Positions 1-43,108 of a stretch of DNA of 43,108 nt are shown here, one piece after another. The notes under the pieces were generated by a model. That model saw only the letters and a list, made by a program, of their open reading frames with translations, made no database searches and had not been told where the DNA came from. Source of the stretch: a virus; the IMG/VR virus record IMGVR_UViG_3300032331_002702, positions 1 to 43,108 of that record; one strand, given 5' to 3'. Both the position numbers and the translations under genes were made by a program. The stretch's first letter is position 1. Each line of letters starts with the position of its first letter.

Positions 1-686
1 CTTCTATTTACAGTTGGGGTATAAGGTTCTTCTACTATTCCTAATATAAATCCTTTATATATTTCTATATCACTTGGGGTATTTTGAACTTCAGTATATT
101 GTTGATCTACTTGGGCTACATAACTATTAATAACAGGTGTATCTGGGAGTTGAACGTTACATCCTGTTAAATATTGATCTATTGCTTTTAACATGTTTAA
201 TAATTTAAATATAACATTATTAGCGTAATCTAAAGCAGTTTTAATAGAAGTTATTGAATTTTTAGCTACAGTTACTTGAGGTGTTAAAAATTCTTCTAAA
301 TCTTTAGCAATATTAATAGCAGAAGGAATAGCTCCAGGAACTACAAGAGGCGGGACAATAAAAGCTAAACCTGCATTTGCAGCTATTCTAGCTGTACGTA
401 CTGTTTTTAATGTTTTTGATGTTGTATCTACTATTGTTGTTAGTGGATTTAATGATCTACTTAATGATTCAATTATTTTAGAGGTAGTGTTTAATTTATC
501 AATTAAACTATTTCTTAATTTTAAAATATCTTGAAGACCATCTGGTAATAAACAAGCACTAGGCATCTGCATATTAGGTTGTCCTATATTTTGGATACCT
601 GTCTTCTCTACTACTTGAGAGATAGTAGGAATCATCTGCTGAATTAATTTTTCAGTATTTGTGATAATTATGCTTTGAATAGACAT
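1..686 (-). CDS. Partial virion structural protein, 3' end cut by window edge
   Basis: An open frame starts at ATG 686 (MSIQSIIITNTEKLIQQM) and runs off the left edge after about 228 codons without a stop. It has no recognisable catalytic motif. It is rich in Ile, Thr and Asn, with a hydrophobic Pro-rich stretch around residues 105-120. It lies immediately downstream of the small gene 690-854 in the structural operon, so a baseplate or tail role is inferred from position only. Confidence 0.75.
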   Translation of the reverse strand, partial: MSIQSIIITNTEKLIQQMIPTISQVVEKTGIQNIGQPNMQMPSACLLPDGLQDILKLRNSLIDKLNTTSKIIESLSRSLNPLTTIVDTTSKTLKTVRTARIAANAGLAFIVPPLVVPGAIPSAINIAKDLEEFLTPQVTVAKNSITSIKTALDYANNVIFKLLNMLKAIDQYLTGCNVQLPDTPVINSYVAQVDQQYTEVQNTPSDIEIYKGFILGIVEEPYTPTVNR

Positions 687-689
687 TTT

Positions 690-854
690 TTAAAATGAAC
701 TTTTTAACTTTGTTTGAAGCTGTTGTGTTTGTTTTTTAATTGCTATTTTTGTTGTTTCTGAGTTTACTTTTTCTGCAGATTTTGTTACTGAGACTGTTTC
801 TGCTAATGATGTCCAATCTCTTTGACCATCTGAACCGGTTGGAGGTGTTGCCAT
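690..854 (-). CDS. Small hydrophilic protein, 54 aa
   Basis: Starts MATPPTGSDGQRDW and ends KLKSSF. Its ATG overlaps the TAA stop of the upstream gene by one base (TAATG), typical of translational coupling. It is rich in Lys, Gln and Thr in the second half and probably helical. I do not recognise it; location between two structural genes suggests a virion or assembly role. Confidence 0.7.
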   Translation of the reverse strand: MATPPTGSDGQRDWTSLAETVSVTKSAEKVNSETTKIAIKKQTQQLQTKLKSSF

Positions 855-2125
855 TATACTGTGTAGTTACGTTTTGAGGTTATAGTACAACTTTCAGGAG
901 AGGTACCTAATTGATTATTTAAAGCATCTAAAATACCTAAAGTTTTTGTAGCAGGAAGCATCAATGAAGGAAATACTGCTGGTGCATCTTGTGCTACAGG
1001 AGCAGACTGTAAAAACTGTAACGCTGTAGCTAATTCCTTAACTGATGAGGTTAAATCTCTTAATAATTGAGCTGTTGTATCTCCTAATAATAGTGGTTCT
1101 TTAGCTAAATCTTCTTTACCTAAGAATATTTTATCTGCTTGAGTAATAAATTTTTTAGTATCTATATTAACTGATTCTAAAGCATTTAAATTAACCGACT
1201 TAGCAGAACTTAATAAAATATGATCATTCCATGAGTTAAGTACTAATCTACCTGAGTCTAGAATTATTTGGGGTCCAGCAAATTCACTAGGTGAAGTTGG
1301 AGCTTTATCTTTTTCATAACTAACATAGCTAGTAGAAGATACTTCTAAAGGAACATTTTGAGTACTAGTTAAATAAATAGATGACTCATCATTATTTATA
1401 TTTTCTACAATAGGAATCCAACCTTGATCTGTTTGATTACCTTGACCGTTTCTAATTAATAGAATAGGATCTCCATCATTACCTGTTGATGACCAATTAT
1501 TAGGAGTTTTATTAACTGTACTTCCTAATCGTATTGAATTTCCCCATCTACCTTCATAAATTATGTCTCCTTCAAATGGTAATAGAGGGTGGATGTTTGC
1601 TCTTTCTTTAAATGTTTTACCTAAATTAATTTCAGTTGAATTATCAGTAACTCGTCTTACACTTCCTGCTTGAGTTTGAATATAATCTTTTTGTTGGGAA
1701 GGAGATAAATTAGTAGATATAATAGGATATCCATTATGATGTGGGTGATTCCATAATCCTATATTATTAATATAGTATTTTTTAGAAGAAGTATTATTTT
1801 TTCCAATATTAGTATCAGGAAATGTTATTACATATACTATTTCATTTAATAAAGGAAAACTTTTAATATTAGGATTGATAGAATAAGCTACAGATAAAGA
1901 TGAGAGACTTAAAGTAGGAGAGGTTACTTCTTCATATTCTATAGCTCCTAAAGCATTCCATTCTCCTAATTCTTTAAATCTAGGATGAGTGTTATCTAAT
2001 ACAATACTTCTAACTCTAACCGCTAATATTAGATTATTTAGACTACTAACATTAAGTACATTAGTACTATTTGATAATCTAGAATTTAGATTTTTGTTTA
2101 ATCCACTAAACCCATATGAAGCCAT
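854..2125 (-). CDS. Putative baseplate hub/spike-type virion protein
   Basis: 423 aa. A middle segment (about residues 180-200) reads PFEGDIIYEGRWGNSIRLGS, followed by GDPILLIRNGQG, a pattern I associate with baseplate spike/hub (gp5-like, OB-fold) proteins of T4-like marine phages. Before it is a segment typical of phage structural proteins (LLNEIVYVITFPD), and the C-terminus has a helical stretch followed by a Pro/Ala-rich tail. Its ATG overlaps the stop of the upstream gene by one base. The family call is from recalled similarity; the exact baseplate part is inference. Confidence 0.5.
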   Translation of the reverse strand: MASYGFSGLNKNLNSRLSNSTNVLNVSSLNNLILAVRVRSIVLDNTHPRFKELGEWNALGAIEYEEVTSPTLSLSSLSVAYSINPNIKSFPLLNEIVYVITFPDTNIGKNNTSSKKYYINNIGLWNHPHHNGYPIISTNLSPSQQKDYIQTQAGSVRRVTDNSTEINLGKTFKERANIHPLLPFEGDIIYEGRWGNSIRLGSTVNKTPNNWSSTGNDGDPILLIRNGQGNQTDQGWIPIVENINNDESSIYLTSTQNVPLEVSSTSYVSYEKDKAPTSPSEFAGPQIILDSGRLVLNSWNDHILLSSAKSVNLNALESVNIDTKKFITQADKIFLGKEDLAKEPLLLGDTTAQLLRDLTSSVKELATALQFLQSAPVAQDAPAVFPSLMLPATKTLGILDALNNQLGTSPESCTITSKRNYTV

Positions 2126-2484
2126 TATTTTTCCTCTTTATTAATATTATCTTGGATTTTATTTATCTCACCTAATAATTGTGCTTTTTCTTCATCAGAA
2201 ATTAATAAGCCACCTTCGCCTCCACTACTATTATCATTAGATAAACAACGCTGTATGATGGTAGCCATTTTAATAAGTTGTTCATCATTCTTAACACCTA
2301 TTTCAAGGTATTCTTTAATTAATGGAACAACTAAGGTAGCATCACCTATGTCATCAATCAAAGGTTTTAGTTCTTCAATTAACGCAGATATTTGTTTTTC
2401 TTTTTTCTTTTGGTTTTGATAAATTTCTTGGAAAATATCTTTTAATTTTTTATCACCAAAAATATCAGAATCTAAACTACTCAT
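2125..2484 (-). CDS. Small helical protein of the structural operon
   Basis: 119 aa, strongly charged and predicted coiled coil: EIYQNQKKKEKQISALIEEL near residues 20-40 and EEKAQLLGEINKIQDNI near the C-terminus, separated by a Gly/Ser-rich SSGGEGG linker. First gene of the structural operon, preceded by a candidate late promoter box at 2502-2512. Function not recognised; a tail or assembly chaperone is possible. Confidence 0.7.
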   Translation of the reverse strand: MSSLDSDIFGDKKLKDIFQEIYQNQKKKEKQISALIEELKPLIDDIGDATLVVPLIKEYLEIGVKNDEQLIKMATIIQRCLSNDNSSGGEGGLLISDEEKAQLLGEINKIQDNINKEEK

Positions 2485-2501
2485 GAGTATATATATTTAT
2501 T

Positions 2502-2512
2502 TGTTATAAATA
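2502..2512 (-). promoter_or_regulatory. Candidate late promoter box (TATTTATAACA)
   Basis: The same 11-mer lies before the fibre operon (28386) and the gene starting at 33633. Here it stands 17 bases before ATG 2484. It has no -33 partner of the early type. Assignment to the gp55-like sigma is inference. Confidence 0.4.
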
Positions 2513-2518
2513 CTAGAT

Positions 2519-3223
2519 TTATTGAAATTTTATATATCCATTTTCTAGATAAAAGACATAACCGTTTTTATATACATCATATAATCGATCTGCTATTTTA
2601 GTAATTTTAGGTGTTTTAGCATCTACCATTTCTCTTATATAGATATATAATGCTTTTTTATTAAATACATCTAAACTATCTCGTTTTCTAAATAACTCAA
2701 GTATAGCATCAGCTATTTTAGCGTCGCCGTCTTTAGGAAAAATAATATATATATTTGTAGTACAATGTTCTATATATAGATCTGTAAATAAAGATATCTT
2801 ATCATTATGTGATAATTTATCACTTGATGAATTATTTTCCTCAATTACATATGAGTGACTGTTATCTTCCTCTAATGTAGATGCTGGTACTGAGTTAACT
2901 CGTTTCTTATAGTTTTTTTCATTATATAAGATTAACCAACGTTTAACTATAGTACCAAAATATGAATATGCTTTAGCGCCCTTAGATGGATCAAATAAAT
3001 GTATTTTACTGAGTAGAAAAGTTATAATTTCATGTTGCAAATCTTCGATATTTTCAACTTCAGTATAATAGAATTTAAATGTATGAATAATATTTTGAGT
3101 TAGTTTAAAGAAAGCATAGTGGATTTTATCGTTATAAATTCTACTACGTTCAATAGGATCTAAACTTAAATTATAAGCAACTATGGCATCTTCAGTATCT
3201 TGGGTAAAATAGTTTTTGCTCAT
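2519..3223 (-). CDS. 55: T4 gp55-like sigma factor for late transcription
   Basis: 234 aa. Residues about 55-105 carry a sigma region 2-like core: ENIEDLQHEIITFLLSKIHL followed by FDPSKGAKAYSYFGTIVKRW, matching the T4 gp55 family, which binds host RNA polymerase core and directs late transcription from an AT-rich -10 box. The C-terminal third has charged helices that could hold region-4-like or clamp contacts. It sits next to structural genes, as in T4-like phages. Family membership is fairly secure; promoter specificity in this phage is unknown. Confidence 0.85.
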   Translation of the reverse strand: MSKNYFTQDTEDAIVAYNLSLDPIERSRIYNDKIHYAFFKLTQNIIHTFKFYYTEVENIEDLQHEIITFLLSKIHLFDPSKGAKAYSYFGTIVKRWLILYNEKNYKKRVNSVPASTLEEDNSHSYVIEENNSSSDKLSHNDKISLFTDLYIEHCTTNIYIIFPKDGDAKIADAILELFRKRDSLDVFNKKALYIYIREMVDAKTPKITKIADRLYDVYKNGYVFYLENGYIKFQ

Positions 3224-3225
3224 AT

Positions 3226-3495
3226 TTACTTAACTTTAAAATTACTTAGTTGTTCCTGAAGATATTTTAACTGTTGAAAAAAGTATCCAACTTCATCATC
3301 ACCGGTAAATGTACCTTTAGTATCTATCTCTTTAATTTTCTTTTCAGAAAAATCAATTGTGTTAGATAAGTTGATCATGTAATTCTCATAAAACTTAATA
3401 ACGTCTTCACATTTTTCATTCTTTCGTAATAAGTTATAACTAGTATAACCTAATATTATTACAAGAGTAGAAAGCATTGATATAATTGCAATCAT
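3226..3495 (-). CDS. Small single-pass membrane protein
   Basis: 89 aa with an N-terminal membrane segment (residues 1-20, MIAIISMLSTLVIILGYTSY) and a hydrophilic helical remainder ending in QLKYLQEQLSNFK. Similar short membrane proteins stand beside gp55-like genes in T4-like marine phages as far as I recall. It starts 3 bases before the sigma gene stop region and is probably co-transcribed. Function unknown. Confidence 0.75.
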   Translation of the reverse strand: MIAIISMLSTLVIILGYTSYNLLRKNEKCEDVIKFYENYMINLSNTIDFSEKKIKEIDTKGTFTGDDEVGYFFQQLKYLQEQLSNFKVK

Positions 3496-3510
3496 AGTTT
3501 TAAATATTAA

Positions 3511-3538
3511 AAGGCTGTAAGCGTAAACCTACAACCTT
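3511..3538 (-). terminator. Stem-loop between HD gene and membrane-protein gene
   Basis: AAGGTTGTA and TACAGCCTT (coding strand) form a 9-bp stem with one G-T pair and a short loop, followed by TTAATATTT. Lies 21 bases after the HD gene stop; a plausible intrinsic terminator, possibly leaky. Confidence 0.5.
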
Positions 3539-3559
3539 TATTTTTTAATTTATTATTTA

Positions 3560-4342
3560 TTAATCTTTAAAAAAATCATTCATCGCGTTTTTTAAACCTT
3601 CGCTCTTAATATTATTAAGTGCTTTAGTTTTAACTGTAGGCTTTTTATTTGACTTATCCAATGTATTATCCTTTTTCTGGGTAGCCAAATTACCTGTTAA
3701 TTTAGGCATCCATTCACGTTCAAACTCAATACGTGCGGCCATTAAATCGGCTTGATGAACAATGTAAATTAATGAAGTACGTGGTTTAGTCTCTGGCATC
3801 CAATTTACTAAATAAGGCTTATTTGCTTCATCATATAAACCATCATGTAACTTAATAGCCAAGAACTCATTTTTAGTATATGAAATACCATGTTGAGTAA
3901 GTAAATAAAGACCACGATCAGGAACAGACATGAATTCTAAAGCATCGTTAAACTTATAATCTTCACCTAATTTATCTTTACGCCACTGGTCAGTCTGAGG
4001 AATATATGCTTCATTTTGATCATCACCCATCTTACCTAAATCATGATTCATAGCTGAGAATACTAATTCTTCGGTGGTATAGTTTTTATACACACCAAAT
4101 TCAGACCAGATTTGATCAAATTTAAGAGCAGCTTGAATAACACGATTAACGTGTTCGATGTATCCTCCGGGAAAAGCATTGTGATATTCTTTTTTATGAG
4201 CCGCAGGCATAAGCATTATACGTTCTGCATATTTCTCGTAGAAGTTTTTTAAATAAGATTTACGTGGTTCTGAGATATATGTCTCGATATAGGACATAAA
4301 CTCGATCCAATTTTCTTGGATTTGTTCTGCTGATAATTTCAT
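3560..4342 (-). CDS. HD-domain metal-dependent phosphohydrolase
   Basis: 260 aa. Metal ligands are visible as H64 (GGYIEHVNRV), the HD doublet H100-D101 (MNHDLGK), LHDG near 165 and HQADLMAARIE near 197, the order expected of HD-superfamily phosphohydrolases acting on nucleotides or phosphodiesters. The C-terminus is a basic linker. It heads the set that reads into the late sigma and structural genes. Substrate cannot be told from sequence; nucleotide metabolism or cyclic-nucleotide hydrolysis are both possible. Confidence 0.8.
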   Translation of the reverse strand: MKLSAEQIQENWIEFMSYIETYISEPRKSYLKNFYEKYAERIMLMPAAHKKEYHNAFPGGYIEHVNRVIQAALKFDQIWSEFGVYKNYTTEELVFSAMNHDLGKMGDDQNEAYIPQTDQWRKDKLGEDYKFNDALEFMSVPDRGLYLLTQHGISYTKNEFLAIKLHDGLYDEANKPYLVNWMPETKPRTSLIYIVHQADLMAARIEFEREWMPKLTGNLATQKKDNTLDKSNKKPTVKTKALNNIKSEGLKNAMNDFFKD

Positions 4343-4356
4343 AACTGATTAGTTTA

Positions 4357-4551
4357 TTATATACGATTTAATTCACTACCTGTAATAGGTTCTGATTCGA
4401 TGTATGTACGTAATTGATCTAATTGTTCTCTTAATTTCTCAACCGCTTCATAACACGCATCACGATTACCTTGATTCAGTGTTAAAATTAGATTATTTAA
4501 ATTAGAATCGATGCTGTCGATTTTTCTTAATGATGATTCTCTGTTTCTCAT
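4357..4551 (-). CDS. Small coiled-coil protein, 64 aa
   Basis: Starts MRNRESSLRKIDSIDSNLNN and is almost entirely helical with heptad-like Leu/Ile spacing. Precedes the HD-domain gene by 14 bases. Not recognised beyond being a typical small phage protein. Confidence 0.65.
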   Translation of the reverse strand: MRNRESSLRKIDSIDSNLNNLILTLNQGNRDACYEAVEKLREQLDQLRTYIESEPITGSELNRI

Positions 4552-4650
4552 AGATTTATTTATTGTTTATTTCTTACCTACCTGTTTTACTCATTCACGC
4601 GTCATTCGTTTCTCTCATCCTCATCCTACTTTCCTTAAAACCCGTGGATT

Positions 4651-4680
4651 TAATATACGTGATATTCTTTGGGAGGCCAA
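4651..4680 (-). promoter_or_regulatory. Variant early-type promoter before gene at 4551
   Basis: Coding strand reads TTGGCCTCCC, then TATATTA after a 19-base gap from TTGG: a diverged form of the 32-bp element. About 100 bases separate it from ATG 4551; the stretch between is pyrimidine-rich on the plus strand and holds no gene. Confidence 0.45.
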
Positions 4681-4681
4681 G

Positions 4682-5104
4682 CTAATTTAAAAACTCTTTT
4701 ACTTTACCTTCAATATTTTTTAGTAATGCGCATTTCTCATACTCTTCAAGCGCTTCAAAAAATAAAATAGATGTTTTTAAGTTATCAATGAATTGTTCAT
4801 CGGCCTTAAGTTTAAGGCACTCTACATGAAATGTTTTATTTACATCAACATATTTAATATAATCCCAAGCTTTTCTAAACATCAATTCTTCCCCAGCTTT
4901 TTCTAACTCATCAATATTGATATCCGGAGATATGTTTTTAAAAGTTTTAACTGTATATTGTTTAAAAAATAAATGGTTGTTAATTAATTTATTAAACCCA
5001 CTTATCCAAAAAAGAGGATGCTCAGAAAAATCCACTAACAATGATGTATCATCGTTAGCGCTATATTCCTTATCAAATAGATCAAATATTTTATTCAAGT
5101 TCAT
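4682..5104 (-). CDS. Unknown protein with C-terminal UVR-like helical motif
   Basis: 140 aa. The N-terminal part is unrecognised; the last 35 residues (LKTSILFFEALEEYEKCALL) resemble the end of the protein at 34746-35063 (LKYFEDREMYEECVEIDKAI). Both fit the helical hairpin pattern of a UVR-type interaction motif. Shared motif is seen directly; function is not known. Preceded by the hairpin at 5114-5154. Confidence 0.7.
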   Translation of the reverse strand: MNLNKIFDLFDKEYSANDDTSLLVDFSEHPLFWISGFNKLINNHLFFKQYTVKTFKNISPDINIDELEKAGEELMFRKAWDYIKYVDVNKTFHVECLKLKADEQFIDNLKTSILFFEALEEYEKCALLKNIEGKVKEFLN

Positions 5105-5113
5105 GTAAGTAAA

Positions 5114-5154
5114 GAAATTGCCCTATATTCAAATTATAAATATAAGGCAATCTC
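5114..5154 (-). terminator. Long imperfect stem-loop downstream of lipoprotein gene
   Basis: GAGATTGCC-TATATT and AATATA-GGCAATTTC (coding strand) pair in a long interrupted stem followed by TTT, 6 bases after the stop at 5161. Likely intrinsic terminator. Confidence 0.6.
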
Positions 5155-5160
5155 TAGTTA

Positions 5161-5370
5161 TTACTTAGTAGCTTTAGTAGAATCTAAATGATAAACTACA
5201 TCGTCTAAAACAACGACATTAGTATCTGTTGAGTCTACTTTTGATAATTCTGCTGCCATAGTTACAGAATCTACTGCTGTAGTATCAGTACTAGTTGGTG
5301 CTTCAGAAGAAGTTAATGAACAAGATGCTAACAATATAGCAACTGCTGCGAAAATAAATAATTTTTTCAT
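5161..5370 (-). CDS. Small lipoprotein (type II signal peptide)
   Basis: 69 aa. MKKLFIFAAVAILLASCS has the basic start, hydrophobic core and lipobox LLASC with Cys17, so it should be acylated and anchored in a membrane of the host. The mature part is Asp/Thr/Ser-rich with TDTTAVDSV and STDTNVVV. Such phage lipoproteins sometimes act in superinfection exclusion; no direct evidence of that here. Confidence 0.75.
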   Translation of the reverse strand: MKKLFIFAAVAILLASCSLTSSEAPTSTDTTAVDSVTMAAELSKVDSTDTNVVVLDDVVYHLDSTKATK

Positions 5371-5380
5371 TTTTTGTTTT

Positions 5381-5959
5381 TTAATGATTTGTTTTTAAAT
5401 TGATTAATAATATGGTTAATATAATATAAATATTCTGGAAAACCAAACAAGATGTATTTTTTCCTACCTTTTTTATAGTGTCAATAGCTTCATTTAGAGT
5501 CACATCAAAGAACTCACGACGTGATGAATTACGTTTATGTTCTAAATAACGGTGAATTTCCCTCTCTAACTCCTCTCCACGTCCATGTAACCTAAATATA
5601 TACTCAAGTTTAAATGGAGTAGGAACACCTGTTGCCTTAGACAATTCTTTCCTACGTTCCTCGGGTGGTTTACTTGTGTAACCAATTTTTAATAAACCTG
5701 GAATAGAGGCATTAGACATAACGTAAACAATGTCTTTACCCTCACCAATGCCAGGAATAGACTTCTTAGAACGAGCAGTATAGTACGTTACATGTTCCCA
5801 ACCATCGCTAAAATGGTAATTAGGATCATTGGAGGGTTCTACGGTATAAAAACATATAATATTGTTATTAAAATCTTCCTCCGCGGAAACATATCCTGCT
5901 GCCTCCTCTAAAGTAATTTTTTTAAGTGGTTTAAAGCGTTTTTCTATCATTGGAATCAT
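5381..5959 (-). CDS. GIY-YIG family protein (T5orf172/Mug113-like)
   Basis: 192 aa. The C-terminal half reads IVYVMSNASIPGLLKIGYTS, then PPEERRKELSKATGVPTPF and a later EIHRYLEH...RREFF, the pattern of the T5orf172/Mug113 branch of GIY-YIG nuclease-like domains, often found in phage regulators and putative homing or DNA-binding proteins. The N-terminal 60 residues are unrecognised. I place the start at ATG 5959 (MIPMIEKRF); ATG 5950 is also possible. It overlaps the upstream gene by 29 bases. Nuclease activity is not demonstrated. Confidence 0.75.
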   Translation of the reverse strand: MIPMIEKRFKPLKKITLEEAAGYVSAEEDFNNNIICFYTVEPSNDPNYHFSDGWEHVTYYTARSKKSIPGIGEGKDIVYVMSNASIPGLLKIGYTSKPPEERRKELSKATGVPTPFKLEYIFRLHGRGEELEREIHRYLEHKRNSSRREFFDVTLNEAIDTIKKVGKNTSCLVFQNIYIILTILLINLKTNH

Positions 5960-6092
5960 CAATTAATTTAGTAATAAGATGTTCAAGTGCTTCAACGCGA
6001 TCTTTTAACTGGTATGTTTTAACGGCTAGTATAACCGAATAAAATACTACAATAGCCATAAATGCTGTGTCAACAATATTTCCTATTTCCAT
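5931..6092 (-). CDS. Small membrane protein, 53 aa
   Basis: MEIGNIVDTAFMAIVVFYSV begins a single membrane segment (about residues 5-24), followed by a charged helix VKTYQLKDRVEALEHLITKL. Overlaps the start of the GIY-YIG gene. Too short for family assignment. Confidence 0.6.
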   Translation of the reverse strand: MEIGNIVDTAFMAIVVFYSVILAVKTYQLKDRVEALEHLITKLIDDSNDRKTL

Positions 6093-6102
6093 ACGTATAT
6101 AC

Positions 6103-6240
6103 TTATTTATTGTGTTTCATAAATTCACCAATTGAGTTATGAGCATCAACGTGTGGTTTCTTACTCCTAGGTTTGAATTTCATAAATTCTAACCATTCTT
6201 TAAAGCATTCAAATGTTTGTTTTGGGCTGTTTTTCGACAT
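6103..6240 (-). CDS. Small basic protein, 45 aa
   Basis: MSKNSPKQTFECFKEWLEFM is followed by a Lys/Arg-rich stretch. Has its own early-type promoter 21 bases upstream and stops 10 bases before the next ATG. Unknown function. Confidence 0.6.
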   Translation of the reverse strand: MSKNSPKQTFECFKEWLEFMKFKPRSKKPHVDAHNSIGEFMKHNK

Positions 6241-6261
6241 AATATTTATTTTATTTTTGAT

Positions 6262-6293
6262 TAAATATATGAATTGGGACTCTGAAAGCCAAA
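6262..6293 (-). promoter_or_regulatory. Early-type 32-bp promoter, TTTG form
   Basis: TTTGGCTTTC at -33, 20-base gap, TATATTTA at -7; drives 6240. Confidence 0.7.
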
Positions 6294-6315
6294 TGTAAAA
6301 TGTCTTTGTAAAAGT

Positions 6316-6347
6316 TAAATATATGTATATACTTTATCGATGTCAAA
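6316..6347 (-). promoter_or_regulatory. Second, upstream promoter for gene at 6240
   Basis: TTTGACATCG, 20-base spacing, TATATTTA. Lacks the GGnTTnC core of other copies, so it may be a plain host-type promoter in tandem with 6262-6293. Confidence 0.5.
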
Positions 6348-6349
6348 GA

Positions 6350-6653
6350 ATTTATAAAAGTCTTAGAGTGTGATATTGTGGAAAGAATGTAAAAGGGGTT
6401 AGATGGAAAACGTGATGTGATGTGTGGGTAGAATACTAGGTTAGGTTAGTTATATAAATATATACACATCGGCCCGTAAAGATCGTATAAGATCTGTGAG
6501 TTGATGGTAATCCCGTAATCCCAACACGTACCGTTATATGGATAATAACGCGCGTGGTCCTATATTACAGGTATATGTGTACGTACGTACGCACCCAGAA
6601 GTACGGAGGTGGGACCTTACGGTCCCGTCCTCCTATAACACACACATTTCTAA
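6350..6653. other. Non-coding region with several hairpins
   Basis: About 300 bases with no supported gene. Richer in G+C than its surroundings between 6470 and 6640. Contains GATC-GTATAA-GATC (6491-6504), a perfect 6-bp stem CGTTAT/ATAACG around 6532-6550, the run gtacgtacgtac near 6580 and a GC-rich stem-loop at 6605-6633. Could be a structured RNA, an origin or a packaging/regulatory site; none can be chosen from sequence alone. Confidence 0.6.
6605..6633 (-). terminator. GC-rich stem-loop after the GRP-motif gene
   Basis: GGGACC-GTAA-GGTCCC core with outer GGAGG/CCTCC arms, 20 bases downstream of stop 6654. No T-run follows, so it may stabilise the mRNA end rather than terminate by itself. 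Confidence 0.5.
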
Positions 6654-7034
6654 TTACGCGTTTTCAGTGCTCGCAACTTCCGCATGTGCGGTGCTTTGAC
6701 TGTTACGAGATGGGCGACCGCGTTTAACTTCAACACCCGATGTTTTAGCTGCTAGTGCCTGTTGGCGTTTACTATTTACATTGACCGGACGGCCTTTACT
6801 TACTGTTCCACCCGCTGCTACCTTCTCGGCGCGTGCGGCTAGTGTCGCTTGACGTTTTGATCCTGCTACAGATGGTCTACCACGTTTCAATTCTCCAGCA
6901 GCACGTTTAGCTTCTCTATCGGCAATTTTCTTCTGGCGAGCGCTGTCAGGATTTGATGGGCGGCCTAATGCCTTTGCTACGTTTGTTTCTACGTTCGCTA
7001 CTGCTGTTACTGTTGATGGTTTTTTCTTACTCAT
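6654..7034 (-). CDS. Tandem GRP-motif (AT-hook-like) basic protein
   Basis: 126 aa, Lys/Arg/Ala-rich with four GRP motifs at residues 24-26, 52-54, 81-83 and 106-108 (e.g. LKRGRPS, SKGRPVN, VKRGRPS), each followed by a SKRQ/SARQ segment. The 28-29-residue period is a clear internal repeat. RGRP cores are the DNA minor-groove contact of AT-hooks, so binding to AT-rich DNA is likely; silencing, compaction or anti-restriction roles are inference. Close paralogue at 9661-9960. Confidence 0.75.
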   Translation of the reverse strand: MSKKKPSTVTAVANVETNVAKALGRPSNPDSARQKKIADREAKRAAGELKRGRPSVAGSKRQATLAARAEKVAAGGTVSKGRPVNVNSKRQQALAAKTSGVEVKRGRPSRNSQSTAHAEVASTENA

Positions 7035-7074
7035 GTGATTTGTGTTTTAAGTGTTTATTATTTATTTTATTTAC

Positions 7075-7106
7075 TGAATATATGATAACATATCCTAGGT
7101 GCCTAA
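7075..7106 (-). promoter_or_regulatory. Early-type promoter for 7034
   Basis: TTAGGCACCT ... TATATTCA, 20-base gap. The TAG of its -33 box is the stop codon of the gene at 7103-7276. Confidence 0.65.
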
Positions 7107-7276
7107 AACTTATACTCACTCTTAATTAATAAAAATGATAAAATCATAGACACGTTAAACGTTGCTAACAAGAACCAGATCATCTCTTCTGTGTTGTTTA
7201 CATCAAACAGGCAAGCAAATGCACAAATTGCTTCTACTAATAATAGTGCGGCGATAATTGTTTTAAGTGTTTTCAT
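7103..7276 (-). CDS. Small two-pass membrane protein, 57 aa
   Basis: MKTLKTIIAALLLVEAICAF forms a first membrane segment, and MIWFLLATFNVSMILSFLLI a second, with a short DVNNTEE loop between. Typical phage inner-membrane peptide; function unknown. Stop codon lies inside the next promoter. Confidence 0.6.
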   Translation of the reverse strand: MKTLKTIIAALLLVEAICAFACLFDVNNTEEMIWFLLATFNVSMILSFLLIKSEYKF

Positions 7277-7293
7277 GTGCTTTTTTATTTGTC

Positions 7294-7325
7294 TAAATAT
7301 ATGTGCTACTATCTTATAAGCCTAA
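7294..7325 (-). promoter_or_regulatory. Early-type promoter for 7276
   Basis: TTAGGCTTAT, 20-base gap, TATATTTA; 17 bases before ATG. Confidence 0.75.
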
Positions 7326-7333
7326 TATCTCTA

Positions 7334-7441
7334 TTAAAATCTAGTTATACTATGAATAATAACACCCGCCATAATAACTCCTAGTAATAACAGTAACAGC
7401 ATATTCATTGTGTCCTGTAATGGATGACGTTCTTTTTTCAT
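7334..7441 (-). CDS. Membrane peptide, 35 aa
   Basis: MKKERHPLQDTMNMLLLLLL then GVIMAGVIIHSITRF: one membrane segment after a charged start. Only 4 bases separate the -7 box from its ATG, so the mRNA would be nearly leaderless. Short, hence moderate confidence. Confidence 0.45.
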   Translation of the reverse strand: MKKERHPLQDTMNMLLLLLLGVIMAGVIIHSITRF

Positions 7442-7445
7442 GCTT

Positions 7446-7477
7446 TAAATATATATTTAAAAATGGGGTAGGCCTAT
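7446..7477 (-). promoter_or_regulatory. Early-type promoter for 7441 with hairpin
   Basis: ATAGGCCTAC ... TATATTTA. A GGGGTGGG/CCTACCCC stem (7465-7490) overlaps the -33 region. Confidence 0.55.
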
Positions 7478-7497
7478 TAAAACCCACCCCTTCCTAA

Positions 7498-7698
7498 TTA
7501 ATCCCTAATATCACTTTCACTTAATAAATCAATTAAATAATCCCTAATATCACTTTCATCCATATCATTAAAAAAATCAAATCCAATCAACCCATAATTA
7601 CCACCCATTACTCCATCATTATCCAAAAACCCATCAACATCATATCCTTCATTACCCAATTCCAATACTATTTTCTTTATTAAATCTTTCTTTTCCAT
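7498..7698 (-). CDS. Small acidic protein, 66 aa
   Basis: MEKKDLIKKIVLELGNEGYD start, acidic throughout. Its C-terminus carries a short tandem repeat (ESDIRDYLIDLLSESDIRD) that is also a near-exact 19-base direct repeat in the DNA at 7499-7518 and 7541-7560, suggesting a recent duplication at the 3' end. Unknown function. Confidence 0.65.
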   Translation of the reverse strand: MEKKDLIKKIVLELGNEGYDVDGFLDNDGVMGGNYGLIGFDFFNDMDESDIRDYLIDLLSESDIRD

Positions 7699-7717
7699 AT
7701 CTTTTTTTTTTATATAT

Positions 7718-7749
7718 TAAATATAAGTTAAGAAATAAAGTAGTCCTAA
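7718..7749 (-). promoter_or_regulatory. Early-type promoter for 7698
   Basis: TTAGGACTAC, 20-base gap, TATATTTA. Confidence 0.7.
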
Positions 7750-7765
7750 CCATATTTGGTTGGTT

Positions 7766-8059
7766 TTAGTTTTTTAATCCTACTTCACCACTTGCTATCC
7801 ATTCTTCAACTGTACAGTAATATTCAATATATGTTGTGTCTGTCCACGTTGACATGTTTTTATATACTTCTGTTTGGGTATAATGGTTCCACGCTGCGGT
7901 TGAATCATAACAGGGCATTTTGAAGAAATCCGTTGTGTATCCTGTTTTTCCTTTACTATCCTGATATTCATGTGTTGCTTTATACATAAATCCTGTTTCG
8001 TCTTTTCTACAAGCAACCATACTTACTATCACTGATGCGAACAATACTATCTTTTTCAT
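7766..8059 (-). CDS. Small lipoprotein of a three-member family
   Basis: 97 aa. MKKIVLFASVIVSMVACRK has a lipobox with Cys17. The mature part shares a plan with 8369-8647 and with the end of 8700-9581: YKATHEY near the acylated Cys, then an aromatic/Thr strand, an EVYKN...D(S/T) stretch and a closing IEYYCTVEEW. Anchored in the envelope by lipid; role unknown, exclusion of other phages is one possibility. Confidence 0.75.
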   Translation of the reverse strand: MKKIVLFASVIVSMVACRKDETGFMYKATHEYQDSKGKTGYTTDFFKMPCYDSTAAWNHYTQTEVYKNMSTWTDTTYIEYYCTVEEWIASGEVGLKN

Positions 8060-8077
8060 GTGCTTTTTTATTTATAG

Positions 8078-8109
8078 TAAATATATGTGCTACTATCTTG
8101 TAAGCCTAA
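8078..8109 (-). promoter_or_regulatory. Early-type promoter for 8059
   Basis: TTAGGCTTAC, 20-base gap, TATATTTA; the element and its surroundings are nearly identical to 7294-7325. Confidence 0.75.
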
Positions 8110-8116
8110 TTCAATC

Positions 8117-8317
8117 TTATTCCCAAGAACGTATCTCTGCTTTAGTTATGTATCCTGGTTGTTCGAAGCCGATCAAATCAACTGCCATTTCACCTGTTGG
8201 TTTACCATTGTAAGTGATCTGATAATTCGGATCCATACCCGAGATCATAATGTGGGCGATTAAATCACCTATCGATTTAAATTCAGCTGTGTAGTAAGAA
8301 CAATTTAATGAGTACAT
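8117..8317 (-). CDS. Unknown protein, 66 aa
   Basis: MYSLNCSYYTAEFKSIGDLI start and a compact mixed composition with GKPTGEMAVDLIGFEQPGY. No signal peptide or membrane segment. Lies between two lipoprotein genes under its own promoter. Not recognised. Confidence 0.65.
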   Translation of the reverse strand: MYSLNCSYYTAEFKSIGDLIAHIMISGMDPNYQITYNGKPTGEMAVDLIGFEQPGYITKAEIRSWE

Positions 8318-8340
8318 AATTTTCTGTTTTTAATTTTAAT

Positions 8341-8372
8341 TAAATATATGATGCCTGATCCTAGAAGCCTAT
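8341..8372 (-). promoter_or_regulatory. Early-type promoter for 8317
   Basis: ATAGGCTTCT ... TATATTTA; its TAG is the stop of 8369-8647. Confidence 0.65.
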
Positions 8373-8647
8373 CGACCCCATTCTGCTGATGTGCAAAAGT
8401 ATTCAATACAGAACGAGTCACACTTGGCGATATTATCCTTATAAGCATCAGTCTGTTTATAAAATTCTAGCGCGGCAACCGAATCCTTTTCATCCCTGAA
8501 GAAAAAGTTAGTGGTAATAGATCCTGATAAATCTCCTCCACTGTAAAGCTTATCCTTATCTATGAAAGAGGCTTTATAAACGTGTCCACTTTTTTTACAG
8601 GCAATCATACTCATAAAAATAGCTGTAACGACAAATAATTTTTTCAT
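8369..8647 (-). CDS. Small lipoprotein of the same family
   Basis: 92 aa. MKKLFVVTAIFMSMIACKK with lipobox Cys17. Mature part: VYKASF after the Cys, FFFRDEKDS in the middle, TDAYKD...CDSF and a closing CIEYFCTSAEWGR, matching the plan of its neighbours. Paralogue of 7766-8059 and of the C-terminal part of 8700-9581. Confidence 0.75.
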   Translation of the reverse strand: MKKLFVVTAIFMSMIACKKSGHVYKASFIDKDKLYSGGDLSGSITTNFFFRDEKDSVAALEFYKQTDAYKDNIAKCDSFCIEYFCTSAEWGR

Positions 8648-8671
8648 GTGTTATAATTTTTTAGTGTATGT

Positions 8672-8703
8672 TAAATATAGGTCGAAGGACCAGGTGAGCC
8701 TAT
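8672..8703 (-). promoter_or_regulatory. Early-type promoter for 8647
   Basis: ATAGGCTCAC ... TATATTTA; its TAG is the stop of 8700-9581. Confidence 0.65.
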
Positions 8704-8963
8704 CGATTTAGTGCCTTCCACTCCTTGCGAGTGCCCCAGTACCTGATTCTTATCGAATCGGCCTTAGATGATAAGGTCCTATAAACTGGCGTCTCATAGT
8801 ACCACTCCCAGTCGGTGGTATCTTTTTTAGACACAAGGACAAAATCCATATTCGCAAGCACACCTACGTTCTCTAGATCCTGGTAGTAGGTGACCTCGTA
8901 AACGTAGGGCGAGCAAGACATCAAACTTGAGGCCAGTACCACCAGAAGGAAAATCTTTTGCAC
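8700..8963 (-). CDS. Possible nested lipoprotein from internal GTG start
   Basis: Val207 of the 293-aa frame is encoded by GTG. Starting there gives MQKIFLLVVLASSLMSCSP, with the lipobox Cys at position 17, exactly as in the three other small lipoproteins of this window (5161, 7766, 8369). The resulting 87-aa protein would be a normal family member. Either it is made separately from an internal start, or the upstream gene has become fused in frame to a former lipoprotein gene. Confidence 0.45.
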   Translation of the reverse strand: MQKIFLLVVLASSLMSCSPYVYEVTYYQDLENVGVLANMDFVLVSKKDTTDWEWYYETPVYRTLSSKADSIRIRYWGTRKEWKALNR

Positions 8964-9581
8964 AGCGCTTTTAACTTTCGAACATAAGGTAAAGGACACT
9001 TCCTTACCTCCTACTGGCTCTATCTCACTTTCCTCAGGCTCAAAGTACCAGCGCTGGTTGTTGTAGTCGGCGACCTCATTTAGCGCGGCAAGTTCCCCGT
9101 AGGAAGTTTTTACGTGCTCGAAGACCTTACTGTAATCTACCTTTCCTTCCTCAAGCACACTACCTAAGAGGTCGGCGAACCAGAAGTTAGAGGCATTGAC
9201 TGTTCCTTGATCTGTAGACACTCCACAGTAGTCGGCCTCTTTAACCTCGCTGATAAACATCCCAGTGTAGAGGCCTTTTAGGCGGTGTCGTTTAACAAAT
9301 TGATCCGCGTTACACCAGATGAAAATACAGTGCTTGTCCCTCAAGAGTGACACTTGCTTTTCGCCTACCGCATACATCCCTTCGCCTATCCTGGAGAAGT
9401 TCAACAGGCCGTAAGGCGAACCATGTCCCATCATCAAAATCTGATCGTGCGCTCGAATTTCCTTCTCCAGGCGGCCTCTGGAAACATCTTTCGTTAAAAC
9501 AGTAGCATCTTTTATATTCTGGTAGATAGGGCGAAGGAAATCTGTTGATCGATCGTCGGGGTGAATGATAAGTGTCCTCAT
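8700..9581 (-). CDS. Clan CD (caspase/CHAT-like) protein fused to a lipoprotein
   Basis: 293 aa. Residues 1-180 have two strand-ending motifs of clan CD cysteine peptidases: ILMMGHGSP (His53) and CIFIWCNAD (Cys90), with YTGMFISEVKEADYC after them. This fits a caspase/CHAT-type His-Cys dyad and is not a known T4 gene. Residues 208-223 form a second hydrophobic segment ending SSLMSC, followed by a domain resembling the neighbouring lipoproteins (VYEVTYYQ...YYETPVYRTL...IRIRYWGTRKEW). The gene is visibly richer in G+C than its neighbours, a sign of recent transfer. Peptidase activity and targets are unknown. Confidence 0.65.
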   Translation of the reverse strand: MRTLIIHPDDRSTDFLRPIYQNIKDATVLTKDVSRGRLEKEIRAHDQILMMGHGSPYGLLNFSRIGEGMYAVGEKQVSLLRDKHCIFIWCNADQFVKRHRLKGLYTGMFISEVKEADYCGVSTDQGTVNASNFWFADLLGSVLEEGKVDYSKVFEHVKTSYGELAALNEVADYNNQRWYFEPEESEIEPVGGKEVSFTLCSKVKSAVQKIFLLVVLASSLMSCSPYVYEVTYYQDLENVGVLANMDFVLVSKKDTTDWEWYYETPVYRTLSSKADSIRIRYWGTRKEWKALNR

Positions 9582-9605
9582 ATGCTGTAATTTTTTACTA
9601 TATTC

Positions 9606-9637
9606 TAAATATAAGGTGAGGGACTTAGGGGCCCTAA
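9606..9637 (-). promoter_or_regulatory. Early-type promoter for 9581
   Basis: TTAGGGCCCC ... TATATTTA. The -33 box sits in the loop of the hairpin 9628-9646. Confidence 0.65.
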
Positions 9638-9646
9638 CCGGGCCCC
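9628..9646 (-). terminator. GC-rich hairpin inside the promoter element
   Basis: Perfect 7-bp stem GGGGCCC/GGGCCCC with a 5-base loop, 15 bases after stop 9661. Likely ends the 9661-9960 transcript, or at least folds at its 3' end. Confidence 0.6.
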
Positions 9647-9660
9647 TTCCCTTTACTTAA

Positions 9661-9960
9661 TTAACCTTTTACTAATTCAACCACATCTGAATTACTCTTC
9701 TTAGCTAACTCAATTTGGCGTTTTGAATTTGGATTTACAGGTCTCCCTTTAGCCAAAGCAATTCCACTATTTACTTTTTCATTTCTCTTAGCCAATACTT
9801 CTTGGCGCTTGGATCCCTCAATTACAGGTCGACCACGTTTCAATGTTCCGGCTTCTTTCTTTGCCAAACGTTGTTGAATTTTCATTTGTCGAGCACTGTT
9901 TGGATTTGCTGGACGTCCGATTTGTTTTGTTTCTGTTGTGTTTGCTTGTTCTTTTTTCAT
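9661..9960 (-). CDS. Tandem GRP-motif (AT-hook-like) basic protein
   Basis: 99 aa with GRP motifs at residues 15-17, 43-45 and 72-74 (IGRPANP, LKRGRPVIE, AKGRPVNP), each followed by SARQ/SKRQ. Same 28-29-residue period as 6654-7034, of which it is a shorter paralogue. Predicted to bind AT-rich DNA; role in packaging, silencing or protection of phage DNA is inference. Confidence 0.75.
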   Translation of the reverse strand: MKKEQANTTETKQIGRPANPNSARQMKIQQRLAKKEAGTLKRGRPVIEGSKRQEVLAKRNEKVNSGIALAKGRPVNPNSKRQIELAKKSNSDVVELVKG

Positions 9961-10008
9961 AACCTTTTTGTTTTTTAAGTGTGTAATTTATTTATTTTTT
10001 TAACATTC

Positions 10009-10040
10009 TAAATATATGTAACCGAATCCTGAAAGCCTAA
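10009..10040 (-). promoter_or_regulatory. Early-type promoter for 9960
   Basis: TTAGGCTTTC, 20-base gap, TATATTTA; 48 bases before ATG. Confidence 0.75.
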
Positions 10041-10068
10041 CCGACCCACCCTTCCTTTCTTTTGTGTT

Positions 10069-10314
10069 TTAATCTATTACTTCAAAGTAATCTTCATCGC
10101 CCTCATACTCCCACCACCCATCACTTTCTTCTCCTAACCATTTACCTTCAATACATTCAAAGAATTTATAATCATTATCTGTTCTTAATTCCCAAACATC
10201 ACCTACAACTAATAAGTGAGCAACACTTGATTCAAAGGTATCCTTATCAACCATACCTAAACCTGTTAAATCTTCAGTTACATAATAAGCATCTTTAATT
10301 ACTTTAATTTTCAT
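10069..10314 (-). CDS. Acidic small protein, 81 aa
   Basis: MKIKVIKDAYYVTEDLTGLG start; middle VGDVWELRTDNDYKFFECIE looks like an SH3-like beta barrel; the end is Glu/Asp/Trp-rich (GWWEYEGDEDYFEVID). No catalytic motif. Unknown. Confidence 0.7.
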   Translation of the reverse strand: MKIKVIKDAYYVTEDLTGLGMVDKDTFESSVAHLLVVGDVWELRTDNDYKFFECIEGKWLGEESDGWWEYEGDEDYFEVID

Positions 10315-10365
10315 AGTTGTGTTTTGTTTTTAATTATTATTTATTATTATTTATTTTTAACATTC

Positions 10366-10397
10366 TAAATATATGTTACTGAATCCTGTAATCCTAA
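10366..10397 (-). promoter_or_regulatory. Early-type promoter for 10314
   Basis: TTAGGATTAC, 20-base gap, TATATTTA; 51 bases before ATG. Confidence 0.75.
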
Positions 10398-10398
10398 C

Positions 10399-10560
10399 CT
10401 ACTCATCATATGTTTCAAAATCTTCAATTTCGTTTAATTGATCAATCATTGAATCTAAATCTTCATACATTTGATGTAAATCAATGTTATGAGCTTTATC
10501 AAGATTATCTACACATAAATCAGATGCTTTTTTTAATAAATCAATAAGTGTTTGTTTCAT
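10399..10560 (-). CDS. Small acidic helical protein, 53 aa
   Basis: MKQTLIDLLKKASDLCVDNL then an acidic helix ending EIEDFETYDE. Stop codon lies 1 base from the next promoter. Unknown. Confidence 0.6.
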   Translation of the reverse strand: MKQTLIDLLKKASDLCVDNLDKAHNIDLHQMYEDLDSMIDQLNEIEDFETYDE

Positions 10561-10584
10561 ATCTTATCTTTTTTCTTATTTCTC

Positions 10585-10616
10585 TAAATATAAGTTGGAT
10601 TACCCTGTATGCCTAA
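10585..10616 (-). promoter_or_regulatory. Early-type promoter for 10560
   Basis: TTAGGCATAC, 20-base gap, TATATTTA; identical to 10819-10850 over the 32 bases. Confidence 0.75.
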
Positions 10617-10814
10617 CTAATCCCAACTCTCCAACTTACACTCAATATCTAAATTCATCACATCAAAAAATTCCTCAATATCACTCTTTAAATCCTTACT
10701 TTCTCTACTCGCCATCCACTCATCAAATGTGGCCTCTATTTCAGCATACATTTCCTTGGTAATGCGTCCGCTAAACATAGCTTTACAATTCTTTTTTATC
10801 AATTTATTTTTCAT
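10617..10814 (-). CDS. Small protein, 65 aa
   Basis: MKNKLIKKNCKAMFSGRITK start, acidic helical end (SDIEEFFDVMNLDIECKLES). ATG is only 4 bases from the -7 box, implying a very short or absent leader. Unknown. Confidence 0.65.
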   Translation of the reverse strand: MKNKLIKKNCKAMFSGRITKEMYAEIEATFDEWMASRESKDLKSDIEEFFDVMNLDIECKLESWD

Positions 10815-10818
10815 ACTC

Positions 10819-10850
10819 TAAATATAAGTTGGATTACCCTGTATGCCTAA
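10819..10850 (-). promoter_or_regulatory. Early-type promoter for 10814
   Basis: Exact duplicate of the element at 10585-10616. Confidence 0.75.
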
Positions 10851-10860
10851 CCTAGCCTTA

Positions 10861-10880
10861 AAAATGTGAAACAACATTTT
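10861..10880 (-). other. AT-rich stem-loop
   Basis: AAAATGT/ACATTTT perfect 7-bp stem with 6-base loop, directly after the GC-rich terminator 10888-10913. Confidence 0.45.
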
Positions 10881-10887
10881 AAAAAGC

Positions 10888-10913
10888 GGAGAGCGCCCAC
10901 AACAGCGCCCTCC
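10888..10913 (-). terminator. Intrinsic terminator after the tRNA pair
   Basis: GGAG-GCGC stem (coding strand GGAGGGCGC ... GCGCTCTCC) followed by GCTTTTT. Placed about 50 bases downstream of the tRNA-like gene, so it probably ends the tRNA transcript. Confidence 0.65.
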
Positions 10914-10960
10914 TAAAACACACACATGAAAATTCTTAATCGCATTACCTTGACAGGTTG

Positions 10961-11065
10961 TAGTCAGGACAGGAATCGAACCTGTATGTGTAACTTTCTT
11001 GGCCCTTCCCCAATGGCACACTATCCACTCGTTAATTTAGCGTCTACCAATTCCGCCACCTGACT
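10961..11065 (-). tRNA. Unusual tRNA-like gene with an oversized core
   Basis: A 7-bp acceptor (AGTCAGG/CCTGACT), Leu-type D arm (GCGGAATTGGTAGACGC) and a perfect T arm (ACAGG-TTCGATT-CCTGT) are clear. Between D and T arms are 54 bases, about 20 more than a class II tRNA needs, and I cannot fold a normal anticodon arm. It may carry a small insertion or be degenerate; no anticodon is assigned. Confidence 0.5.
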
Positions 11066-11071
11066 ATTTAG

Positions 11072-11156
11072 TACTCGGGGCGGGAATTGAACCCGCACCA
11101 CCTCATCGGTGAAGGGATTTTAAGTCCCTCGTGTATACCAGTTTCACCACCCGAGC
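11072..11156 (-). tRNA. tRNA-Leu (anticodon TAA)
   Basis: 85 nt. Acceptor GCTCGGG/CCCGAGT, D arm GGTGAAACTGGTATACAC, anticodon stem-loop GGGACTTAAAATCCC with TAA, a long class II variable arm (TTCACCGATGAGGTGG) and T arm GCGGG-TTCAATT-CCCGC. No encoded CCA. Reads UUA codons, the commonest Leu codon in this AT-rich genome. Confidence 0.9.
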
Positions 11157-11163
11157 ATATATA

Positions 11164-11373
11164 TTAGTTTACGTTCACTTTAAACATGCCAATTTCCTTT
11201 GAATCAAAGTGTTGGAGTGTTTGTACTACTGTTACTGTGGCTTGTTCATCACCTAACATACTTGTAAGAACATCCATTAACAGTTCTGGATCTACTTGTG
11301 TGATGTTTAATACTAGGTTTAAATCATAGCCCTGAGCTATCATGTCAATTGCTGCTTTGAGTTGCTTGTTCAT
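11164..11373 (-). CDS. Small protein, 69 aa
   Basis: MNKQLKAAIDMIAQGYDLNL start; helical first half resembling a short ligand- or DNA-binding helical bundle (NITQVDPELLMDVLTSML). Starts from its own promoter; stops 7 bases before the tRNA-Leu gene, so tRNAs may be co-transcribed. Unknown. Confidence 0.65.
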   Translation of the reverse strand: MNKQLKAAIDMIAQGYDLNLVLNITQVDPELLMDVLTSMLGDEQATVTVVQTLQHFDSKEIGMFKVNVN

Positions 11374-11393
11374 AACCTTTTTTTCTTATAAAA

Positions 11394-11425
11394 TAAATAT
11401 ATGAAGGCGAATTTTGAAAGCCAAA
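11394..11425 (-). promoter_or_regulatory. Early-type promoter for 11373 (TTTG form)
   Basis: TTTGGCTTTC, 20-base gap, TATATTTA; GGC/GCC ends could pair. Confidence 0.75.
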
Positions 11426-11427
11426 TC

Positions 11428-11631
11428 TTAAGCTGAAAGAATTTCTTGAATTTCCTTTGAAACTGACTCTGGCATTACAGTCCCTGAAGTTTCATAACAC
11501 CATATCAATTGTTTAGCTAGGCTCTTTTTTTCCCGTTCAGATAACTCACTGTACTTAATAAAGCCCATGATTGTTCCTGTCATGTAACCGCCTAACCTGC
11601 TTTGTTTTATTAACTCTTCGTGTGTGTTCAT
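11428..11631 (-). CDS. Small protein, 67 aa
   Basis: MNTHEELIKQSRLGGYMTGT start, helical, with LSEREKKSLAKQLIWCYETS in the middle. No domain recognised. Confidence 0.65.
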   Translation of the reverse strand: MNTHEELIKQSRLGGYMTGTIMGFIKYSELSEREKKSLAKQLIWCYETSGTVMPESVSKEIQEILSA

Positions 11632-11656
11632 AATTTTTATTTTTTTTCTTGTATTT

Positions 11657-11688
11657 TAAATATATGAAGGCGAACTTAGTAAGCCAAA
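11657..11688 (-). promoter_or_regulatory. Early-type promoter for 11631 (TTTG form)
   Basis: TTTGGCTTAC, 20-base gap, TATATTTA; sister of 11394-11425. Confidence 0.75.
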
Positions 11689-11859
11689 TAGTTGGTATAT
11701 CCTTATATCTCTTGTATAGGGGAGAAAGGGGCGGGAGCGCAACGGGAGGGTTACCTCCCCACCATTTTTCTATCACCCATTCATCTCCACACCTGTCACA
11801 TACGATACTTATATACACATCTACCTACATCGCTATATGACATTGGTGACCCGTACTTG
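11689..11859. other. Non-coding spacer with GC-rich hairpin
   Basis: About 170 bases without a supported ATG gene. Contains GGGAGG-GTTA-CCTCCC (11744-11759) next to a G-rich run at 11718-11738. Not explained by neighbouring genes. Confidence 0.5.
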
Positions 11860-11864
11860 TCACC
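11845..11864 (-). terminator. Stem-loop overlapping a stop codon
   Basis: Perfect GGTGAC/GTCACC stem with 8-base loop; the TGA stop of 11860-12075 lies in the first arm. No T-run on the coding strand, so termination is uncertain. Confidence 0.45.
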
Positions 11865-12075
11865 CATTTTTTTCCATCTCATCCACTTTATTTTGAATCT
11901 GTTCCATTAGAATTGGATCACTTATTTCATATCCATTTTTGGATCTCAATGTACAATCAATCACTTTACCTTTCTCATTCAACCATTCTTTATAGAACAC
12001 CACCTCATCTGTTTCAAGTTGAAATCGATATTCTGCCTCTATCACTGTTGATTTACTTGTGAATAATAGTTCCAT
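11860..12075 (-). CDS. Small protein, 71 aa
   Basis: MELLFTSKSTVIEAEYRFQL start, beta-rich first half (YKEWLNEKGKVIDCTLRSK) and helical end. Own promoter. Unknown. Confidence 0.65.
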   Translation of the reverse strand: MELLFTSKSTVIEAEYRFQLETDEVVFYKEWLNEKGKVIDCTLRSKNGYEISDPILMEQIQNKVDEMEKNG

Positions 12076-12100
12076 ATGTTTGTGTTTTTTTTATTTGAAG

Positions 12101-12132
12101 TAAATATATGTTAATCTACCCAGTAATCCTAA
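12101..12132 (-). promoter_or_regulatory. Early-type promoter for 12075
   Basis: TTAGGATTAC, 20-base gap, TATATTTA. Confidence 0.75.
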
Positions 12133-12137
12133 CTTAT

Positions 12138-12374
12138 TTATTCATTAAAGTGAATAGTAACACACTTCGTTGTACTACAACTCCAATCCTGTTTCCAATC
12201 ATAGTCATTCACATTCAAACTTACATCTTGTTTCAATATAAATTTCTTCAATTCATCTTGACTCACACCGTATATTTTTACCCGTCGTGTTCCACTACGG
12301 TATTTGTCGTTGAAGAAACCAAATTGATTTCCAAATTCTTTTCTTAATTTTGGTCTTAGTTCTGTCCAGTTCAT
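12138..12374 (-). CDS. Small basic protein, 78 aa
   Basis: MNWTELRPKLRKEFGNQFGF start, basic centre (YRSGTRRVKIYGVSQDELKK). No domain recognised. Confidence 0.65.
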   Translation of the reverse strand: MNWTELRPKLRKEFGNQFGFFNDKYRSGTRRVKIYGVSQDELKKFILKQDVSLNVNDYDWKQDWSCSTTKCVTIHFNE

Positions 12375-12400
12375 ATGTTTTATGTGTTATTTATTTATTC

Positions 12401-12432
12401 TGAATATATGTTCTCTTGTTCTGTTTTCCTAG
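12401..12432 (-). promoter_or_regulatory. Early-type promoter for 12374, diverged
   Basis: CTAGGAAAAC ... TATATTCA, 20-base gap. Confidence 0.55.
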
Positions 12433-12445
12433 CCCTCTTATTCCC

Positions 12446-12733
12446 CTAACAATCAATTCTAATCACATAACACTCAATTCCACCCTCATCTTCATCGTCT
12501 TCATCATTCTCGTCCTCGTTATTCTCATCATACTCATCTTCGTCCATGTCATCTTCATCTTCAAAATAATCAATCAATCCATTTTCTTCACTTGGGTATA
12601 TGACACTTTCATCTATGGAATTTTCATCCACAACCATCCCATAATCCCATCCTGTTGGATCTGTTGCAATAATTACCAGTTCTTTTTCTTGATCTAATGT
12701 TTCAAGATGTTTAATTAAGTCTTTGATTTTCAT
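12446..12733 (-). CDS. Acidic protein with Asp/Glu tract, 95 aa
   Basis: The N-terminal half (MKIKDLIKHLETLDQEKELV, then IIATDPTGWDYGM) resembles small phage proteins that begin with a short helix and a strand. Residues about 57-84 are almost pure Asp/Glu/Asn, followed by a final strand. Such acidic tracts can mimic DNA, as in some anti-restriction proteins, but here that is speculation. Confidence 0.65.
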   Translation of the reverse strand: MKIKDLIKHLETLDQEKELVIIATDPTGWDYGMVVDENSIDESVIYPSEENGLIDYFEDEDDMDEDEYDENNEDENDEDDEDEGGIECYVIRIDC

Positions 12734-12757
12734 GTTTATGTGCTTTTTAATTTGAAG

Positions 12758-12789
12758 TAAATATATGTTATTTTGTTTTGGAAGCCAAT
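12758..12789 (-). promoter_or_regulatory. Early-type promoter for 12733
   Basis: ATTGGCTTCC, 20-base gap, TATATTTA. Confidence 0.7.
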
Positions 12790-12917
12790 TTCTTTAGCTC
12801 TTTAATTTTCTCCATAATATCATCCCATAAATCATACTGATCATCAGTCATATCATATTCATTGACTAATGTTTTGATGTATTTTGATAGTTCTGTGAAT
12901 TGTGTTTCTTTGTTCAT
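12768..12917 (-). CDS. Small helical protein, 49 aa
   Basis: MNKETQFTELSKYIKTLVNE start, acidic, helical. I chose ATG 12917 because the longer frame upstream runs through the promoter 12942-12973. The 3' end of this gene overlaps the next promoter spacer. Unknown. Confidence 0.6.
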   Translation of the reverse strand: MNKETQFTELSKYIKTLVNEYDMTDDQYDLWDDIMEKIKELKKLASKTK

Positions 12918-12941
12918 ATGTTTATATTTTTTTATTTGAAG

Positions 12942-12973
12942 TAAATATATGTTAAAAGATTTAGGGGGCCTAA
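12942..12973 (-). promoter_or_regulatory. Early-type promoter for 12917
   Basis: TTAGGCCCCC, 20-base gap, TATATTTA. Confidence 0.7.
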
Positions 12974-12975
12974 AA

Positions 12976-13230
12976 TTAGTACCCCCACTCATCTTCTTCT
13001 ATTTCTTCTACTTCATTATCGTACCAATCATAATCGTAATCTACTGGTTCGCAATGATCCAAAAGCGTAGCTAACAGTTCATCATAATCACCACCCATAC
13101 ATTTATTGATTACTGAGTCAATTTCTTCTTTGCTCCATCCTTCACGGCGTGCTTGTTTTTGGAATGCTCCCATCAAGCTAAATGCGTTACCATCTAGTCC
13201 TACTAAATCAAGTTTAATTGTCTTTTTCAT
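12976..13230 (-). CDS. Conserved phage protein with DGNAF motif (paralogue 1)
   Basis: 84 aa from ATG 13230. LDLVGLDGNAFSLMGAFQKQ followed by ARREGWSKEEID and GDYDELLATLLDHCE: a pattern I recall from small conserved phage proteins of unknown function. Acidic C-terminus (VEEIEEDEWGY). Nearly the same protein is encoded at 15539-15793. The frame could extend to a TTG at 13251 but that would overlap the preceding gene. Confidence 0.75.
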   Translation of the reverse strand: MKKTIKLDLVGLDGNAFSLMGAFQKQARREGWSKEEIDSVINKCMGGDYDELLATLLDHCEPVDYDYDWYDNEVEEIEEDEWGY

Positions 13231-13243
13231 ATGTTGTTTTGTT

Positions 13244-13447
13244 TTATGCAATATGGTTTGCTACGAATCCTTGAATATCATTTACGTTGTAATACTTTTT
13301 AATGGCTGTTGCGATTTCATTAGTAATGAATCCATTAGCAATATCAAATGCCTCAGCGTCTCCAATACCACCCATTTCAGCTGCCATTTCAGCTGCTCCT
13401 ATTTGCAAGTCTCGTAATTGTTCATCTAATTGTGCTTTTGTCATCAT
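13244..13447 (-). CDS. Small Ala/Glu-rich protein, 67 aa
   Basis: MMTKAQLDEQLRDLQIGAAE start, helical, with EAFDIANGFITNEIATAIKK. Own promoter; next gene follows after 13 bases, so the two are likely one transcript. Unknown. Confidence 0.65.
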   Translation of the reverse strand: MMTKAQLDEQLRDLQIGAAEMAAEMGGIGDAEAFDIANGFITNEIATAIKKYYNVNDIQGFVANHIA

Positions 13448-13470
13448 AACCTTTATTTTTTTGTTTAGAT

Positions 13471-13502
13471 TAAATATATGTCTTAAGATCTTGAGAGCCT
13501 AT
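13471..13502 (-). promoter_or_regulatory. Early-type promoter for 13447
   Basis: ATAGGCTCTC ... TATATTTA; its TAG ends 13499-13690. Confidence 0.65.
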
Positions 13503-13690
13503 TCCTCGTCTTCAATTTCTTCTTCTACAAATGAACTTGGATCAAACTCATCTAGCATGTTTTGACATACTTTTAACATCAATTCACGATAGTAATGTTC
13601 GTTCTTTGATAAATCATTGTTGATGTTGCGATAACAATCTAATAAATCGCGGTAGGTATTTTCAAACCTACAATAACCCATGTTTGCCAT
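13499..13690 (-). CDS. Conserved small phage protein (CRFENTYRDL family)
   Basis: 63 aa. MANMGYCRFENTYRDLLDCY carries a motif that I recall from a widespread small phage/bacterial protein of unknown function. Remaining residues are helical with an acidic end. Follows 13706-13939 by 15 bases, probably in the same transcript. Confidence 0.7.
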   Translation of the reverse strand: MANMGYCRFENTYRDLLDCYRNINNDLSKNEHYYRELMLKVCQNMLDEFDPSSFVEEEIEDEE

Positions 13691-13705
13691 AACCTTTATT
13701 TTTAT

Positions 13706-13939
13706 TTAGTTTAAATCAATTATAATACGTTTAATGTATTTTTTATGTTTAATACCTAACTTATTACAAAATGAACTTAATTTACGTTGAGTCACATCAA
13801 ATGAATCTGTTATAATAAATGTGTTATCTTTATAATTCGTTTGCATAATTGGATATACTTTGAATTTGTTGTATAACAATTCTTTAAATTGTTTTAATGT
13901 GATATTAGTGTTTGGAATAAATTTATTATTTATCTTCAT
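13706..13939 (-). CDS. Small basic protein, 77 aa
   Basis: MKINNKFIPNTNITLKQFKE start; Lys/Asn-rich; ends KHKKYIKRIIIDLN. The composition fits nucleic-acid binding, but no fold is recognised. Confidence 0.6.
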   Translation of the reverse strand: MKINNKFIPNTNITLKQFKELLYNKFKVYPIMQTNYKDNTFIITDSFDVTQRKLSSFCNKLGIKHKKYIKRIIIDLN

Positions 13940-13959
13940 AACCTTTTTTTTGTTTAGAC

Positions 13960-13991
13960 TAAATATATGTTAACTTATCCTGTAACCCTAA
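13960..13991 (-). promoter_or_regulatory. Early-type promoter for 13939
   Basis: TTAGGGTTAC, 20-base gap, TATATTTA. It lies entirely within or next to the 3' end of 13975-14277. Confidence 0.7.
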
Positions 13992-14277
13992 CACTCTCAA
14001 TTTCTCTCTTTGCTTTTTCAGTTACACTTTTACTGTGTCCACCTATGTGCCATTCAATCACTTCATATTCACGTATTCTTCTGTACTCTTTCCAGTCATA
14101 AACAGTAAATACATCTCCATTATCTGTTTCCATTTCCCATTCAAAATTGATTTTATCTTCACCATCATTTCCATCATAGTCAGGCTCACCTAAAACGTGT
14201 TTTAGTTCTTCTACAGTTGCTGTGATGACTGTGCCATGAAATGATGTTCCGTTTAATGATTGTGTTGTGTTTTTCAT
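13975..14277 (-). CDS. Conserved phage protein, 100 aa
   Basis: Contains SLNGTSFHGTVITATVEELK, then LGEPDYDGNDGEDKINFEWE and FTVYDWKEYR...WHIGGHS, a recognisable conserved family found in phages of several hosts; function unknown. Its last codons overlap the downstream promoter spacer. Confidence 0.75.
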   Translation of the reverse strand: MKNTTQSLNGTSFHGTVITATVEELKHVLGEPDYDGNDGEDKINFEWEMETDNGDVFTVYDWKEYRRIREYEVIEWHIGGHSKSVTEKAKREIESVRVTG

Positions 14278-14281
14278 ATGT

Positions 14282-14512
14282 TTATCTATATATTGTTGAG
14301 TATGTTAAATGTTCTGCTACTTGTTTTACTGTTAAGTTGAATTCCATTCCTTCACACCAAAAACTATTCACTACTTCAAAGTAAATATCTGGACTACCGT
14401 CATTATTGTCAGTTGACAACCATTTCAACTGATCACCTTCCATAACCACTATTTGATCTCCAACCACAAATGATTTTTTAACGTTGAATATTTTGTTGTC
14501 TCCGTTTTTCAT
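14282..14512 (-). CDS. Small beta-rich protein, 76 aa
   Basis: MKNGDNKIFNVKKSFVVGDQ start, VVMEGDQLKWLSTDNNDGSP middle: an SH3/KOW-like alternation of strands. Precedes 13975-14277 by 4 bases and is likely co-transcribed. Unknown. Confidence 0.65.
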   Translation of the reverse strand: MKNGDNKIFNVKKSFVVGDQIVVMEGDQLKWLSTDNNDGSPDIYFEVVNSFWCEGMEFNLTVKQVAEHLTYSTIYR

Positions 14513-14535
14513 AACTCTTATTTTTTTGTGTGTAC

Positions 14536-14567
14536 TAAATATATGTTACTGGATTTTGTAAGCCTAA
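14536..14567 (-). promoter_or_regulatory. Early-type promoter for 14512
   Basis: TTAGGCTTAC, 20-base gap, TATATTTA; its TAG is the stop of 14564-14749. Confidence 0.75.
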
Positions 14568-14749
14568 TACTCTAATAAATCATTTTCTTCACAATAATTT
14601 AATAACTCTAAAATATCATCATCACTCATTTCATCTTCATATCCATAATACACATCTTCGTATGTTCCTGTTTGTTCCCATGACTTATTAGTCGCGGTGA
14701 TAAATTTACTCATGAATTCTTCGTTTGTGATTAGTTTTTCTATTGCCAT
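14564..14749 (-). CDS. Small acidic protein, 61 aa
   Basis: MAIEKLITNEEFMSKFITAT start; YEDVYYGYEDEMSDDDILEL acidic centre. Unknown. Confidence 0.65.
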   Translation of the reverse strand: MAIEKLITNEEFMSKFITATNKSWEQTGTYEDVYYGYEDEMSDDDILELLNYCEENDLLEY

Positions 14750-14761
14750 ATCTTTTTTTCT

Positions 14762-14793
14762 TAAATATATGTTAAGGGGCTTAGTAACCCAAG
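14762..14793 (-). promoter_or_regulatory. Early-type promoter for 14749 with hairpin
   Basis: CTTGGGTTAC, 20-base gap, TATATTTA. Confidence 0.65.
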
Positions 14794-14797
14794 CCCC
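14776..14797 (-). terminator. Hairpin built into the promoter 14762-14793
   Basis: Perfect 7-bp GGGGCTT/AAGCCCC stem, 16 bases after stop 14813. Confidence 0.5.
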
Positions 14798-14812
14798 AAC
14801 ATCATTCTTTAC

Positions 14813-15211
14813 TTAGTCTTGTGTTGTTTCAACTGTTGGCTCAACTGTTGGCTCAACTGGACTCACAATTGCTGAGTAACAGTTGTCTACTTCATCCATT
14901 ATTCCCATACTGTCATATGATGACTCAATAATATTTTTGATGTTTCGTTTTATTTCACGATTGTCAATACTTAAATCAATTGTAAAATCTCTACCATAAC
15001 CACCATTTACCTCTGTTTCAATCGCGTCCTCATCCACTTCAAAATTATGGTCAATTTCAGATTTGATTGCTTCAATCAGTGTTTCAGTCATGTGTAACAC
15101 AAATCGCTCCATTTGTTCTTTAGTGAATGTGAATTCTGGTTTTTCAGATTCAATTTTAGTTACGGCCTGATTTAAGGCGTCTAGTTGTGTTTTAATTTCT
15201 TGTAAGTTCAT
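14813..15211 (-). CDS. Unknown acidic protein, 132 aa
   Basis: A short coiled coil at the start (MNLQEIKTQLDALNQAVTKI), an acidic middle and a repeat SPVEPTVEPTVETTQD at the end. No motif recognised. Confidence 0.7.
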   Translation of the reverse strand: MNLQEIKTQLDALNQAVTKIESEKPEFTFTKEQMERFVLHMTETLIEAIKSEIDHNFEVDEDAIETEVNGGYGRDFTIDLSIDNREIKRNIKNIIESSYDSMGIMDEVDNCYSAIVSPVEPTVEPTVETTQD

Positions 15212-15234
15212 ATTATGTGTTTTTTTAATTTTAT

Positions 15235-15266
15235 TAAATATATGTTCACCTATCCTGTAATCCTAA
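15235..15266 (-). promoter_or_regulatory. Early-type promoter for 15211
   Basis: TTAGGATTAC, 20-base gap, TATATTTA. Confidence 0.75.
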
Positions 15267-15270
15267 CTCA

Positions 15271-15471
15271 CTACCACCTCTTAAAAGCCTCTACAATCAT
15301 CACAATCAGGGCTGTTAATACCATGAGTGCCATTACTATAGCAACCGGAACCCATAACGGACTCAAAACCCACCACCAACTCCAATCAATGTTGTGAGTC
15401 AATTTTAATACTATGAACAGGATTAGTAGTACTCCTGTTAAGTTTGATCCGTTGTCTGTGTTATTTGCCAT
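15271..15471 (-). CDS. Two-pass membrane protein, 66 aa
   Basis: LTGVLLILFIVLKLTHNI and WVPVAIVMALMVLTALIVMI are two membrane segments joined by a Trp-rich loop (WSWWWVLSPLW). Typical phage membrane protein; function unknown. Confidence 0.7.
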   Translation of the reverse strand: MANNTDNGSNLTGVLLILFIVLKLTHNIDWSWWWVLSPLWVPVAIVMALMVLTALIVMIVEAFKRW

Positions 15472-15490
15472 TATCTATATTTTGTATATA

Positions 15491-15498
15491 CAAATATA
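15491..15498 (-). promoter_or_regulatory. -7 box only (TATATTTG) before 15471
   Basis: Matches the host consensus TAnnTTTG exactly, but the usual TTAGG box 20 bases upstream is missing; a G-rich run occupies the spacer. Confidence 0.4.
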
Positions 15499-15538
15499 TG
15501 TATGAGTGGGTGGGTGTGGGTGGTCACAAGCTTTTATA

Positions 15539-15793
15539 CTAGTACTCGTAATCATCATGAACGTCATTGTCATAATTGTCATAGTCATACTCATCAAAGT
15601 TATCTTCCGATTCACAATGATCCCATAGTGTAACAATCAGGTTGTCATAATCACCACTTGTACATTTATCTATGACTACTTTGATTTCGTCCTTAGTCCA
15701 TCCTTCACGTCTCGCTTGTTTTTGGAATGCTCCCATTAACGCAAACGCGTTTCCGTCTAGTCCAACTAGATCTAATTTTACTTTCTTGTTCAT
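15539..15793 (-). CDS. Conserved phage protein with DGNAF motif (paralogue 2)
   Basis: 84 aa from ATG 15793: LDLVGLDGNAFALMGAFQKQ, ARREGWTKDEI and GDYDNLIVTLWDHCE match the protein at 12976-13230 almost residue for residue; the acidic tails differ. Recent duplication is likely. Confidence 0.75.
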   Translation of the reverse strand: MNKKVKLDLVGLDGNAFALMGAFQKQARREGWTKDEIKVVIDKCTSGDYDNLIVTLWDHCESEDNFDEYDYDNYDNDVHDDYEY

Positions 15794-15797
15794 ATGT

Positions 15798-16082
15798 TTA
15801 TGCTTTGTCAATTACGTTATCAATAGGTACCTTTTTGCCATTTGATTTACCCGGAAACACAACCGAAATAATCGCTCGTTCCTCATGCATACCAAATCCG
15901 GCTACTTGTTTCACTTTGCCTCTAAAGTTACCGTTGTTAAATCTAACAATAACTGTATCGCCGACACCAGCTGTTTTGCCATTCAACAAACGTAATTTGT
16001 ATTCACCATCATTGTAGATGTTGCTGTTTGCTCGTTGTGCCCAAAAAATTCTGTCTTGTTGTAGTGCTTCACTTCTGTTCAT
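15798..16082 (-). CDS. Small beta-rich protein, 94 aa
   Basis: Starts MNRSEALQQDRIFWAQRANS, then DTVIVRFNNGNFRGKVKQVA, consistent with an SH3/KOW-like barrel. Precedes 15539-15793 by 4 bases. Nucleic-acid binding is possible but unproven. Confidence 0.65.
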   Translation of the reverse strand: MNRSEALQQDRIFWAQRANSNIYNDGEYKLRLLNGKTAGVGDTVIVRFNNGNFRGKVKQVAGFGMHEERAIISVVFPGKSNGKKVPIDNVIDKA

Positions 16083-16105
16083 AACCTTTATTTTTTTATT
16101 TGAAG

Positions 16106-16137
16106 TAAATATATGTTAGTAAGTTTTGTAAGCCTAA
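16106..16137 (-). promoter_or_regulatory. Early-type promoter for 16082
   Basis: TTAGGCTTAC, 20-base gap, TATATTTA; its TAG ends 16134-16310. Confidence 0.75.
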
Positions 16138-16310
16138 CCTTCTACTTCATCCTCATCATCAGATACTTCTATAAACGTGTTCCATTCCTCATCAGTGATG
16201 CCCGTCATGAAAAACTCACGTTCTGCTGGGGTTAAGTTTCTGAATGCGTCTTGTGCTTTCATTCCTTTTTCATAATCAAGGAGCTGTTGATGAGTTATAT
16301 TCAACTCCAT
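16134..16310 (-). CDS. Small conserved protein, 58 aa
   Basis: MELNITHQQLLDYEKGMKAQ then LTPAEREFFMTGITDEEWNT: a short family that I recall from phages (IT..QL...G...Q, REF..TGI..EEW). I chose ATG 16310 because similar proteins begin here; ATG 16355 adds 15 residues and overlaps the upstream gene. Confidence 0.7.
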   Translation of the reverse strand: MELNITHQQLLDYEKGMKAQDAFRNLTPAEREFFMTGITDEEWNTFIEVSDDEDEVEG

Positions 16311-16332
16311 TGTTCGTTTGATACCTGTTAAA

Positions 16333-16491
16333 TTAGATACTCTCGTCACTTCCATACTTATTGTTGCGTGGTTTACGTTTATATACTTTTTTACTTTGAA
16401 CAGATTGTTGTGTCATTCTTTTTTGAAGAATTTGTAAATCCCAACGTTCACTTCCTGTTGTGTTATTTGATGATGTACTTTCCGTTTTCAT
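16333..16491 (-). CDS. Small basic protein, 52 aa
   Basis: MKTESTSSNNTTGSERWDLQ start, then KRMTQQSVQSKKVYKRKPRN, a basic tail suited to nucleic-acid contact. ATG is 6 bases from the -7 box. Unknown. Confidence 0.55.
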   Translation of the reverse strand: MKTESTSSNNTTGSERWDLQILQKRMTQQSVQSKKVYKRKPRNNKYGSDESI

Positions 16492-16497
16492 ATACTA

Positions 16498-16529
16498 TAA
16501 ATATAAGTTAGGGGATTTAGTTATCCAAA
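16498..16529 (-). promoter_or_regulatory. Early-type promoter for 16491 with hairpin
   Basis: TTTGGATAAC, 20-base gap, TATATTTA; hairpin 16511-16534. Confidence 0.65.
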
Positions 16530-16534
16530 TCCCC
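16511..16534 (-). terminator. Hairpin inside promoter element
   Basis: Perfect 8-bp GGGGATTT/AAATCCCC stem overlapping the end of 16517-16669. Confidence 0.5.
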
Positions 16535-16669
16535 CTCCTCCTCATCATCAACTAACTCAATTAAAAATATTCCACCATTGGTCTCACAATAAACCATTGC
16601 TTCTTCTTCAGTGAATGGACCTGCTACAAAATCCTCATACTGATCTAATACGTTGTATTTCTTTTCCAT
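16517..16669 (-). CDS. Small acidic protein, 50 aa
   Basis: MEKKYNVLDQYEDFVAGPFT then EEEAMVYCETNGGIFLIELV and an acidic end. The pattern ...GPFTEEEA... is common in small phage proteins. Unknown. Confidence 0.6.
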   Translation of the reverse strand: MEKKYNVLDQYEDFVAGPFTEEEAMVYCETNGGIFLIELVDDEEEGDLDN

Positions 16670-16678
16670 ATGTTTAAT

Positions 16679-16900
16679 TTATTCTTCATTTTCATCAAAA
16701 GAACTTGCGTCATGTTCACCATCTGAATAGAAGTCATCTGGGTTGTGAAAGAATTCTTTTTCAGCATCAACCATAACATCATACGCTTCCTGTCCTGATA
16801 AGTGATCACCAATTATGTAATCTAGTAACATTCGTTCTGAAATACCGTTTGCGATCATTTTGTATAGCAGTGCTACTGCTTTATCCCGATTACTTTTCAT
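16679..16900 (-). CDS. Small protein, 73 aa
   Basis: MKSNRDKAVALLYKMIANGI start, IIGDHLSGQEAYDVMVDAEK helical middle, acidic end. Probably co-transcribed with 16517-16669 (9 bases apart). Unknown. Confidence 0.65.
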   Translation of the reverse strand: MKSNRDKAVALLYKMIANGISERMLLDYIIGDHLSGQEAYDVMVDAEKEFFHNPDDFYSDGEHDASSFDENEE

Positions 16901-16901
16901 C

Positions 16902-17072
16902 TTAATATGGATTTACTGTACTTTGAATTGATAGTACTTTTTTAGGTTGTTTTGTCTCGTCTGAGTATTCTTTTACTCTGAGCACTTGTTCAAGTAAGTC
17001 ATAATCTACTCGCACCCGACCCCATTTAGTTGATTGGAATTCTTTTTTGAAATAAATGTTTAGAAACATCAT
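16902..17072 (-). CDS. Small protein, 56 aa
   Basis: MMFLNIYFKKEFQSTKWGRV start, VRVKEYSDETKQPKKVLSIQ. Precedes 16679-16900 by one base. ATG could be 17069. Unknown. Confidence 0.6.
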   Translation of the reverse strand: MMFLNIYFKKEFQSTKWGRVRVDYDLLEQVLRVKEYSDETKQPKKVLSIQSTVNPY

Positions 17073-17090
17073 ATCTTTTTTTATTTAGAG

Positions 17091-17122
17091 TAAATATATG
17101 TTTTAAGATCTTGTTAGCCTAA
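17091..17122 (-). promoter_or_regulatory. Early-type promoter for 17072
   Basis: TTAGGCTAAC, 20-base gap, TATATTTA. Confidence 0.7.
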
Positions 17123-17126
17123 CAAT

Positions 17127-17480
17127 TTACTTTAAAAGACAATAAGCAAAACTCTCTTTATAGTCATAATTGTCTGCCATTTCTCTTAACTTCTCAACTG
17201 TAACTGTGTTGTAGAAATGTTCTCCACGTCCAATCACATCATGTATCAAATCATTCCAACTATCATCACTCGCGTTAATTCCAGGGCCACCATCTCGTCC
17301 TAACCAAGCCGGACCATACTTTTTGTATAACATTGATGCTTTTTTATCAATGAATTTTTTTAATTCTTCAAATGTGTCTTCAGGTAGTTTTAACCACTCA
17401 TTTAAGATACGTTTGTAACTGTGGTCTGATTTCCAATTGGCATCTTCGACCAATTTCCAATAGTCTTGTTCTTGTGTCAT
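17127..17480 (-). CDS. Unknown protein, 117 aa
   Basis: MTQEQDYWKLVEDANWKSDH start, Trp- and Lys-rich helical half, then GPAWLGRDGGPGINASDDSW and DLIHDVIGRGEHFYN. No motif recognised; the Gly/Asp stretch looks like a metal or phosphate loop but cannot be assigned. Confidence 0.7.
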   Translation of the reverse strand: MTQEQDYWKLVEDANWKSDHSYKRILNEWLKLPEDTFEELKKFIDKKASMLYKKYGPAWLGRDGGPGINASDDSWNDLIHDVIGRGEHFYNTVTVEKLREMADNYDYKESFAYCLLK

Positions 17481-17504
17481 GTTTTTATTTATTTAAAATT
17501 ATTT

Positions 17505-17669
17505 TTAATTCAATTTCATGATATCATTTATTTTAATACTTTTAATAATCAGTGTATTATTATTAAAATGATAAATTGTTAAAGTATCATCATCGTTCGA
17601 TACAACCTTCATAATGACACGTTCATTCATCCATATTCTTTTACCATCTAGTAATTCAATTTCGTACAT
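17505..17669 (-). CDS. Small protein, 54 aa
   Basis: MYEIELLDGKRIWMNERVIM followed by alternating strands (DDDTLTIYHFNNNTLIIKSI), probably a small beta barrel. Unknown. Confidence 0.6.
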   Translation of the reverse strand: MYEIELLDGKRIWMNERVIMKVVSNDDDTLTIYHFNNNTLIIKSIKINDIMKLN

Positions 17670-17691
17670 AATTTTTTATTTTTAATTTTCT

Positions 17692-17723
17692 TAAATATAA
17701 GTTTAAAAACCCAGAAATCCTAA
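17692..17723 (-). promoter_or_regulatory. Early-type promoter for 17669
   Basis: TTAGGATTTC, 20-base gap, TATATTTA. Confidence 0.7.
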
Positions 17724-17727
17724 CTCA

Positions 17728-18543
17728 CTATTCTTCTACTTCAGCTGCTTTAATGTTTGAATAAACGATTTGAGTTCCGGTTAGTTGGAAATACAACTTG
17801 TTAGCTACCTCACCGTTTCGGTTCTTAGTGAACTCCATATATGTTCCACCTCCATCACGTTCTGCTTCACGTCTCATTTCCATCATTCCGTCAGTCATGT
17901 GTTTCAACTTGTTTGAACCTACAAACACTCCTGCTTTGGTTACTTGTTGTATTAACAGAAACGATGTGTACTTGTTAGTTTTGTTGTTGCCCTTATTGTT
18001 TTGGGTACAAATATCTACTAACCATGATTCAGATGTTTTACGATCCCATCCCATATCCGTTCTAACATCATCAATCACCTCCGCAATACTATCAATCAAA
18101 ACCAAATCCCAACCCATATTCAGAACCTGTTCAACCATATCTTTGGCGTTATGTTGAGAAAAATCACTTACAAATAATGTGTCAACATAACCAAACTGTG
18201 GATAGCGTTGTGTGTACTTGTACATCTGTTTCTTTCCCATTTCGCCTGAGATGAATAGGCACTTTCGAGTTGGGTTTTTCAATTGTGTCATGGCTAAAAA
18301 GTCCAGTAACACAGTTGTTTTACCCACTCCTGGATCACCAACGCACATCACATTTGAAGCACATGGCATTCCACCTTCATGACTGATTAGTAAATCAAGT
18401 ACTGTTCCTGATTCCATCTGCTCCATCATTCGGGAGTCAATGTTTAGATTCTTTAGCTTTGTAATTTGGCTAAAGTCAATTGTGACATGAGCCGTTGGCT
18501 GTTCTTGTGTTCCACTTAGGCGTGGGCGACCTCGTTTTTTCAT
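17728..18543 (-). CDS. RecA-fold ATPase (RadA/DnaB-like) with N-terminal AT-hook
   Basis: 271 aa. MKKRGRPRLSG is an AT-hook-like start. Walker A is GDPGVGKT (residues 69-76) and Walker B LVLID (147-151) with SIAEV after it; the spacing and LFISGEMGKKQMYKYTQRYP fit the RadA/DnaB branch of RecA-like ATPases rather than AAA+. A later Gln-rich strand (TSFLLIQQVTKAG) matches the sensor region. Likely a DNA-recombination, helicase or repair ATPase. The AT-hook may place it on AT-rich phage DNA. Confidence 0.8.
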   Translation of the reverse strand: MKKRGRPRLSGTQEQPTAHVTIDFSQITKLKNLNIDSRMMEQMESGTVLDLLISHEGGMPCASNVMCVGDPGVGKTTVLLDFLAMTQLKNPTRKCLFISGEMGKKQMYKYTQRYPQFGYVDTLFVSDFSQHNAKDMVEQVLNMGWDLVLIDSIAEVIDDVRTDMGWDRKTSESWLVDICTQNNKGNNKTNKYTSFLLIQQVTKAGVFVGSNKLKHMTDGMMEMRREAERDGGGTYMEFTKNRNGEVANKLYFQLTGTQIVYSNIKAAEVEE

Positions 18544-18567
18544 AACCTTTATTTTTTATGTGTACGC

Positions 18568-18599
18568 TAAATATAAAAAAGGCCTCCTAGGAGGCCTAA
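18568..18599 (-). promoter_or_regulatory. Early-type promoter for 18543 with perfect palindrome
   Basis: TTAGGCCTCC, 20-base gap, TATATTTA; the spacer is filled by the hairpin 18580-18597. Confidence 0.65.
18580..18597 (-). terminator. Terminator overlapping a promoter
   Basis: Perfect 18-base palindrome AGGCCTCCTAGGAGGCCT followed on the coding strand by TTTTT running straight into the -7 box. Clear intrinsic terminator for 18621-19007. Confidence 0.8.
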
Positions 18600-18620
18600 T
18601 ATTTTATTTAAAAAATTTTA

Positions 18621-19007
18621 TTAAGAATATATTTCATCAAAAGATTTTGCTTTATCAGCAATATTTTGTAGATACATAGTTTCATCAGTATCTTCTCCAC
18701 CTTCCCATTTATCTGATATTTGTTCTATTTTATTCATTTTCTCTTCATTAGGAACTTCATAAAAAGTATATGATTGCTGGGGTGCATTTATATCATCATT
18801 AAACATACTTTTAAATTTTTGTACAAAATCATTTTTATCTGATGCTTTTATTCCATGCATATTACCCAATTCATCAGATTGACCTTCAAAATTCACTACT
18901 ATAAAATATCTAGTTCCTTTATTTTGATTTTCAGTCATTTTTTGTTTGTATTCGCTTTCGGTAATCAACCCAGCAATTTTTTGCATGTGTAAGAATTGTT
19001 TGTCCAT
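18621..19007 (-). CDS. Virion-associated or scaffold-type protein
   Basis: 128 aa. MQKIAGLITESEYKQKM near the start is a motif seen in virion-associated proteins of T4-like marine phages. The middle alternates strands and helices; the end is acidic (EQISDKWEGGEDTDETM). A TATTTATAATA box 11 bases before ATG suggests late expression, beside an early-type promoter at 19038-19069. Function inferred from the motif only. Confidence 0.65.
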   Translation of the reverse strand: MDKQFLHMQKIAGLITESEYKQKMTENQNKGTRYFIVVNFEGQSDELGNMHGIKASDKNDFVQKFKSMFNDDINAPQQSYTFYEVPNEEKMNKIEQISDKWEGGEDTDETMYLQNIADKAKSFDEIYS

Positions 19008-19018
19008 GTTTTTTATTT

Positions 19019-19029
19019 TATTATAAATA
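19019..19029 (-). promoter_or_regulatory. Candidate late promoter box before 19007
   Basis: TATTTATAATA, one base different from the copies at 2502, 28386 and 33648; 11 bases before ATG. Confidence 0.3.
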
Positions 19030-19037
19030 TTATGCTT

Positions 19038-19069
19038 TAAATAAAAGTTAAAAGATTTTGAAAGCCTAA
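19038..19069 (-). promoter_or_regulatory. Early-type promoter for 19007, diverged -7
   Basis: TTAGGCTTTC, 20-base gap, TTTATTTA. Confidence 0.6.
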
Positions 19070-19070
19070 C

Positions 19071-19194
19071 CTACAAACCCTCTAATCCATCATTTAGTGT
19101 CACATCCCAATCACCTTCATTTTCAGGCCCACAATCACAAATATTTATATGACACTAACCATTTTCCGTCTGCTTTGAGTAGTCTACCTTCCAT
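19071..19194 (-). pseudogene. Small gene broken or shifted by one base
   Basis: ATG 19194 opens MEGRLLKADGKWLVSYKYL and stops at TGA. The -1 frame then reads on as ICDCGPENEGDWDVTLNDGL to TAG at 19071, just beside the next promoter, exactly where genes in this window end. Together they look like one protein of about 41 aa with one extra base. Sequencing error, true decay or a -1 frameshift are all possible; no canonical slippery heptamer is seen. Confidence 0.5.
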
Positions 19195-19474
19195 AGGTTT
19201 CCTTATAGTATTGTTCACAATCAAAATATCCTTTATTATTACTCATATCAGAATGAGATACTGCATAACTTTGAGCATCTATTATCTGCTCCTTCTCCAT
19301 TTTAAGTGCTTGATGTTTGATGAATTGAGCATCTTCTACATTGTACATATCGCCACTTTCAAATCGTTGAAGTAGCCATTCTACTGCTGTTTGTTTACTC
19401 ACTAATGGGTCACAATCACAATAAGTTGTATGTCCACAATAACATTTAGTGGTGTTTTTATCTTCTCGTGTCAT
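19184..19474 (-). CDS. Cys-rich small protein, 96 aa
   Basis: The start has KCYCGHTTYCDCDPL, a possible metal-binding cluster. Then TAVEWLLQRFESGDMYNVED, a helical segment common in small phage proteins. Overlaps the next gene start by 11 bases. Metal binding is plausible, function unknown. Confidence 0.7.
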   Translation of the reverse strand: MTREDKNTTKCYCGHTTYCDCDPLVSKQTAVEWLLQRFESGDMYNVEDAQFIKHQALKMEKEQIIDAQSYAVSHSDMSNNKGYFDCEQYYKETYGR

Positions 19475-19857
19475 ATTTTAACTATTTCAATTAACTTTAT
19501 AAGACAAGCAAGTTCTGCTTCTTCGTAAGTTTTATAATCATTTTTTGAAAAATCATGTGACCCATATTGAAATTTACCTGTTTTATAACAAAAGCACTCC
19601 ATATCACCTCTCCAAAGAATCTCAGCTTGTAATTTATGCTTCTCTCTAAACCATCTAAATGCTTGTTGGTATAATGGTGTTTTAATTATATCTCCTCCAC
19701 ACCGATAAATAAATTCATCGGGGTGAATTTCAAAATTATAGATAAATTCCTCGTTGTTTTTATTTACATAGTAGATACAAGGTTCATTAAACCCCAATTG
19801 TTTTAATTGTAAGGCTTGTTCATATGGTATAAATTCATCAAATTCTTTTGGTGTCAT
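19471..19857 (-). CDS. Conserved phage protein (PYEQALQLKQLGF family)
   Basis: 128 aa. Contains IPYEQALQLKQLGFNEPCIY, then TPLYQQAFRWFREKHKLQAE and TYEEAELACLIKLIEIVK, the three blocks of a conserved hypothetical protein frequent in Bacteroidota phages and prophages. Function unknown. ATG overlaps the stop of the upstream gene by 4 bases. Confidence 0.75.
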   Translation of the reverse strand: MTPKEFDEFIPYEQALQLKQLGFNEPCIYYVNKNNEEFIYNFEIHPDEFIYRCGGDIIKTPLYQQAFRWFREKHKLQAEILWRGDMECFCYKTGKFQYGSHDFSKNDYKTYEEAELACLIKLIEIVKI

Positions 19858-20120
19858 CTGTATTCTACGCTTACAATATGTTTATTAACTATTTTTAATC
19901 CATCCTTCCACAATGAATCACCTTTAACTGAATCACATTCAATTGTTGGTGTGTGGTAATATCCTGCTGTCTCATATACAATATGAACTTGTAGTGGATA
20001 TTCTTTAGTTGGTTTCTTTTTAGAATCACATAAACCAAATCCTATAACCAATCCAAATACTAATGCAGTCATAGGTATTGCAAAGTATTTTACATTAAAT
20101 GTTGTCCATTCATCTTTCAT
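19854..20120 (-). CDS. Small membrane-anchored protein, 88 aa
   Basis: YFAIPMTALVFGLVIGFGLC is one membrane segment near the start. The rest is soluble and beta-rich. Overlaps both neighbours by 4 bases in a four-gene operon. Unknown. Confidence 0.7.
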   Translation of the reverse strand: MKDEWTTFNVKYFAIPMTALVFGLVIGFGLCDSKKKPTKEYPLQVHIVYETAGYYHTPTIECDSVKGDSLWKDGLKIVNKHIVSVEYR

Positions 20121-20323
20121 AGTTTCTCTATTTCTTGTTTTACTTCACTATACCATTCAGTTAAACCAATAAATCCATGAAGTTTAGAGTAATGTAATAC
20201 TTCATCAATTGCAATTAAGGCGCTTTGTTTAGCATGTTCTTTCATTGAAACACCTCGTGTAAAATCTCTACCTAATGTCTCATACTTTTGATATAGTTCT
20301 AATGCTTTTTCTTCTGGTGTCAT
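20117..20323 (-). CDS. Small helical protein, 68 aa
   Basis: MTPEEKALELYQKYETLGRD then SALIAIDEVLHYSKLHGFIG; helical phage protein of unknown role. First gene of the 20323-19184 operon. Confidence 0.7.
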   Translation of the reverse strand: MTPEEKALELYQKYETLGRDFTRGVSMKEHAKQSALIAIDEVLHYSKLHGFIGLTEWYSEVKQEIEKL

Positions 20324-20338
20324 ATTTTTCTTATAAGG

Positions 20339-20370
20339 TAAATATAAGTTAAAGAGTTTAGGAAGCCTAA
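20339..20370 (-). promoter_or_regulatory. Early-type promoter for 20323
   Basis: TTAGGCTTCC, 20-base gap, TATATTTA. Confidence 0.75.
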
Positions 20371-20386
20371 CTTAAGAAAAAAGGTT

Positions 20387-20408
20387 GGACCAATCTTTCG
20401 ATTGGTCC
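20387..20408 (-). terminator. Strong intrinsic terminator of the DUF932 gene
   Basis: Perfect 8-bp GGACCAAT/ATTGGTCC stem, 6-base loop, then AACCTTTTTT on the coding strand. Confidence 0.85.
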
Positions 20409-20426
20409 TTTCCCCTAACTAACTAA

Positions 20427-21233
20427 CTAACTCAAACAATATTCTGTAGCAATTTCATACAATCGACTATTCAATTCAATGTCTTTATTGAAGTTCTTGA
20501 TTTTACGTGCTTTACGTGTTTTGGTTGAGTAACCATAATTAAAGTCACCATCAATTACTTTTTCTTGTACTCGGTTAAACACACTCCACAAATCGTTTCC
20601 TTCATCTTCCTTACGAGTCGCTTTAACAAACTCAGTATAGTCGATTGTGATGCGTTTCATTTCAACTTCTCCAAAACGAGCCTCAAGTGCATCCTTAGCA
20701 AACTTAAGAATCTGTTTATCAGTCAATTTTGTTTGTTTAAACTTATTCATTGACTCAACTGTGAGTGGTAATTTTTCAACCATCGAAGTGATCGTTTTCT
20801 GCAACTCACTGAAATCGTATCCAAAGTGCCTAATTTTCAAATCGGCAAAATCTTGAGTTGAAATCACCAAACCATTTTCACATACCAAACGAAACAAACC
20901 TGCTTTAAAAGTAAACGCGTTCTTACCATCTGAACTATTAGTCAATAAAATTTGAGGCCATACTGTGTCACCATCACTTCCATTAATGACAATATCAGTG
21001 TTTCGAAATACTACTAGATGTTTTTGGAAACCAGCATTTGCACCTCGTGCTTTAACTTGTTTCACATCAGTTACTTTCCAACCTAACACTTCCATATCTT
21101 CAATAATCTTGTAAGTTGGAATGTGGGCGTACTTTTCACTTGTGTTTGAAGCACCTTTACTAGCAAAAATAGAATTTGCTTTTTCCTTGATTTGTTCCTT
21201 CGTGAGGAACTCTTGTGATTGAATGTTTAACAT
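20427..21233 (-). CDS. DUF932 family phage/plasmid-like protein
   Basis: 268 aa. The middle (WPQILLTNSSDGKNAFTFKA then GLFRLVCENGLVIS) is the signature of DUF932/TIGR03299, a family common in phages and plasmids with a beta-barrel fold and no assigned enzyme activity. Has its own promoter and a strong terminator, so it is a single-gene transcript. Its function in phages is unknown. Confidence 0.8.
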   Translation of the reverse strand: MLNIQSQEFLTKEQIKEKANSIFASKGASNTSEKYAHIPTYKIIEDMEVLGWKVTDVKQVKARGANAGFQKHLVVFRNTDIVINGSDGDTVWPQILLTNSSDGKNAFTFKAGLFRLVCENGLVISTQDFADLKIRHFGYDFSELQKTITSMVEKLPLTVESMNKFKQTKLTDKQILKFAKDALEARFGEVEMKRITIDYTEFVKATRKEDEGNDLWSVFNRVQEKVIDGDFNYGYSTKTRKARKIKNFNKDIELNSRLYEIATEYCLS

Positions 21234-21280
21234 AACTTTTATTTTTTTTTAGTTTGAGTTACTTATTTTTTCTTATACAT

Positions 21281-21312
21281 TAAATATATGAACAAGAAAT
21301 CTGAAAGCCTAA
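21281..21312 (-). promoter_or_regulatory. Early-type promoter for 21233
   Basis: TTAGGCTTTC, 20-base gap, TATATTTA; its TAG is the stop of 21309-21434. Confidence 0.75.
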
Positions 21313-21434
21313 TTTTCCTCGCCCCTTAGTATTTTTTCTTCTCTTTCTGTTCTACTTTCAATGTTTCTATCTGAACCTACTAGAATTAGAAATACAACAA
21401 ATAGTACATTCACTACCAATACTGCTGTTATCAT
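21309..21434 (-). CDS. Membrane peptide, 41 aa
   Basis: MITAVLVVNVLFVVFLILVG is one membrane segment; the remainder is charged (RNIESRTEREEKILR). Stop sits in the next -33 box. Unknown. Confidence 0.5.
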   Translation of the reverse strand: MITAVLVVNVLFVVFLILVGSDRNIESRTEREEKILRGEEN

Positions 21435-21435
21435 A

Positions 21436-21645
21436 TTAACTTAATTTATTTTTTCTATAAAAATTAGTATAATCGTAATCGTCTTCTTCTACTACCTTAA
21501 TTGTATCAACAAAAGCATATTCAGCAATTTCAGCTGCTTCTTCTTCAGCTTCTTGCTTAGTTATGAATCCAAGTTTAGACTTGAACCATTGTCCATGTAC
21601 ATCTTGTATGAGGAATGTGTACATATCTTGTTGTTTATTATACAT
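21436..21645 (-). CDS. Small protein, 69 aa
   Basis: MYNKQQDMYTFLIQDVHGQW start with TKQEAEEEAAEIAEYAFVDT helix. Stands 1 base from the next gene. Unknown. Confidence 0.65.
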   Translation of the reverse strand: MYNKQQDMYTFLIQDVHGQWFKSKLGFITKQEAEEEAAEIAEYAFVDTIKVVEEDDYDYTNFYRKNKLS

Positions 21646-21647
21646 AT

Positions 21648-21959
21648 TTAATTTTTTTCAGTTATTTTAACTAAAAACTCATCTTCTATTTCTTCAGATA
21701 TTCTATTTAAAGTATCTTCAGCCCACTGATATGAGTCTAAAGGTCTAAAACGATCTGACTTATATCCCATTTCACGACCCAATCGTTCTGAGTATGGTGA
21801 GATGATTTCTTCAAGAGCAATCGCTGTGTAATCATCAGATAGTACTTCTCTAACTGTATATGTTTCACCTACTTTTAGTTTATTTAGGGCTATAATAGTT
21901 TCAGGTCGATCATCTTTAGGTGTGTTGTTTACACATACTACTTTTTGTCCTACATCCAT
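21648..21959 (-). CDS. Small SH3-like protein, 103 aa
   Basis: GQKVVCVNNTP, LKVGETYTVREVLSDDYTAI and GYKSDRFRPLD resemble small phage proteins with an SH3/KOW-like fold. Overlaps the next gene by one base. Unknown role. Confidence 0.65.
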   Translation of the reverse strand: MDVGQKVVCVNNTPKDDRPETIIALNKLKVGETYTVREVLSDDYTAIALEEIISPYSERLGREMGYKSDRFRPLDSYQWAEDTLNRISEEIEDEFLVKITEKN

Positions 21960-22156
21960 TACTTTTCTTCTCCTTTATATGGTACAACTTCAATTTGTTT
22001 TGGAAGTGGCAAGCCATATATTTTTATTAGTTTTACATATGTTTCATCTCCCTTTCTACACTCAACCCATTGTCCGGTTGGTACTCCATCTCGAACAAGA
22101 GGTATAATAATCAATTCTTCTTTAAATAAGTTCTTAAACCAATTAATTATTTTCAT
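21959..22156 (-). CDS. Small basic protein, 65 aa
   Basis: MKIINWFKNLFKEELIIIPL amphipathic start, then RDGVPTGQWVECRKGDETYV. Overlaps the upstream gene by 14 bases. Unknown. Confidence 0.6.
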   Translation of the reverse strand: MKIINWFKNLFKEELIIIPLVRDGVPTGQWVECRKGDETYVKLIKIYGLPLPKQIEVVPYKGEEK

Positions 22157-22454
22157 TGTATTCCCAATTAGTTACTTCAAATGCTAATCGTAATTCAAAA
22201 ATTTCTTTTGTTTCATTATCTACAAGTGCGTGTGCTCTAAATCCTCCTGTGGCAACAGCACAGTTTTCTTTTTCTATTTCTGCTCCATCGTAAGCATCAT
22301 TTAGCAAACCCATAGCACATCTAAGTAACTGACCAATAGATGGTGCTTCATTTCCACTGTCCCACGTCCATTCTAGTGCTTTCATTGCTATATGAACTTC
22401 TTCCCATTTAAAATTGTCAATAATGTCGTCAATTGCTTTTTGTTTGTTTATCAT
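22143..22454 (-). CDS. Conserved phage protein, 103 aa
   Basis: MINKQKAIDDIIDNFKWEEV start, MKALEWTWDSGNEAPSIGQL and CAVATGGFRAHAL: blocks of a conserved hypothetical in Bacteroidota phages. I chose ATG 22454 over the GTG at 22472 because it keeps the usual spacing from 22465. Confidence 0.7.
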   Translation of the reverse strand: MINKQKAIDDIIDNFKWEEVHIAMKALEWTWDSGNEAPSIGQLLRCAMGLLNDAYDGAEIEKENCAVATGGFRAHALVDNETKEIFELRLAFEVTNWEYNENN

Positions 22455-22464
22455 AACTTTTATT

Positions 22465-22620
22465 TTATACACATTCTTCTATAATGCCTAATACTTCAGC
22501 TAAACCAAATAATACAGCTCCAATAACAATGTCAATTGGCAATGCTACACAACCTACAATTCGTAGACATGATTTAGCTAAACTAATATGTAAGTGTTTT
22601 TTAGGATCTGGATGATTCAT
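22465..22620 (-). CDS. Small membrane-type protein, 51 aa
   Basis: MNHPDPKKHLHISLAKSCLR then IVGCVALPIDIVIGAVLFGL: a hydrophobic C-terminal segment. I chose ATG 22620 because the frame above it runs into the tRNA-Arg gene. Unknown. Confidence 0.6.
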   Translation of the reverse strand: MNHPDPKKHLHISLAKSCLRIVGCVALPIDIVIGAVLFGLAEVLGIIEECV

Positions 22621-22634
22621 AACTTTATTTTTAG

Positions 22635-22708
22635 TAGTCCCGACGAGGATCGAACTCATAACCTACTGCTTAGAAGGCAGTTGCTCTATCCAATTGAGCT
22701 ACGAGACC
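22635..22708 (-). tRNA. tRNA-Arg (anticodon TCT)
   Basis: 74 nt. Acceptor GGTCTCG/CGGGACT, D arm GCTCAATTGGATAGAGC, anticodon stem-loop ACTGC-CTTCTAA-GCAGT with TCT, T arm ATGAG-TTCGATC-CTCGT (one wobble). Reads AGA, the main Arg codon in AT-rich phages. No encoded CCA. Confidence 0.92.
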
Positions 22709-22720
22709 GTGATTAAATGG

Positions 22721-22797
22721 TACTCCCGGAGGGACTTGAACCCACGTGTAACCAACTACCCTTTCTACATGGTATAAGCATGAGGGGATACAGGAGC
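22721..22797 (-). tRNA. Unusual tRNA-like gene without normal D arm
   Basis: 77 nt. Acceptor GCTCCTG/CGGGAGT and T arm GTGGG-TTCAAGT-CCCTC (one mismatch) pair, and the length is right, but I cannot fold a canonical D or anticodon arm. TACC...GGTA near the centre gives a possible arm with a 10-base loop. It may be degenerate or unconventional. Confidence 0.4.
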
Positions 22798-22803
22798 GTG
22801 AAT

Positions 22804-23043
22804 TCATATTGTTAATATTATTTTATTGTTTTTAACATTAATTGCTTTTACTTTTCTTAATTTATCATCATCAAAATATCTTCCTACATCAGTTCCTATT
22901 CTGATAAAAGGACCACCTGATGGATCTATGAAATCCTCTCCCCATCTATAATATTCAAATCCTGACATCTCTATTTCTGTTTCTGATAATTCTGTGAATA
23001 TAATATCGTCTCCGTAGCGATTGTTGTACTTGGCCTGTTTCAT
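22804..23043 (-). CDS. Small protein, 79 aa
   Basis: YRWGEDFIDPSGGPFIRIGT is its most distinctive stretch, followed by a Lys-rich strand (VKAINVKNNKIILTI). Its stop is 7 bases from the tRNA-like gene. Unknown. Confidence 0.65.
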   Translation of the reverse strand: MKQAKYNNRYGDDIIFTELSETEIEMSGFEYYRWGEDFIDPSGGPFIRIGTDVGRYFDDDKLRKVKAINVKNNKIILTI

Positions 23044-23047
23044 AAGG

Positions 23048-23242
23048 TCACTTGTTGTCTCGTTGGTTGATTACAGATTGTAGAATGATATTTTTATTTG
23101 CTTGATCACGAACATCTTTTTCAAGATAAAGAACTTTATCTTTTAGACGTTGATTTTCTTGTTCTAGATTGGTGTTTTTTTGTTCTAGCCTAATATAAGC
23201 TATTACTGTCCCTATAGTTAGGAGTATAAGTAAAATAATCAT
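23048..23242 (-). CDS. Membrane-anchored coiled-coil protein, 64 aa
   Basis: MIILLILLTIGTVIAYIRLE is a membrane anchor, followed by a coiled coil (TNLEQENQRLKDKVLYLEKD). The layout resembles an i-spanin (Rz-type), but no outer partner is visible nearby. A GTG start at 23260 would add KKIKH before the anchor. Confidence 0.6.
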   Translation of the reverse strand: MIILLILLTIGTVIAYIRLEQKNTNLEQENQRLKDKVLYLEKDVRDQANKNIILQSVINQRDNK

Positions 23243-23266
23243 GTGTTTGATTTTTTTCACTGGCGA

Positions 23267-23284
23267 AAGGAGCCTAAGCTCCTT
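23267..23284 (-). terminator. Hairpin after the HTH gene
   Basis: AAGGAGC/GCTCCTT 7-bp stem with 4-base loop, 24 bases after stop 23309, followed by TCG rather than a T-run. Confidence 0.5.
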
Positions 23285-23308
23285 ACACCAATTGAAAAGT
23301 TTAAAAAA

Positions 23309-23551
23309 TTAAGCGTATTGCTCTTGACGAACACGACGGCGTGAAATGTAATACATTGAATCAGCGATTTCATTCGTGATACGACGGCGTCCTGCTTTTA
23401 CATTTGAAATGTGAGATTCAGAATAACCGGTTTCATTAGCAATACGTTGAACATCACCACGACGAGTGCGTTTCAAATAGAAGGCCAAGATTGCGGTACG
23501 ATTCATACGACGCTTCAACGATTTCATTTTGTTTTTGTTTTTGTTTTTCAT
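23309..23551 (-). CDS. HTH (XRE-type) DNA-binding protein, 80 aa
   Basis: A basic start (MKNKNKNKMKSLKRRMNRTA) is followed by GDVQRIANETGYSESHISNV and KAGRRRITNEIADSMYYISR, a helix-turn-helix pattern of the XRE/Cro type. Likely a small transcription regulator. I chose ATG 23551; the longer open frame passes through the promoter. The neighbouring fibre genes make late regulation possible, but that is inference. Confidence 0.75.
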   Translation of the reverse strand: MKNKNKNKMKSLKRRMNRTAILAFYLKRTRRGDVQRIANETGYSESHISNVKAGRRRITNEIADSMYYISRRRVRQEQYA

Positions 23552-23597
23552 TTTTACTTTGGTTTTGAATTTATAACTAATTATTAATTTTATAAGG

Positions 23598-23629
23598 TAA
23601 ATATAAGTTAAAAGATTTTGTAAGCCAAA
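23598..23629 (-). promoter_or_regulatory. Early-type promoter for 23551 (TTTG form)
   Basis: TTTGGCTTAC, 20-base gap, TATATTTA. Confidence 0.75.
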
Positions 23630-23645
23630 CTTTTTTAATTCTTCT

Positions 23646-23816
23646 TTACTTAATCCACTCTTCATATCCGATTGTGATGGCTTCTTCAATAGTTAAAAGA
23701 GAATTCTCTTTCATCGCTTTTAAAGCGTACCATACTACTTCTATTTGTAAGTCAAATTCTGCTGCTCCTTTTAAAGCAATTTGAATAGCTTCAAATTCAT
23801 CTAAACTTTTACCCAT
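23646..23816 (-). CDS. Small conserved protein, 56 aa
   Basis: MGKSLDEFEAIQIALKGAAE, then YALKAMKENSLLTIEEAITI and GYEEWIK, a short family that I recall from Bacteroidota phages. Unknown function. Confidence 0.65.
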   Translation of the reverse strand: MGKSLDEFEAIQIALKGAAEFDLQIEVVWYALKAMKENSLLTIEEAITIGYEEWIK

Positions 23817-23836
23817 ATCTTTTTTTTCTTATATAA

Positions 23837-23868
23837 TAAATATAAGTTAAAAGATTTTGGAAGCCTAG
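23837..23868 (-). promoter_or_regulatory. Early-type promoter for 23816
   Basis: CTAGGCTTCC, 20-base gap, TATATTTA; 4 bases from the stop of the fibre gene. Confidence 0.7.
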
Positions 23869-23872
23869 CCTT

Positions 23873-25822
23873 TTAAACTACTCTAATTTGTATAACGCTT
23901 CCATTTCTGTATAGTCCACCTAGTGGTACTCCACCAGCCGCTGCTGCTGCGTCATTAGCAAAGTTTAGACTTTGTGATACTTGTGTTAGTGTTATTGGTC
24001 CTATTACTTTTAAACTTCCTGTAACATTTAAACTTCCTGTAGTATTTAAACTTCCTGTTATTTTTATTAATTGGCAAGCAATAGTTACATTAGTTCCATT
24101 ATCTGAAATTGCACTATCTTGTAAAGATAATATATTACTACTACCAAATACAGTAGCAACTCTTGGAATAGTATTAACTGTACCTGTTCCTAATATTAAA
24201 GATGTTTGGTATAATTGTCCATTTACAGGATCCCATGACACATACTTCTCTGTATTAGTATCTCGTAATTCAGGTAATCTAATATAATTATAAAGTTGAC
24301 CTCCATCCCAATACTGTCCAATAGCAAGTTCAGTTTTTCTATTATTAGTATTTGTACCATTACCAACTACAAATACATCAAAATAACAAGGTGAAGGATA
24401 TAATGAAGCTGGGTTATTAACAACATTAAATCTTCCTACAACAACTTCACCTTCTGTGTAATTATTGAAAAAGCTACTACCAGTTAATCCTACACCAGCC
24501 ATAAACATACCGGTGTTATCACTTGGATCATTAACTGCTAAACCTTTACCAACTAATAAATTATAATTAGTATCATATATAAAATCAGATGTACTACCAA
24601 AAGTACCACCATTGTTAAATTGAACAGATCTATCTGGTGATGATGGTGTACCTCCTCCTCCTCCATTTAAAGCATAACTTGCTGTTAACGCATAAGAGGA
24701 ACTTATAGATACACTAGAGCTTTGAGCCCAACTACTTGTACCAAATAAACTACCAGAAAAACTTCCACTACCTCCTAAAGCATATGATGCTGTTACTGCT
24801 CTACTAGAACTTAATGCATATGAAGCACTTAAAGCATATGAACTTGATAGAGCATATGAGCTTGATAAAGCATAGGATGAAGTTAAGGCATAACTACTAC
24901 TTAAAGCATATGAGGAGGATATAGATGATGAAGCCCAACTAGCACTTAACGCGTATGAACTTGATAGAGCATAAGATGAACTTACTGTGTAACTAGAAGA
25001 TAAAGCATATGAACTACTTAATGTGTATGAACTACTTCTTGCATATGATGCGCTTAAAGCATATGAGGAACTTAACGCGTATGAAGAACTTATTGTGTAA
25101 CTAGAACTAAGAGCATATGATGAACTTAACGCATAAGAAGCAGATAATGCTGGGTTTGTACTAGTGTAAATTGATCCTGTTACATAAGAAGCAGTTGTAG
25201 CATATGAACTACTTAATGTATAAGATGAACTCACAGCATATGAGGAACTTATAGTGTAAGATGAACTCACAGCATATGAACTACTTAACGCGTATGAACT
25301 ACTTAACGCATATGAGGAACTCACAGTATATGAACTAGATAAAGCGTATGAGCTACTTCTAGCGTATGAGGCACTTAAAGCATAAGATGAACTTAACGCG
25401 TATGAGGAACTTAACGTGTATGAACTACTCACTGAATATGAGGCGCTTAATGCGTAAGATGAACTTATTGCTACACTAGCACTTTGGGCCCAACTAGAAG
25501 TTCCAAATAATGATCCAGTAAAGGATCCTGTGAACGATCCTGAACTAGGAGAGATATCAAATGTTGTTGTATCTCCTTTTTCAAAACGAATTATATTTCC
25601 AGGACTTATTATTGATGCTGTTACAAGAGCATTACCAAATAAATTAGGACCTGTAGTGGTTGATGAAGTATAAAATAACTGTCCTGTAGTAGGATTGTAC
25701 GCTACAAAATTTGTTTGAGAGGAAACAGTTAGTGATTCTAAATATACAGTGCCAGACACTGATAGACTACCTGATACTCTTAAATTTTCAATACTGCCTG
25801 ATGTGGCTATAAATGTAGGCAT
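23873..25822 (-). CDS. Fibre protein with hexapeptide repeats
   Basis: 649 aa. Residues about 120-345 are some 35 copies of a six-residue unit ((S/A)SY(A/T)(L/V)S), for example SSYALSSSYTVS, broken by two short non-repeat stretches. A GSLFGTSSWAQS unit flanks both ends. The C-terminal domain (VPLGGLYRNGSVIQIRVV) has a typical phage fibre ending. Repeats of this kind suggest a long fibrous shaft that carries the receptor-binding tip. Together with 25825-28368 it forms the late fibre operon. Confidence 0.8.
   Translation of the reverse strand: MPTFIATSGSIENLRVSGSLSVSGTVYLESLTVSSQTNFVAYNPTTGQLFYTSSTTTGPNLFGNALVTASIISPGNIIRFEKGDTTTFDISPSSGSFTGSFTGSLFGTSSWAQSASVAISSSYALSASYSVSSSYTLSSSYALSSSYALSASYARSSSYALSSSYTVSSSYALSSSYALSSSYAVSSSYTISSSYAVSSSYTLSSSYATTASYVTGSIYTSTNPALSASYALSSSYALSSSYTISSSYALSSSYALSASYARSSSYTLSSSYALSSSYTVSSSYALSSSYALSASWASSSISSSYALSSSYALTSSYALSSSYALSSSYALSASYALSSSRAVTASYALGGSGSFSGSLFGTSSWAQSSSVSISSSYALTASYALNGGGGGTPSSPDRSVQFNNGGTFGSTSDFIYDTNYNLLVGKGLAVNDPSDNTGMFMAGVGLTGSSFFNNYTEGEVVVGRFNVVNNPASLYPSPCYFDVFVVGNGTNTNNRKTELAIGQYWDGGQLYNYIRLPELRDTNTEKYVSWDPVNGQLYQTSLILGTGTVNTIPRVATVFGSSNILSLQDSAISDNGTNVTIACQLIKITGSLNTTGSLNVTGSLKVIGPITLTQVSQSLNFANDAAAAAGGVPLGGLYRNGSVIQIRVV
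24720..25480. repeat. 18-base repeat array in fibre gene 23873
   Basis: Dense, imperfect repeats of about 18 bases encoding the hexapeptide; silent-site differences between units show they are not freshly copied. Confidence 0.8.
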
Positions 25823-25824
25823 AA

Positions 25825-28368
25825 TTAGTTATTATATGGTGTTGTTATCCAATAAACTTCTCCTGTTAATGGGGTGGTTGAGTTTGTATTAATAGTAAAT
25901 GCGTTTGATACTTTACCTTCTACTGACCATGCTCTACTGTCTTGTCCAGTAACTGTTATAGCATAGTTAGTGTTAGGATATACTGTTGTGAAGTTAACTG
26001 TTGCTTTATAATTATCCGTTCCTCCAGGTCGTGTAAATGTTCCTGCTGCTATTGCTCCTGCTTTTAATGTTGAGACAACCCCATTAAATGATCCAGTAAA
26101 TGAACCTGTAGCTATACCATTAAACGAACCACTAAATGATCCTGATAAATTTGAGTTAGCTCCTGTTAATTGAATTGAGGTAGTACCTGTTATAGTAGTA
26201 CCATTATCTGTTAGACTAGAGTTAGCAAACGCCGTTCCAGTCCATTTAGTTATATTATTTGTTGTTAATCCTGATGCTCCATTAACTGCTACAGTTTGAG
26301 CTGATGCTCCATTATATGAGAAAGCTGTTATACCTGTTCCTTGAGTTAATGAATTACCTAATGCTCCAGCGTTAGGAGCGTATGAGGCACTTAAGGCATA
26401 TGAGGAACTAAGAGCATATGATGAACTTACTGCGTATGAACTACTTAAAGCATAAGATGAACTAAGAGCATATGAAGCACTTGTTACTCTAATAGATTCA
26501 CTAGCAGCGTAAAATAACTGGCCTGATGAATTAAATGTAACAACATTGGTTTGACCAGTATTAGTTAAATTTGGTAAATAAACTGAGTTTGAAATAAATG
26601 TTCTAGTTGCACTAACTCCCAACGCATCTGCTCTTGCTCCAGCACTAGTACCATTACCAACAATAAATAAGTCGGAAGTATTACCTTGGATGTTAAATTT
26701 ACCAACCGCTGTTTGTGCTGATCCTGATGCTACAGTTCCTTGTCCTGATGCATATGAGTAATCTCCTTTAGCTACATTGTTGCCACCATTAACAAATGAA
26801 TATGAACCTGATGCTAAATTACTTGTTCCAAAAGCAGTAGATTGGACTCCAGAAGCAGTTACTGATAATCCAAATGCAAATGATCTGTCTCCTAATGCTA
26901 ATGAATATCCACCACCAACAAAACTGCTAGCTCCTGATGATGAAATAGTATTGTTGTCTCCAATAGCTAATCCTTGTGCTCCATACACATTATTACTTAA
27001 TCCAAATAACGCTGAGTTATTTGCTCCTGATATTATTAAATTAACACCTACTGCTATAGAGTTATTTGCATTAGTCACTGGTACAGTTCCTGCTGCTCCA
27101 CCAACTGCTAAACTACGAGAATTGAATTGATAAAGGAAATTTGAATCTCCTGTAAATAAACCTGCATTATTATATTGAACAGAAAAAGTACTTCCTCCTG
27201 GTGTTGTTGTGGAGGATGGGGCCCAACTAGCACTTAACGCGTAACTAGAAGATAACGCGTATGATCCTGATAATGAATAAGATGATGATAAGGCATATGA
27301 GCTTGATAAAGCATAACTTGAACTTAAAGCGTATGAGCTTGATAAAGCGTATGAACTTGATACAGTGTATGAACTTGATAGGGCATAACTTGAACTTAAA
27401 GCGTATGAAGAACTTACTGTGTATGAACTAGATACAGCGTATGAGCTACTTCTAGCAAATGAAGCACTTAAAGCGTAACTTGAACTAAATGCTATACTAG
27501 CACTTTCTGCCCAACTAGCTGTCCCAACAAATCCAACTGTATTTGCTCCAAATGAAGCAGAAATAGATCCCGATATTTTTTGTGATCCAGTATAATATAA
27601 AGTTTTAGTATCATAATCATAAGTAAATGATCCTGTACCTTTTAACACACTACCTGATACAAATTGTACTTGTTTATCTGTTCCAGATCCTGGATTTGAA
27701 GTTACTGTTAAAGCATTTGATGCTGTATAGTATAATTGACCTGTTGTTGAATTAAAGGTAAGAACATTTGTTTGAGCTGTATTTGTTAGATTAGGTAAAT
27801 AAACTGAGTTTGAAATAAATGTTCTAGTTGCATTTATACCAAAACCATCTGCTCTTGCTCCCGCATTTGCACCTACACCTATTACAAAATAATCAGTTGA
27901 GTTAGAATCCTTATTATATTGACCTGTAGCTTGTTGATAATTAGCAGTAGCAATAGTACCATATCCTTCAGCATGGGAGTATTGTCCATTAGCTACTGTT
28001 AAATAGCCTTCTGAGTGTGCTCCTTCTGCTGCTGCTTGGCTATTCCCTTCAGCATGTGATCCATCTCCACTCGCGATACTGTCTTTTCCTTCAGAATGAG
28101 CATAAGTTGTAGTAGCAGAAGTTCTAAATCCTTCAGCGTGTGAAAATTGACCTGATGCAATTGATCCACTACCATGTGCAAAAGAAGTAGCATTATCTGT
28201 TGTGTTAGATTTACTACCTTGTTTTAAATCAGCATTTATGATAATAGTATTGCTAGCATTTCCGTTTAGGGCATTAATTATCCTATAAACATGTTCCGCG
28301 TAGACTGTTTGTCCATCGACAATAGAATTAGGTGAAGCACCGGAGGCTGTATTTAATGTTGTAGCCAT
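25825..28368 (-). CDS. Fibre protein with YadA-like head and hexapeptide repeats
   Basis: 847 aa. The N-terminal part has head repeats of trimeric-autotransporter type (SHAEGFRTSA, AHSEGKDSIASGDGSHAEGN, YSHAEGYGTIATANYQQATG), which appear again near residues 460-560 (ASGSYSFVNGGNN). Two blocks of SSYALS hexads follow. The C-terminus (VNFTTVYPNTNYAITVTGQD) is a fibre end domain. Starts 2 bases before the second fibre gene. Likely a trimeric tail or adhesion fibre; receptor unknown. Confidence 0.8.
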   Translation of the reverse strand: MATTLNTASGASPNSIVDGQTVYAEHVYRIINALNGNASNTIIINADLKQGSKSNTTDNATSFAHGSGSIASGQFSHAEGFRTSATTTYAHSEGKDSIASGDGSHAEGNSQAAAEGAHSEGYLTVANGQYSHAEGYGTIATANYQQATGQYNKDSNSTDYFVIGVGANAGARADGFGINATRTFISNSVYLPNLTNTAQTNVLTFNSTTGQLYYTASNALTVTSNPGSGTDKQVQFVSGSVLKGTGSFTYDYDTKTLYYTGSQKISGSISASFGANTVGFVGTASWAESASIAFSSSYALSASFARSSSYAVSSSYTVSSSYALSSSYALSSSYTVSSSYALSSSYALSSSYALSSSYALSSSYSLSGSYALSSSYALSASWAPSSTTTPGGSTFSVQYNNAGLFTGDSNFLYQFNSRSLAVGGAAGTVPVTNANNSIAVGVNLIISGANNSALFGLSNNVYGAQGLAIGDNNTISSSGASSFVGGGYSLALGDRSFAFGLSVTASGVQSTAFGTSNLASGSYSFVNGGNNVAKGDYSYASGQGTVASGSAQTAVGKFNIQGNTSDLFIVGNGTSAGARADALGVSATRTFISNSVYLPNLTNTGQTNVVTFNSSGQLFYAASESIRVTSASYALSSSYALSSSYAVSSSYALSSSYALSASYAPNAGALGNSLTQGTGITAFSYNGASAQTVAVNGASGLTTNNITKWTGTAFANSSLTDNGTTITGTTSIQLTGANSNLSGSFSGSFNGIATGSFTGSFNGVVSTLKAGAIAAGTFTRPGGTDNYKATVNFTTVYPNTNYAITVTGQDSRAWSVEGKVSNAFTINTNSTTPLTGEVYWITTPYNN
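27220..27490. repeat. 18-base repeat array in fibre gene 25825
   Basis: About 15 hexapeptide-coding units; a second block of about 6 lies at 26375-26480. Shared sequence with the array in the next gene could allow recombination between the fibres. Confidence 0.75.
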
Positions 28369-28385
28369 TGTATATATCTAGATTT

Positions 28386-28396
28386 TGTTATAAATA
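28386..28396 (-). promoter_or_regulatory. Candidate late promoter for the fibre operon
   Basis: TATTTATAACA, identical to the copy at 2502-2512; 17 bases before ATG 28368. No early-type TTAGG box upstream. Confidence 0.45.
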
Positions 28397-28419
28397 TTAA
28401 AAAAACCTAGAAACGTTCC

Positions 28420-28983
28420 TTATTCTTCGAATATAGTTTTGAGTTTTTCCTTCTCAATTATGGCTTTAAGTCTAGTAACATACATTGGATCTTCAGCGTA
28501 CCTAGCGCCTAATTTAGCGAAATATTCATTTTCATTACTCACACTACACATTACTGAACTTTGGTACATTGCATAGTCATATACGCAATCCATCCAGTCT
28601 CTATAAAAAGCATATGTGTCTTTTTCATCTTGTGCTGATGTGATACGTTGGTGTGCTTTTCGCATACCAAACATATTATGGTTTTGTTTAAATATTTTAC
28701 TTGTAAAGTGACCTGATTCAAGTTTAGCTTGGGCTAGGACAATATGTGGATACTTCACATTACAATCCATCAACGTTTCTATTAAGGCTTGTTCACTAAA
28801 TTCTGTAGAACGAACTACTATAGTATCATTTTTTCCATAAAGCATTCGAGTAACTACTTTAGAATTTGATACCCAACCTAAACCAAATGCTACTACTAAT
28901 ACTCCTAAACCAGGTAAATATCCTTTTGGTTTGATTGTTTCAAAACAACATTTTTCTTTGTCAAAATAGAATAGTTTTTTCAT
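28420..28983 (-). CDS. GH73-like glucosaminidase endolysin, membrane-anchored
   Basis: 187 aa. LPGLGVLVVAFGLGWV near the start is a membrane anchor. The catalytic domain has AQAKLESGHF (Glu89 as the expected catalytic acid), FKQNHNMFGM and YADPMYVTRL-like endings, the pattern of the mannosyl-glycoprotein endo-beta-N-acetylglucosaminidase (GH73) family that cuts peptidoglycan. Probably a host-lysis or tail-associated enzyme. Follows a small membrane-protein gene with a 4-base overlap. Confidence 0.8.
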   Translation of the reverse strand: MKKLFYFDKEKCCFETIKPKGYLPGLGVLVVAFGLGWVSNSKVVTRMLYGKNDTIVVRSTEFSEQALIETLMDCNVKYPHIVLAQAKLESGHFTSKIFKQNHNMFGMRKAHQRITSAQDEKDTYAFYRDWMDCVYDYAMYQSSVMCSVSNENEYFAKLGARYAEDPMYVTRLKAIIEKEKLKTIFEE

Positions 28984-29138
28984 TGTTCTTCTTTTTGGAT
29001 TGATATTGTTATAATTACAACTGCATCAAAGATAGCCCTTAACAAGTGTTTGTTAGTGGGTTCAGGAACCATAAACAACATATAAATCAAACTACACAAT
29101 GCTGTAAGGTATGCTATAAATGATATAAACTTTTTCAT
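28980..29138 (-). CDS. Small membrane protein upstream of lysin, 52 aa
   Basis: FISFIAYLTALCSLIYMLFM and AIFDAVVIITISI are two hydrophobic segments. Stop overlaps the lysin ATG (ATGA). Being paired with the lysin, it could be holin-like, but that is inference only. Confidence 0.6.
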   Translation of the reverse strand: MKKFISFIAYLTALCSLIYMLFMVPEPTNKHLLRAIFDAVVIITISIQKEEQ

Positions 29139-29159
29139 AATCTTTATTTTTAATTTATT

Positions 29160-29191
29160 TAAATATATGAAAAAAGGCCCGGTAACCCGAG
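29160..29191 (-). promoter_or_regulatory. Early-type promoter for 29138, hairpin form
   Basis: CTCGGGTTAC in place of TTAGG, then TATATTTA at the normal spacing; the -33 box is part of the hairpin 29175-29194. Confidence 0.55.
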
Positions 29192-29194
29192 CCT
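29175..29194 (-). terminator. Terminator inside promoter element
   Basis: AGGCTCGG/CCGGGCCT stem with one mismatch, 3-4-base loop, then TTTTTT next to the -7 box; 6 bases after stop 29200. Confidence 0.7.
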
Positions 29195-29199
29195 ATAAT

Positions 29200-29460
29200 T
29201 TAGAATCTATTTGCTATTTTTTTTAGCAACTCATCCTCTTCATTTGTTAAACAAAGTCGATTTTGATAAATCTTAATCAACATATTATTAAATTCAGTTT
29301 CTGGGATTGAGTCTCTATGAGTTGGATTAAGAATGAACCATCGTCTAGTTGCTTTTAATGTATCAACAAATTCATGAATATCTCTTTCACTACATAATTC
29401 AATAAATTCATCTACACTTAGATTGATATCTGCGTCTACATCTTTATAAAAGTGGGGCAT
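29200..29460 (-). CDS. Small acidic protein, 86 aa
   Basis: MPHFYKDVDADINLSVDEFI start, ECSERD and NEEDELLKKIANRF; small helical phage protein. Lies directly downstream of the ClpP gene. Unknown. Confidence 0.65.
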   Translation of the reverse strand: MPHFYKDVDADINLSVDEFIELCSERDIHEFVDTLKATRRWFILNPTHRDSIPETEFNNMLIKIYQNRLCLTNEEDELLKKIANRF

Positions 29461-29473
29461 AATTTTTTATTTT

Positions 29474-30157
29474 TTAAGGTTTATAAATTTCATCTGCAAA
29501 TCCTAAATCAACTGTTTCTTCTGCTGTTAGGATAGTGTCAAAGTTCAGCATTTCTTTTAATACTGATCTAAGTTCTTCTTTTTTCGTTTCTGCTTTTCTA
29601 GAAAACGTTTTTGGTGAGTCTAGTACACTTGATAGTGTTTTAGCTAAATATCCGTGGCCTTCTTTTTCTTCCTTATCTAACATAGCCTTAAGATAAATGT
29701 TTTCCATATCATGATTTATCCGTCTTTCCTCACTTATCCATTTTTCAATTAACGGTAATGAAGCATCATCAAATGATGTACCACCATAATGTATCATAAA
29801 TCTACTGTTAGGCATTAGGATACGTTTATCAGCGGCTTGTAAAATAATACTACCCATACTCATAGCATAACCATATACTTTAATGGTACAATGACATCTA
29901 GCGTTTTGAATAGCATCAAATATAGCCATTCCATGATACCACTCACCACCTGGATTATTCATGATGATAGTAATTTCATTGTCGTTTTTGGATTCCAATA
30001 CATGTAATCCTTTAATGAAGGATTCGGCCATTAAGTGATCAACTCCAGATTCATATTCTGATGTTCTATCAACTGAACCCATATACAGTACTCTATTTTC
30101 TGTATCTAGGTTATGATTAAACCATTTGTCTATACTCTCTTTTGTTAGTGTTGCCAT
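29474..30157 (-). CDS. clpP: ClpP-like serine protease
   Basis: 227 aa. GYAMSMGSIILQAAD carries the nucleophile serine (Ser100) with its oxyanion glycine, and MIHYGG the catalytic His (His123), as in ClpP. NNPGGEWYHGMAIFDAIQ matches the substrate-strand region. The order and spacing fit ClpP rather than SppA. In phages such proteins usually act as prohead or regulatory proteases. Sits between an acidic protein gene and the ligase gene. Confidence 0.85.
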   Translation of the reverse strand: MATLTKESIDKWFNHNLDTENRVLYMGSVDRTSEYESGVDHLMAESFIKGLHVLESKNDNEITIIMNNPGGEWYHGMAIFDAIQNARCHCTIKVYGYAMSMGSIILQAADKRILMPNSRFMIHYGGTSFDDASLPLIEKWISEERRINHDMENIYLKAMLDKEEKEGHGYLAKTLSSVLDSPKTFSRKAETKKEELRSVLKEMLNFDTILTAEETVDLGFADEIYKP

Positions 30158-30158
30158 A

Positions 30159-31238
30159 TTATTCGTAACTTTCTCTGTCTATCTTAATCACATATGGAAA
30201 TCTAGGTACCCCATCAGGTGTTAGGTTAAAATATTTTACTGTGGCTGATTTACCTATAAGTTGGTCTCGCTCAGCCCACATACGTTGACATTCTTCCCAA
30301 TTAAATTTAGGTGATGAGTTGAAACGTTTGCCTGTTTTACTTTCAAATATAAATGAACCTACCATTCCTGTCTTGTTACCAATACCTTCTTCTACACCTA
30401 AAATAGTATATTCCTCATCTATAAATGACTTATGTTTAAGGAGTGATTTACTACGTTTATTTTCATATGGTTTGTCTAAACGAATCATTTGTCCTTCATA
30501 TCCCTGCTCTATATATTCATAGTAATAGTTTTCTATGTCTTCATTTTCAAAGCATTCATGGGTATCAACTAATACACAACAATCAGGTAACTTTAAACTC
30601 CATAACATATTATATCTTTCCGAGAAGATACCTTTATCGCTTGGTAAATCATAGATATGATATTGAATTTGTTCTTTACTTTTAACTAAATCTTCTTCTG
30701 TTGGTTTGGTTTTCTTAACCAATGAACAAATAGCGTTAAAATCATTTGCAAATTTATCCGCATATAACTCACCATCAAATACTAGATTTGGATCTGTTTC
30801 AAATAAGTACTTCATTGTCTCAAAAATATGAGGAGCAGATATAATTCGTTTTCCATTTCTACTCCACATTCCATCTTTCTTTACAATACAACGAATACCA
30901 TCTAATTTAGGTTGGGAATAAATAGGAAATTTAACTTTAGCTTTTTCCTTATGCCAATCATGAGCTAGCATTGGTTCAAAATATGTTTCATTATCAATAT
31001 CTGAAATATTTTCAAATGAACCTGTCTCCATTTTCTTACGGTGCATTGCTGTTGCTTCTTTCATTGCTTGTTCCTCAGCGGTACAATATGATTTAGCAGC
31101 ACATACTTTCCATTCAGAGGTAGTTTTGACTCCATCTGTATAACCTGATATGGTTCTGTATTTGTTGTCTTCTACTTCGACAACATATTCATTGATTTTG
31201 CCGTTTGTGGCGCGGGAGTATAGTGTGTTTAGTCTCAT
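30159..31238 (-). CDS. ATP-dependent DNA ligase
   Basis: 359 aa. SQPKLDGIRCIV holds the nucleotidyl-transfer motif with Lys111; WSRNGKRI (motif Ia-like), LVFDGELYADKF (III), EGQMIRLDKPYE (IV) and LLKHKS (V) follow in the order expected of ATP ligases. The N-terminal 90 residues (ATNGKINEYVVEVEDNKYRT) look like a WGR-type DNA-binding region. Role: sealing nicks in phage DNA replication and repair. Confidence 0.92.
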   Translation of the reverse strand: MRLNTLYSRATNGKINEYVVEVEDNKYRTISGYTDGVKTTSEWKVCAAKSYCTAEEQAMKEATAMHRKKMETGSFENISDIDNETYFEPMLAHDWHKEKAKVKFPIYSQPKLDGIRCIVKKDGMWSRNGKRIISAPHIFETMKYLFETDPNLVFDGELYADKFANDFNAICSLVKKTKPTEEDLVKSKEQIQYHIYDLPSDKGIFSERYNMLWSLKLPDCCVLVDTHECFENEDIENYYYEYIEQGYEGQMIRLDKPYENKRSKSLLKHKSFIDEEYTILGVEEGIGNKTGMVGSFIFESKTGKRFNSSPKFNWEECQRMWAERDQLIGKSATVKYFNLTPDGVPRFPYVIKIDRESYE

Positions 31239-31254
31239 AACCTTTTATTTGAAT

Positions 31255-31286
31255 TAAATATATGTAAAGGAATTAAGTAAGCCAAA
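31255..31286 (-). promoter_or_regulatory. Early-type promoter for 31238 (TTTG form)
   Basis: TTTGGCTTAC, 20-base gap, TATATTTA; 16 bases before ligase ATG, so the ligase-ClpP pair starts here. Confidence 0.75.
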
Positions 31287-31521
31287 TACTTCTTTTTTTA
31301 AGTTTTGTATAACTTCTTAAACGAGCAATATGTGTTGGTTGTGGTAACCCTTTACAATGACAATAATGTTCAAAATTACTTATAATTCTATAACAACTTT
31401 CAATATGATTTATATTAGTACATGATTTAATGATGGTCACAATCTTATTATGTTTAACCTGAATCTTTTTAAGTTCGGCCAAACGCTCTTGTGTCTTTGA
31501 TTTTTCTTGGGTCCACATCAT
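31273..31521 (-). CDS. Small basic protein, 82 aa
   Basis: MMWTQEKSKTQERLAELKKI start, basic, with NINHIESCYRIISNFEHYCH. Overlaps the upstream gene by 53 bases, and its 3' end covers the -33 box of the ligase promoter. Unknown. Confidence 0.55.
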   Translation of the reverse strand: MMWTQEKSKTQERLAELKKIQVKHNKIVTIIKSCTNINHIESCYRIISNFEHYCHCKGLPQPTHIARLRSYTKLKKRSIWLT

Positions 31522-31780
31522 TTGGATAAAGAAGTCCTTGCTTCTTAACTTTGTTTAAATTAACAACAATGTTTGTACCATATAAATATACGGGACCCTC
31601 GTAAATCTCAGTAACGTATTCTTTGCCTTTAATTTGTGATATCCTTCTTGGATATGTATATGACCTAAATTCTCTACAAGTTATTCTATACCAGTTTCCA
31701 TTTGGTAGTTGTACTTCTAAACATCCAGCTGAGTTAAATGGATACTCTAGTTTTACGGTTGCGCCTTTTTTCTCTGACAT
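31469..31780 (-). CDS. Beta-rich small protein, 103 aa
   Basis: KLEYPFNSAGCLEVQLPNGN then WYRITCREFRSYTYPRRISQ; a beta-rich protein, possibly capsid or scaffold related. Overlaps both neighbours. Unknown. Confidence 0.6.
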   Translation of the reverse strand: MSEKKGATVKLEYPFNSAGCLEVQLPNGNWYRITCREFRSYTYPRRISQIKGKEYVTEIYEGPVYLYGTNIVVNLNKVKKQGLLYPNDVDPRKIKDTRAFGRT

Positions 31781-31985
31781 TTTCTAAAAACATTTGTTCT
31801 AATTGTAAGTGGTGATATCTTTGCATGAAATCAAATTTTGATTGACCTTGTAGTGGTTTTGCTTCATCCATGTCTTCTGAAAAGAATGGATAGCCTTCTC
31901 TACAACCTGCAAATACTCTAGCCCGTTCATCTAATATAATGAATTCAGGTTCAACTTCAATTTCTTTCTTATTTTTCTTCTTCAT
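31734..31985 (-). CDS. Small basic protein, 83 aa
   Basis: MKKKNKKEIEVEPEFIILDE start, then SKFDFMQRYHHLQLEQMFLE. ATG 31985 is used; a TTG at 31994 would add 3 residues. Overlaps the upstream gene by 17 bases. Unknown. Confidence 0.6.
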   Translation of the reverse strand: MKKKNKKEIEVEPEFIILDERARVFAGCREGYPFFSEDMDEAKPLQGQSKFDFMQRYHHLQLEQMFLENVREKRRNRKTRVSI

Positions 31986-32250
31986 AGTTTTCAATTAATA
32001 GTACCACAAAATCTCTTAAACGTCTGCTTAATGTAGATGTCTTTTGTTGAACTAAATCGTATTCTTCTTTTAATGTACGATTGTTTGCTGCAATGTGATC
32101 ATATATCTCCCATGCCATTTTTTGTCCTTTAGAAGGTGGGTATGGTGTATTAGACCACTCACCTGGATTGTTTGGATTTGTGTATACTCCTTCTGCTAAT
32201 TGTGCATCAGATCCATCTGCTGATTTTCCTGTAATGATTGTTCCGCTCAT
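31969..32250 (-). CDS. Unknown protein, 93 aa
   Basis: MSGTIITGKSADGSDAQLAE start, PNNPGEWSNTPYPPSKGQKM, helical end. No domain recognised. Confidence 0.65.
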   Translation of the reverse strand: MSGTIITGKSADGSDAQLAEGVYTNPNNPGEWSNTPYPPSKGQKMAWEIYDHIAANNRTLKEEYDLVQQKTSTLSRRLRDFVVLLIENYEEEK

Positions 32251-32253
32251 ATT

Positions 32254-32580
32254 TTATTTTTGTTTTAATTCTTCTTTTAATCGTTTAAGGAATGATTCGT
32301 TTCCATCATCACCACTGATTAACCAATCAATGCGGTGTGCATAGATCTGAGCTAGTTTAAGTAACTCAACACCCTTCTTGAACTCCTCAATCACTTCATC
32401 TGGATACTTGTAGTGACACAAGTCCTCAGGATATTTTTCATACCATTCAGGATCTCTCCAGTTTTCATCCTTTAACTCTTCCATAGTCTTTTTGCGACCA
32501 TTCTTTTCAATCAATTTCTCTATTGAATCAGCCATGTAACCAATCTTGTATTGGTCGTAATCAAAATGTCCTCCACTCAT
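32254..32580 (-). CDS. Conserved phage protein (MSGGHFDYDQYKI family)
   Basis: 108 aa. MSGGHFDYDQYKIGYMADSI and RIDWLISGDDGNESFLKRL are the two blocks of a widely distributed conserved phage/bacterial protein of unknown function. Middle part is charged and helical. Co-transcribed with neighbours (3-base gaps). Confidence 0.75.
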   Translation of the reverse strand: MSGGHFDYDQYKIGYMADSIEKLIEKNGRKKTMEELKDENWRDPEWYEKYPEDLCHYKYPDEVIEEFKKGVELLKLAQIYAHRIDWLISGDDGNESFLKRLKEELKQK

Positions 32581-32583
32581 AAC

Positions 32584-32829
32584 TTATTTTTGTTTTTTAT
32601 ATTTTTTAAATGCTTCGTCTAAGTAATGAGATAGTTCAGGTGATACATTTTCATTAAGTGGTTCTAAATATTTTTTTAGATCCTTTTTATCAATAGTTTT
32701 CCACTCAAATGTGTATCTAAGATATATTTTATCTTCTATTTCCTTATAATTAAAGACCATATCTTCTGATGTCACTACAGAGAATATTTCCATTAGTGCT
32801 TTTTTAGCTCTTGTTCGTTTCCAACTCAT
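32584..32829 (-). CDS. Small basic protein, 81 aa
   Basis: MSWKRTRAKKALMEIFSVVT start; helical with YLEPLNENVSPELSHYLDEA. Stop is 3 bases from the next ATG. Unknown. Confidence 0.6.
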   Translation of the reverse strand: MSWKRTRAKKALMEIFSVVTSEDMVFNYKEIEDKIYLRYTFEWKTIDKKDLKKYLEPLNENVSPELSHYLDEAFKKYKKQK

Positions 32830-33110
32830 ATGATTCCTAATTCTTTAGCTCTAGTATAAGCAACTAATTTACCATTGGCTGGATTTAAGTACTTACGTTT
32901 TGTTTTAGGTAGTTTGTCGTTTTCGACTTCATCAATTTCATCCTTAAACCATTCTTTAGGATAAAACAATTCAACCTCAATAGGACCGTTTGGACTCTTA
33001 TCTAAGTCGTAATGCCATTTTTGGCTACGTCCATCATCAAACTTAAACTCCCTAATAAATTTTCTTGGTTGTGTTTCAGCTGTTTGTTCAACTGGTCTAC
33101 CTTTCGCCAT
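32826..33110 (-). CDS. Small protein with GRP start, 94 aa
   Basis: MAKGRPVEQTAETQPRKFIR opens with the same KGRPV motif as the tandem GRP proteins. The rest is charged (WHYDLDKSPNGPIEVELFYP). First gene of the 33110-31273 operon. May contact DNA; otherwise unknown. Confidence 0.65.
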   Translation of the reverse strand: MAKGRPVEQTAETQPRKFIREFKFDDGRSQKWHYDLDKSPNGPIEVELFYPKEWFKDEIDEVENDKLPKTKRKYLNPANGKLVAYTRAKELGII

Positions 33111-33124
33111 AACCTTAATTTTTA

Positions 33125-33156
33125 TTAAATATAAAAAAGAAGGCTCGGTATTCCGA
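33125..33156 (-). promoter_or_regulatory. Early-type promoter for 33110, hairpin form
   Basis: CTCGGAATAC ... TATATTTA at normal spacing; the -33 region is the arm of the terminator 33141-33160. Confidence 0.5.
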
Positions 33157-33160
33157 GCCT
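33141..33160 (-). terminator. Terminator inside promoter element
   Basis: Perfect 8-bp AGGCTCGG/CCGAGCCT stem with a 4-base loop, then TCTTTTTT; 8 bases after stop 33169. Confidence 0.8.
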
Positions 33161-33168
33161 TTTATATT

Positions 33169-33633
33169 TTATTTAACTGATAACAGTTCAAATTTTTCTT
33201 TTGACGTTCGAACACTTTGATGTTCTTTTCTAGCTTCAGCATATGCTAAGTCACGTGCTTCTTCCTCATTACGTGCTTTTACAGTTACATCATCAAAATC
33301 ATAATCATCCTCACCATACCAATAAGCATACTCAAAAGTATACTCTTTATTTTTGGTTTTGTTATTTATAGTCTGAGTTATACCTTCGGTTTTATTGTTT
33401 ATAATCTGTAAAACATCTGATATGAAATCATCATCATTCATAAGATTTAATATCTCTGTTTTAGTATTTCCATCTTGGTTTAGATAGTCAGATATCAATT
33501 TGATTTTCTCTTTTTCTGATTTACCTTCAGCCTTTGATTTAATAGCGTTACCTACTTTTTCTGAGTAGGGACCTTCGTTAAGTGCTTTAGCTACTTCTTC
33601 CTTAATAATTTGTTGTATTCTAGATAGTTTCAT
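33169..33633 (-). CDS. Virion-associated-type protein, 154 aa
   Basis: MKLSRIQQIIKEEVAKALNE is a start shared with several proteins of T4-like marine phages (xxLkqxIkEE). Also SKAEGKSEKEKIKLISDYLN. The candidate late box lies 14 bases upstream. Likely a virion or capsid-interior protein, by similarity of the start only. Confidence 0.6.
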   Translation of the reverse strand: MKLSRIQQIIKEEVAKALNEGPYSEKVGNAIKSKAEGKSEKEKIKLISDYLNQDGNTKTEILNLMNDDDFISDVLQIINNKTEGITQTINNKTKNKEYTFEYAYWYGEDDYDFDDVTVKARNEEEARDLAYAEARKEHQSVRTSKEKFELLSVK

Positions 33634-33647
33634 ATTGTATAGTTATA

Positions 33648-33658
33648 TGTTATAAATA
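33648..33658 (-). promoter_or_regulatory. Candidate late promoter before 33633
   Basis: TATTTATAACA, 14 bases before ATG; same 11-mer as at 2502 and 28386. Confidence 0.4.
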
Positions 33659-33660
33659 TA

Positions 33661-34176
33661 TTAAGAAACTTGTTTCTTCGGCCTACCTCGTTTACCTGTG
33701 CTATTTTTCTTTTTCTCAACTAGTGCTGTTTCTTTAGCGGCTTTTAACGCAGGATCCATAGGTTTACGTCCTCGTTTACCTCCTGTAGGTACATATACTG
33801 GTAGTGTTTTCTTAAGTGCTGGGTCCATTTTAGGTCTACCACGTTTACCACTAACACCAGTACTTACTTTTTCCTTAACAGCGTTTTGTGCTTTGGAGAA
33901 ATAGCTTTTCATACCTAAATGAAACGGATGTACTATTACTTCATTTAAATTAAAGTTATATATACCTCCATCAGGTCCAAATACTTCAAATCCACCTTGT
34001 GGAAAACCAGGTGAACCAGGTAGGAACTGTTTCCTAAGTTTAAAATACATTTGTGGATCGTCAAAGTGACGAGCCGGTAGTACTCGACATTCAGGTTTAA
34101 AGTTTAGGAATTTTTCCTCAACATCCGTGAAATACTTGTACGGGGGAAATGCTTCTGTATTTTCGTTGATTTTCAT
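33661..34176 (-). CDS. Protein with three C-terminal AT-hooks, 171 aa
   Basis: The first 100 residues are a folded, Phe/Pro-rich domain (FPPYKYFTDVEEKFLNFKPE). The last 65 carry three hook motifs: KRGRPK at 111-116, KRGRKP at 134-139 and KRGRPK at 162-167, in an Ala/Lys linker. Predicted AT-rich DNA binding; it may organise the phage genome or sense host DNA. Confidence 0.7.
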   Translation of the reverse strand: MKINENTEAFPPYKYFTDVEEKFLNFKPECRVLPARHFDDPQMYFKLRKQFLPGSPGFPQGGFEVFGPDGGIYNFNLNEVIVHPFHLGMKSYFSKAQNAVKEKVSTGVSGKRGRPKMDPALKKTLPVYVPTGGKRGRKPMDPALKAAKETALVEKKKNSTGKRGRPKKQVS

Positions 34177-34194
34177 AACTTTTATTTTATACGC

Positions 34195-34226
34195 TAAATA
34201 TACAAAAGAGGACTTGGTAATCCAAG
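34195..34226 (-). promoter_or_regulatory. Early-type promoter for 34176 with hairpin
   Basis: CTTGGATTAC, 20-base gap, TATATTTA. Confidence 0.6.
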
Positions 34227-34229
34227 CCC
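34210..34229 (-). terminator. Hairpin in promoter element
   Basis: GGGCTTGG/CCAAGTCC stem with one G-T pair and 4-base loop, then TCTTTT; 6 bases after stop 34235. Confidence 0.65.
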
Positions 34230-34234
34230 TTAAA

Positions 34235-34570
34235 TTATTTCTTTAGTTTAACACCTCTACCTTTCAAAATATCGGCGTAAGTTACTTTACCATCACCTGT
34301 CAGGTCTGGGAATGATTTTTTCTCATCCATCCCTACTGGTCCAGGTACTTCTTTAGTCATTAAAAAGTTATATACTTCTTCAACATCGTCTTTTGATGTT
34401 GAGATGTGATCAGCAGCCCAGTCATGTCCATTTGCTAAAATAGCGTCAACTGTTTTTTCATCTAATTGAAGCATTTTATCAACTGCGTTTTTAATGATTT
34501 TAAGATTTTCGAAGAACATGTAGCGACCTAATTCTTCTTTAATAAGTTGTTTTAATTCTGATTTTTTCAT
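34235..34570 (-). CDS. Phage protein with EF-hand-like end, 111 aa
   Basis: MKKSELKQLIKEELGRYMFF start (same xLKQLIKEE pattern as 33169) and a C-terminal DLTGDGKVTYADILKGRGVK, which has the Asp/Asn/Gly spacing of a dockerin/EF-hand calcium loop. The type is known from T4-like marine phages. Function unknown; a calcium-stabilised virion part is plausible. Confidence 0.65.
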   Translation of the reverse strand: MKKSELKQLIKEELGRYMFFENLKIIKNAVDKMLQLDEKTVDAILANGHDWAADHISTSKDDVEEVYNFLMTKEVPGPVGMDEKKSFPDLTGDGKVTYADILKGRGVKLKK

Positions 34571-34713
34571 TTACCTTGACCTCTATATGGTTTTTTCCAA
34601 TTTTTACTTGATTTTAAAACGCTTGTTTTTTTCTTACTATGACGACCAGGACGACTGACGCTTTTCTTTATAAGAACTTTAGATGTGTCTTTTGATTTTG
34701 ATTTTGCTGCCAT
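34567..34713 (-). CDS. Small basic conserved protein, 48 aa
   Basis: Ends SSKNWKKPYRGQGK, a motif that I recall from a conserved small protein of T4-like marine phages. Very basic (SKSKDTSKVLIKKSVSRPGR). Overlaps the next ATG (ATGA). Likely nucleic-acid binding; unproven. Confidence 0.65.
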   Translation of the reverse strand: MAAKSKSKDTSKVLIKKSVSRPGRHSKKKTSVLKSSKNWKKPYRGQGK

Positions 34714-34745
34714 TATTTATGTATGTTTTCTATACATATATAAAC

Positions 34746-35063
34746 TTATTTGACAGGTTTTGGTTTGTTTAAGGTTTTAATAGCTTTATCAATTTCAACA
34801 CATTCTTCATACATTTCACGATCTTCGAAATATTTTAAATTTTCTTTAAGAGTTTCGCTAAAATTAGTTCTTTCCAACGTTATATCAAACACTGTATTTT
34901 CTTCTAGGCATTTGACACTTAACACATGAACATTCTTTTTACGCGTTTTTAAGTTGCTTAAAATCGAAGTAACTATAGCCTGTGATATACTAAAGTGTTT
35001 ATTATCTACTAGATCCTGAAACTCGTGGAGTGTCTTAACTTCAAATTCTTTTGGTTTATTCAT
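34746..35063 (-). CDS. Unknown protein with C-terminal UVR-like motif, 105 aa
   Basis: KEFEVKTLHEFQDLVDNKHF start; ends ENLKYFEDREMYEECVEIDK, like the protein at 4682-5104. A helical hairpin of UVR type is likely. The two share only this end. Function unknown. Confidence 0.65.
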   Translation of the reverse strand: MNKPKEFEVKTLHEFQDLVDNKHFSISQAIVTSILSNLKTRKKNVHVLSVKCLEENTVFDITLERTNFSETLKENLKYFEDREMYEECVEIDKAIKTLNKPKPVK

Positions 35064-35065
35064 GA

Positions 35066-35224
35066 TTAAAATAGTTTTAGGAAGTTAGTATTAATTTTCT
35101 TTTCTTTTAATTTTTGTGCTTTCTCATCATTCTTAAGCATCTTAGTGGCTAATTTGTCTAAGTGTTCAGACTTCTGTTTATCGTAGTCTTTAACTAATGA
35201 GTTATGTTTTTTGTTTTTAGCCAT
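35066..35224 (-). CDS. Small basic helical protein, 52 aa
   Basis: MAKNKKHNSLVKDYDKQKSE then LATKMLKNDEKAQKLKEKKI; lysine-rich helix. Two bases before 35063. Unknown. Confidence 0.6.
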   Translation of the reverse strand: MAKNKKHNSLVKDYDKQKSEHLDKLATKMLKNDEKAQKLKEKKINTNFLKLF

Positions 35225-35238
35225 CAATAATAAATATT

Positions 35239-35892
35239 TTAGAATCGTGAAATGAATTCAGAACCATCATCCTCTGATTTAGGTGGTTCATACAATCCTA
35301 ATTCAATTAGACGTTGTTTCTGATAATCGTCCAATTCAAATTCAACCGCTTCACTAGTTCCATACACTGGTGTATGTGTTTCTAGTTGATGAATATCCTT
35401 GTTGTTGAATATTTCACCTATATTAATAAAGTAGCAGTTGTAACATAAGAACCTAATGTTACCTAAGTTATAGTGGTTTGGGTTGTTGTCTTTAAAATCA
35501 AGTATAAGTGGCATTTTATAGTCAGTTAACCGTCTATCATGAAAACCACACATTGCGCATTCTTCTTTTAAGTAACCTTCATCCAACATTTTCTTTTTAA
35601 TGTCTTCAGGTCTAAAATGAACTGCCGCTATTCTACCTTCAATTATGTCCAATACATCCCACTGTGATCTTTTTTCTGGATTGCCAGCTAAGAATTTAGG
35701 TATGCCTTTACCAGCTTGATTTTTATGAATTTCAAATAACGATCTACCACCTTCAAATTCCACATATTGTTTGGCCCATCCCTTATAGTGGATATAAGAA
35801 ACATTCAGATAGCGAGCGGCGGCCTTATTAGACTTGGTCATCCGCATCGCTAACTGGATTTGTTCTTTGGTTAGTGGTTTTGGTTTAGACAT
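35239..35892 (-). CDS. HTH plus HNH-like zinc-binding protein
   Basis: 217 aa. The start (MTKSNKAAARYLNVSYIHYK) looks like a helix-turn-helix. Residues 112-153 hold CxxC...CxxC (Cys112, Cys115, Cys150, Cys153) around YKMPLILDFKDNNPNHYNLG, the layout of an HNH-like zinc finger found in T4-like phages. The catalytic His of a true HNH nuclease is not obvious, so it may only bind DNA. Confidence 0.65.
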   Translation of the reverse strand: MSKPKPLTKEQIQLAMRMTKSNKAAARYLNVSYIHYKGWAKQYVEFEGGRSLFEIHKNQAGKGIPKFLAGNPEKRSQWDVLDIIEGRIAAVHFRPEDIKKKMLDEGYLKEECAMCGFHDRRLTDYKMPLILDFKDNNPNHYNLGNIRFLCYNCYFINIGEIFNNKDIHQLETHTPVYGTSEAVEFELDDYQKQRLIELGLYEPPKSEDDGSEFISRF

Positions 35893-36221
35893 TATTCTAA
35901 ATCTTCAATATCAATATCTTTTATTTCTTCTACCCCATCTAATTCATTCTCTGTTTCTTCTTCTTCTTCAATTTCATTATCTGGGTGAGGAATGTCGTCT
36001 TTTCTTTTACCGTGAAGTTTAAATTCTAGTTCTTTAAATTGTTCAAATTCTTCAGGTTCCATAATCACAATATCATTGTAAGTATGATCACCTTCTCCTA
36101 CAACAATAGTAACACCTGCTTTCTTTCCTGTTGTAGAACAAGAAACACATGTTGTTGCGTTAGGTAAAATTTCTACTCGTTTTGGATGAATTTCTTCTCT
36201 ACATGCTACACATTTTTTCAT
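35892..36221 (-). CDS. DksA/TraR-like zinc-finger protein
   Basis: 109 aa. CVACREEIHPKR and TTCVSC give Cys4, Cys7, Cys25 and Cys28, the spacing of the DksA/TraR zinc ribbon (here at the N-terminus). A long acidic tail follows (EIEEEEETENELDG). TraR-type phage proteins bind the secondary channel of RNA polymerase and alter initiation. Here the coiled coil of DksA is lacking, so that role is inference. Overlaps the next gene by one base. Confidence 0.6.
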   Translation of the reverse strand: MKKCVACREEIHPKRVEILPNATTCVSCSTTGKKAGVTIVVGEGDHTYNDIVIMEPEEFEQFKELEFKLHGKRKDDIPHPDNEIEEEEETENELDGVEEIKDIDIEDLE

Positions 36222-36226
36222 AACCT

Positions 36227-36646
36227 TTATTTTGTATCTGTATCTGTTTCTGGATTAGCTTCTTCAATTTTCTTTAAAAAGTCCCATAAGTCATTAGAAT
36301 TATTTAAATAAACTTCTTCTTCTTCTTGATCTTTTACTTTATATGTTAATGGAACTACTTTATTATCCTCATCAACTCGAGCAAAAACATACCAAAGCAT
36401 AATTTCTGCTTTCCAAAGACCATATTTAAGTAATATAAAACCTTCAATAATCTGATAGAATTGTTCTTCATATTCTAATAGATTAATTTTATATTTTTCA
36501 TAAGTTTCATTTGAACGATTCCAAACCTTAGTAAACATATCCATTGATTCAATGAATAATTCTTTTTCAGTAATTGTTTCTTGTTTTTTGGTTCGTTGTT
36601 TGAACTTTAATTTCTTACCAAAATTATTTAGATTTGGTTTCTTCAT
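36227..36646 (-). CDS. Conserved T4-like marine phage protein, 139 aa
   Basis: A block EEQFYQIIEGFILLKYGLWK, then AEIMLWYVFARVDEDNKVVP and KDQEEEEVYLNNSNDLWDFL: a conserved family I associate with T4-like marine phages. Function unknown. Basic start (KKLKFKQRTKKQE). Confidence 0.7.
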   Translation of the reverse strand: MKKPNLNNFGKKLKFKQRTKKQETITEKELFIESMDMFTKVWNRSNETYEKYKINLLEYEEQFYQIIEGFILLKYGLWKAEIMLWYVFARVDEDNKVVPLTYKVKDQEEEEVYLNNSNDLWDFLKKIEEANPETDTDTK

Positions 36647-36806
36647 AAATTTCTACATTGTATAGATTTGTAAACATTTCTTCTTCCATTTTTTTACGAC
36701 CAGCAAAATAAGTTACAGCATGTTCTTTACAAGAAGCTACTACTTTATCAATTGGTTCTTTTTTGGAATCGTTTTTTACGTAATAGAAATAAGGTTCAAA
36801 TTTCAT
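36624..36806 (-). CDS. Small conserved protein, 60 aa
   Basis: MKFEPYFYYVKNDSKKEPID then YFAGRKKMEEEMFTNLYNVE, a short family seen next to the previous one. Overlaps it by 23 bases. First gene of its operon. Confidence 0.65.
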   Translation of the reverse strand: MKFEPYFYYVKNDSKKEPIDKVVASCKEHAVTYFAGRKKMEEEMFTNLYNVEIYEETKSK

Positions 36807-36823
36807 ATTTTTTTCTTTCTTTA

Positions 36824-36855
36824 TAAATATAGGTTAAAGATTTAGGAAAGCCTAA
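36824..36855 (-). promoter_or_regulatory. Early-type promoter for 36806
   Basis: TTAGGCTTTC, 20-base gap, TATATTTA; its TAG is the stop of 36852-38051. Confidence 0.75.
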
Positions 36856-38051
36856 TTTTTAATTAAACTTTCTTCAAAAGTTTTTAAATTAACAATTGTA
36901 ATCTTAAAACAATCTAATTTAAATTCTCCTATTTCTCCTGATTCACTAATAATATCTGATAAGTTTTGGATAATATTATATGTGTTTTGAGTAAAATACC
37001 TAGTATCAAACTCAACTAAAATATAGTTTTGTTTTTCATTATGGTATGGTTTAATACGTTCCCATAAATCATATTTTGTATTTGGTTGCTCATTTTGAAT
37101 ATATGAATTATAGTCGCAATCAACATATATAGTTGAACACCATGGTTCAAGAGCTTCTAACAACTGTTGATTACAGTTCTTAATTATAAAACCAACATCA
37201 TATTTTTTAGATACTCTAGGCAACATATACTCATCATGTAACACATTACTTCCCCATTTACGCCACCATTCTCTAAACTTAATGTTTCGTAATGCTTTAT
37301 ATTCTTCTGAGTCTTTTGGTTTGTACCAAATAGTTCCATCTGGTAATGGAATTTCTTGTTCAATTACTAAACCATCTTTAAATCTACTTCCTCTACAAGT
37401 CATATGATAAACAAATGAATCTCTAGATTGTATTAGTTCATATCCATTTAAATACATTCTATTAAATATGTCTGAGTCTTCAAGTTCCATAGGAGCAAAT
37501 AGTGGATCATGTCCTCCGATTTCTTGAAAATCTTTTTTATACATACACCATGGTGCAAATATACCTTTAGTTACTTGATCCTTATCAGTTATTTCTTGTG
37601 ATTGTGTAAATATTTTGAATTCATCTTTTTTAAATTCCTCAGGTTCCATTCCATACATTTTAACAAACTTTTCAGGTCCTGGAGGATGAAGTGGTGGTTC
37701 AATTCGAGTTGCACTTACAACTGTACCTGGTTTGAGATGTTTTAATAAATTAGGAATATGATTAGGAGTTGTAATCATATCAGCATGAAATATAGTAAAT
37801 ATTTCTGTTTTAGATAACTCTACTCCTTTATCATATAAAATAGTATGTCCAACTCTTTCAGGACCTTCATTTCTATATTTTATAAAATGATCTCCTTCTA
37901 AAGATTGTATCCATTCCCATGTTCCATCATTTGAAGCATCATCTAATAGAACTAAATCATGTTGATTTCCATAACATTCTAAAATTGAATTTACAGCTTG
38001 TTGTAGATATATTTTATTATTTCTACTTGGTATTATAAAACTTATTTTCAT
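36852..38051 (-). CDS. Family 2 (GT-A) glycosyltransferase
   Basis: 399 aa. MKISFIIPSRNNKIYLQQAV, LLDDASNDGTWEWIQ and FHADMITTPNHIP (DxD-type metal site) are GT-A, family 2 motifs. The acceptor-side region contains GGHDPLFAPMELEDSDIFNR. The last 130 residues form a second, unassigned domain. Transfers a sugar from a nucleotide donor, probably to a glycan on the virion or host surface. Overlaps the upstream gene by 29 bases. Confidence 0.85.
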   Translation of the reverse strand: MKISFIIPSRNNKIYLQQAVNSILECYGNQHDLVLLDDASNDGTWEWIQSLEGDHFIKYRNEGPERVGHTILYDKGVELSKTEIFTIFHADMITTPNHIPNLLKHLKPGTVVSATRIEPPLHPPGPEKFVKMYGMEPEEFKKDEFKIFTQSQEITDKDQVTKGIFAPWCMYKKDFQEIGGHDPLFAPMELEDSDIFNRMYLNGYELIQSRDSFVYHMTCRGSRFKDGLVIEQEIPLPDGTIWYKPKDSEEYKALRNIKFREWWRKWGSNVLHDEYMLPRVSKKYDVGFIIKNCNQQLLEALEPWCSTIYVDCDYNSYIQNEQPNTKYDLWERIKPYHNEKQNYILVEFDTRYFTQNTYNIIQNLSDIISESGEIGEFKLDCFKITIVNLKTFEESLIKN

Positions 38052-39030
38052 TTTTAATTATATTAATTATTTCTCGAGAAGAGTATCCATCTCCATAAGG
38101 ACATTCTTCATTAATATAGAAATCATTTATTAGTTTATCAAATAAATCTAACAGATCTTGAGATGTTTTACATAAATGTAAATGTCCTGTTTTTATAGCT
38201 TCTGGTCGTTCAGTTACTGTTCTACATACAATTACTTTTTTATTAAAGAAAGATCCTTCTTCTTGTAAACCCCCTGAATCAGATATAACTAATTTACATT
38301 TAACTAAAATTTCTAGTAATTCATTATGTGGTAATGGATCTATAATATCTACATGTTTTAAAAGATGTTTATGTTTTTGTACATTTGGATTAGGATGAAT
38401 TGGAATTATAAATTTTAAATTAGGATTTTCTTGAGCTAATTTATCTATATTCTTAAACCATTCATCCATCCAATAGTGATTTTCTCTACGATGCATTGTA
38501 ACTAAAATAATATCATCATAAGAACAATTTTCTTTTAAACTTATAAGATTATCTAAAACTGTGTTTCCAGTAATATAAACTTTTCCTGAAACTTTTTCAT
38601 TTATAAGATTATCATAAGAAATAGTTGTAGGAGCAAAATTAACATCTGCTATTCTAGCAATCATTTGTCTATATGCTTCTTCTGGATATGGATGTTTTAA
38701 GTCATAACTTCTTAGTCCTGCTTCTAGATAATAAATCTTTATTCCTCTATTAAAAGCAGCAACAGCACATGCAAAAGCAGAAGCTGTGTCTCCTTGAACT
38801 AAAACTGAGTTAAAATCTCCTTTAGGAAATTGTAATAGACAATCTGATATAAGTTGATCTAATCTATTCTCAGATTCATTTATAATAATCTTATAATCTA
38901 CTTCAATATCTTTTAATAAATCAGGATGTTGTCCTGTAAATAAAAGTTTATATTCACCTTTATCCATTAATTGGATCATAGGTTTAATTTTTAACCATTC
39001 AGGTCTAGTACCAAAACAAAATAATATCAT
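38023..39030 (-). CDS. wecB: UDP-N-acetylglucosamine 2-epimerase
   Basis: 335 aa. FGTRPEWLKIKPMIQLM, VQGDTASAFACAVAAF, AGLRSYDLKHPYPEEAYRQM and SDSGGLQEEGSF are diagnostic of the WecB family, which converts UDP-GlcNAc to UDP-ManNAc. The product would feed a surface polysaccharide or teichoic-type glycan. Overlaps both neighbours in the operon. Confidence 0.9.
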   Translation of the reverse strand: MILFCFGTRPEWLKIKPMIQLMDKGEYKLLFTGQHPDLLKDIEVDYKIIINESENRLDQLISDCLLQFPKGDFNSVLVQGDTASAFACAVAAFNRGIKIYYLEAGLRSYDLKHPYPEEAYRQMIARIADVNFAPTTISYDNLINEKVSGKVYITGNTVLDNLISLKENCSYDDIILVTMHRRENHYWMDEWFKNIDKLAQENPNLKFIIPIHPNPNVQKHKHLLKHVDIIDPLPHNELLEILVKCKLVISDSGGLQEEGSFFNKKVIVCRTVTERPEAIKTGHLHLCKTSQDLLDLFDKLINDFYINEECPYGDGYSSREIINIIKNENKFYNTK

Positions 39031-39467
39031 TTTTTATAATTTTCTATATAATCACTACATATTCCTATACATTCATTTATACTATCATTCTTTATTTCAG
39101 GCATAACTGCTATACTATTTTTAATAGGTTGTTTACCTGGATATGCCCAAATATAGTTTTTAGAAGTTAATGTAACTGTATCTGTTTCATGCCAAAAATA
39201 GTTTATACCATAGTCGTATTTGTTTAAAAACTCTAATATTTTTATATTTTTACAATGTACCCATAAATGATGGCTTCTACCATCAATCCAATCTATAGTA
39301 ATTTCATATTGTGGTTCATCATGACCTAAAAATATTTTTCCATCTATCATCCATACATCTATTTCTACGTCATATCCTAAATGAATAGTATCATTAATAT
39401 ATTTTGGATTATTTTCTACTTCAGGGATAGGACCATTTATATTTCCTCTATGTGATATTAATTTCAT
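39027..39467 (-). CDS. Glycerophosphodiester phosphodiesterase-like protein
   Basis: 146 aa. MKLISHRGNINGP, ENNPKYINDTIHLGYDVEID, VWMIDGKIFLGHDEPQY: the HRG, ExD and GHD motifs of the GDPD (TIM barrel) family. It is only about half the usual length, so it may be a cut-down enzyme or a binding protein. Overlaps both neighbours by 4 bases. Substrate unknown. Confidence 0.7.
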   Translation of the reverse strand: MKLISHRGNINGPIPEVENNPKYINDTIHLGYDVEIDVWMIDGKIFLGHDEPQYEITIDWIDGRSHHLWVHCKNIKILEFLNKYDYGINYFWHETDTVTLTSKNYIWAYPGKQPIKNSIAVMPEIKNDSINECIGICSDYIENYKK

Positions 39468-40822
39468 TTATAATTTTCTAGATAATATTTTAAATCCTCA
39501 GGAGTACCTAATCCCCACATTCCTTCAACATTAAATGTTCTTATTTCTTTTCCATCTTCAATAGCTTGATTGAAAACAGGACAAACATAAAATTCATTAT
39601 TAACACGGATATTTTTTTCAATCATTTGTTCAGCGTATTTAACAAAATCAGATCCATGTTTCCAAAAATAATATCCAACAGTTGCATTATCTGATATTGG
39701 ATTTTTTTCGGCTACTTCTTCAACTAAACCAGTATATGAATTTATTTTAGCAAATGACCATTTTGGATGAGTTGCTTTAAATGTAACTATACCTCCATCA
39801 GCATTTGTTTCTTGCATTTTATACATGAATTCATTTGAATCCCATTCTACAAATTGATCTGAGTTGGCAAAAAATAATGGAGTATCCATATTAATATATT
39901 CTTTAGCTAATAATGCTGTACATGCTGCTCCTTCTGTTAATCCATCTACCTCCACTATTTTACATCCTGGTGTAATAAGATTTAAAAGTGTGTCTAAATT
40001 ATATTTTTCTCTATGTTTCTTTTGAACAATGTAAATATAATTTGCATCAATGTTTAAATTCTCTACAACAACCTGAATCATAGGTTTGTTTCTAACATCA
40101 ATTAGAGGTTTAGGAAATGTATAACCTGCTTGTTCAAATCTACTTCCGGCTCCAGCCATTGGTATTAATACATTTAATTTTTCATCTTTCCATTTAGGAA
40201 TAGTATTCATTTTTTCTTTAATTAAGTGTTTATATATATTATTATATGTAATATCTTTTGGAGATCCAACTCTCATTATATGAGCTCTACTTCTACTAGC
40301 AGCTAATAATCCGTAAGGACTATCTTCAACTATTAAAGTTTCTTCAGGTAACACATCCATCATACTCATTGCTTTCCAATACATTTCAGGATGTGGTTTA
40401 CTATTTTTAACATCTTCATTTGATAAAATTAAATCAAAACGATCAATAATATCAAATTTAGACAATACAGTCAATACTGTTTTACGAATACTATTAGAAC
40501 AAACTACTAATTTATATCCACTGTTAATAAGTGAGTCCATACATACTTGTAATTGTACATTAGGTTGTAAACTAGATAAAGCTTCTAAAGTATATTTTTG
40601 TTTATCTGTCCAAATTTTTTCAAAATGTTTTTTTGGAAGATTTTTATGTTTATGTAACATATCTAATTTCTGGTTTGTTTTTAAACCATCATAAATCGAT
40701 AAATGTTCATCCCAAGATATAGAATATTTTTCACCTAATGCTTTATTTAAGGCATCATAATGTATTTGTTTTGCTTCTACTAATACACCATCTAAATCAA
40801 ATATAATTAATTTTGTATTCAT
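39464..40822 (-). CDS. HAD phosphatase fused to sugar nucleotidyltransferase
   Basis: 452 aa. Residues 1-210 are a HAD (beta-phosphoglucomutase type) phosphatase: FDLDGVLVEA (Asp9/Asp11), VVCSNS and KPHPEMYWKAM, VEDSPYGLLAA. From about residue 218 a nucleotidyltransferase follows: LIPMAGAGSRFEQAGYTFPK and VEGMWGLGTPEDL. One protein thus joins phosphatase and sugar-nucleotide synthesis. Donor sugar not known. Confidence 0.85.
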   Translation of the reverse strand: MNTKLIIFDLDGVLVEAKQIHYDALNKALGEKYSISWDEHLSIYDGLKTNQKLDMLHKHKNLPKKHFEKIWTDKQKYTLEALSSLQPNVQLQVCMDSLINSGYKLVVCSNSIRKTVLTVLSKFDIIDRFDLILSNEDVKNSKPHPEMYWKAMSMMDVLPEETLIVEDSPYGLLAASRSRAHIMRVGSPKDITYNNIYKHLIKEKMNTIPKWKDEKLNVLIPMAGAGSRFEQAGYTFPKPLIDVRNKPMIQVVVENLNIDANYIYIVQKKHREKYNLDTLLNLITPGCKIVEVDGLTEGAACTALLAKEYINMDTPLFFANSDQFVEWDSNEFMYKMQETNADGGIVTFKATHPKWSFAKINSYTGLVEEVAEKNPISDNATVGYYFWKHGSDFVKYAEQMIEKNIRVNNEFYVCPVFNQAIEDGKEIRTFNVEGMWGLGTPEDLKYYLENYK

Positions 40823-41486
40823 TGAATAGTTTTGTTAATTCATTATTATATTCTTGTAAATTCCATTGTCCTTTAACAATTGCTGTTGCTATATAAGGAT
40901 AAATACTACTATCATAATGAGCTAATCCTCGTAAAGGTTCTCCATCATAACAATAAAAAGAATAAAGAGTATTTAATTGGTTACCAGCATTTTGTTCAAA
41001 TTCCCAAATTGTAGATCCAGGTGTAGTTGAGTAAATATTTTTTAGTAAATGTACTTTACATATAGTAGGTTGAATTGAATAATTTAATCCTGTAGGATTA
41101 CTATATAATTTTTCATGTAAAAAACATTTAATGTTATTACCTCCGGCTCTAATTAATTTAATTAATGTATCAGGATTTTCTTTAATTATATTTTTAAACT
41201 CATTTAAAATGTTAAAGTTTGGTTTATCATATAAAAACATATCTTCATGATGAAATATAATAGTATCATTTTGATCTAATTGATCTAAACAACTACTAAC
41301 TCTACGAGAATATAAATCATTTTCATCATATGTTATTATTTTATAATTTGATGGTATAGACTCATCTTTTTTATTTACAAAAATAATTTTTTCAAAATCT
41401 GATAAGTATTTTTCTGTCTGACCAAACCATAATGGCCAAACATGTTTATAATCAGTATGTGTGTAAACTATTATTTTTATTCCCAT
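40797..41486 (-). CDS. Glycosyltransferase-like protein, 229 aa
   Basis: MGIKIIVYTHTDYKHVWPLW, FGQTEKYLSDFEKIIFVNKK and FHHEDMFLYDKPNF resemble surface-glycan glycosyltransferases without a firm family. I chose ATG 41486 over the TTG at 41501. Overlaps the neighbours by 10 and 26 bases. Function inferred from setting. Confidence 0.6.
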   Translation of the reverse strand: MGIKIIVYTHTDYKHVWPLWFGQTEKYLSDFEKIIFVNKKDESIPSNYKIITYDENDLYSRRVSSCLDQLDQNDTIIFHHEDMFLYDKPNFNILNEFKNIIKENPDTLIKLIRAGGNNIKCFLHEKLYSNPTGLNYSIQPTICKVHLLKNIYSTTPGSTIWEFEQNAGNQLNTLYSFYCYDGEPLRGLAHYDSSIYPYIATAIVKGQWNLQEYNNELTKLFNEYKINYI

Positions 41487-42196
41487 GTTGTATCTAAACA
41501 AATTTTATTATCCCATAAGTTATTTTTCATCATCCAATACTTATAAAAAGCAATTGAATTTGATAAATCTCCTCTATTATTTTCTATATTTGTAGCAAAT
41601 TGATGATAATCACTATCAATTATAAAATTTGACTCTAAATCATCATATAAATGAGTAAAATACTTCATTGTTTCTTGATCGCCATAAAACCACATATCTG
41701 CTGGTCCCATATGAAAATGATTCCAATTCGCTAAATAAATTTTATTTGGTTCTATATTTGTTTGAAAATTAATACATTGGACTGGATATGGATTACCTAA
41801 TCCTGGTCCTGATGTGTTACGATTTATTCTACCTAAATCAAATCTTGCTTTTATTATTATATCATACTTATCAGTATATGCTAATTTTATTGCCTCTGTT
41901 ACACTATACAAATGAGATAAAATGTTTTGAGGAGGTCTAGGCGTATGTTGTAATTGATTTAATCCTCTATTTTCAATAAGTTCTGTAAAATCTTTTTGGG
42001 GTTCAAATATAGCTTTTTTAGGATTATATAACTCATATATTTCTTCTTGTTTTTCTATTTCCCAACTATGAATATATACATCAACATTTCCTTTATTTAA
42101 AATATGTTTTTCAATATGTTTATACCCATCATATCCATTTGATGTTGAGTCAAATTTTGAATTAAATAAACCATGTAAACATAAAGCTATTTTCAT
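41477..42196 (-). CDS. Glycosyltransferase-like (MKIALCLHGLFN family), 239 aa
   Basis: MKIALCLHGLFNSKFDST, DVYIHSWEIEKQEEIYEL and IIIKARFDLG mark a family I recall from viral and bacterial glycan loci, presumed glycosyltransferases. FHMGPADMWFYGDQETMKYF follows. The catalytic type is not certain. One base from the methyltransferase gene. Confidence 0.6.
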   Translation of the reverse strand: MKIALCLHGLFNSKFDSTSNGYDGYKHIEKHILNKGNVDVYIHSWEIEKQEEIYELYNPKKAIFEPQKDFTELIENRGLNQLQHTPRPPQNILSHLYSVTEAIKLAYTDKYDIIIKARFDLGRINRNTSGPGLGNPYPVQCINFQTNIEPNKIYLANWNHFHMGPADMWFYGDQETMKYFTHLYDDLESNFIIDSDYHQFATNIENNRGDLSNSIAFYKYWMMKNNLWDNKICLDTTWE

Positions 42197-42197
42197 A

Positions 42198-42872
42198 TTA
42201 TTTACGTTTCCACATTTTTAAAAAATGAGAACCAACACCATCACCAGATGAGTATGTTTCATTATGAGTACGTTCAATCCAATCACATAATATTTTCTTT
42301 TTTTCTCCTAAAAAATTATGTAATTCCATTACAATATAATTAATTTTACTTAAATCTTTATTACAAAGAAAATCATACTCAGATCCTTCAATATCAACTT
42401 TTAATAAATCTACATCATCATTAATCATTAATAATAAATCTTCTAGACTTAAACTACTAATTTCCTCATATTCATTATCTTTCCATCCATGATTATTATG
42501 TTGATATACAAAATCTAATATTCCAAAATTACCTGAGGGTGTATCTTTTAAATTTTCATCTGTGTATTTTTTTAGTTTAACTATTTCATTACTTTTAGAA
42601 TATAAAGCTTTATTTAATAATAAACCATTAAAATTAGGATGATTTTTTCTAAATTGATCAATATTATAAGATGAAGCATCTATACAAACCCATTTATTAA
42701 ATTTATAAGAAAAAGCATTTACAAATCCACCTACATTACATCCGGCGTCTACTATTAATGAATTTTCATTTAAATCTGGTAATGGATCTATTGGGTATCC
42801 TCGACATTCATTTGTTATTTCATCATACCATGAATCTGGTTGAGTGTTACTTATTAGTTTATCAACTTTCAT
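42198..42872 (-). CDS. FkbM-type SAM-dependent methyltransferase
   Basis: 224 aa. IVDAGCNVGGFVNAFSYKF is the SAM-binding glycine-rich motif and LKVDIEGSEYDFL the second FkbM block. Members methylate sugar hydroxyls or other small groups. Placed in the glycan operon, so glycan O-methylation is likely. Overlaps the upstream aminotransferase stop (ATGA). Confidence 0.85.
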   Translation of the reverse strand: MKVDKLISNTQPDSWYDEITNECRGYPIDPLPDLNENSLIVDAGCNVGGFVNAFSYKFNKWVCIDASSYNIDQFRKNHPNFNGLLLNKALYSKSNEIVKLKKYTDENLKDTPSGNFGILDFVYQHNNHGWKDNEYEEISSLSLEDLLLMINDDVDLLKVDIEGSEYDFLCNKDLSKINYIVMELHNFLGEKKKILCDWIERTHNETYSSGDGVGSHFLKMWKRK

Positions 42873-43108
42873 ATTTTTTTATAATTTTTGAATAAAGTAA
42901 ATTCTGTTAAATCTCTATAACCATTGTTCTCTCCTAAGTCAGGATTATCTAATTCCATATTTTGCATTAATGCTAATCCATGAGCCGCTTCTTGTGGAGT
43001 CATGTACATATTCCATCCATTAAAATCAATATCATCTTCATGGTATAATTTTTCATGTCGTCCTTCATATCGAGCTGTTTTAAACCATTTAACTGCGTCT
43101 TCATTATC
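42869..43108 (-). CDS. C-terminal end of DegT/DnrJ-type aminotransferase
   Basis: 79 codons enter from the right edge and stop at TGA. TARYEGRHEKLYHEDDIDFN then GWNMYMTPQEAAHGLALMQN match the end of sugar aminotransferases (PLP, DegT/EryC1/DnrJ type). Truncated by the window. Would make an amino-sugar for the same glycan. Confidence 0.65.
   Translation of the reverse strand, partial: DNEDAVKWFKTARYEGRHEKLYHEDDIDFNGWNMYMTPQEAAHGLALMQNMELDNPDLGENNGYRDLTEFTLFKNYKKI

Follow-up and report, generated by a model that had tools for sequence, protein, structure and literature searches.

A strand-specific, promoter-like element repeated ahead of tiny genes in T4-like relatives of Flavobacterium phage immuto

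The window, by which we mean the entire 43,108-nucleotide stretch of viral DNA analysed here, comes from a T4-like phage lineage that is large, aquatic and kin to Flavobacterium phage immuto, and a real, strand-specific, promoter-like element is repeated along it in front of many tiny genes. This element is probably an early promoter of T4-like Bacteroidota phages that is read by the host polymerase, with a separate late class for a phage gp55-like sigma factor; that the element is transcribed, by this polymerase and at this time, we infer from the sequence. Region 4 of the host primary sigma factor (sigma-ABfr) would contact the −33 box, formed by TT[AT]GG and a lineage-specific extension, and region 2 would contact an extended −7 box (C at −14, TATATTTA), with the host RNA polymerase starting ~5 nt downstream of the latter. 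Many strong copies would allow the host polymerase to be seized at once, and the tiny genes, presumably concerned with take-over, would be expressed as one- or two-gene units, with the −33 box taking in, to save space, the stop codon of the upstream gene or a hairpin of terminator type. The phage gp55-like sigma would later displace the host sigma and read ATATTTATAA, which lacks a −33 box, before the virion genes.

With an iterated position weight matrix (PWM), used in place of a fuzzy regular expression that lost more than half of the copies, we find 39 strong copies between 6262 and 36855, all on the minus strand and scoring 28.7–51.5. The plus strand of the window has none at the same threshold (top score 10.2), and the number expected by chance is close to zero: Markov sequences, 30 per iteration, peak at 16.3, with none near 28. 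The original prediction of some 40 copies, in almost all of which 20 bases separate the boxes, is therefore borne out, the distance from TT[AT]G to TATATTTA being 20 bases in 39/39. The exact pattern TTAGGNTTNC-N{11,17}-TATATTTA recovers 12 copies, every one with a gap of 14 bases, and its reversed control gives 0 matches. Two weaker minus-strand elements (TATATTAA) lie outside this range, at 5416–5447 (PWM score 16.4) and 4650–4681 (16.9), the second of them upstream of a gene group that includes the sigma gene. The ATG mostly begins 15–25 nt past TATATTTA. Because the copies in the window are almost all intergenic or overlap gene ends, the element does not occur equally often inside genes, the outcome that had been named in advance as telling against it.

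The proposed layout of one gene to one promoter describes 6.0–18.7 kb well (29 copies for 36 ORFs), but does not extend to 18.7–36.9 kb (10 copies for 40 ORFs). Within the denser part, copies are found at 17692–17723, 17091–17122, 15235–15266, 12942–12973, 12401–12432, 12101–12132, 11657–11688, 11394–11425 (heading a unit that contains tRNA-Leu), 10819–10850 and 10585–10616 (identical to one another at 32/32 bases), 10366–10397, 10009–10040, 8078–8109, 7718–7749, 7294–7325 and 6262–6293. The sparser part includes those at 23837–23868, 23598–23629, 20339–20370 and 19038–19069; after the last comes a late-type TAATATTTATAA, near 19030. The remaining copies are given below with the stop codons and hairpins that they overlap.

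The element is not peculiar to the window: it clusters with tiny genes in seven genomes of the lineage, where the median length of the downstream gene product is 79–128 aa. In related phages chosen by sigma homology, independently of the motif, there are 132 sense matches compared with 13 antisense and 9 in Markov sequences. Moreover, across 16 orthologous promoters in one relative (G018), positions 2, 4, 5, 25–30 and 32 are 100% identical, against ~50% identity in the upstream flanks. IMG/VR contains some 600 or more stretches related to the sigma factor of the window, and the lineage is therefore abundant; at the DNA level, the similarity of 20001–43108 to phage records is limited to tRNA-sized matches. 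The early array of Flavobacterium phage vB_FspM_immuto has its genome region, layout, TATATTTA and spacing in common with that of the window, but its box is GTTG[C/G] without GGnTTnC, and TTC stands ahead of its −7 box.

The two ends of the element had been said to match the Bacteroidota housekeeping promoter, which is not correct as stated. There is a likeness to sigma-ABfr promoters (TTTG / TAnnTTTG) in the presence of two boxes at matching positions and in the TAHHTTT core: TATATTT, which has the TA and the TTT and is free of G at both middle positions, is seen in nearly all copies, and the −33 box, mostly TT[AT]G and thus TTTG-like, stands at a fixed distance. However, the host −7 element is TAHHTTTG, in which the G at −5 hardly ever varies (PMC6847099), and two host genomes (Arenibacter, Flavobacterium) agree, their −7 elements ending almost invariably in TTTG, whereas the phage box ends in TTTA, with A at −5 in 97% of the 39 copies. 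Furthermore, the −33 box is weak in F. johnsoniae promoters, where no GGnTTnC-like extension is seen (PMC6847099), whereas in the phage array it is very strong and is accompanied by GGnTTnC and by C at −14. Both the A at −5 and the strong −33 box with its extension count against reading by the host polymerase. Upstream of the phage genes, TAHHTTTG shows no sense-over-antisense enrichment, so that we see no further promoter class of host type that could serve as infection begins.

T4 early promoters, the ‘uber’ promoters read by E. coli sigma-70, likewise have an extended consensus (PMC2988021), and the arrangement here resembles theirs in its many copies, its clustered small early genes and its separate, gp55-type late class. 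The differences are that the phage boxes are at the Bacteroidota −33/−7 rather than −35/−10 positions, that A rather than G occupies the last −7 position and that the −33 box incorporates a stop codon or hairpin; use of the host polymerase is, for the present phages, predicted.

The extension itself is real, albeit lineage-specific. At sites in the window picked on T[AT]G and TATATTTA only, the information content at positions 5–10 is 2.2, 1.3, 0.7, 0.8, 0.4 and 2.1 bits (99.5% null, 0.27), and it is 2.0 bits for C at position 23. The original prediction of a conserved GGnTTnC thus stands for the window, but not for immuto and one other genome, in which the extension has no counterpart. Such a difference between lineages is what an activator site might show, and a middle-promoter model, in which a MotA-like phage activator takes over from sigma region 4 by binding TT[AT]GG(C/A)TTAC at −36 to −27 while host region 2 reads the −7 box, would also accommodate the weak −33 box of host promoters. 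The box occupies the position of the T4 MotA box (−35 to −26, wwwTGCTTtA; PMC2988021) and has a GCTT/GATT centre in common with it; it differs in the conservation of TT[AT]GG and in varying by lineage. We nevertheless consider this model rather doubtful: profiles of MotA and AsiA, whose genes go with T4 middle promoters, match nothing at E ≤ 1 in the 12 records searched (remote forms could escape), immuto has the same array though it lacks the extension, and, with host-type TAHHTTTG not enriched, no class other than the element is plausible at the onset of infection. To the same somewhat unlikely degree, a putative phage activator, independent of MotA or very remote from it, might read GGnTTnC by sigma appropriation, in which case the arrays would be switched on only once the phage factor is present. 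As to other polymerases, a multisubunit enzyme (bacterial-type beta-prime) was not found, and a search for a T7-type single-subunit polymerase gave no match, but its control was silent too, so that a phage polymerase, like the activator or modified polymerase originally suggested, is still conceivable.

A feature newly noted here is that stop codons and hairpins overlap the box. The stop codon of the upstream gene lies inside 12/39 copies. In eight it is the TAG of TTAGG: at 36824–36855 (ending a 399-aa gene), 21281–21312 (upstream of a DUF932 gene), 16106–16137, 14536–14567, 13471–13502, 8672–8703, 8341–8372 and 7075–7106. It is also held by the copies at 31255–31286 (upstream of DNA ligase), 16498–16529, 13960–13991 and 12758–12789. 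Additionally, a strong hairpin (≤ −12 kcal/mol) spans the box in 23% of copies, as against 0.4% of flanking controls; the corresponding figures in immuto, G017, G018 and G019 are 16–18% and 0%. At 34195–34226 the element is fused to the hairpin CTTGG-ATTA-CCAAG and a T-run, and at 33126–33157 to the terminator-like hairpin GGCTCGG-AATA-CCGAGCC and a T-run; a terminator-like hairpin with T-run is also fused to the copy at 29160–29191, and a hairpin with T-run to that at 18568–18599, upstream of a RecA-like ATPase. The copies at 16498–16529 (weak T-run), 14762–14793, 9606–9637 and 7446–7477 lie inside strong hairpins.

Given these hairpins, the extension might owe its conservation to an RNA hairpin or terminator that closes the upstream gene, and not to recognition by a protein, an explanation that would cover the extension only and is compatible with the other readings. 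Indeed, G5 and C10 are able to pair in every copy, and the pairing of one hairpin (34195–34226) is kept in G018 through a compensatory, two-sided change. It is, however, improbable as the reason for the conservation, as the three-quarters of copies without a strong hairpin still keep GGnTTnC, covariation over the 39 copies does not exceed that given by column composition (z = 0.4), and several hairpins lack a T-run.

At the virion genes the motif is a different one, ATATTTATAA or CTATTTATAA, without a −33 box, which occurs 20–39 times per genome compared with 3–5 expected and precedes larger genes (153–227 aa); in the window, an example (TTTAATATTTATAACA) lies at 28380–28401 on the minus strand, ~25 nt ahead of an 847-aa tail-fibre-like gene. 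In immuto, the ratio of early to late-only motifs is 20:1 in the small-gene block and 2:7 at virion genes (Fisher P = 0.00013). T4 late promoters consist of a −10-like element only; the early element, with its strong −33 box, does not conform to this, and ATATTTATAA has no upstream box.

Nearly all phages of the lineage, the window included, encode a sigma-region-2 protein that resembles T4 gp55; in immuto it is gp118. In the window this is a 234-aa protein (2519–3223, minus strand) with region 2 only. Alone it falls below the Pfam cut-off (19.5 versus 24 bits), but homology to sigma region 2 is evident from its homologues, of which 26/30 match Sigma70_r2 at E ≤ 0.1 and 9/30 match phrog_234 (late sigma); its fold matches are led by sigma factors (region 2), with no strong E-value in the PDB, and the sigma profile has no match among PDB sequences. 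No family match identifies a gp33-like partner among the small neighbours of the sigma gene. It appears that a simpler promoter class and a matching phage sigma serve the virion genes, the tie between sigma and motif being one of co-occurrence.

The late motif and the early −7 box have ATATTTA in common, and it is therefore conceivable that one phage factor reads both. Taken further, the gp55-like sigma would read the early element together with a separate −33 factor, and the early and late motifs would differ in strength within a single class; both differ from the host TTTG, and a few sites (36830, 23843) combine them. We consider this very unlikely: the two motifs go with different classes of gene, the sigma gene itself lies downstream of early-type elements, and the sigma homologues show region 2 only, and therefore no reader of the −33 box is apparent.

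To our knowledge, the transcription programmes of T4-like phages are hardly known outside Proteobacteria and cyanobacteria, and we found no paper on the promoters of this lineage. The two motif classes provide timing hypotheses for hundreds of uncharacterised genes and, for genetic work in Bacteroidota, strong candidates for promoters. The difference between TTTA and TTTG offers a clean handle on how a phage may out-compete or re-tune a divergent host sigma factor, and the fusion of stop codon, hairpin and −33 box illustrates how a one-gene-one-promoter layout fits into a compact genome. The immuto array carries no annotation in its record. As a source of the element, host genomes are at background apart from Flavobacterium NK2020, which we discounted, its 29 near-identical copies being apparently those of a transposable element.

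The best-supported reading of the window, and in our view a fairly probable one, is a T4-like programme: the host polymerase would read strong early promoters, after which a phage sigma would take on the late genes. The early element was originally described as about 40 copies of a 32-bp sequence, TTAGG(C/A)TT(A/T)C-N14-TATATTTA, and iterating a position weight matrix over the window recovers 39. Their scores (28.7–51.5) compare with maxima of 10.2 on the plus strand and 16.3 among simulated Markov sequences; all 39 lie on the minus strand with constant box-to-box spacing, and the −7 box is mostly 15–25 nt from the next start codon. Two weaker copies (5416–5447 and 4650–4681) fall outside the range first reported, and the matrix finds no strong copies in the window beyond 6.2–36.9 kb. 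The proposed layout of one promoter per gene describes 6.0–18.7 kb, where 29 elements serve 36 minus-strand ORFs (median 72 aa), but not 18.7–36.9 kb, where 10 elements for 40 ORFs indicate ordinary operons; it is therefore confined to the first part. The neighbouring elements at 10585–10616 and 10819–10850 have the same 32-base sequence, which suggests that a cassette of gene plus promoter was recently duplicated.

The window, an IMG/VR virus contig, is collinear with the related contig G018 and, more distantly, with 58.8–80.4 kb of Flavobacterium phage vB_FspM_immuto_2-6A (NC_055915.1; hereafter immuto), a myovirus with T4-like virion proteins, including gp20 and gp23; the host of immuto, together with the promoter boxes, points to a Bacteroidota host. 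The element family is present in many IMG/VR contigs, but these were found via the motif itself, and 80 loci with homologues of the sigma protein of the window were therefore also examined: they hold 132 sense matches, compared with 13 antisense and 9 in Markov sequences.

Conservation had also been claimed to run past the −33 box into GGnTTnC. When T[AT]G (or C[AT]G) and TATATTTA at the correct distance are the sole criteria for picking sites and all other positions are left free, conservation of GG, (C/A), TT and C10 is well over the 99.5% null, both in the window and in most related contigs. C at position 23 (−14) is likewise well over this null in many of them. At 16 promoters of the window compared with their G018 orthologues, every pair is identical at positions 2, 4, 5, 25–30 and 32, and 88% of pairs at position 10, versus ~50% identity for the upstream flanks. 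The claim does not extend to the whole lineage, however: in immuto and the contig G019, GGnTTnC is weakly conserved or missing, and the conserved stretch is instead TTC, directly preceding the −7 box. These alignments place the extension under selection, yet limit it to a sub-lineage. In the main rival to the T4-like programme, a phage activator would act on GGnTTnC as at a middle promoter. The box shares both its position and the centre GCTT/GATT with T4's MotA box (PMC2988021), but profile searches of 12 records detected neither MotA nor AsiA.

In 12 of the 39 copies the element includes the stop codon of the upstream gene, and in eight of these it is the TAG of TTAGG or ATAGG. Moreover, the box sits within a hairpin with a free energy of at most −12 kcal/mol in 23% of window copies, as against 0.4% of flanking controls (16–18% versus 0% in immuto, G018, G019 and a further related contig, G017). 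A clear T-run accompanies only some of the hairpin copies (34226, 33157, 29191 and 18599), so others may not be terminators. The hairpin at 34226 is preserved in G018 via a two-sided change; across all window copies there is no covariation above base composition, which argues that pairing alone does not account for the extension.

The −7 end had been equated with the host housekeeping consensus. Promoters of F. johnsoniae read TAHHTTTG, with G at −5 nearly invariant and the −33 box weak (PMC6847099). Counts of TAHHTTTG in Arenibacter and Flavobacterium genomes show an excess of sense over antisense (19 versus 5 and 38 versus 17), which is only mild for TAHHTTTA (32 versus 24 and 31 versus 19). 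The phage −7 box is TTTA, and the TTTG form shows no enrichment in the phages; thus, there is no simple match. Nevertheless, apart from this element no promoter-like class is visible that could serve the onset of infection. The bacterial genomes checked show the element at background level, with one exception, CP051546.1. There, 5570–5601 of locus L188 and 28 further sites belong to a repeated sequence, apparently a transposable element; it carries an inverted repeat that overlaps a similar promoter, placed in several copies immediately ahead of a 482-aa ORF, as if to block outside transcription. At three loci in Arenibacter and Algibacter genomes (L201, L232 and L248), a TTAGGATT[TA]C...TATATTTA element lies 22–29 nt ahead of a gene whose 152–155-aa product begins M[GA]IKSFQG, which suggests that hosts use similar promoters.

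The late arm of the T4-like programme would involve a second motif. Across seven genomes or large contigs, the early element clusters in the small-gene block, with scattered copies outside it, and aATATTTATAA (CTATTTATAA in immuto) lies roughly 20–40 nt ahead of other genes, with 20–39 occurrences per genome versus 3–5 expected and no conserved box upstream. In immuto it lies ahead of the genes for portal, sheath, tube and tape measure; seven annotated virion genes have the late motif only and two the early element, compared with one and 20 in the small-gene block (Fisher P = 0.00013). The window has a late motif near 28397, ahead of an 847-aa tail-fibre-like gene.

The protein encoded at 2519–3223 (minus strand; 234 aa) fits a predicted gp55-like late sigma. 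Its family matches phrog_234 ('late sigma transcription factor') and, weakly but consistently, Sigma70_r2 (E ≤ 0.1 in 26/30 homologues; the window protein scores 19.5 bits, below the cut-off of 24). The predicted model (mean pLDDT 75.5, pTM 0.43) matches mostly sigma factors in the PDB, with no strong E-value, and phage sigma factors among viral models, including one from Klebsiella phage KPV15, which we take to be of T4 type. Homologues occur in immuto and 9 of the 11 other contigs examined, G002 and G008 being those in which none was found; this sigma is tied to the late motif by co-occurrence.

Early arrays in T4 and gp55-type late promoters are already known. The open-licence papers searched yielded no match for an early array of such sequence type in Bacteroidota T4-like phages, nor for the TTTA −7 box, lineage-specific extension or stop/hairpin/−33 fusion of these arrays.

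Elsewhere in the early region, a DksA-like zinc-finger protein (phrog_54; 35892–36221, minus strand), the immuto homologue of which is annotated as a DnaK suppressor, is a candidate polymerase modulator. A head maturation/ClpP-like protease (29474–30157, minus strand; 96% identity in G018) adjoins DNA ligase, and two tail-fibre-like proteins (23873–28368, minus strand) carry long SSSYALSSSYALSASYA repeats. The glycosyltransferase-type block at 36852–43009 is devoid of early elements, and its genes past 38023 have no homologue among the related contigs compared.

What the first reader, a model, noticed from the sequence alone, without database searches (positions are those of the whole stretch)
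8700..9581. Caspase/CHAT-like protein fused in frame to a lipoprotein
His53 (MGHGSP) and Cys90 (IWCNAD) look like a clan CD dyad. The C-terminus, from an internal GTG at 8963, would be a lipoprotein with Cys17, as in three neighbours. If made as one chain, a peptidase would sit beside an internal membrane segment; if made as two, this is a nested gene pair. The higher G+C content suggests recent arrival. A phage-encoded caspase-like protein next to envelope lipoproteins could serve in inter-phage conflict or host takeover.
Basis: partly seen in the sequence, partly recalled or inferred. Interest (0 to 1): 0.7.

Follow-up and report, generated by a model that had tools for sequence, protein, structure and literature searches.

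The report
Phage caspase-fold protease fused to lipoprotein
This phage gene encodes a small protein predicted to fold like caspases and CHAT proteases, joined in one reading frame to a membrane lipoprotein; it belongs to a widespread but unnamed family of phage proteins that all keep the same catalytic residue pair, so it may be an overlooked cutting enzyme that phages make in their hosts.

Summary
Window 8700-9581(-) is an uninterrupted 293-codon ORF. Residues 1-~181 are a complete domain. Its AlphaFold2 model (pLDDT 95.8, 54-sequence alignment) matches clan CD peptidases in all 50 listed VIA-align rows: SAVED-CHAT Z 12.3, gingipain R 10.4, caspases, legumain, Craspase CHAT. H53 is present in 115/115 distinct relatives and C90 in 113/113 untruncated ones. 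No Pfam, PHROGs, NCBIfam, PADLOC or PDB-sequence family was recovered. The family is stand-alone (~180 aa) in over 60 distinct viral proteins, including Lak megaphages, and rare in Bacteroidota genomes (3/395).

Five related viral contigs carry the lipoprotein fusion; it arose once (SH-aLRT 98). The lipobox is intact in 5/5, both halves are under purifying selection, and the linker looks like a decayed promoter and leader of a once separate lipoprotein gene. The internal start is GTG, GTG, ATG, ATG or absent, so one chain is the conserved product; a nested second start is possible but not conserved. Recent arrival is not supported: the gene is syntenic in all five and one orthologue has 34% G+C.

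Most likely it is a cytoplasmic cysteine endopeptidase made as one precursor with a lipoprotein, probably split at Cys223 by lipoprotein processing. Activity and target are untested.

The parts
8700..9581 (-). whole fused ORF, 293 aa, ATG start
   Evidence: open and aligned in five contigs
9039..9581 (-). caspase/CHAT-fold domain, residues 1-181
   Evidence: AlphaFold2 pLDDT 95.8, pTM 0.90; VIA-align top 50 all clan CD; stand-alone homologues end here
9423..9425 (-). His53, predicted catalytic histidine, after strand beta3 (residues 47-51)
   Evidence: 115/115 distinct homologues
9312..9314 (-). Cys90, predicted nucleophile, after strand beta4 (residues 84-88)
   Evidence: 113/113 untruncated distinct homologues
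8964..9038 (-). variable linker, residues 182-206, with indels of whole codons between orthologues
8979..8987 (-). TTATGTTCG, decayed copy of the phage promoter motif (TTATATTTA), 24 bases before the internal start; translated as part of LCSK
8916..8963 (-). internal lipoprotein signal peptide, residues 207-222 (VQKIFLLVVLASSLMS), with the non-conserved in-frame GTG at 8963
   Evidence: hydropathy 2.48, lipobox pattern met in 5/5; starts
8913..8915 (-). Cys223, lipobox cysteine
   Evidence: invariant in all five fused proteins
8703..8915 (-). mature lipoprotein half, residues 223-293
   Evidence: paralogous to the lipoproteins at 7766 and 8369; pn/ps 0.21-0.38; every orthologue found is fused
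9606..9613 (-). TATATTTA promoter-like element of the fused gene
8369..8647 (-). neighbouring free lipoprotein, paralogue of the fused half
7766..8059 (-). neighbouring free lipoprotein, paralogue of the fused half
9661..9960 (-). GRP-repeat (AT-hook-like) small protein directly upstream in all five fused contigs

Best explanation
A phage-encoded, minimal clan CD cysteine endopeptidase (His53/Cys90) made as one precursor with a C-terminal lipoprotein. Steps: (1) the gene is transcribed from its own TATATTTA-type promoter and read through as one chain [supported by the conserved frame; transcription inferred]; (2) residues 1-181 fold in the cytoplasm into the caspase/CHAT fold [high-confidence prediction]; (3) His53 and Cys90 cut a specific protein [inferred from invariance]; (4) the internal signal (residues 207-222) sends the C-terminus across the inner membrane, Lgt lipidates Cys223 and signal peptidase II cuts before it, leaving the peptidase with a hydrophobic tail at the cytoplasmic face and releasing a 71-residue lipoprotein [inferred from the retained lipobox]; (5) the peptidase acts in host takeover or against a host defence protein, and the lipoprotein, like its free paralogues, works at the envelope, possibly in superinfection exclusion [inferred, weakest step].
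For: Fold: (all 50 listed rows clan CD, 158 of 185 residues aligned to SAVED-CHAT at 3.0 A). Catalysis: dyad plus Gly52, Trp89, Met108, Ser111 and Glu115 almost without exception over a very divergent family. One chain: frame kept in five contigs with indels of whole codons and synonymous divergence often near or above 1; no start codon at all between the domain and the lipobox in L091. Lipoprotein routing: positively charged stretch, 13-residue hydrophobic region and lipobox kept in 5/5 while their letters vary. Selection on both halves. Phage gene: 155 stretches encoding relatives in viral contigs against 3 of 395 Bacteroidota genomes.
Against: No activity, substrate or localisation data. 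Foldseek alone gave nothing below E 0.001, and profile comparison found no sequence relation to CHAT or C14. Clan CD folds can be inactive. An internal signal after about 206 residues may not be processed by Lgt and signal peptidase II. Neighbour genes are mostly of unknown function and point to no pathway.
Confidence: 0.55

Rival explanations
1. Nested gene pair: besides the long chain, translation restarts at GTG 8963 to make a separate lipoprotein (in some relatives perhaps also from an internal promoter).
For: An ATG or GTG lies 16-17 codons before the lipobox Cys in four of five. The linker resembles a promoter plus leader, best kept in L093: TTATGTTTA then ATG. Free paralogues start MKK... 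in the same way.
Against: No start codon there in L091 (ATA). In the window the promoter-like element is decayed (TTATGTTCG, 2.3 bits against 10.4-12.5) and in L092 it is gone.
Confidence: 0.2
2. The fusion is an accident of lost intergenic sequence with no joint function: the peptidase works as in its stand-alone relatives and the tail merely parks it at the membrane.
For: The peptidase is complete without the tail in nearly all the family. Single origin in one small clade. The linker is variable and looks like a former promoter.
Against: The lipoprotein half and its lipobox stay under purifying selection and no orthologue has reverted to a separate gene.
Confidence: 0.15
3. Catalytically inactive clan CD domain used as a binding module or scaffold.
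For: Many caspase-like domains in bacterial conflict systems are inactive (PMC7159879).
Against: Inactive domains usually lose the dyad; here it is invariant in all 113 untruncated homologues, Lak megaphages included.
Confidence: 0.08
4. Virion maturation protease or other structural-gene processing enzyme.
For: Phage proteases are best known from capsid maturation.
Against: Recurrent neighbours are small unknown ORFs, DUF932, GRP-repeat and T5orf172 genes; no recurrent neighbour was recognised as structural.
Confidence: 0.05

Closest known systems
CHAT peptidases of type III CRISPR systems (SAVED-CHAT 8tl0, Craspase TPR-CHAT 7y85)
   Same: Best fold match (Z 12.3 and 9.1). The aligned ranges put H53 and C90 close to the proven dyad H585/C627 of Craspase (PMC9729208).
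   Different: No sequence relation detected, no TPR or SAVED sensor domain, phage-encoded, about 180 aa stand-alone.
Gingipain R (RgpB, family C25)
   Same: Second-best fold match, Z 10.4; small sheet between beta3 and the next helix; His/Cys dyad after beta3/beta4.
   Different: Secreted and multi-domain; no sequence relation detected.
Caspases and metacaspases (family C14)
   Same: Fold (Z 8.5-10) and dyad arrangement.
   Different: No sequence relation detected by profile comparison; no caspase-type activation loop was examined.
Caspase-like third gene of a chromosomal HATPase / receiver-like / caspase-like operon (L178, L179)
   Same: Distant homologue by sequence (hhalign 97.4%, E 1e-11; HMMER E 2e-12 and 2e-7); keeps GHG and the Cys.
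   Different: Chromosomal, in a three-gene operon, no lipoprotein; itself undescribed as far as searched.
Phage-encoded lipoproteins (for example superinfection-exclusion lipoproteins such as Llp of T5 and Ltp of TP-J34; from own knowledge)
   Same: Small phage lipoprotein with a lipobox.
   Different: No sequence relation shown; here fused behind a peptidase domain.

Membership tests
Clan CD cysteine peptidases | Six-stranded sheet of the caspase type (PMC4357240) | tested here: met
   Model strands 3-6, 26-29, 47-51, 84-88, 103-106, 178-181; VIA-align top 50 all clan CD
Clan CD cysteine peptidases | Catalytic His at the C-terminal end of beta3 and Cys at that of beta4 | tested here: met
   H53 follows strand 47-51, C90 follows strand 84-88; invariant. 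Residue-level superposition was not available
Clan CD cysteine peptidases | Glycine next to the catalytic His | tested here: met
   G52 115/115, G54 114/115
Clan CD cysteine peptidases | Endopeptidase activity dependent on the dyad, with P1 specificity | not testable with these tools
   needs purified protein
CHAT family (PF12770) | Sequence match to the family profile | tested here: not met
   no Pfam match for any of 54 members above cut-off; hhalign with CHAT domains probability 0.3%
Peptidase_C14 (PF00656) | Sequence match to the family profile | tested here: not met
   no Pfam match; hhalign probability 0.4%
Gingipain family C25 | Sequence match to the family | tested here: inconclusive
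   no Pfam match; no direct profile comparison was made
Bacterial lipoproteins | Charged n-region, hydrophobic h-region and lipobox ending in Cys | tested here: met
   5/5 fused proteins
Bacterial lipoproteins | Signal peptide at the N-terminus of the chain | tested here: not met
   In the long chain the signal lies at residues 207-222; it would be N-terminal only if translation starts at 8963

The most novel reading that the evidence does not exclude
A large, so far unnamed family of phage caspase-fold proteases is a general host-takeover or counter-defence weapon of Bacteroidota phages, derived from or sharing ancestry with the effector of a chromosomal kinase/receiver/caspase module; in one phage lineage it became a self-sorting precursor whose lipoprotein signal splits protease and envelope lipoprotein to opposite sides of the inner membrane.
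Probability: 0.2. Interest if true: 0.85.

Novelty: new variant of a known kind. Interest (0 to 1): 0.6.

Why it matters
Caspase-fold proteases are known in bacteria mainly as defence effectors (CHAT proteases of type III CRISPR, conflict systems). A compact, catalytically conserved family spread over phages of Bacteroidota, Lak megaphages included, was recognised by none of the four family libraries tried, and a survey of 224 jumbo phages that includes Lak-B8 contains neither the word caspase nor CHAT (PMC7824862). If active, it is a ready source of substrates that phages need cut, and the fused form would show how one precursor can serve both sides of a membrane.

Tried and rejected
Recent horizontal arrival from G+C: rejected (same upstream gene in five contigs, orthologue L093 near its background). 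Functional internal promoter in the window: not supported, element decayed. Known family by sequence: none in Pfam, PHROGs, PADLOC, NCBIfam or PDB sequences; the isolated weak matches (for example one member to Peptidase_C50, E 0.13) were treated as noise. Foldseek in the viral library gave nothing convincing, only a weak entomopoxvirus caspase-like row. The full-length model from five sequences was poor (pLDDT 56.5), so no claim is made on the fold of the lipoprotein half; its VIA-align list is mostly flavodoxin-like rows and was not used. Plasmids: no match for the domain. Free-standing orthologue of the lipoprotein half: none found in viral contigs or the phage collection. Operon partner: no conserved neighbour of known function. 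A first tree left out four fused rows by mistake and was replaced. Papers: no report of a phage caspase was found; most subscription papers are not held in that library.

Full report
OBSERVATION. The ORF at 8700-9581(-) is real: 293 aa, ATG at 9581, no stop inside. His53 and Cys90 are in MGHGSP and IWCNAD. The in-frame GTG at 8963 is codon 207 and Cys223 is the 17th residue from it. The window is a virus record with ATP-dependent DNA ligase and HD-type phosphohydrolase genes and a repeated promoter-like element, TATATTTA, 17-32 bases before most start codons examined.

THE DOMAIN IS A FAMILY. A profile of the first relatives found 155 viral stretches that encode the domain. After removing identical copies, over 60 viral proteins of about 180 aa end just where the window's domain ends. 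Relatives also occur in Lak megaphages of Prevotella under code 15 and in 42 bacterial genome contigs, mostly Bacteroidota MAGs, some of them probably phage contigs. In a draw of 395 Bacteroidota genomes only three have a match, so it is mainly a phage gene. His53 is present in 115 of 115 distinct proteins and Cys90 in 113 of 113 in which that stretch is not cut off. No member reaches a cut-off in Pfam or NCBIfam, and PHROGs, PADLOC and PDB sequences gave only scattered weak matches.

FOLD. With 54 sequences AlphaFold2 gives pLDDT 95.8 and pTM 0.90. Foldseek alone is inconclusive (best E 1e-3), but VIA-align over its candidates lists clan CD entries only in its top 50: SAVED-CHAT Z 12.3 (158 residues, 3.0 A), RgpB 10.4, caspases 8.5-10, legumain 9.4, Craspase CHAT 9.1. 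The model has six strands, H53 right after the third and C90 right after the fourth, a glycine beside the His, and a small extra sheet between strand 3 and the next helix; these are features the clan CD review describes (PMC4357240). The aligned ranges fall on known dyads: Craspase residues 534-715 match model 1-184, which puts H53 and C90 near H585 and C627 (PMC9729208). There is no detectable sequence relation to CHAT or C14, so it is a separate family with the clan's fold.

THE FUSION. Five contigs carry it: the window (also L001, 100% identical), L002/L091, L003/L050, L013/L092 and L014/L093. They form one clade inside stand-alone members (SH-aLRT 98), and all have the same GRP-repeat gene upstream. 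The lipoprotein half was found only in fused form, but it is paralogous to two free lipoproteins next door. pn/ps is 0.17-0.32 in the domain and 0.21-0.38 in the lipoprotein half. All five keep a charged stretch, a 13-residue hydrophobic stretch and the lipobox.

ONE CHAIN OR TWO. Between domain and lipobox the start codons are GTG (window), none (L091), ATG (L050), GTG (L092) and ATG (L093), 16-17 codons before the Cys; the window has further GTG/TTG/ATG codons in that stretch, and L093 a second ATG. The linker LCSKxKxxM reads like a translated promoter and leader: TTATGTTTA in L093, TTATGTTCA in L091, TTATGTTCG in the window, 24 bases before the internal start, against TTATATTTA or TTATATTCA before real genes. 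It is the best or second-best match in the ORF in three of the five, but only 2.3 bits in the window against 10.4-12.5 for real promoters, and it is gone in L092. The simplest history is that a separate lipoprotein gene lost its promoter, and its leader became the linker. The five sequences are related, so these counts are not independent.

G+C. The window's copy has 47.6% (GC3 55.6%) in a 32% genome, but orthologues in the same place have 44, 46, 41 and 34%. This shows drift or exchange between relatives, not recent arrival of a new gene.

HOW IT LIKELY WORKS. See Best explanation. Shown by computation: fold prediction, dyad conservation, fusion, single origin, selection. Inferred: proteolysis, membrane insertion, cleavage at Cys223, role. 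The neighbours are small early-type genes of unknown function with DUF932 and T5orf172 genes recurring, which fits host takeover better than virion building but does not prove it.

A LEAD. Two chromosomal distant homologues (L178, L179) are the third gene of a tight operon after a HATPase_c protein and a receiver-like protein. Profile comparison with the phage family gives 97.4%. The operon matched nothing in PADLOC. It may be a signalling or defence module whose effector shares ancestry with the phage protease.

Noticed in passing
L178:1357-3362 and L179:25-2148: Three-gene operon in two Bacteroidota genomes: HATPase_c protein, receiver-like protein of about 240 aa without Pfam match, and a caspase-like protein distantly related to the phage family; no PADLOC match. 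Possible undescribed signalling or defence module.
   Followed up: partly
L018:4001-5254: Directly behind a full-length family gene lies an ORF that looks like an HNH endonuclease (no Pfam match), followed by a 54-aa fragment of a second copy of the family's C-terminus: may be an invaded duplicate.
   Followed up: no
window 9661-9960(-) and 6654-7034(-): GRP-repeat (GRPxxxxSKRQ, AT-hook-like) small proteins, two per genome, recurring near the family gene in 13 locus groups.
   Followed up: partly
window, upstream of most minus-strand genes, e.g. 9588-9613 and 8654-8679: Repeated promoter-like element TATATTTA followed by an A-rich leader, 17-32 bases before start codons; many copies are preceded by CTAGG- or TTAGGCTT-like sequence.
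   Followed up: partly
L145:1418-2314: A family member of 298 aa with a large insertion inside the domain, next to a single-stranded-DNA-binding-like gene, in a Desulfuromonadales MAG.
   Followed up: no
L128, L133, L139: Related copies in Verrucomicrobiaceae and Rhodoferax MAGs; in L133 and L139 the copy lies between a radical-SAM-like gene and a repeat protein gene, outside any obvious phage context.
   Followed up: no
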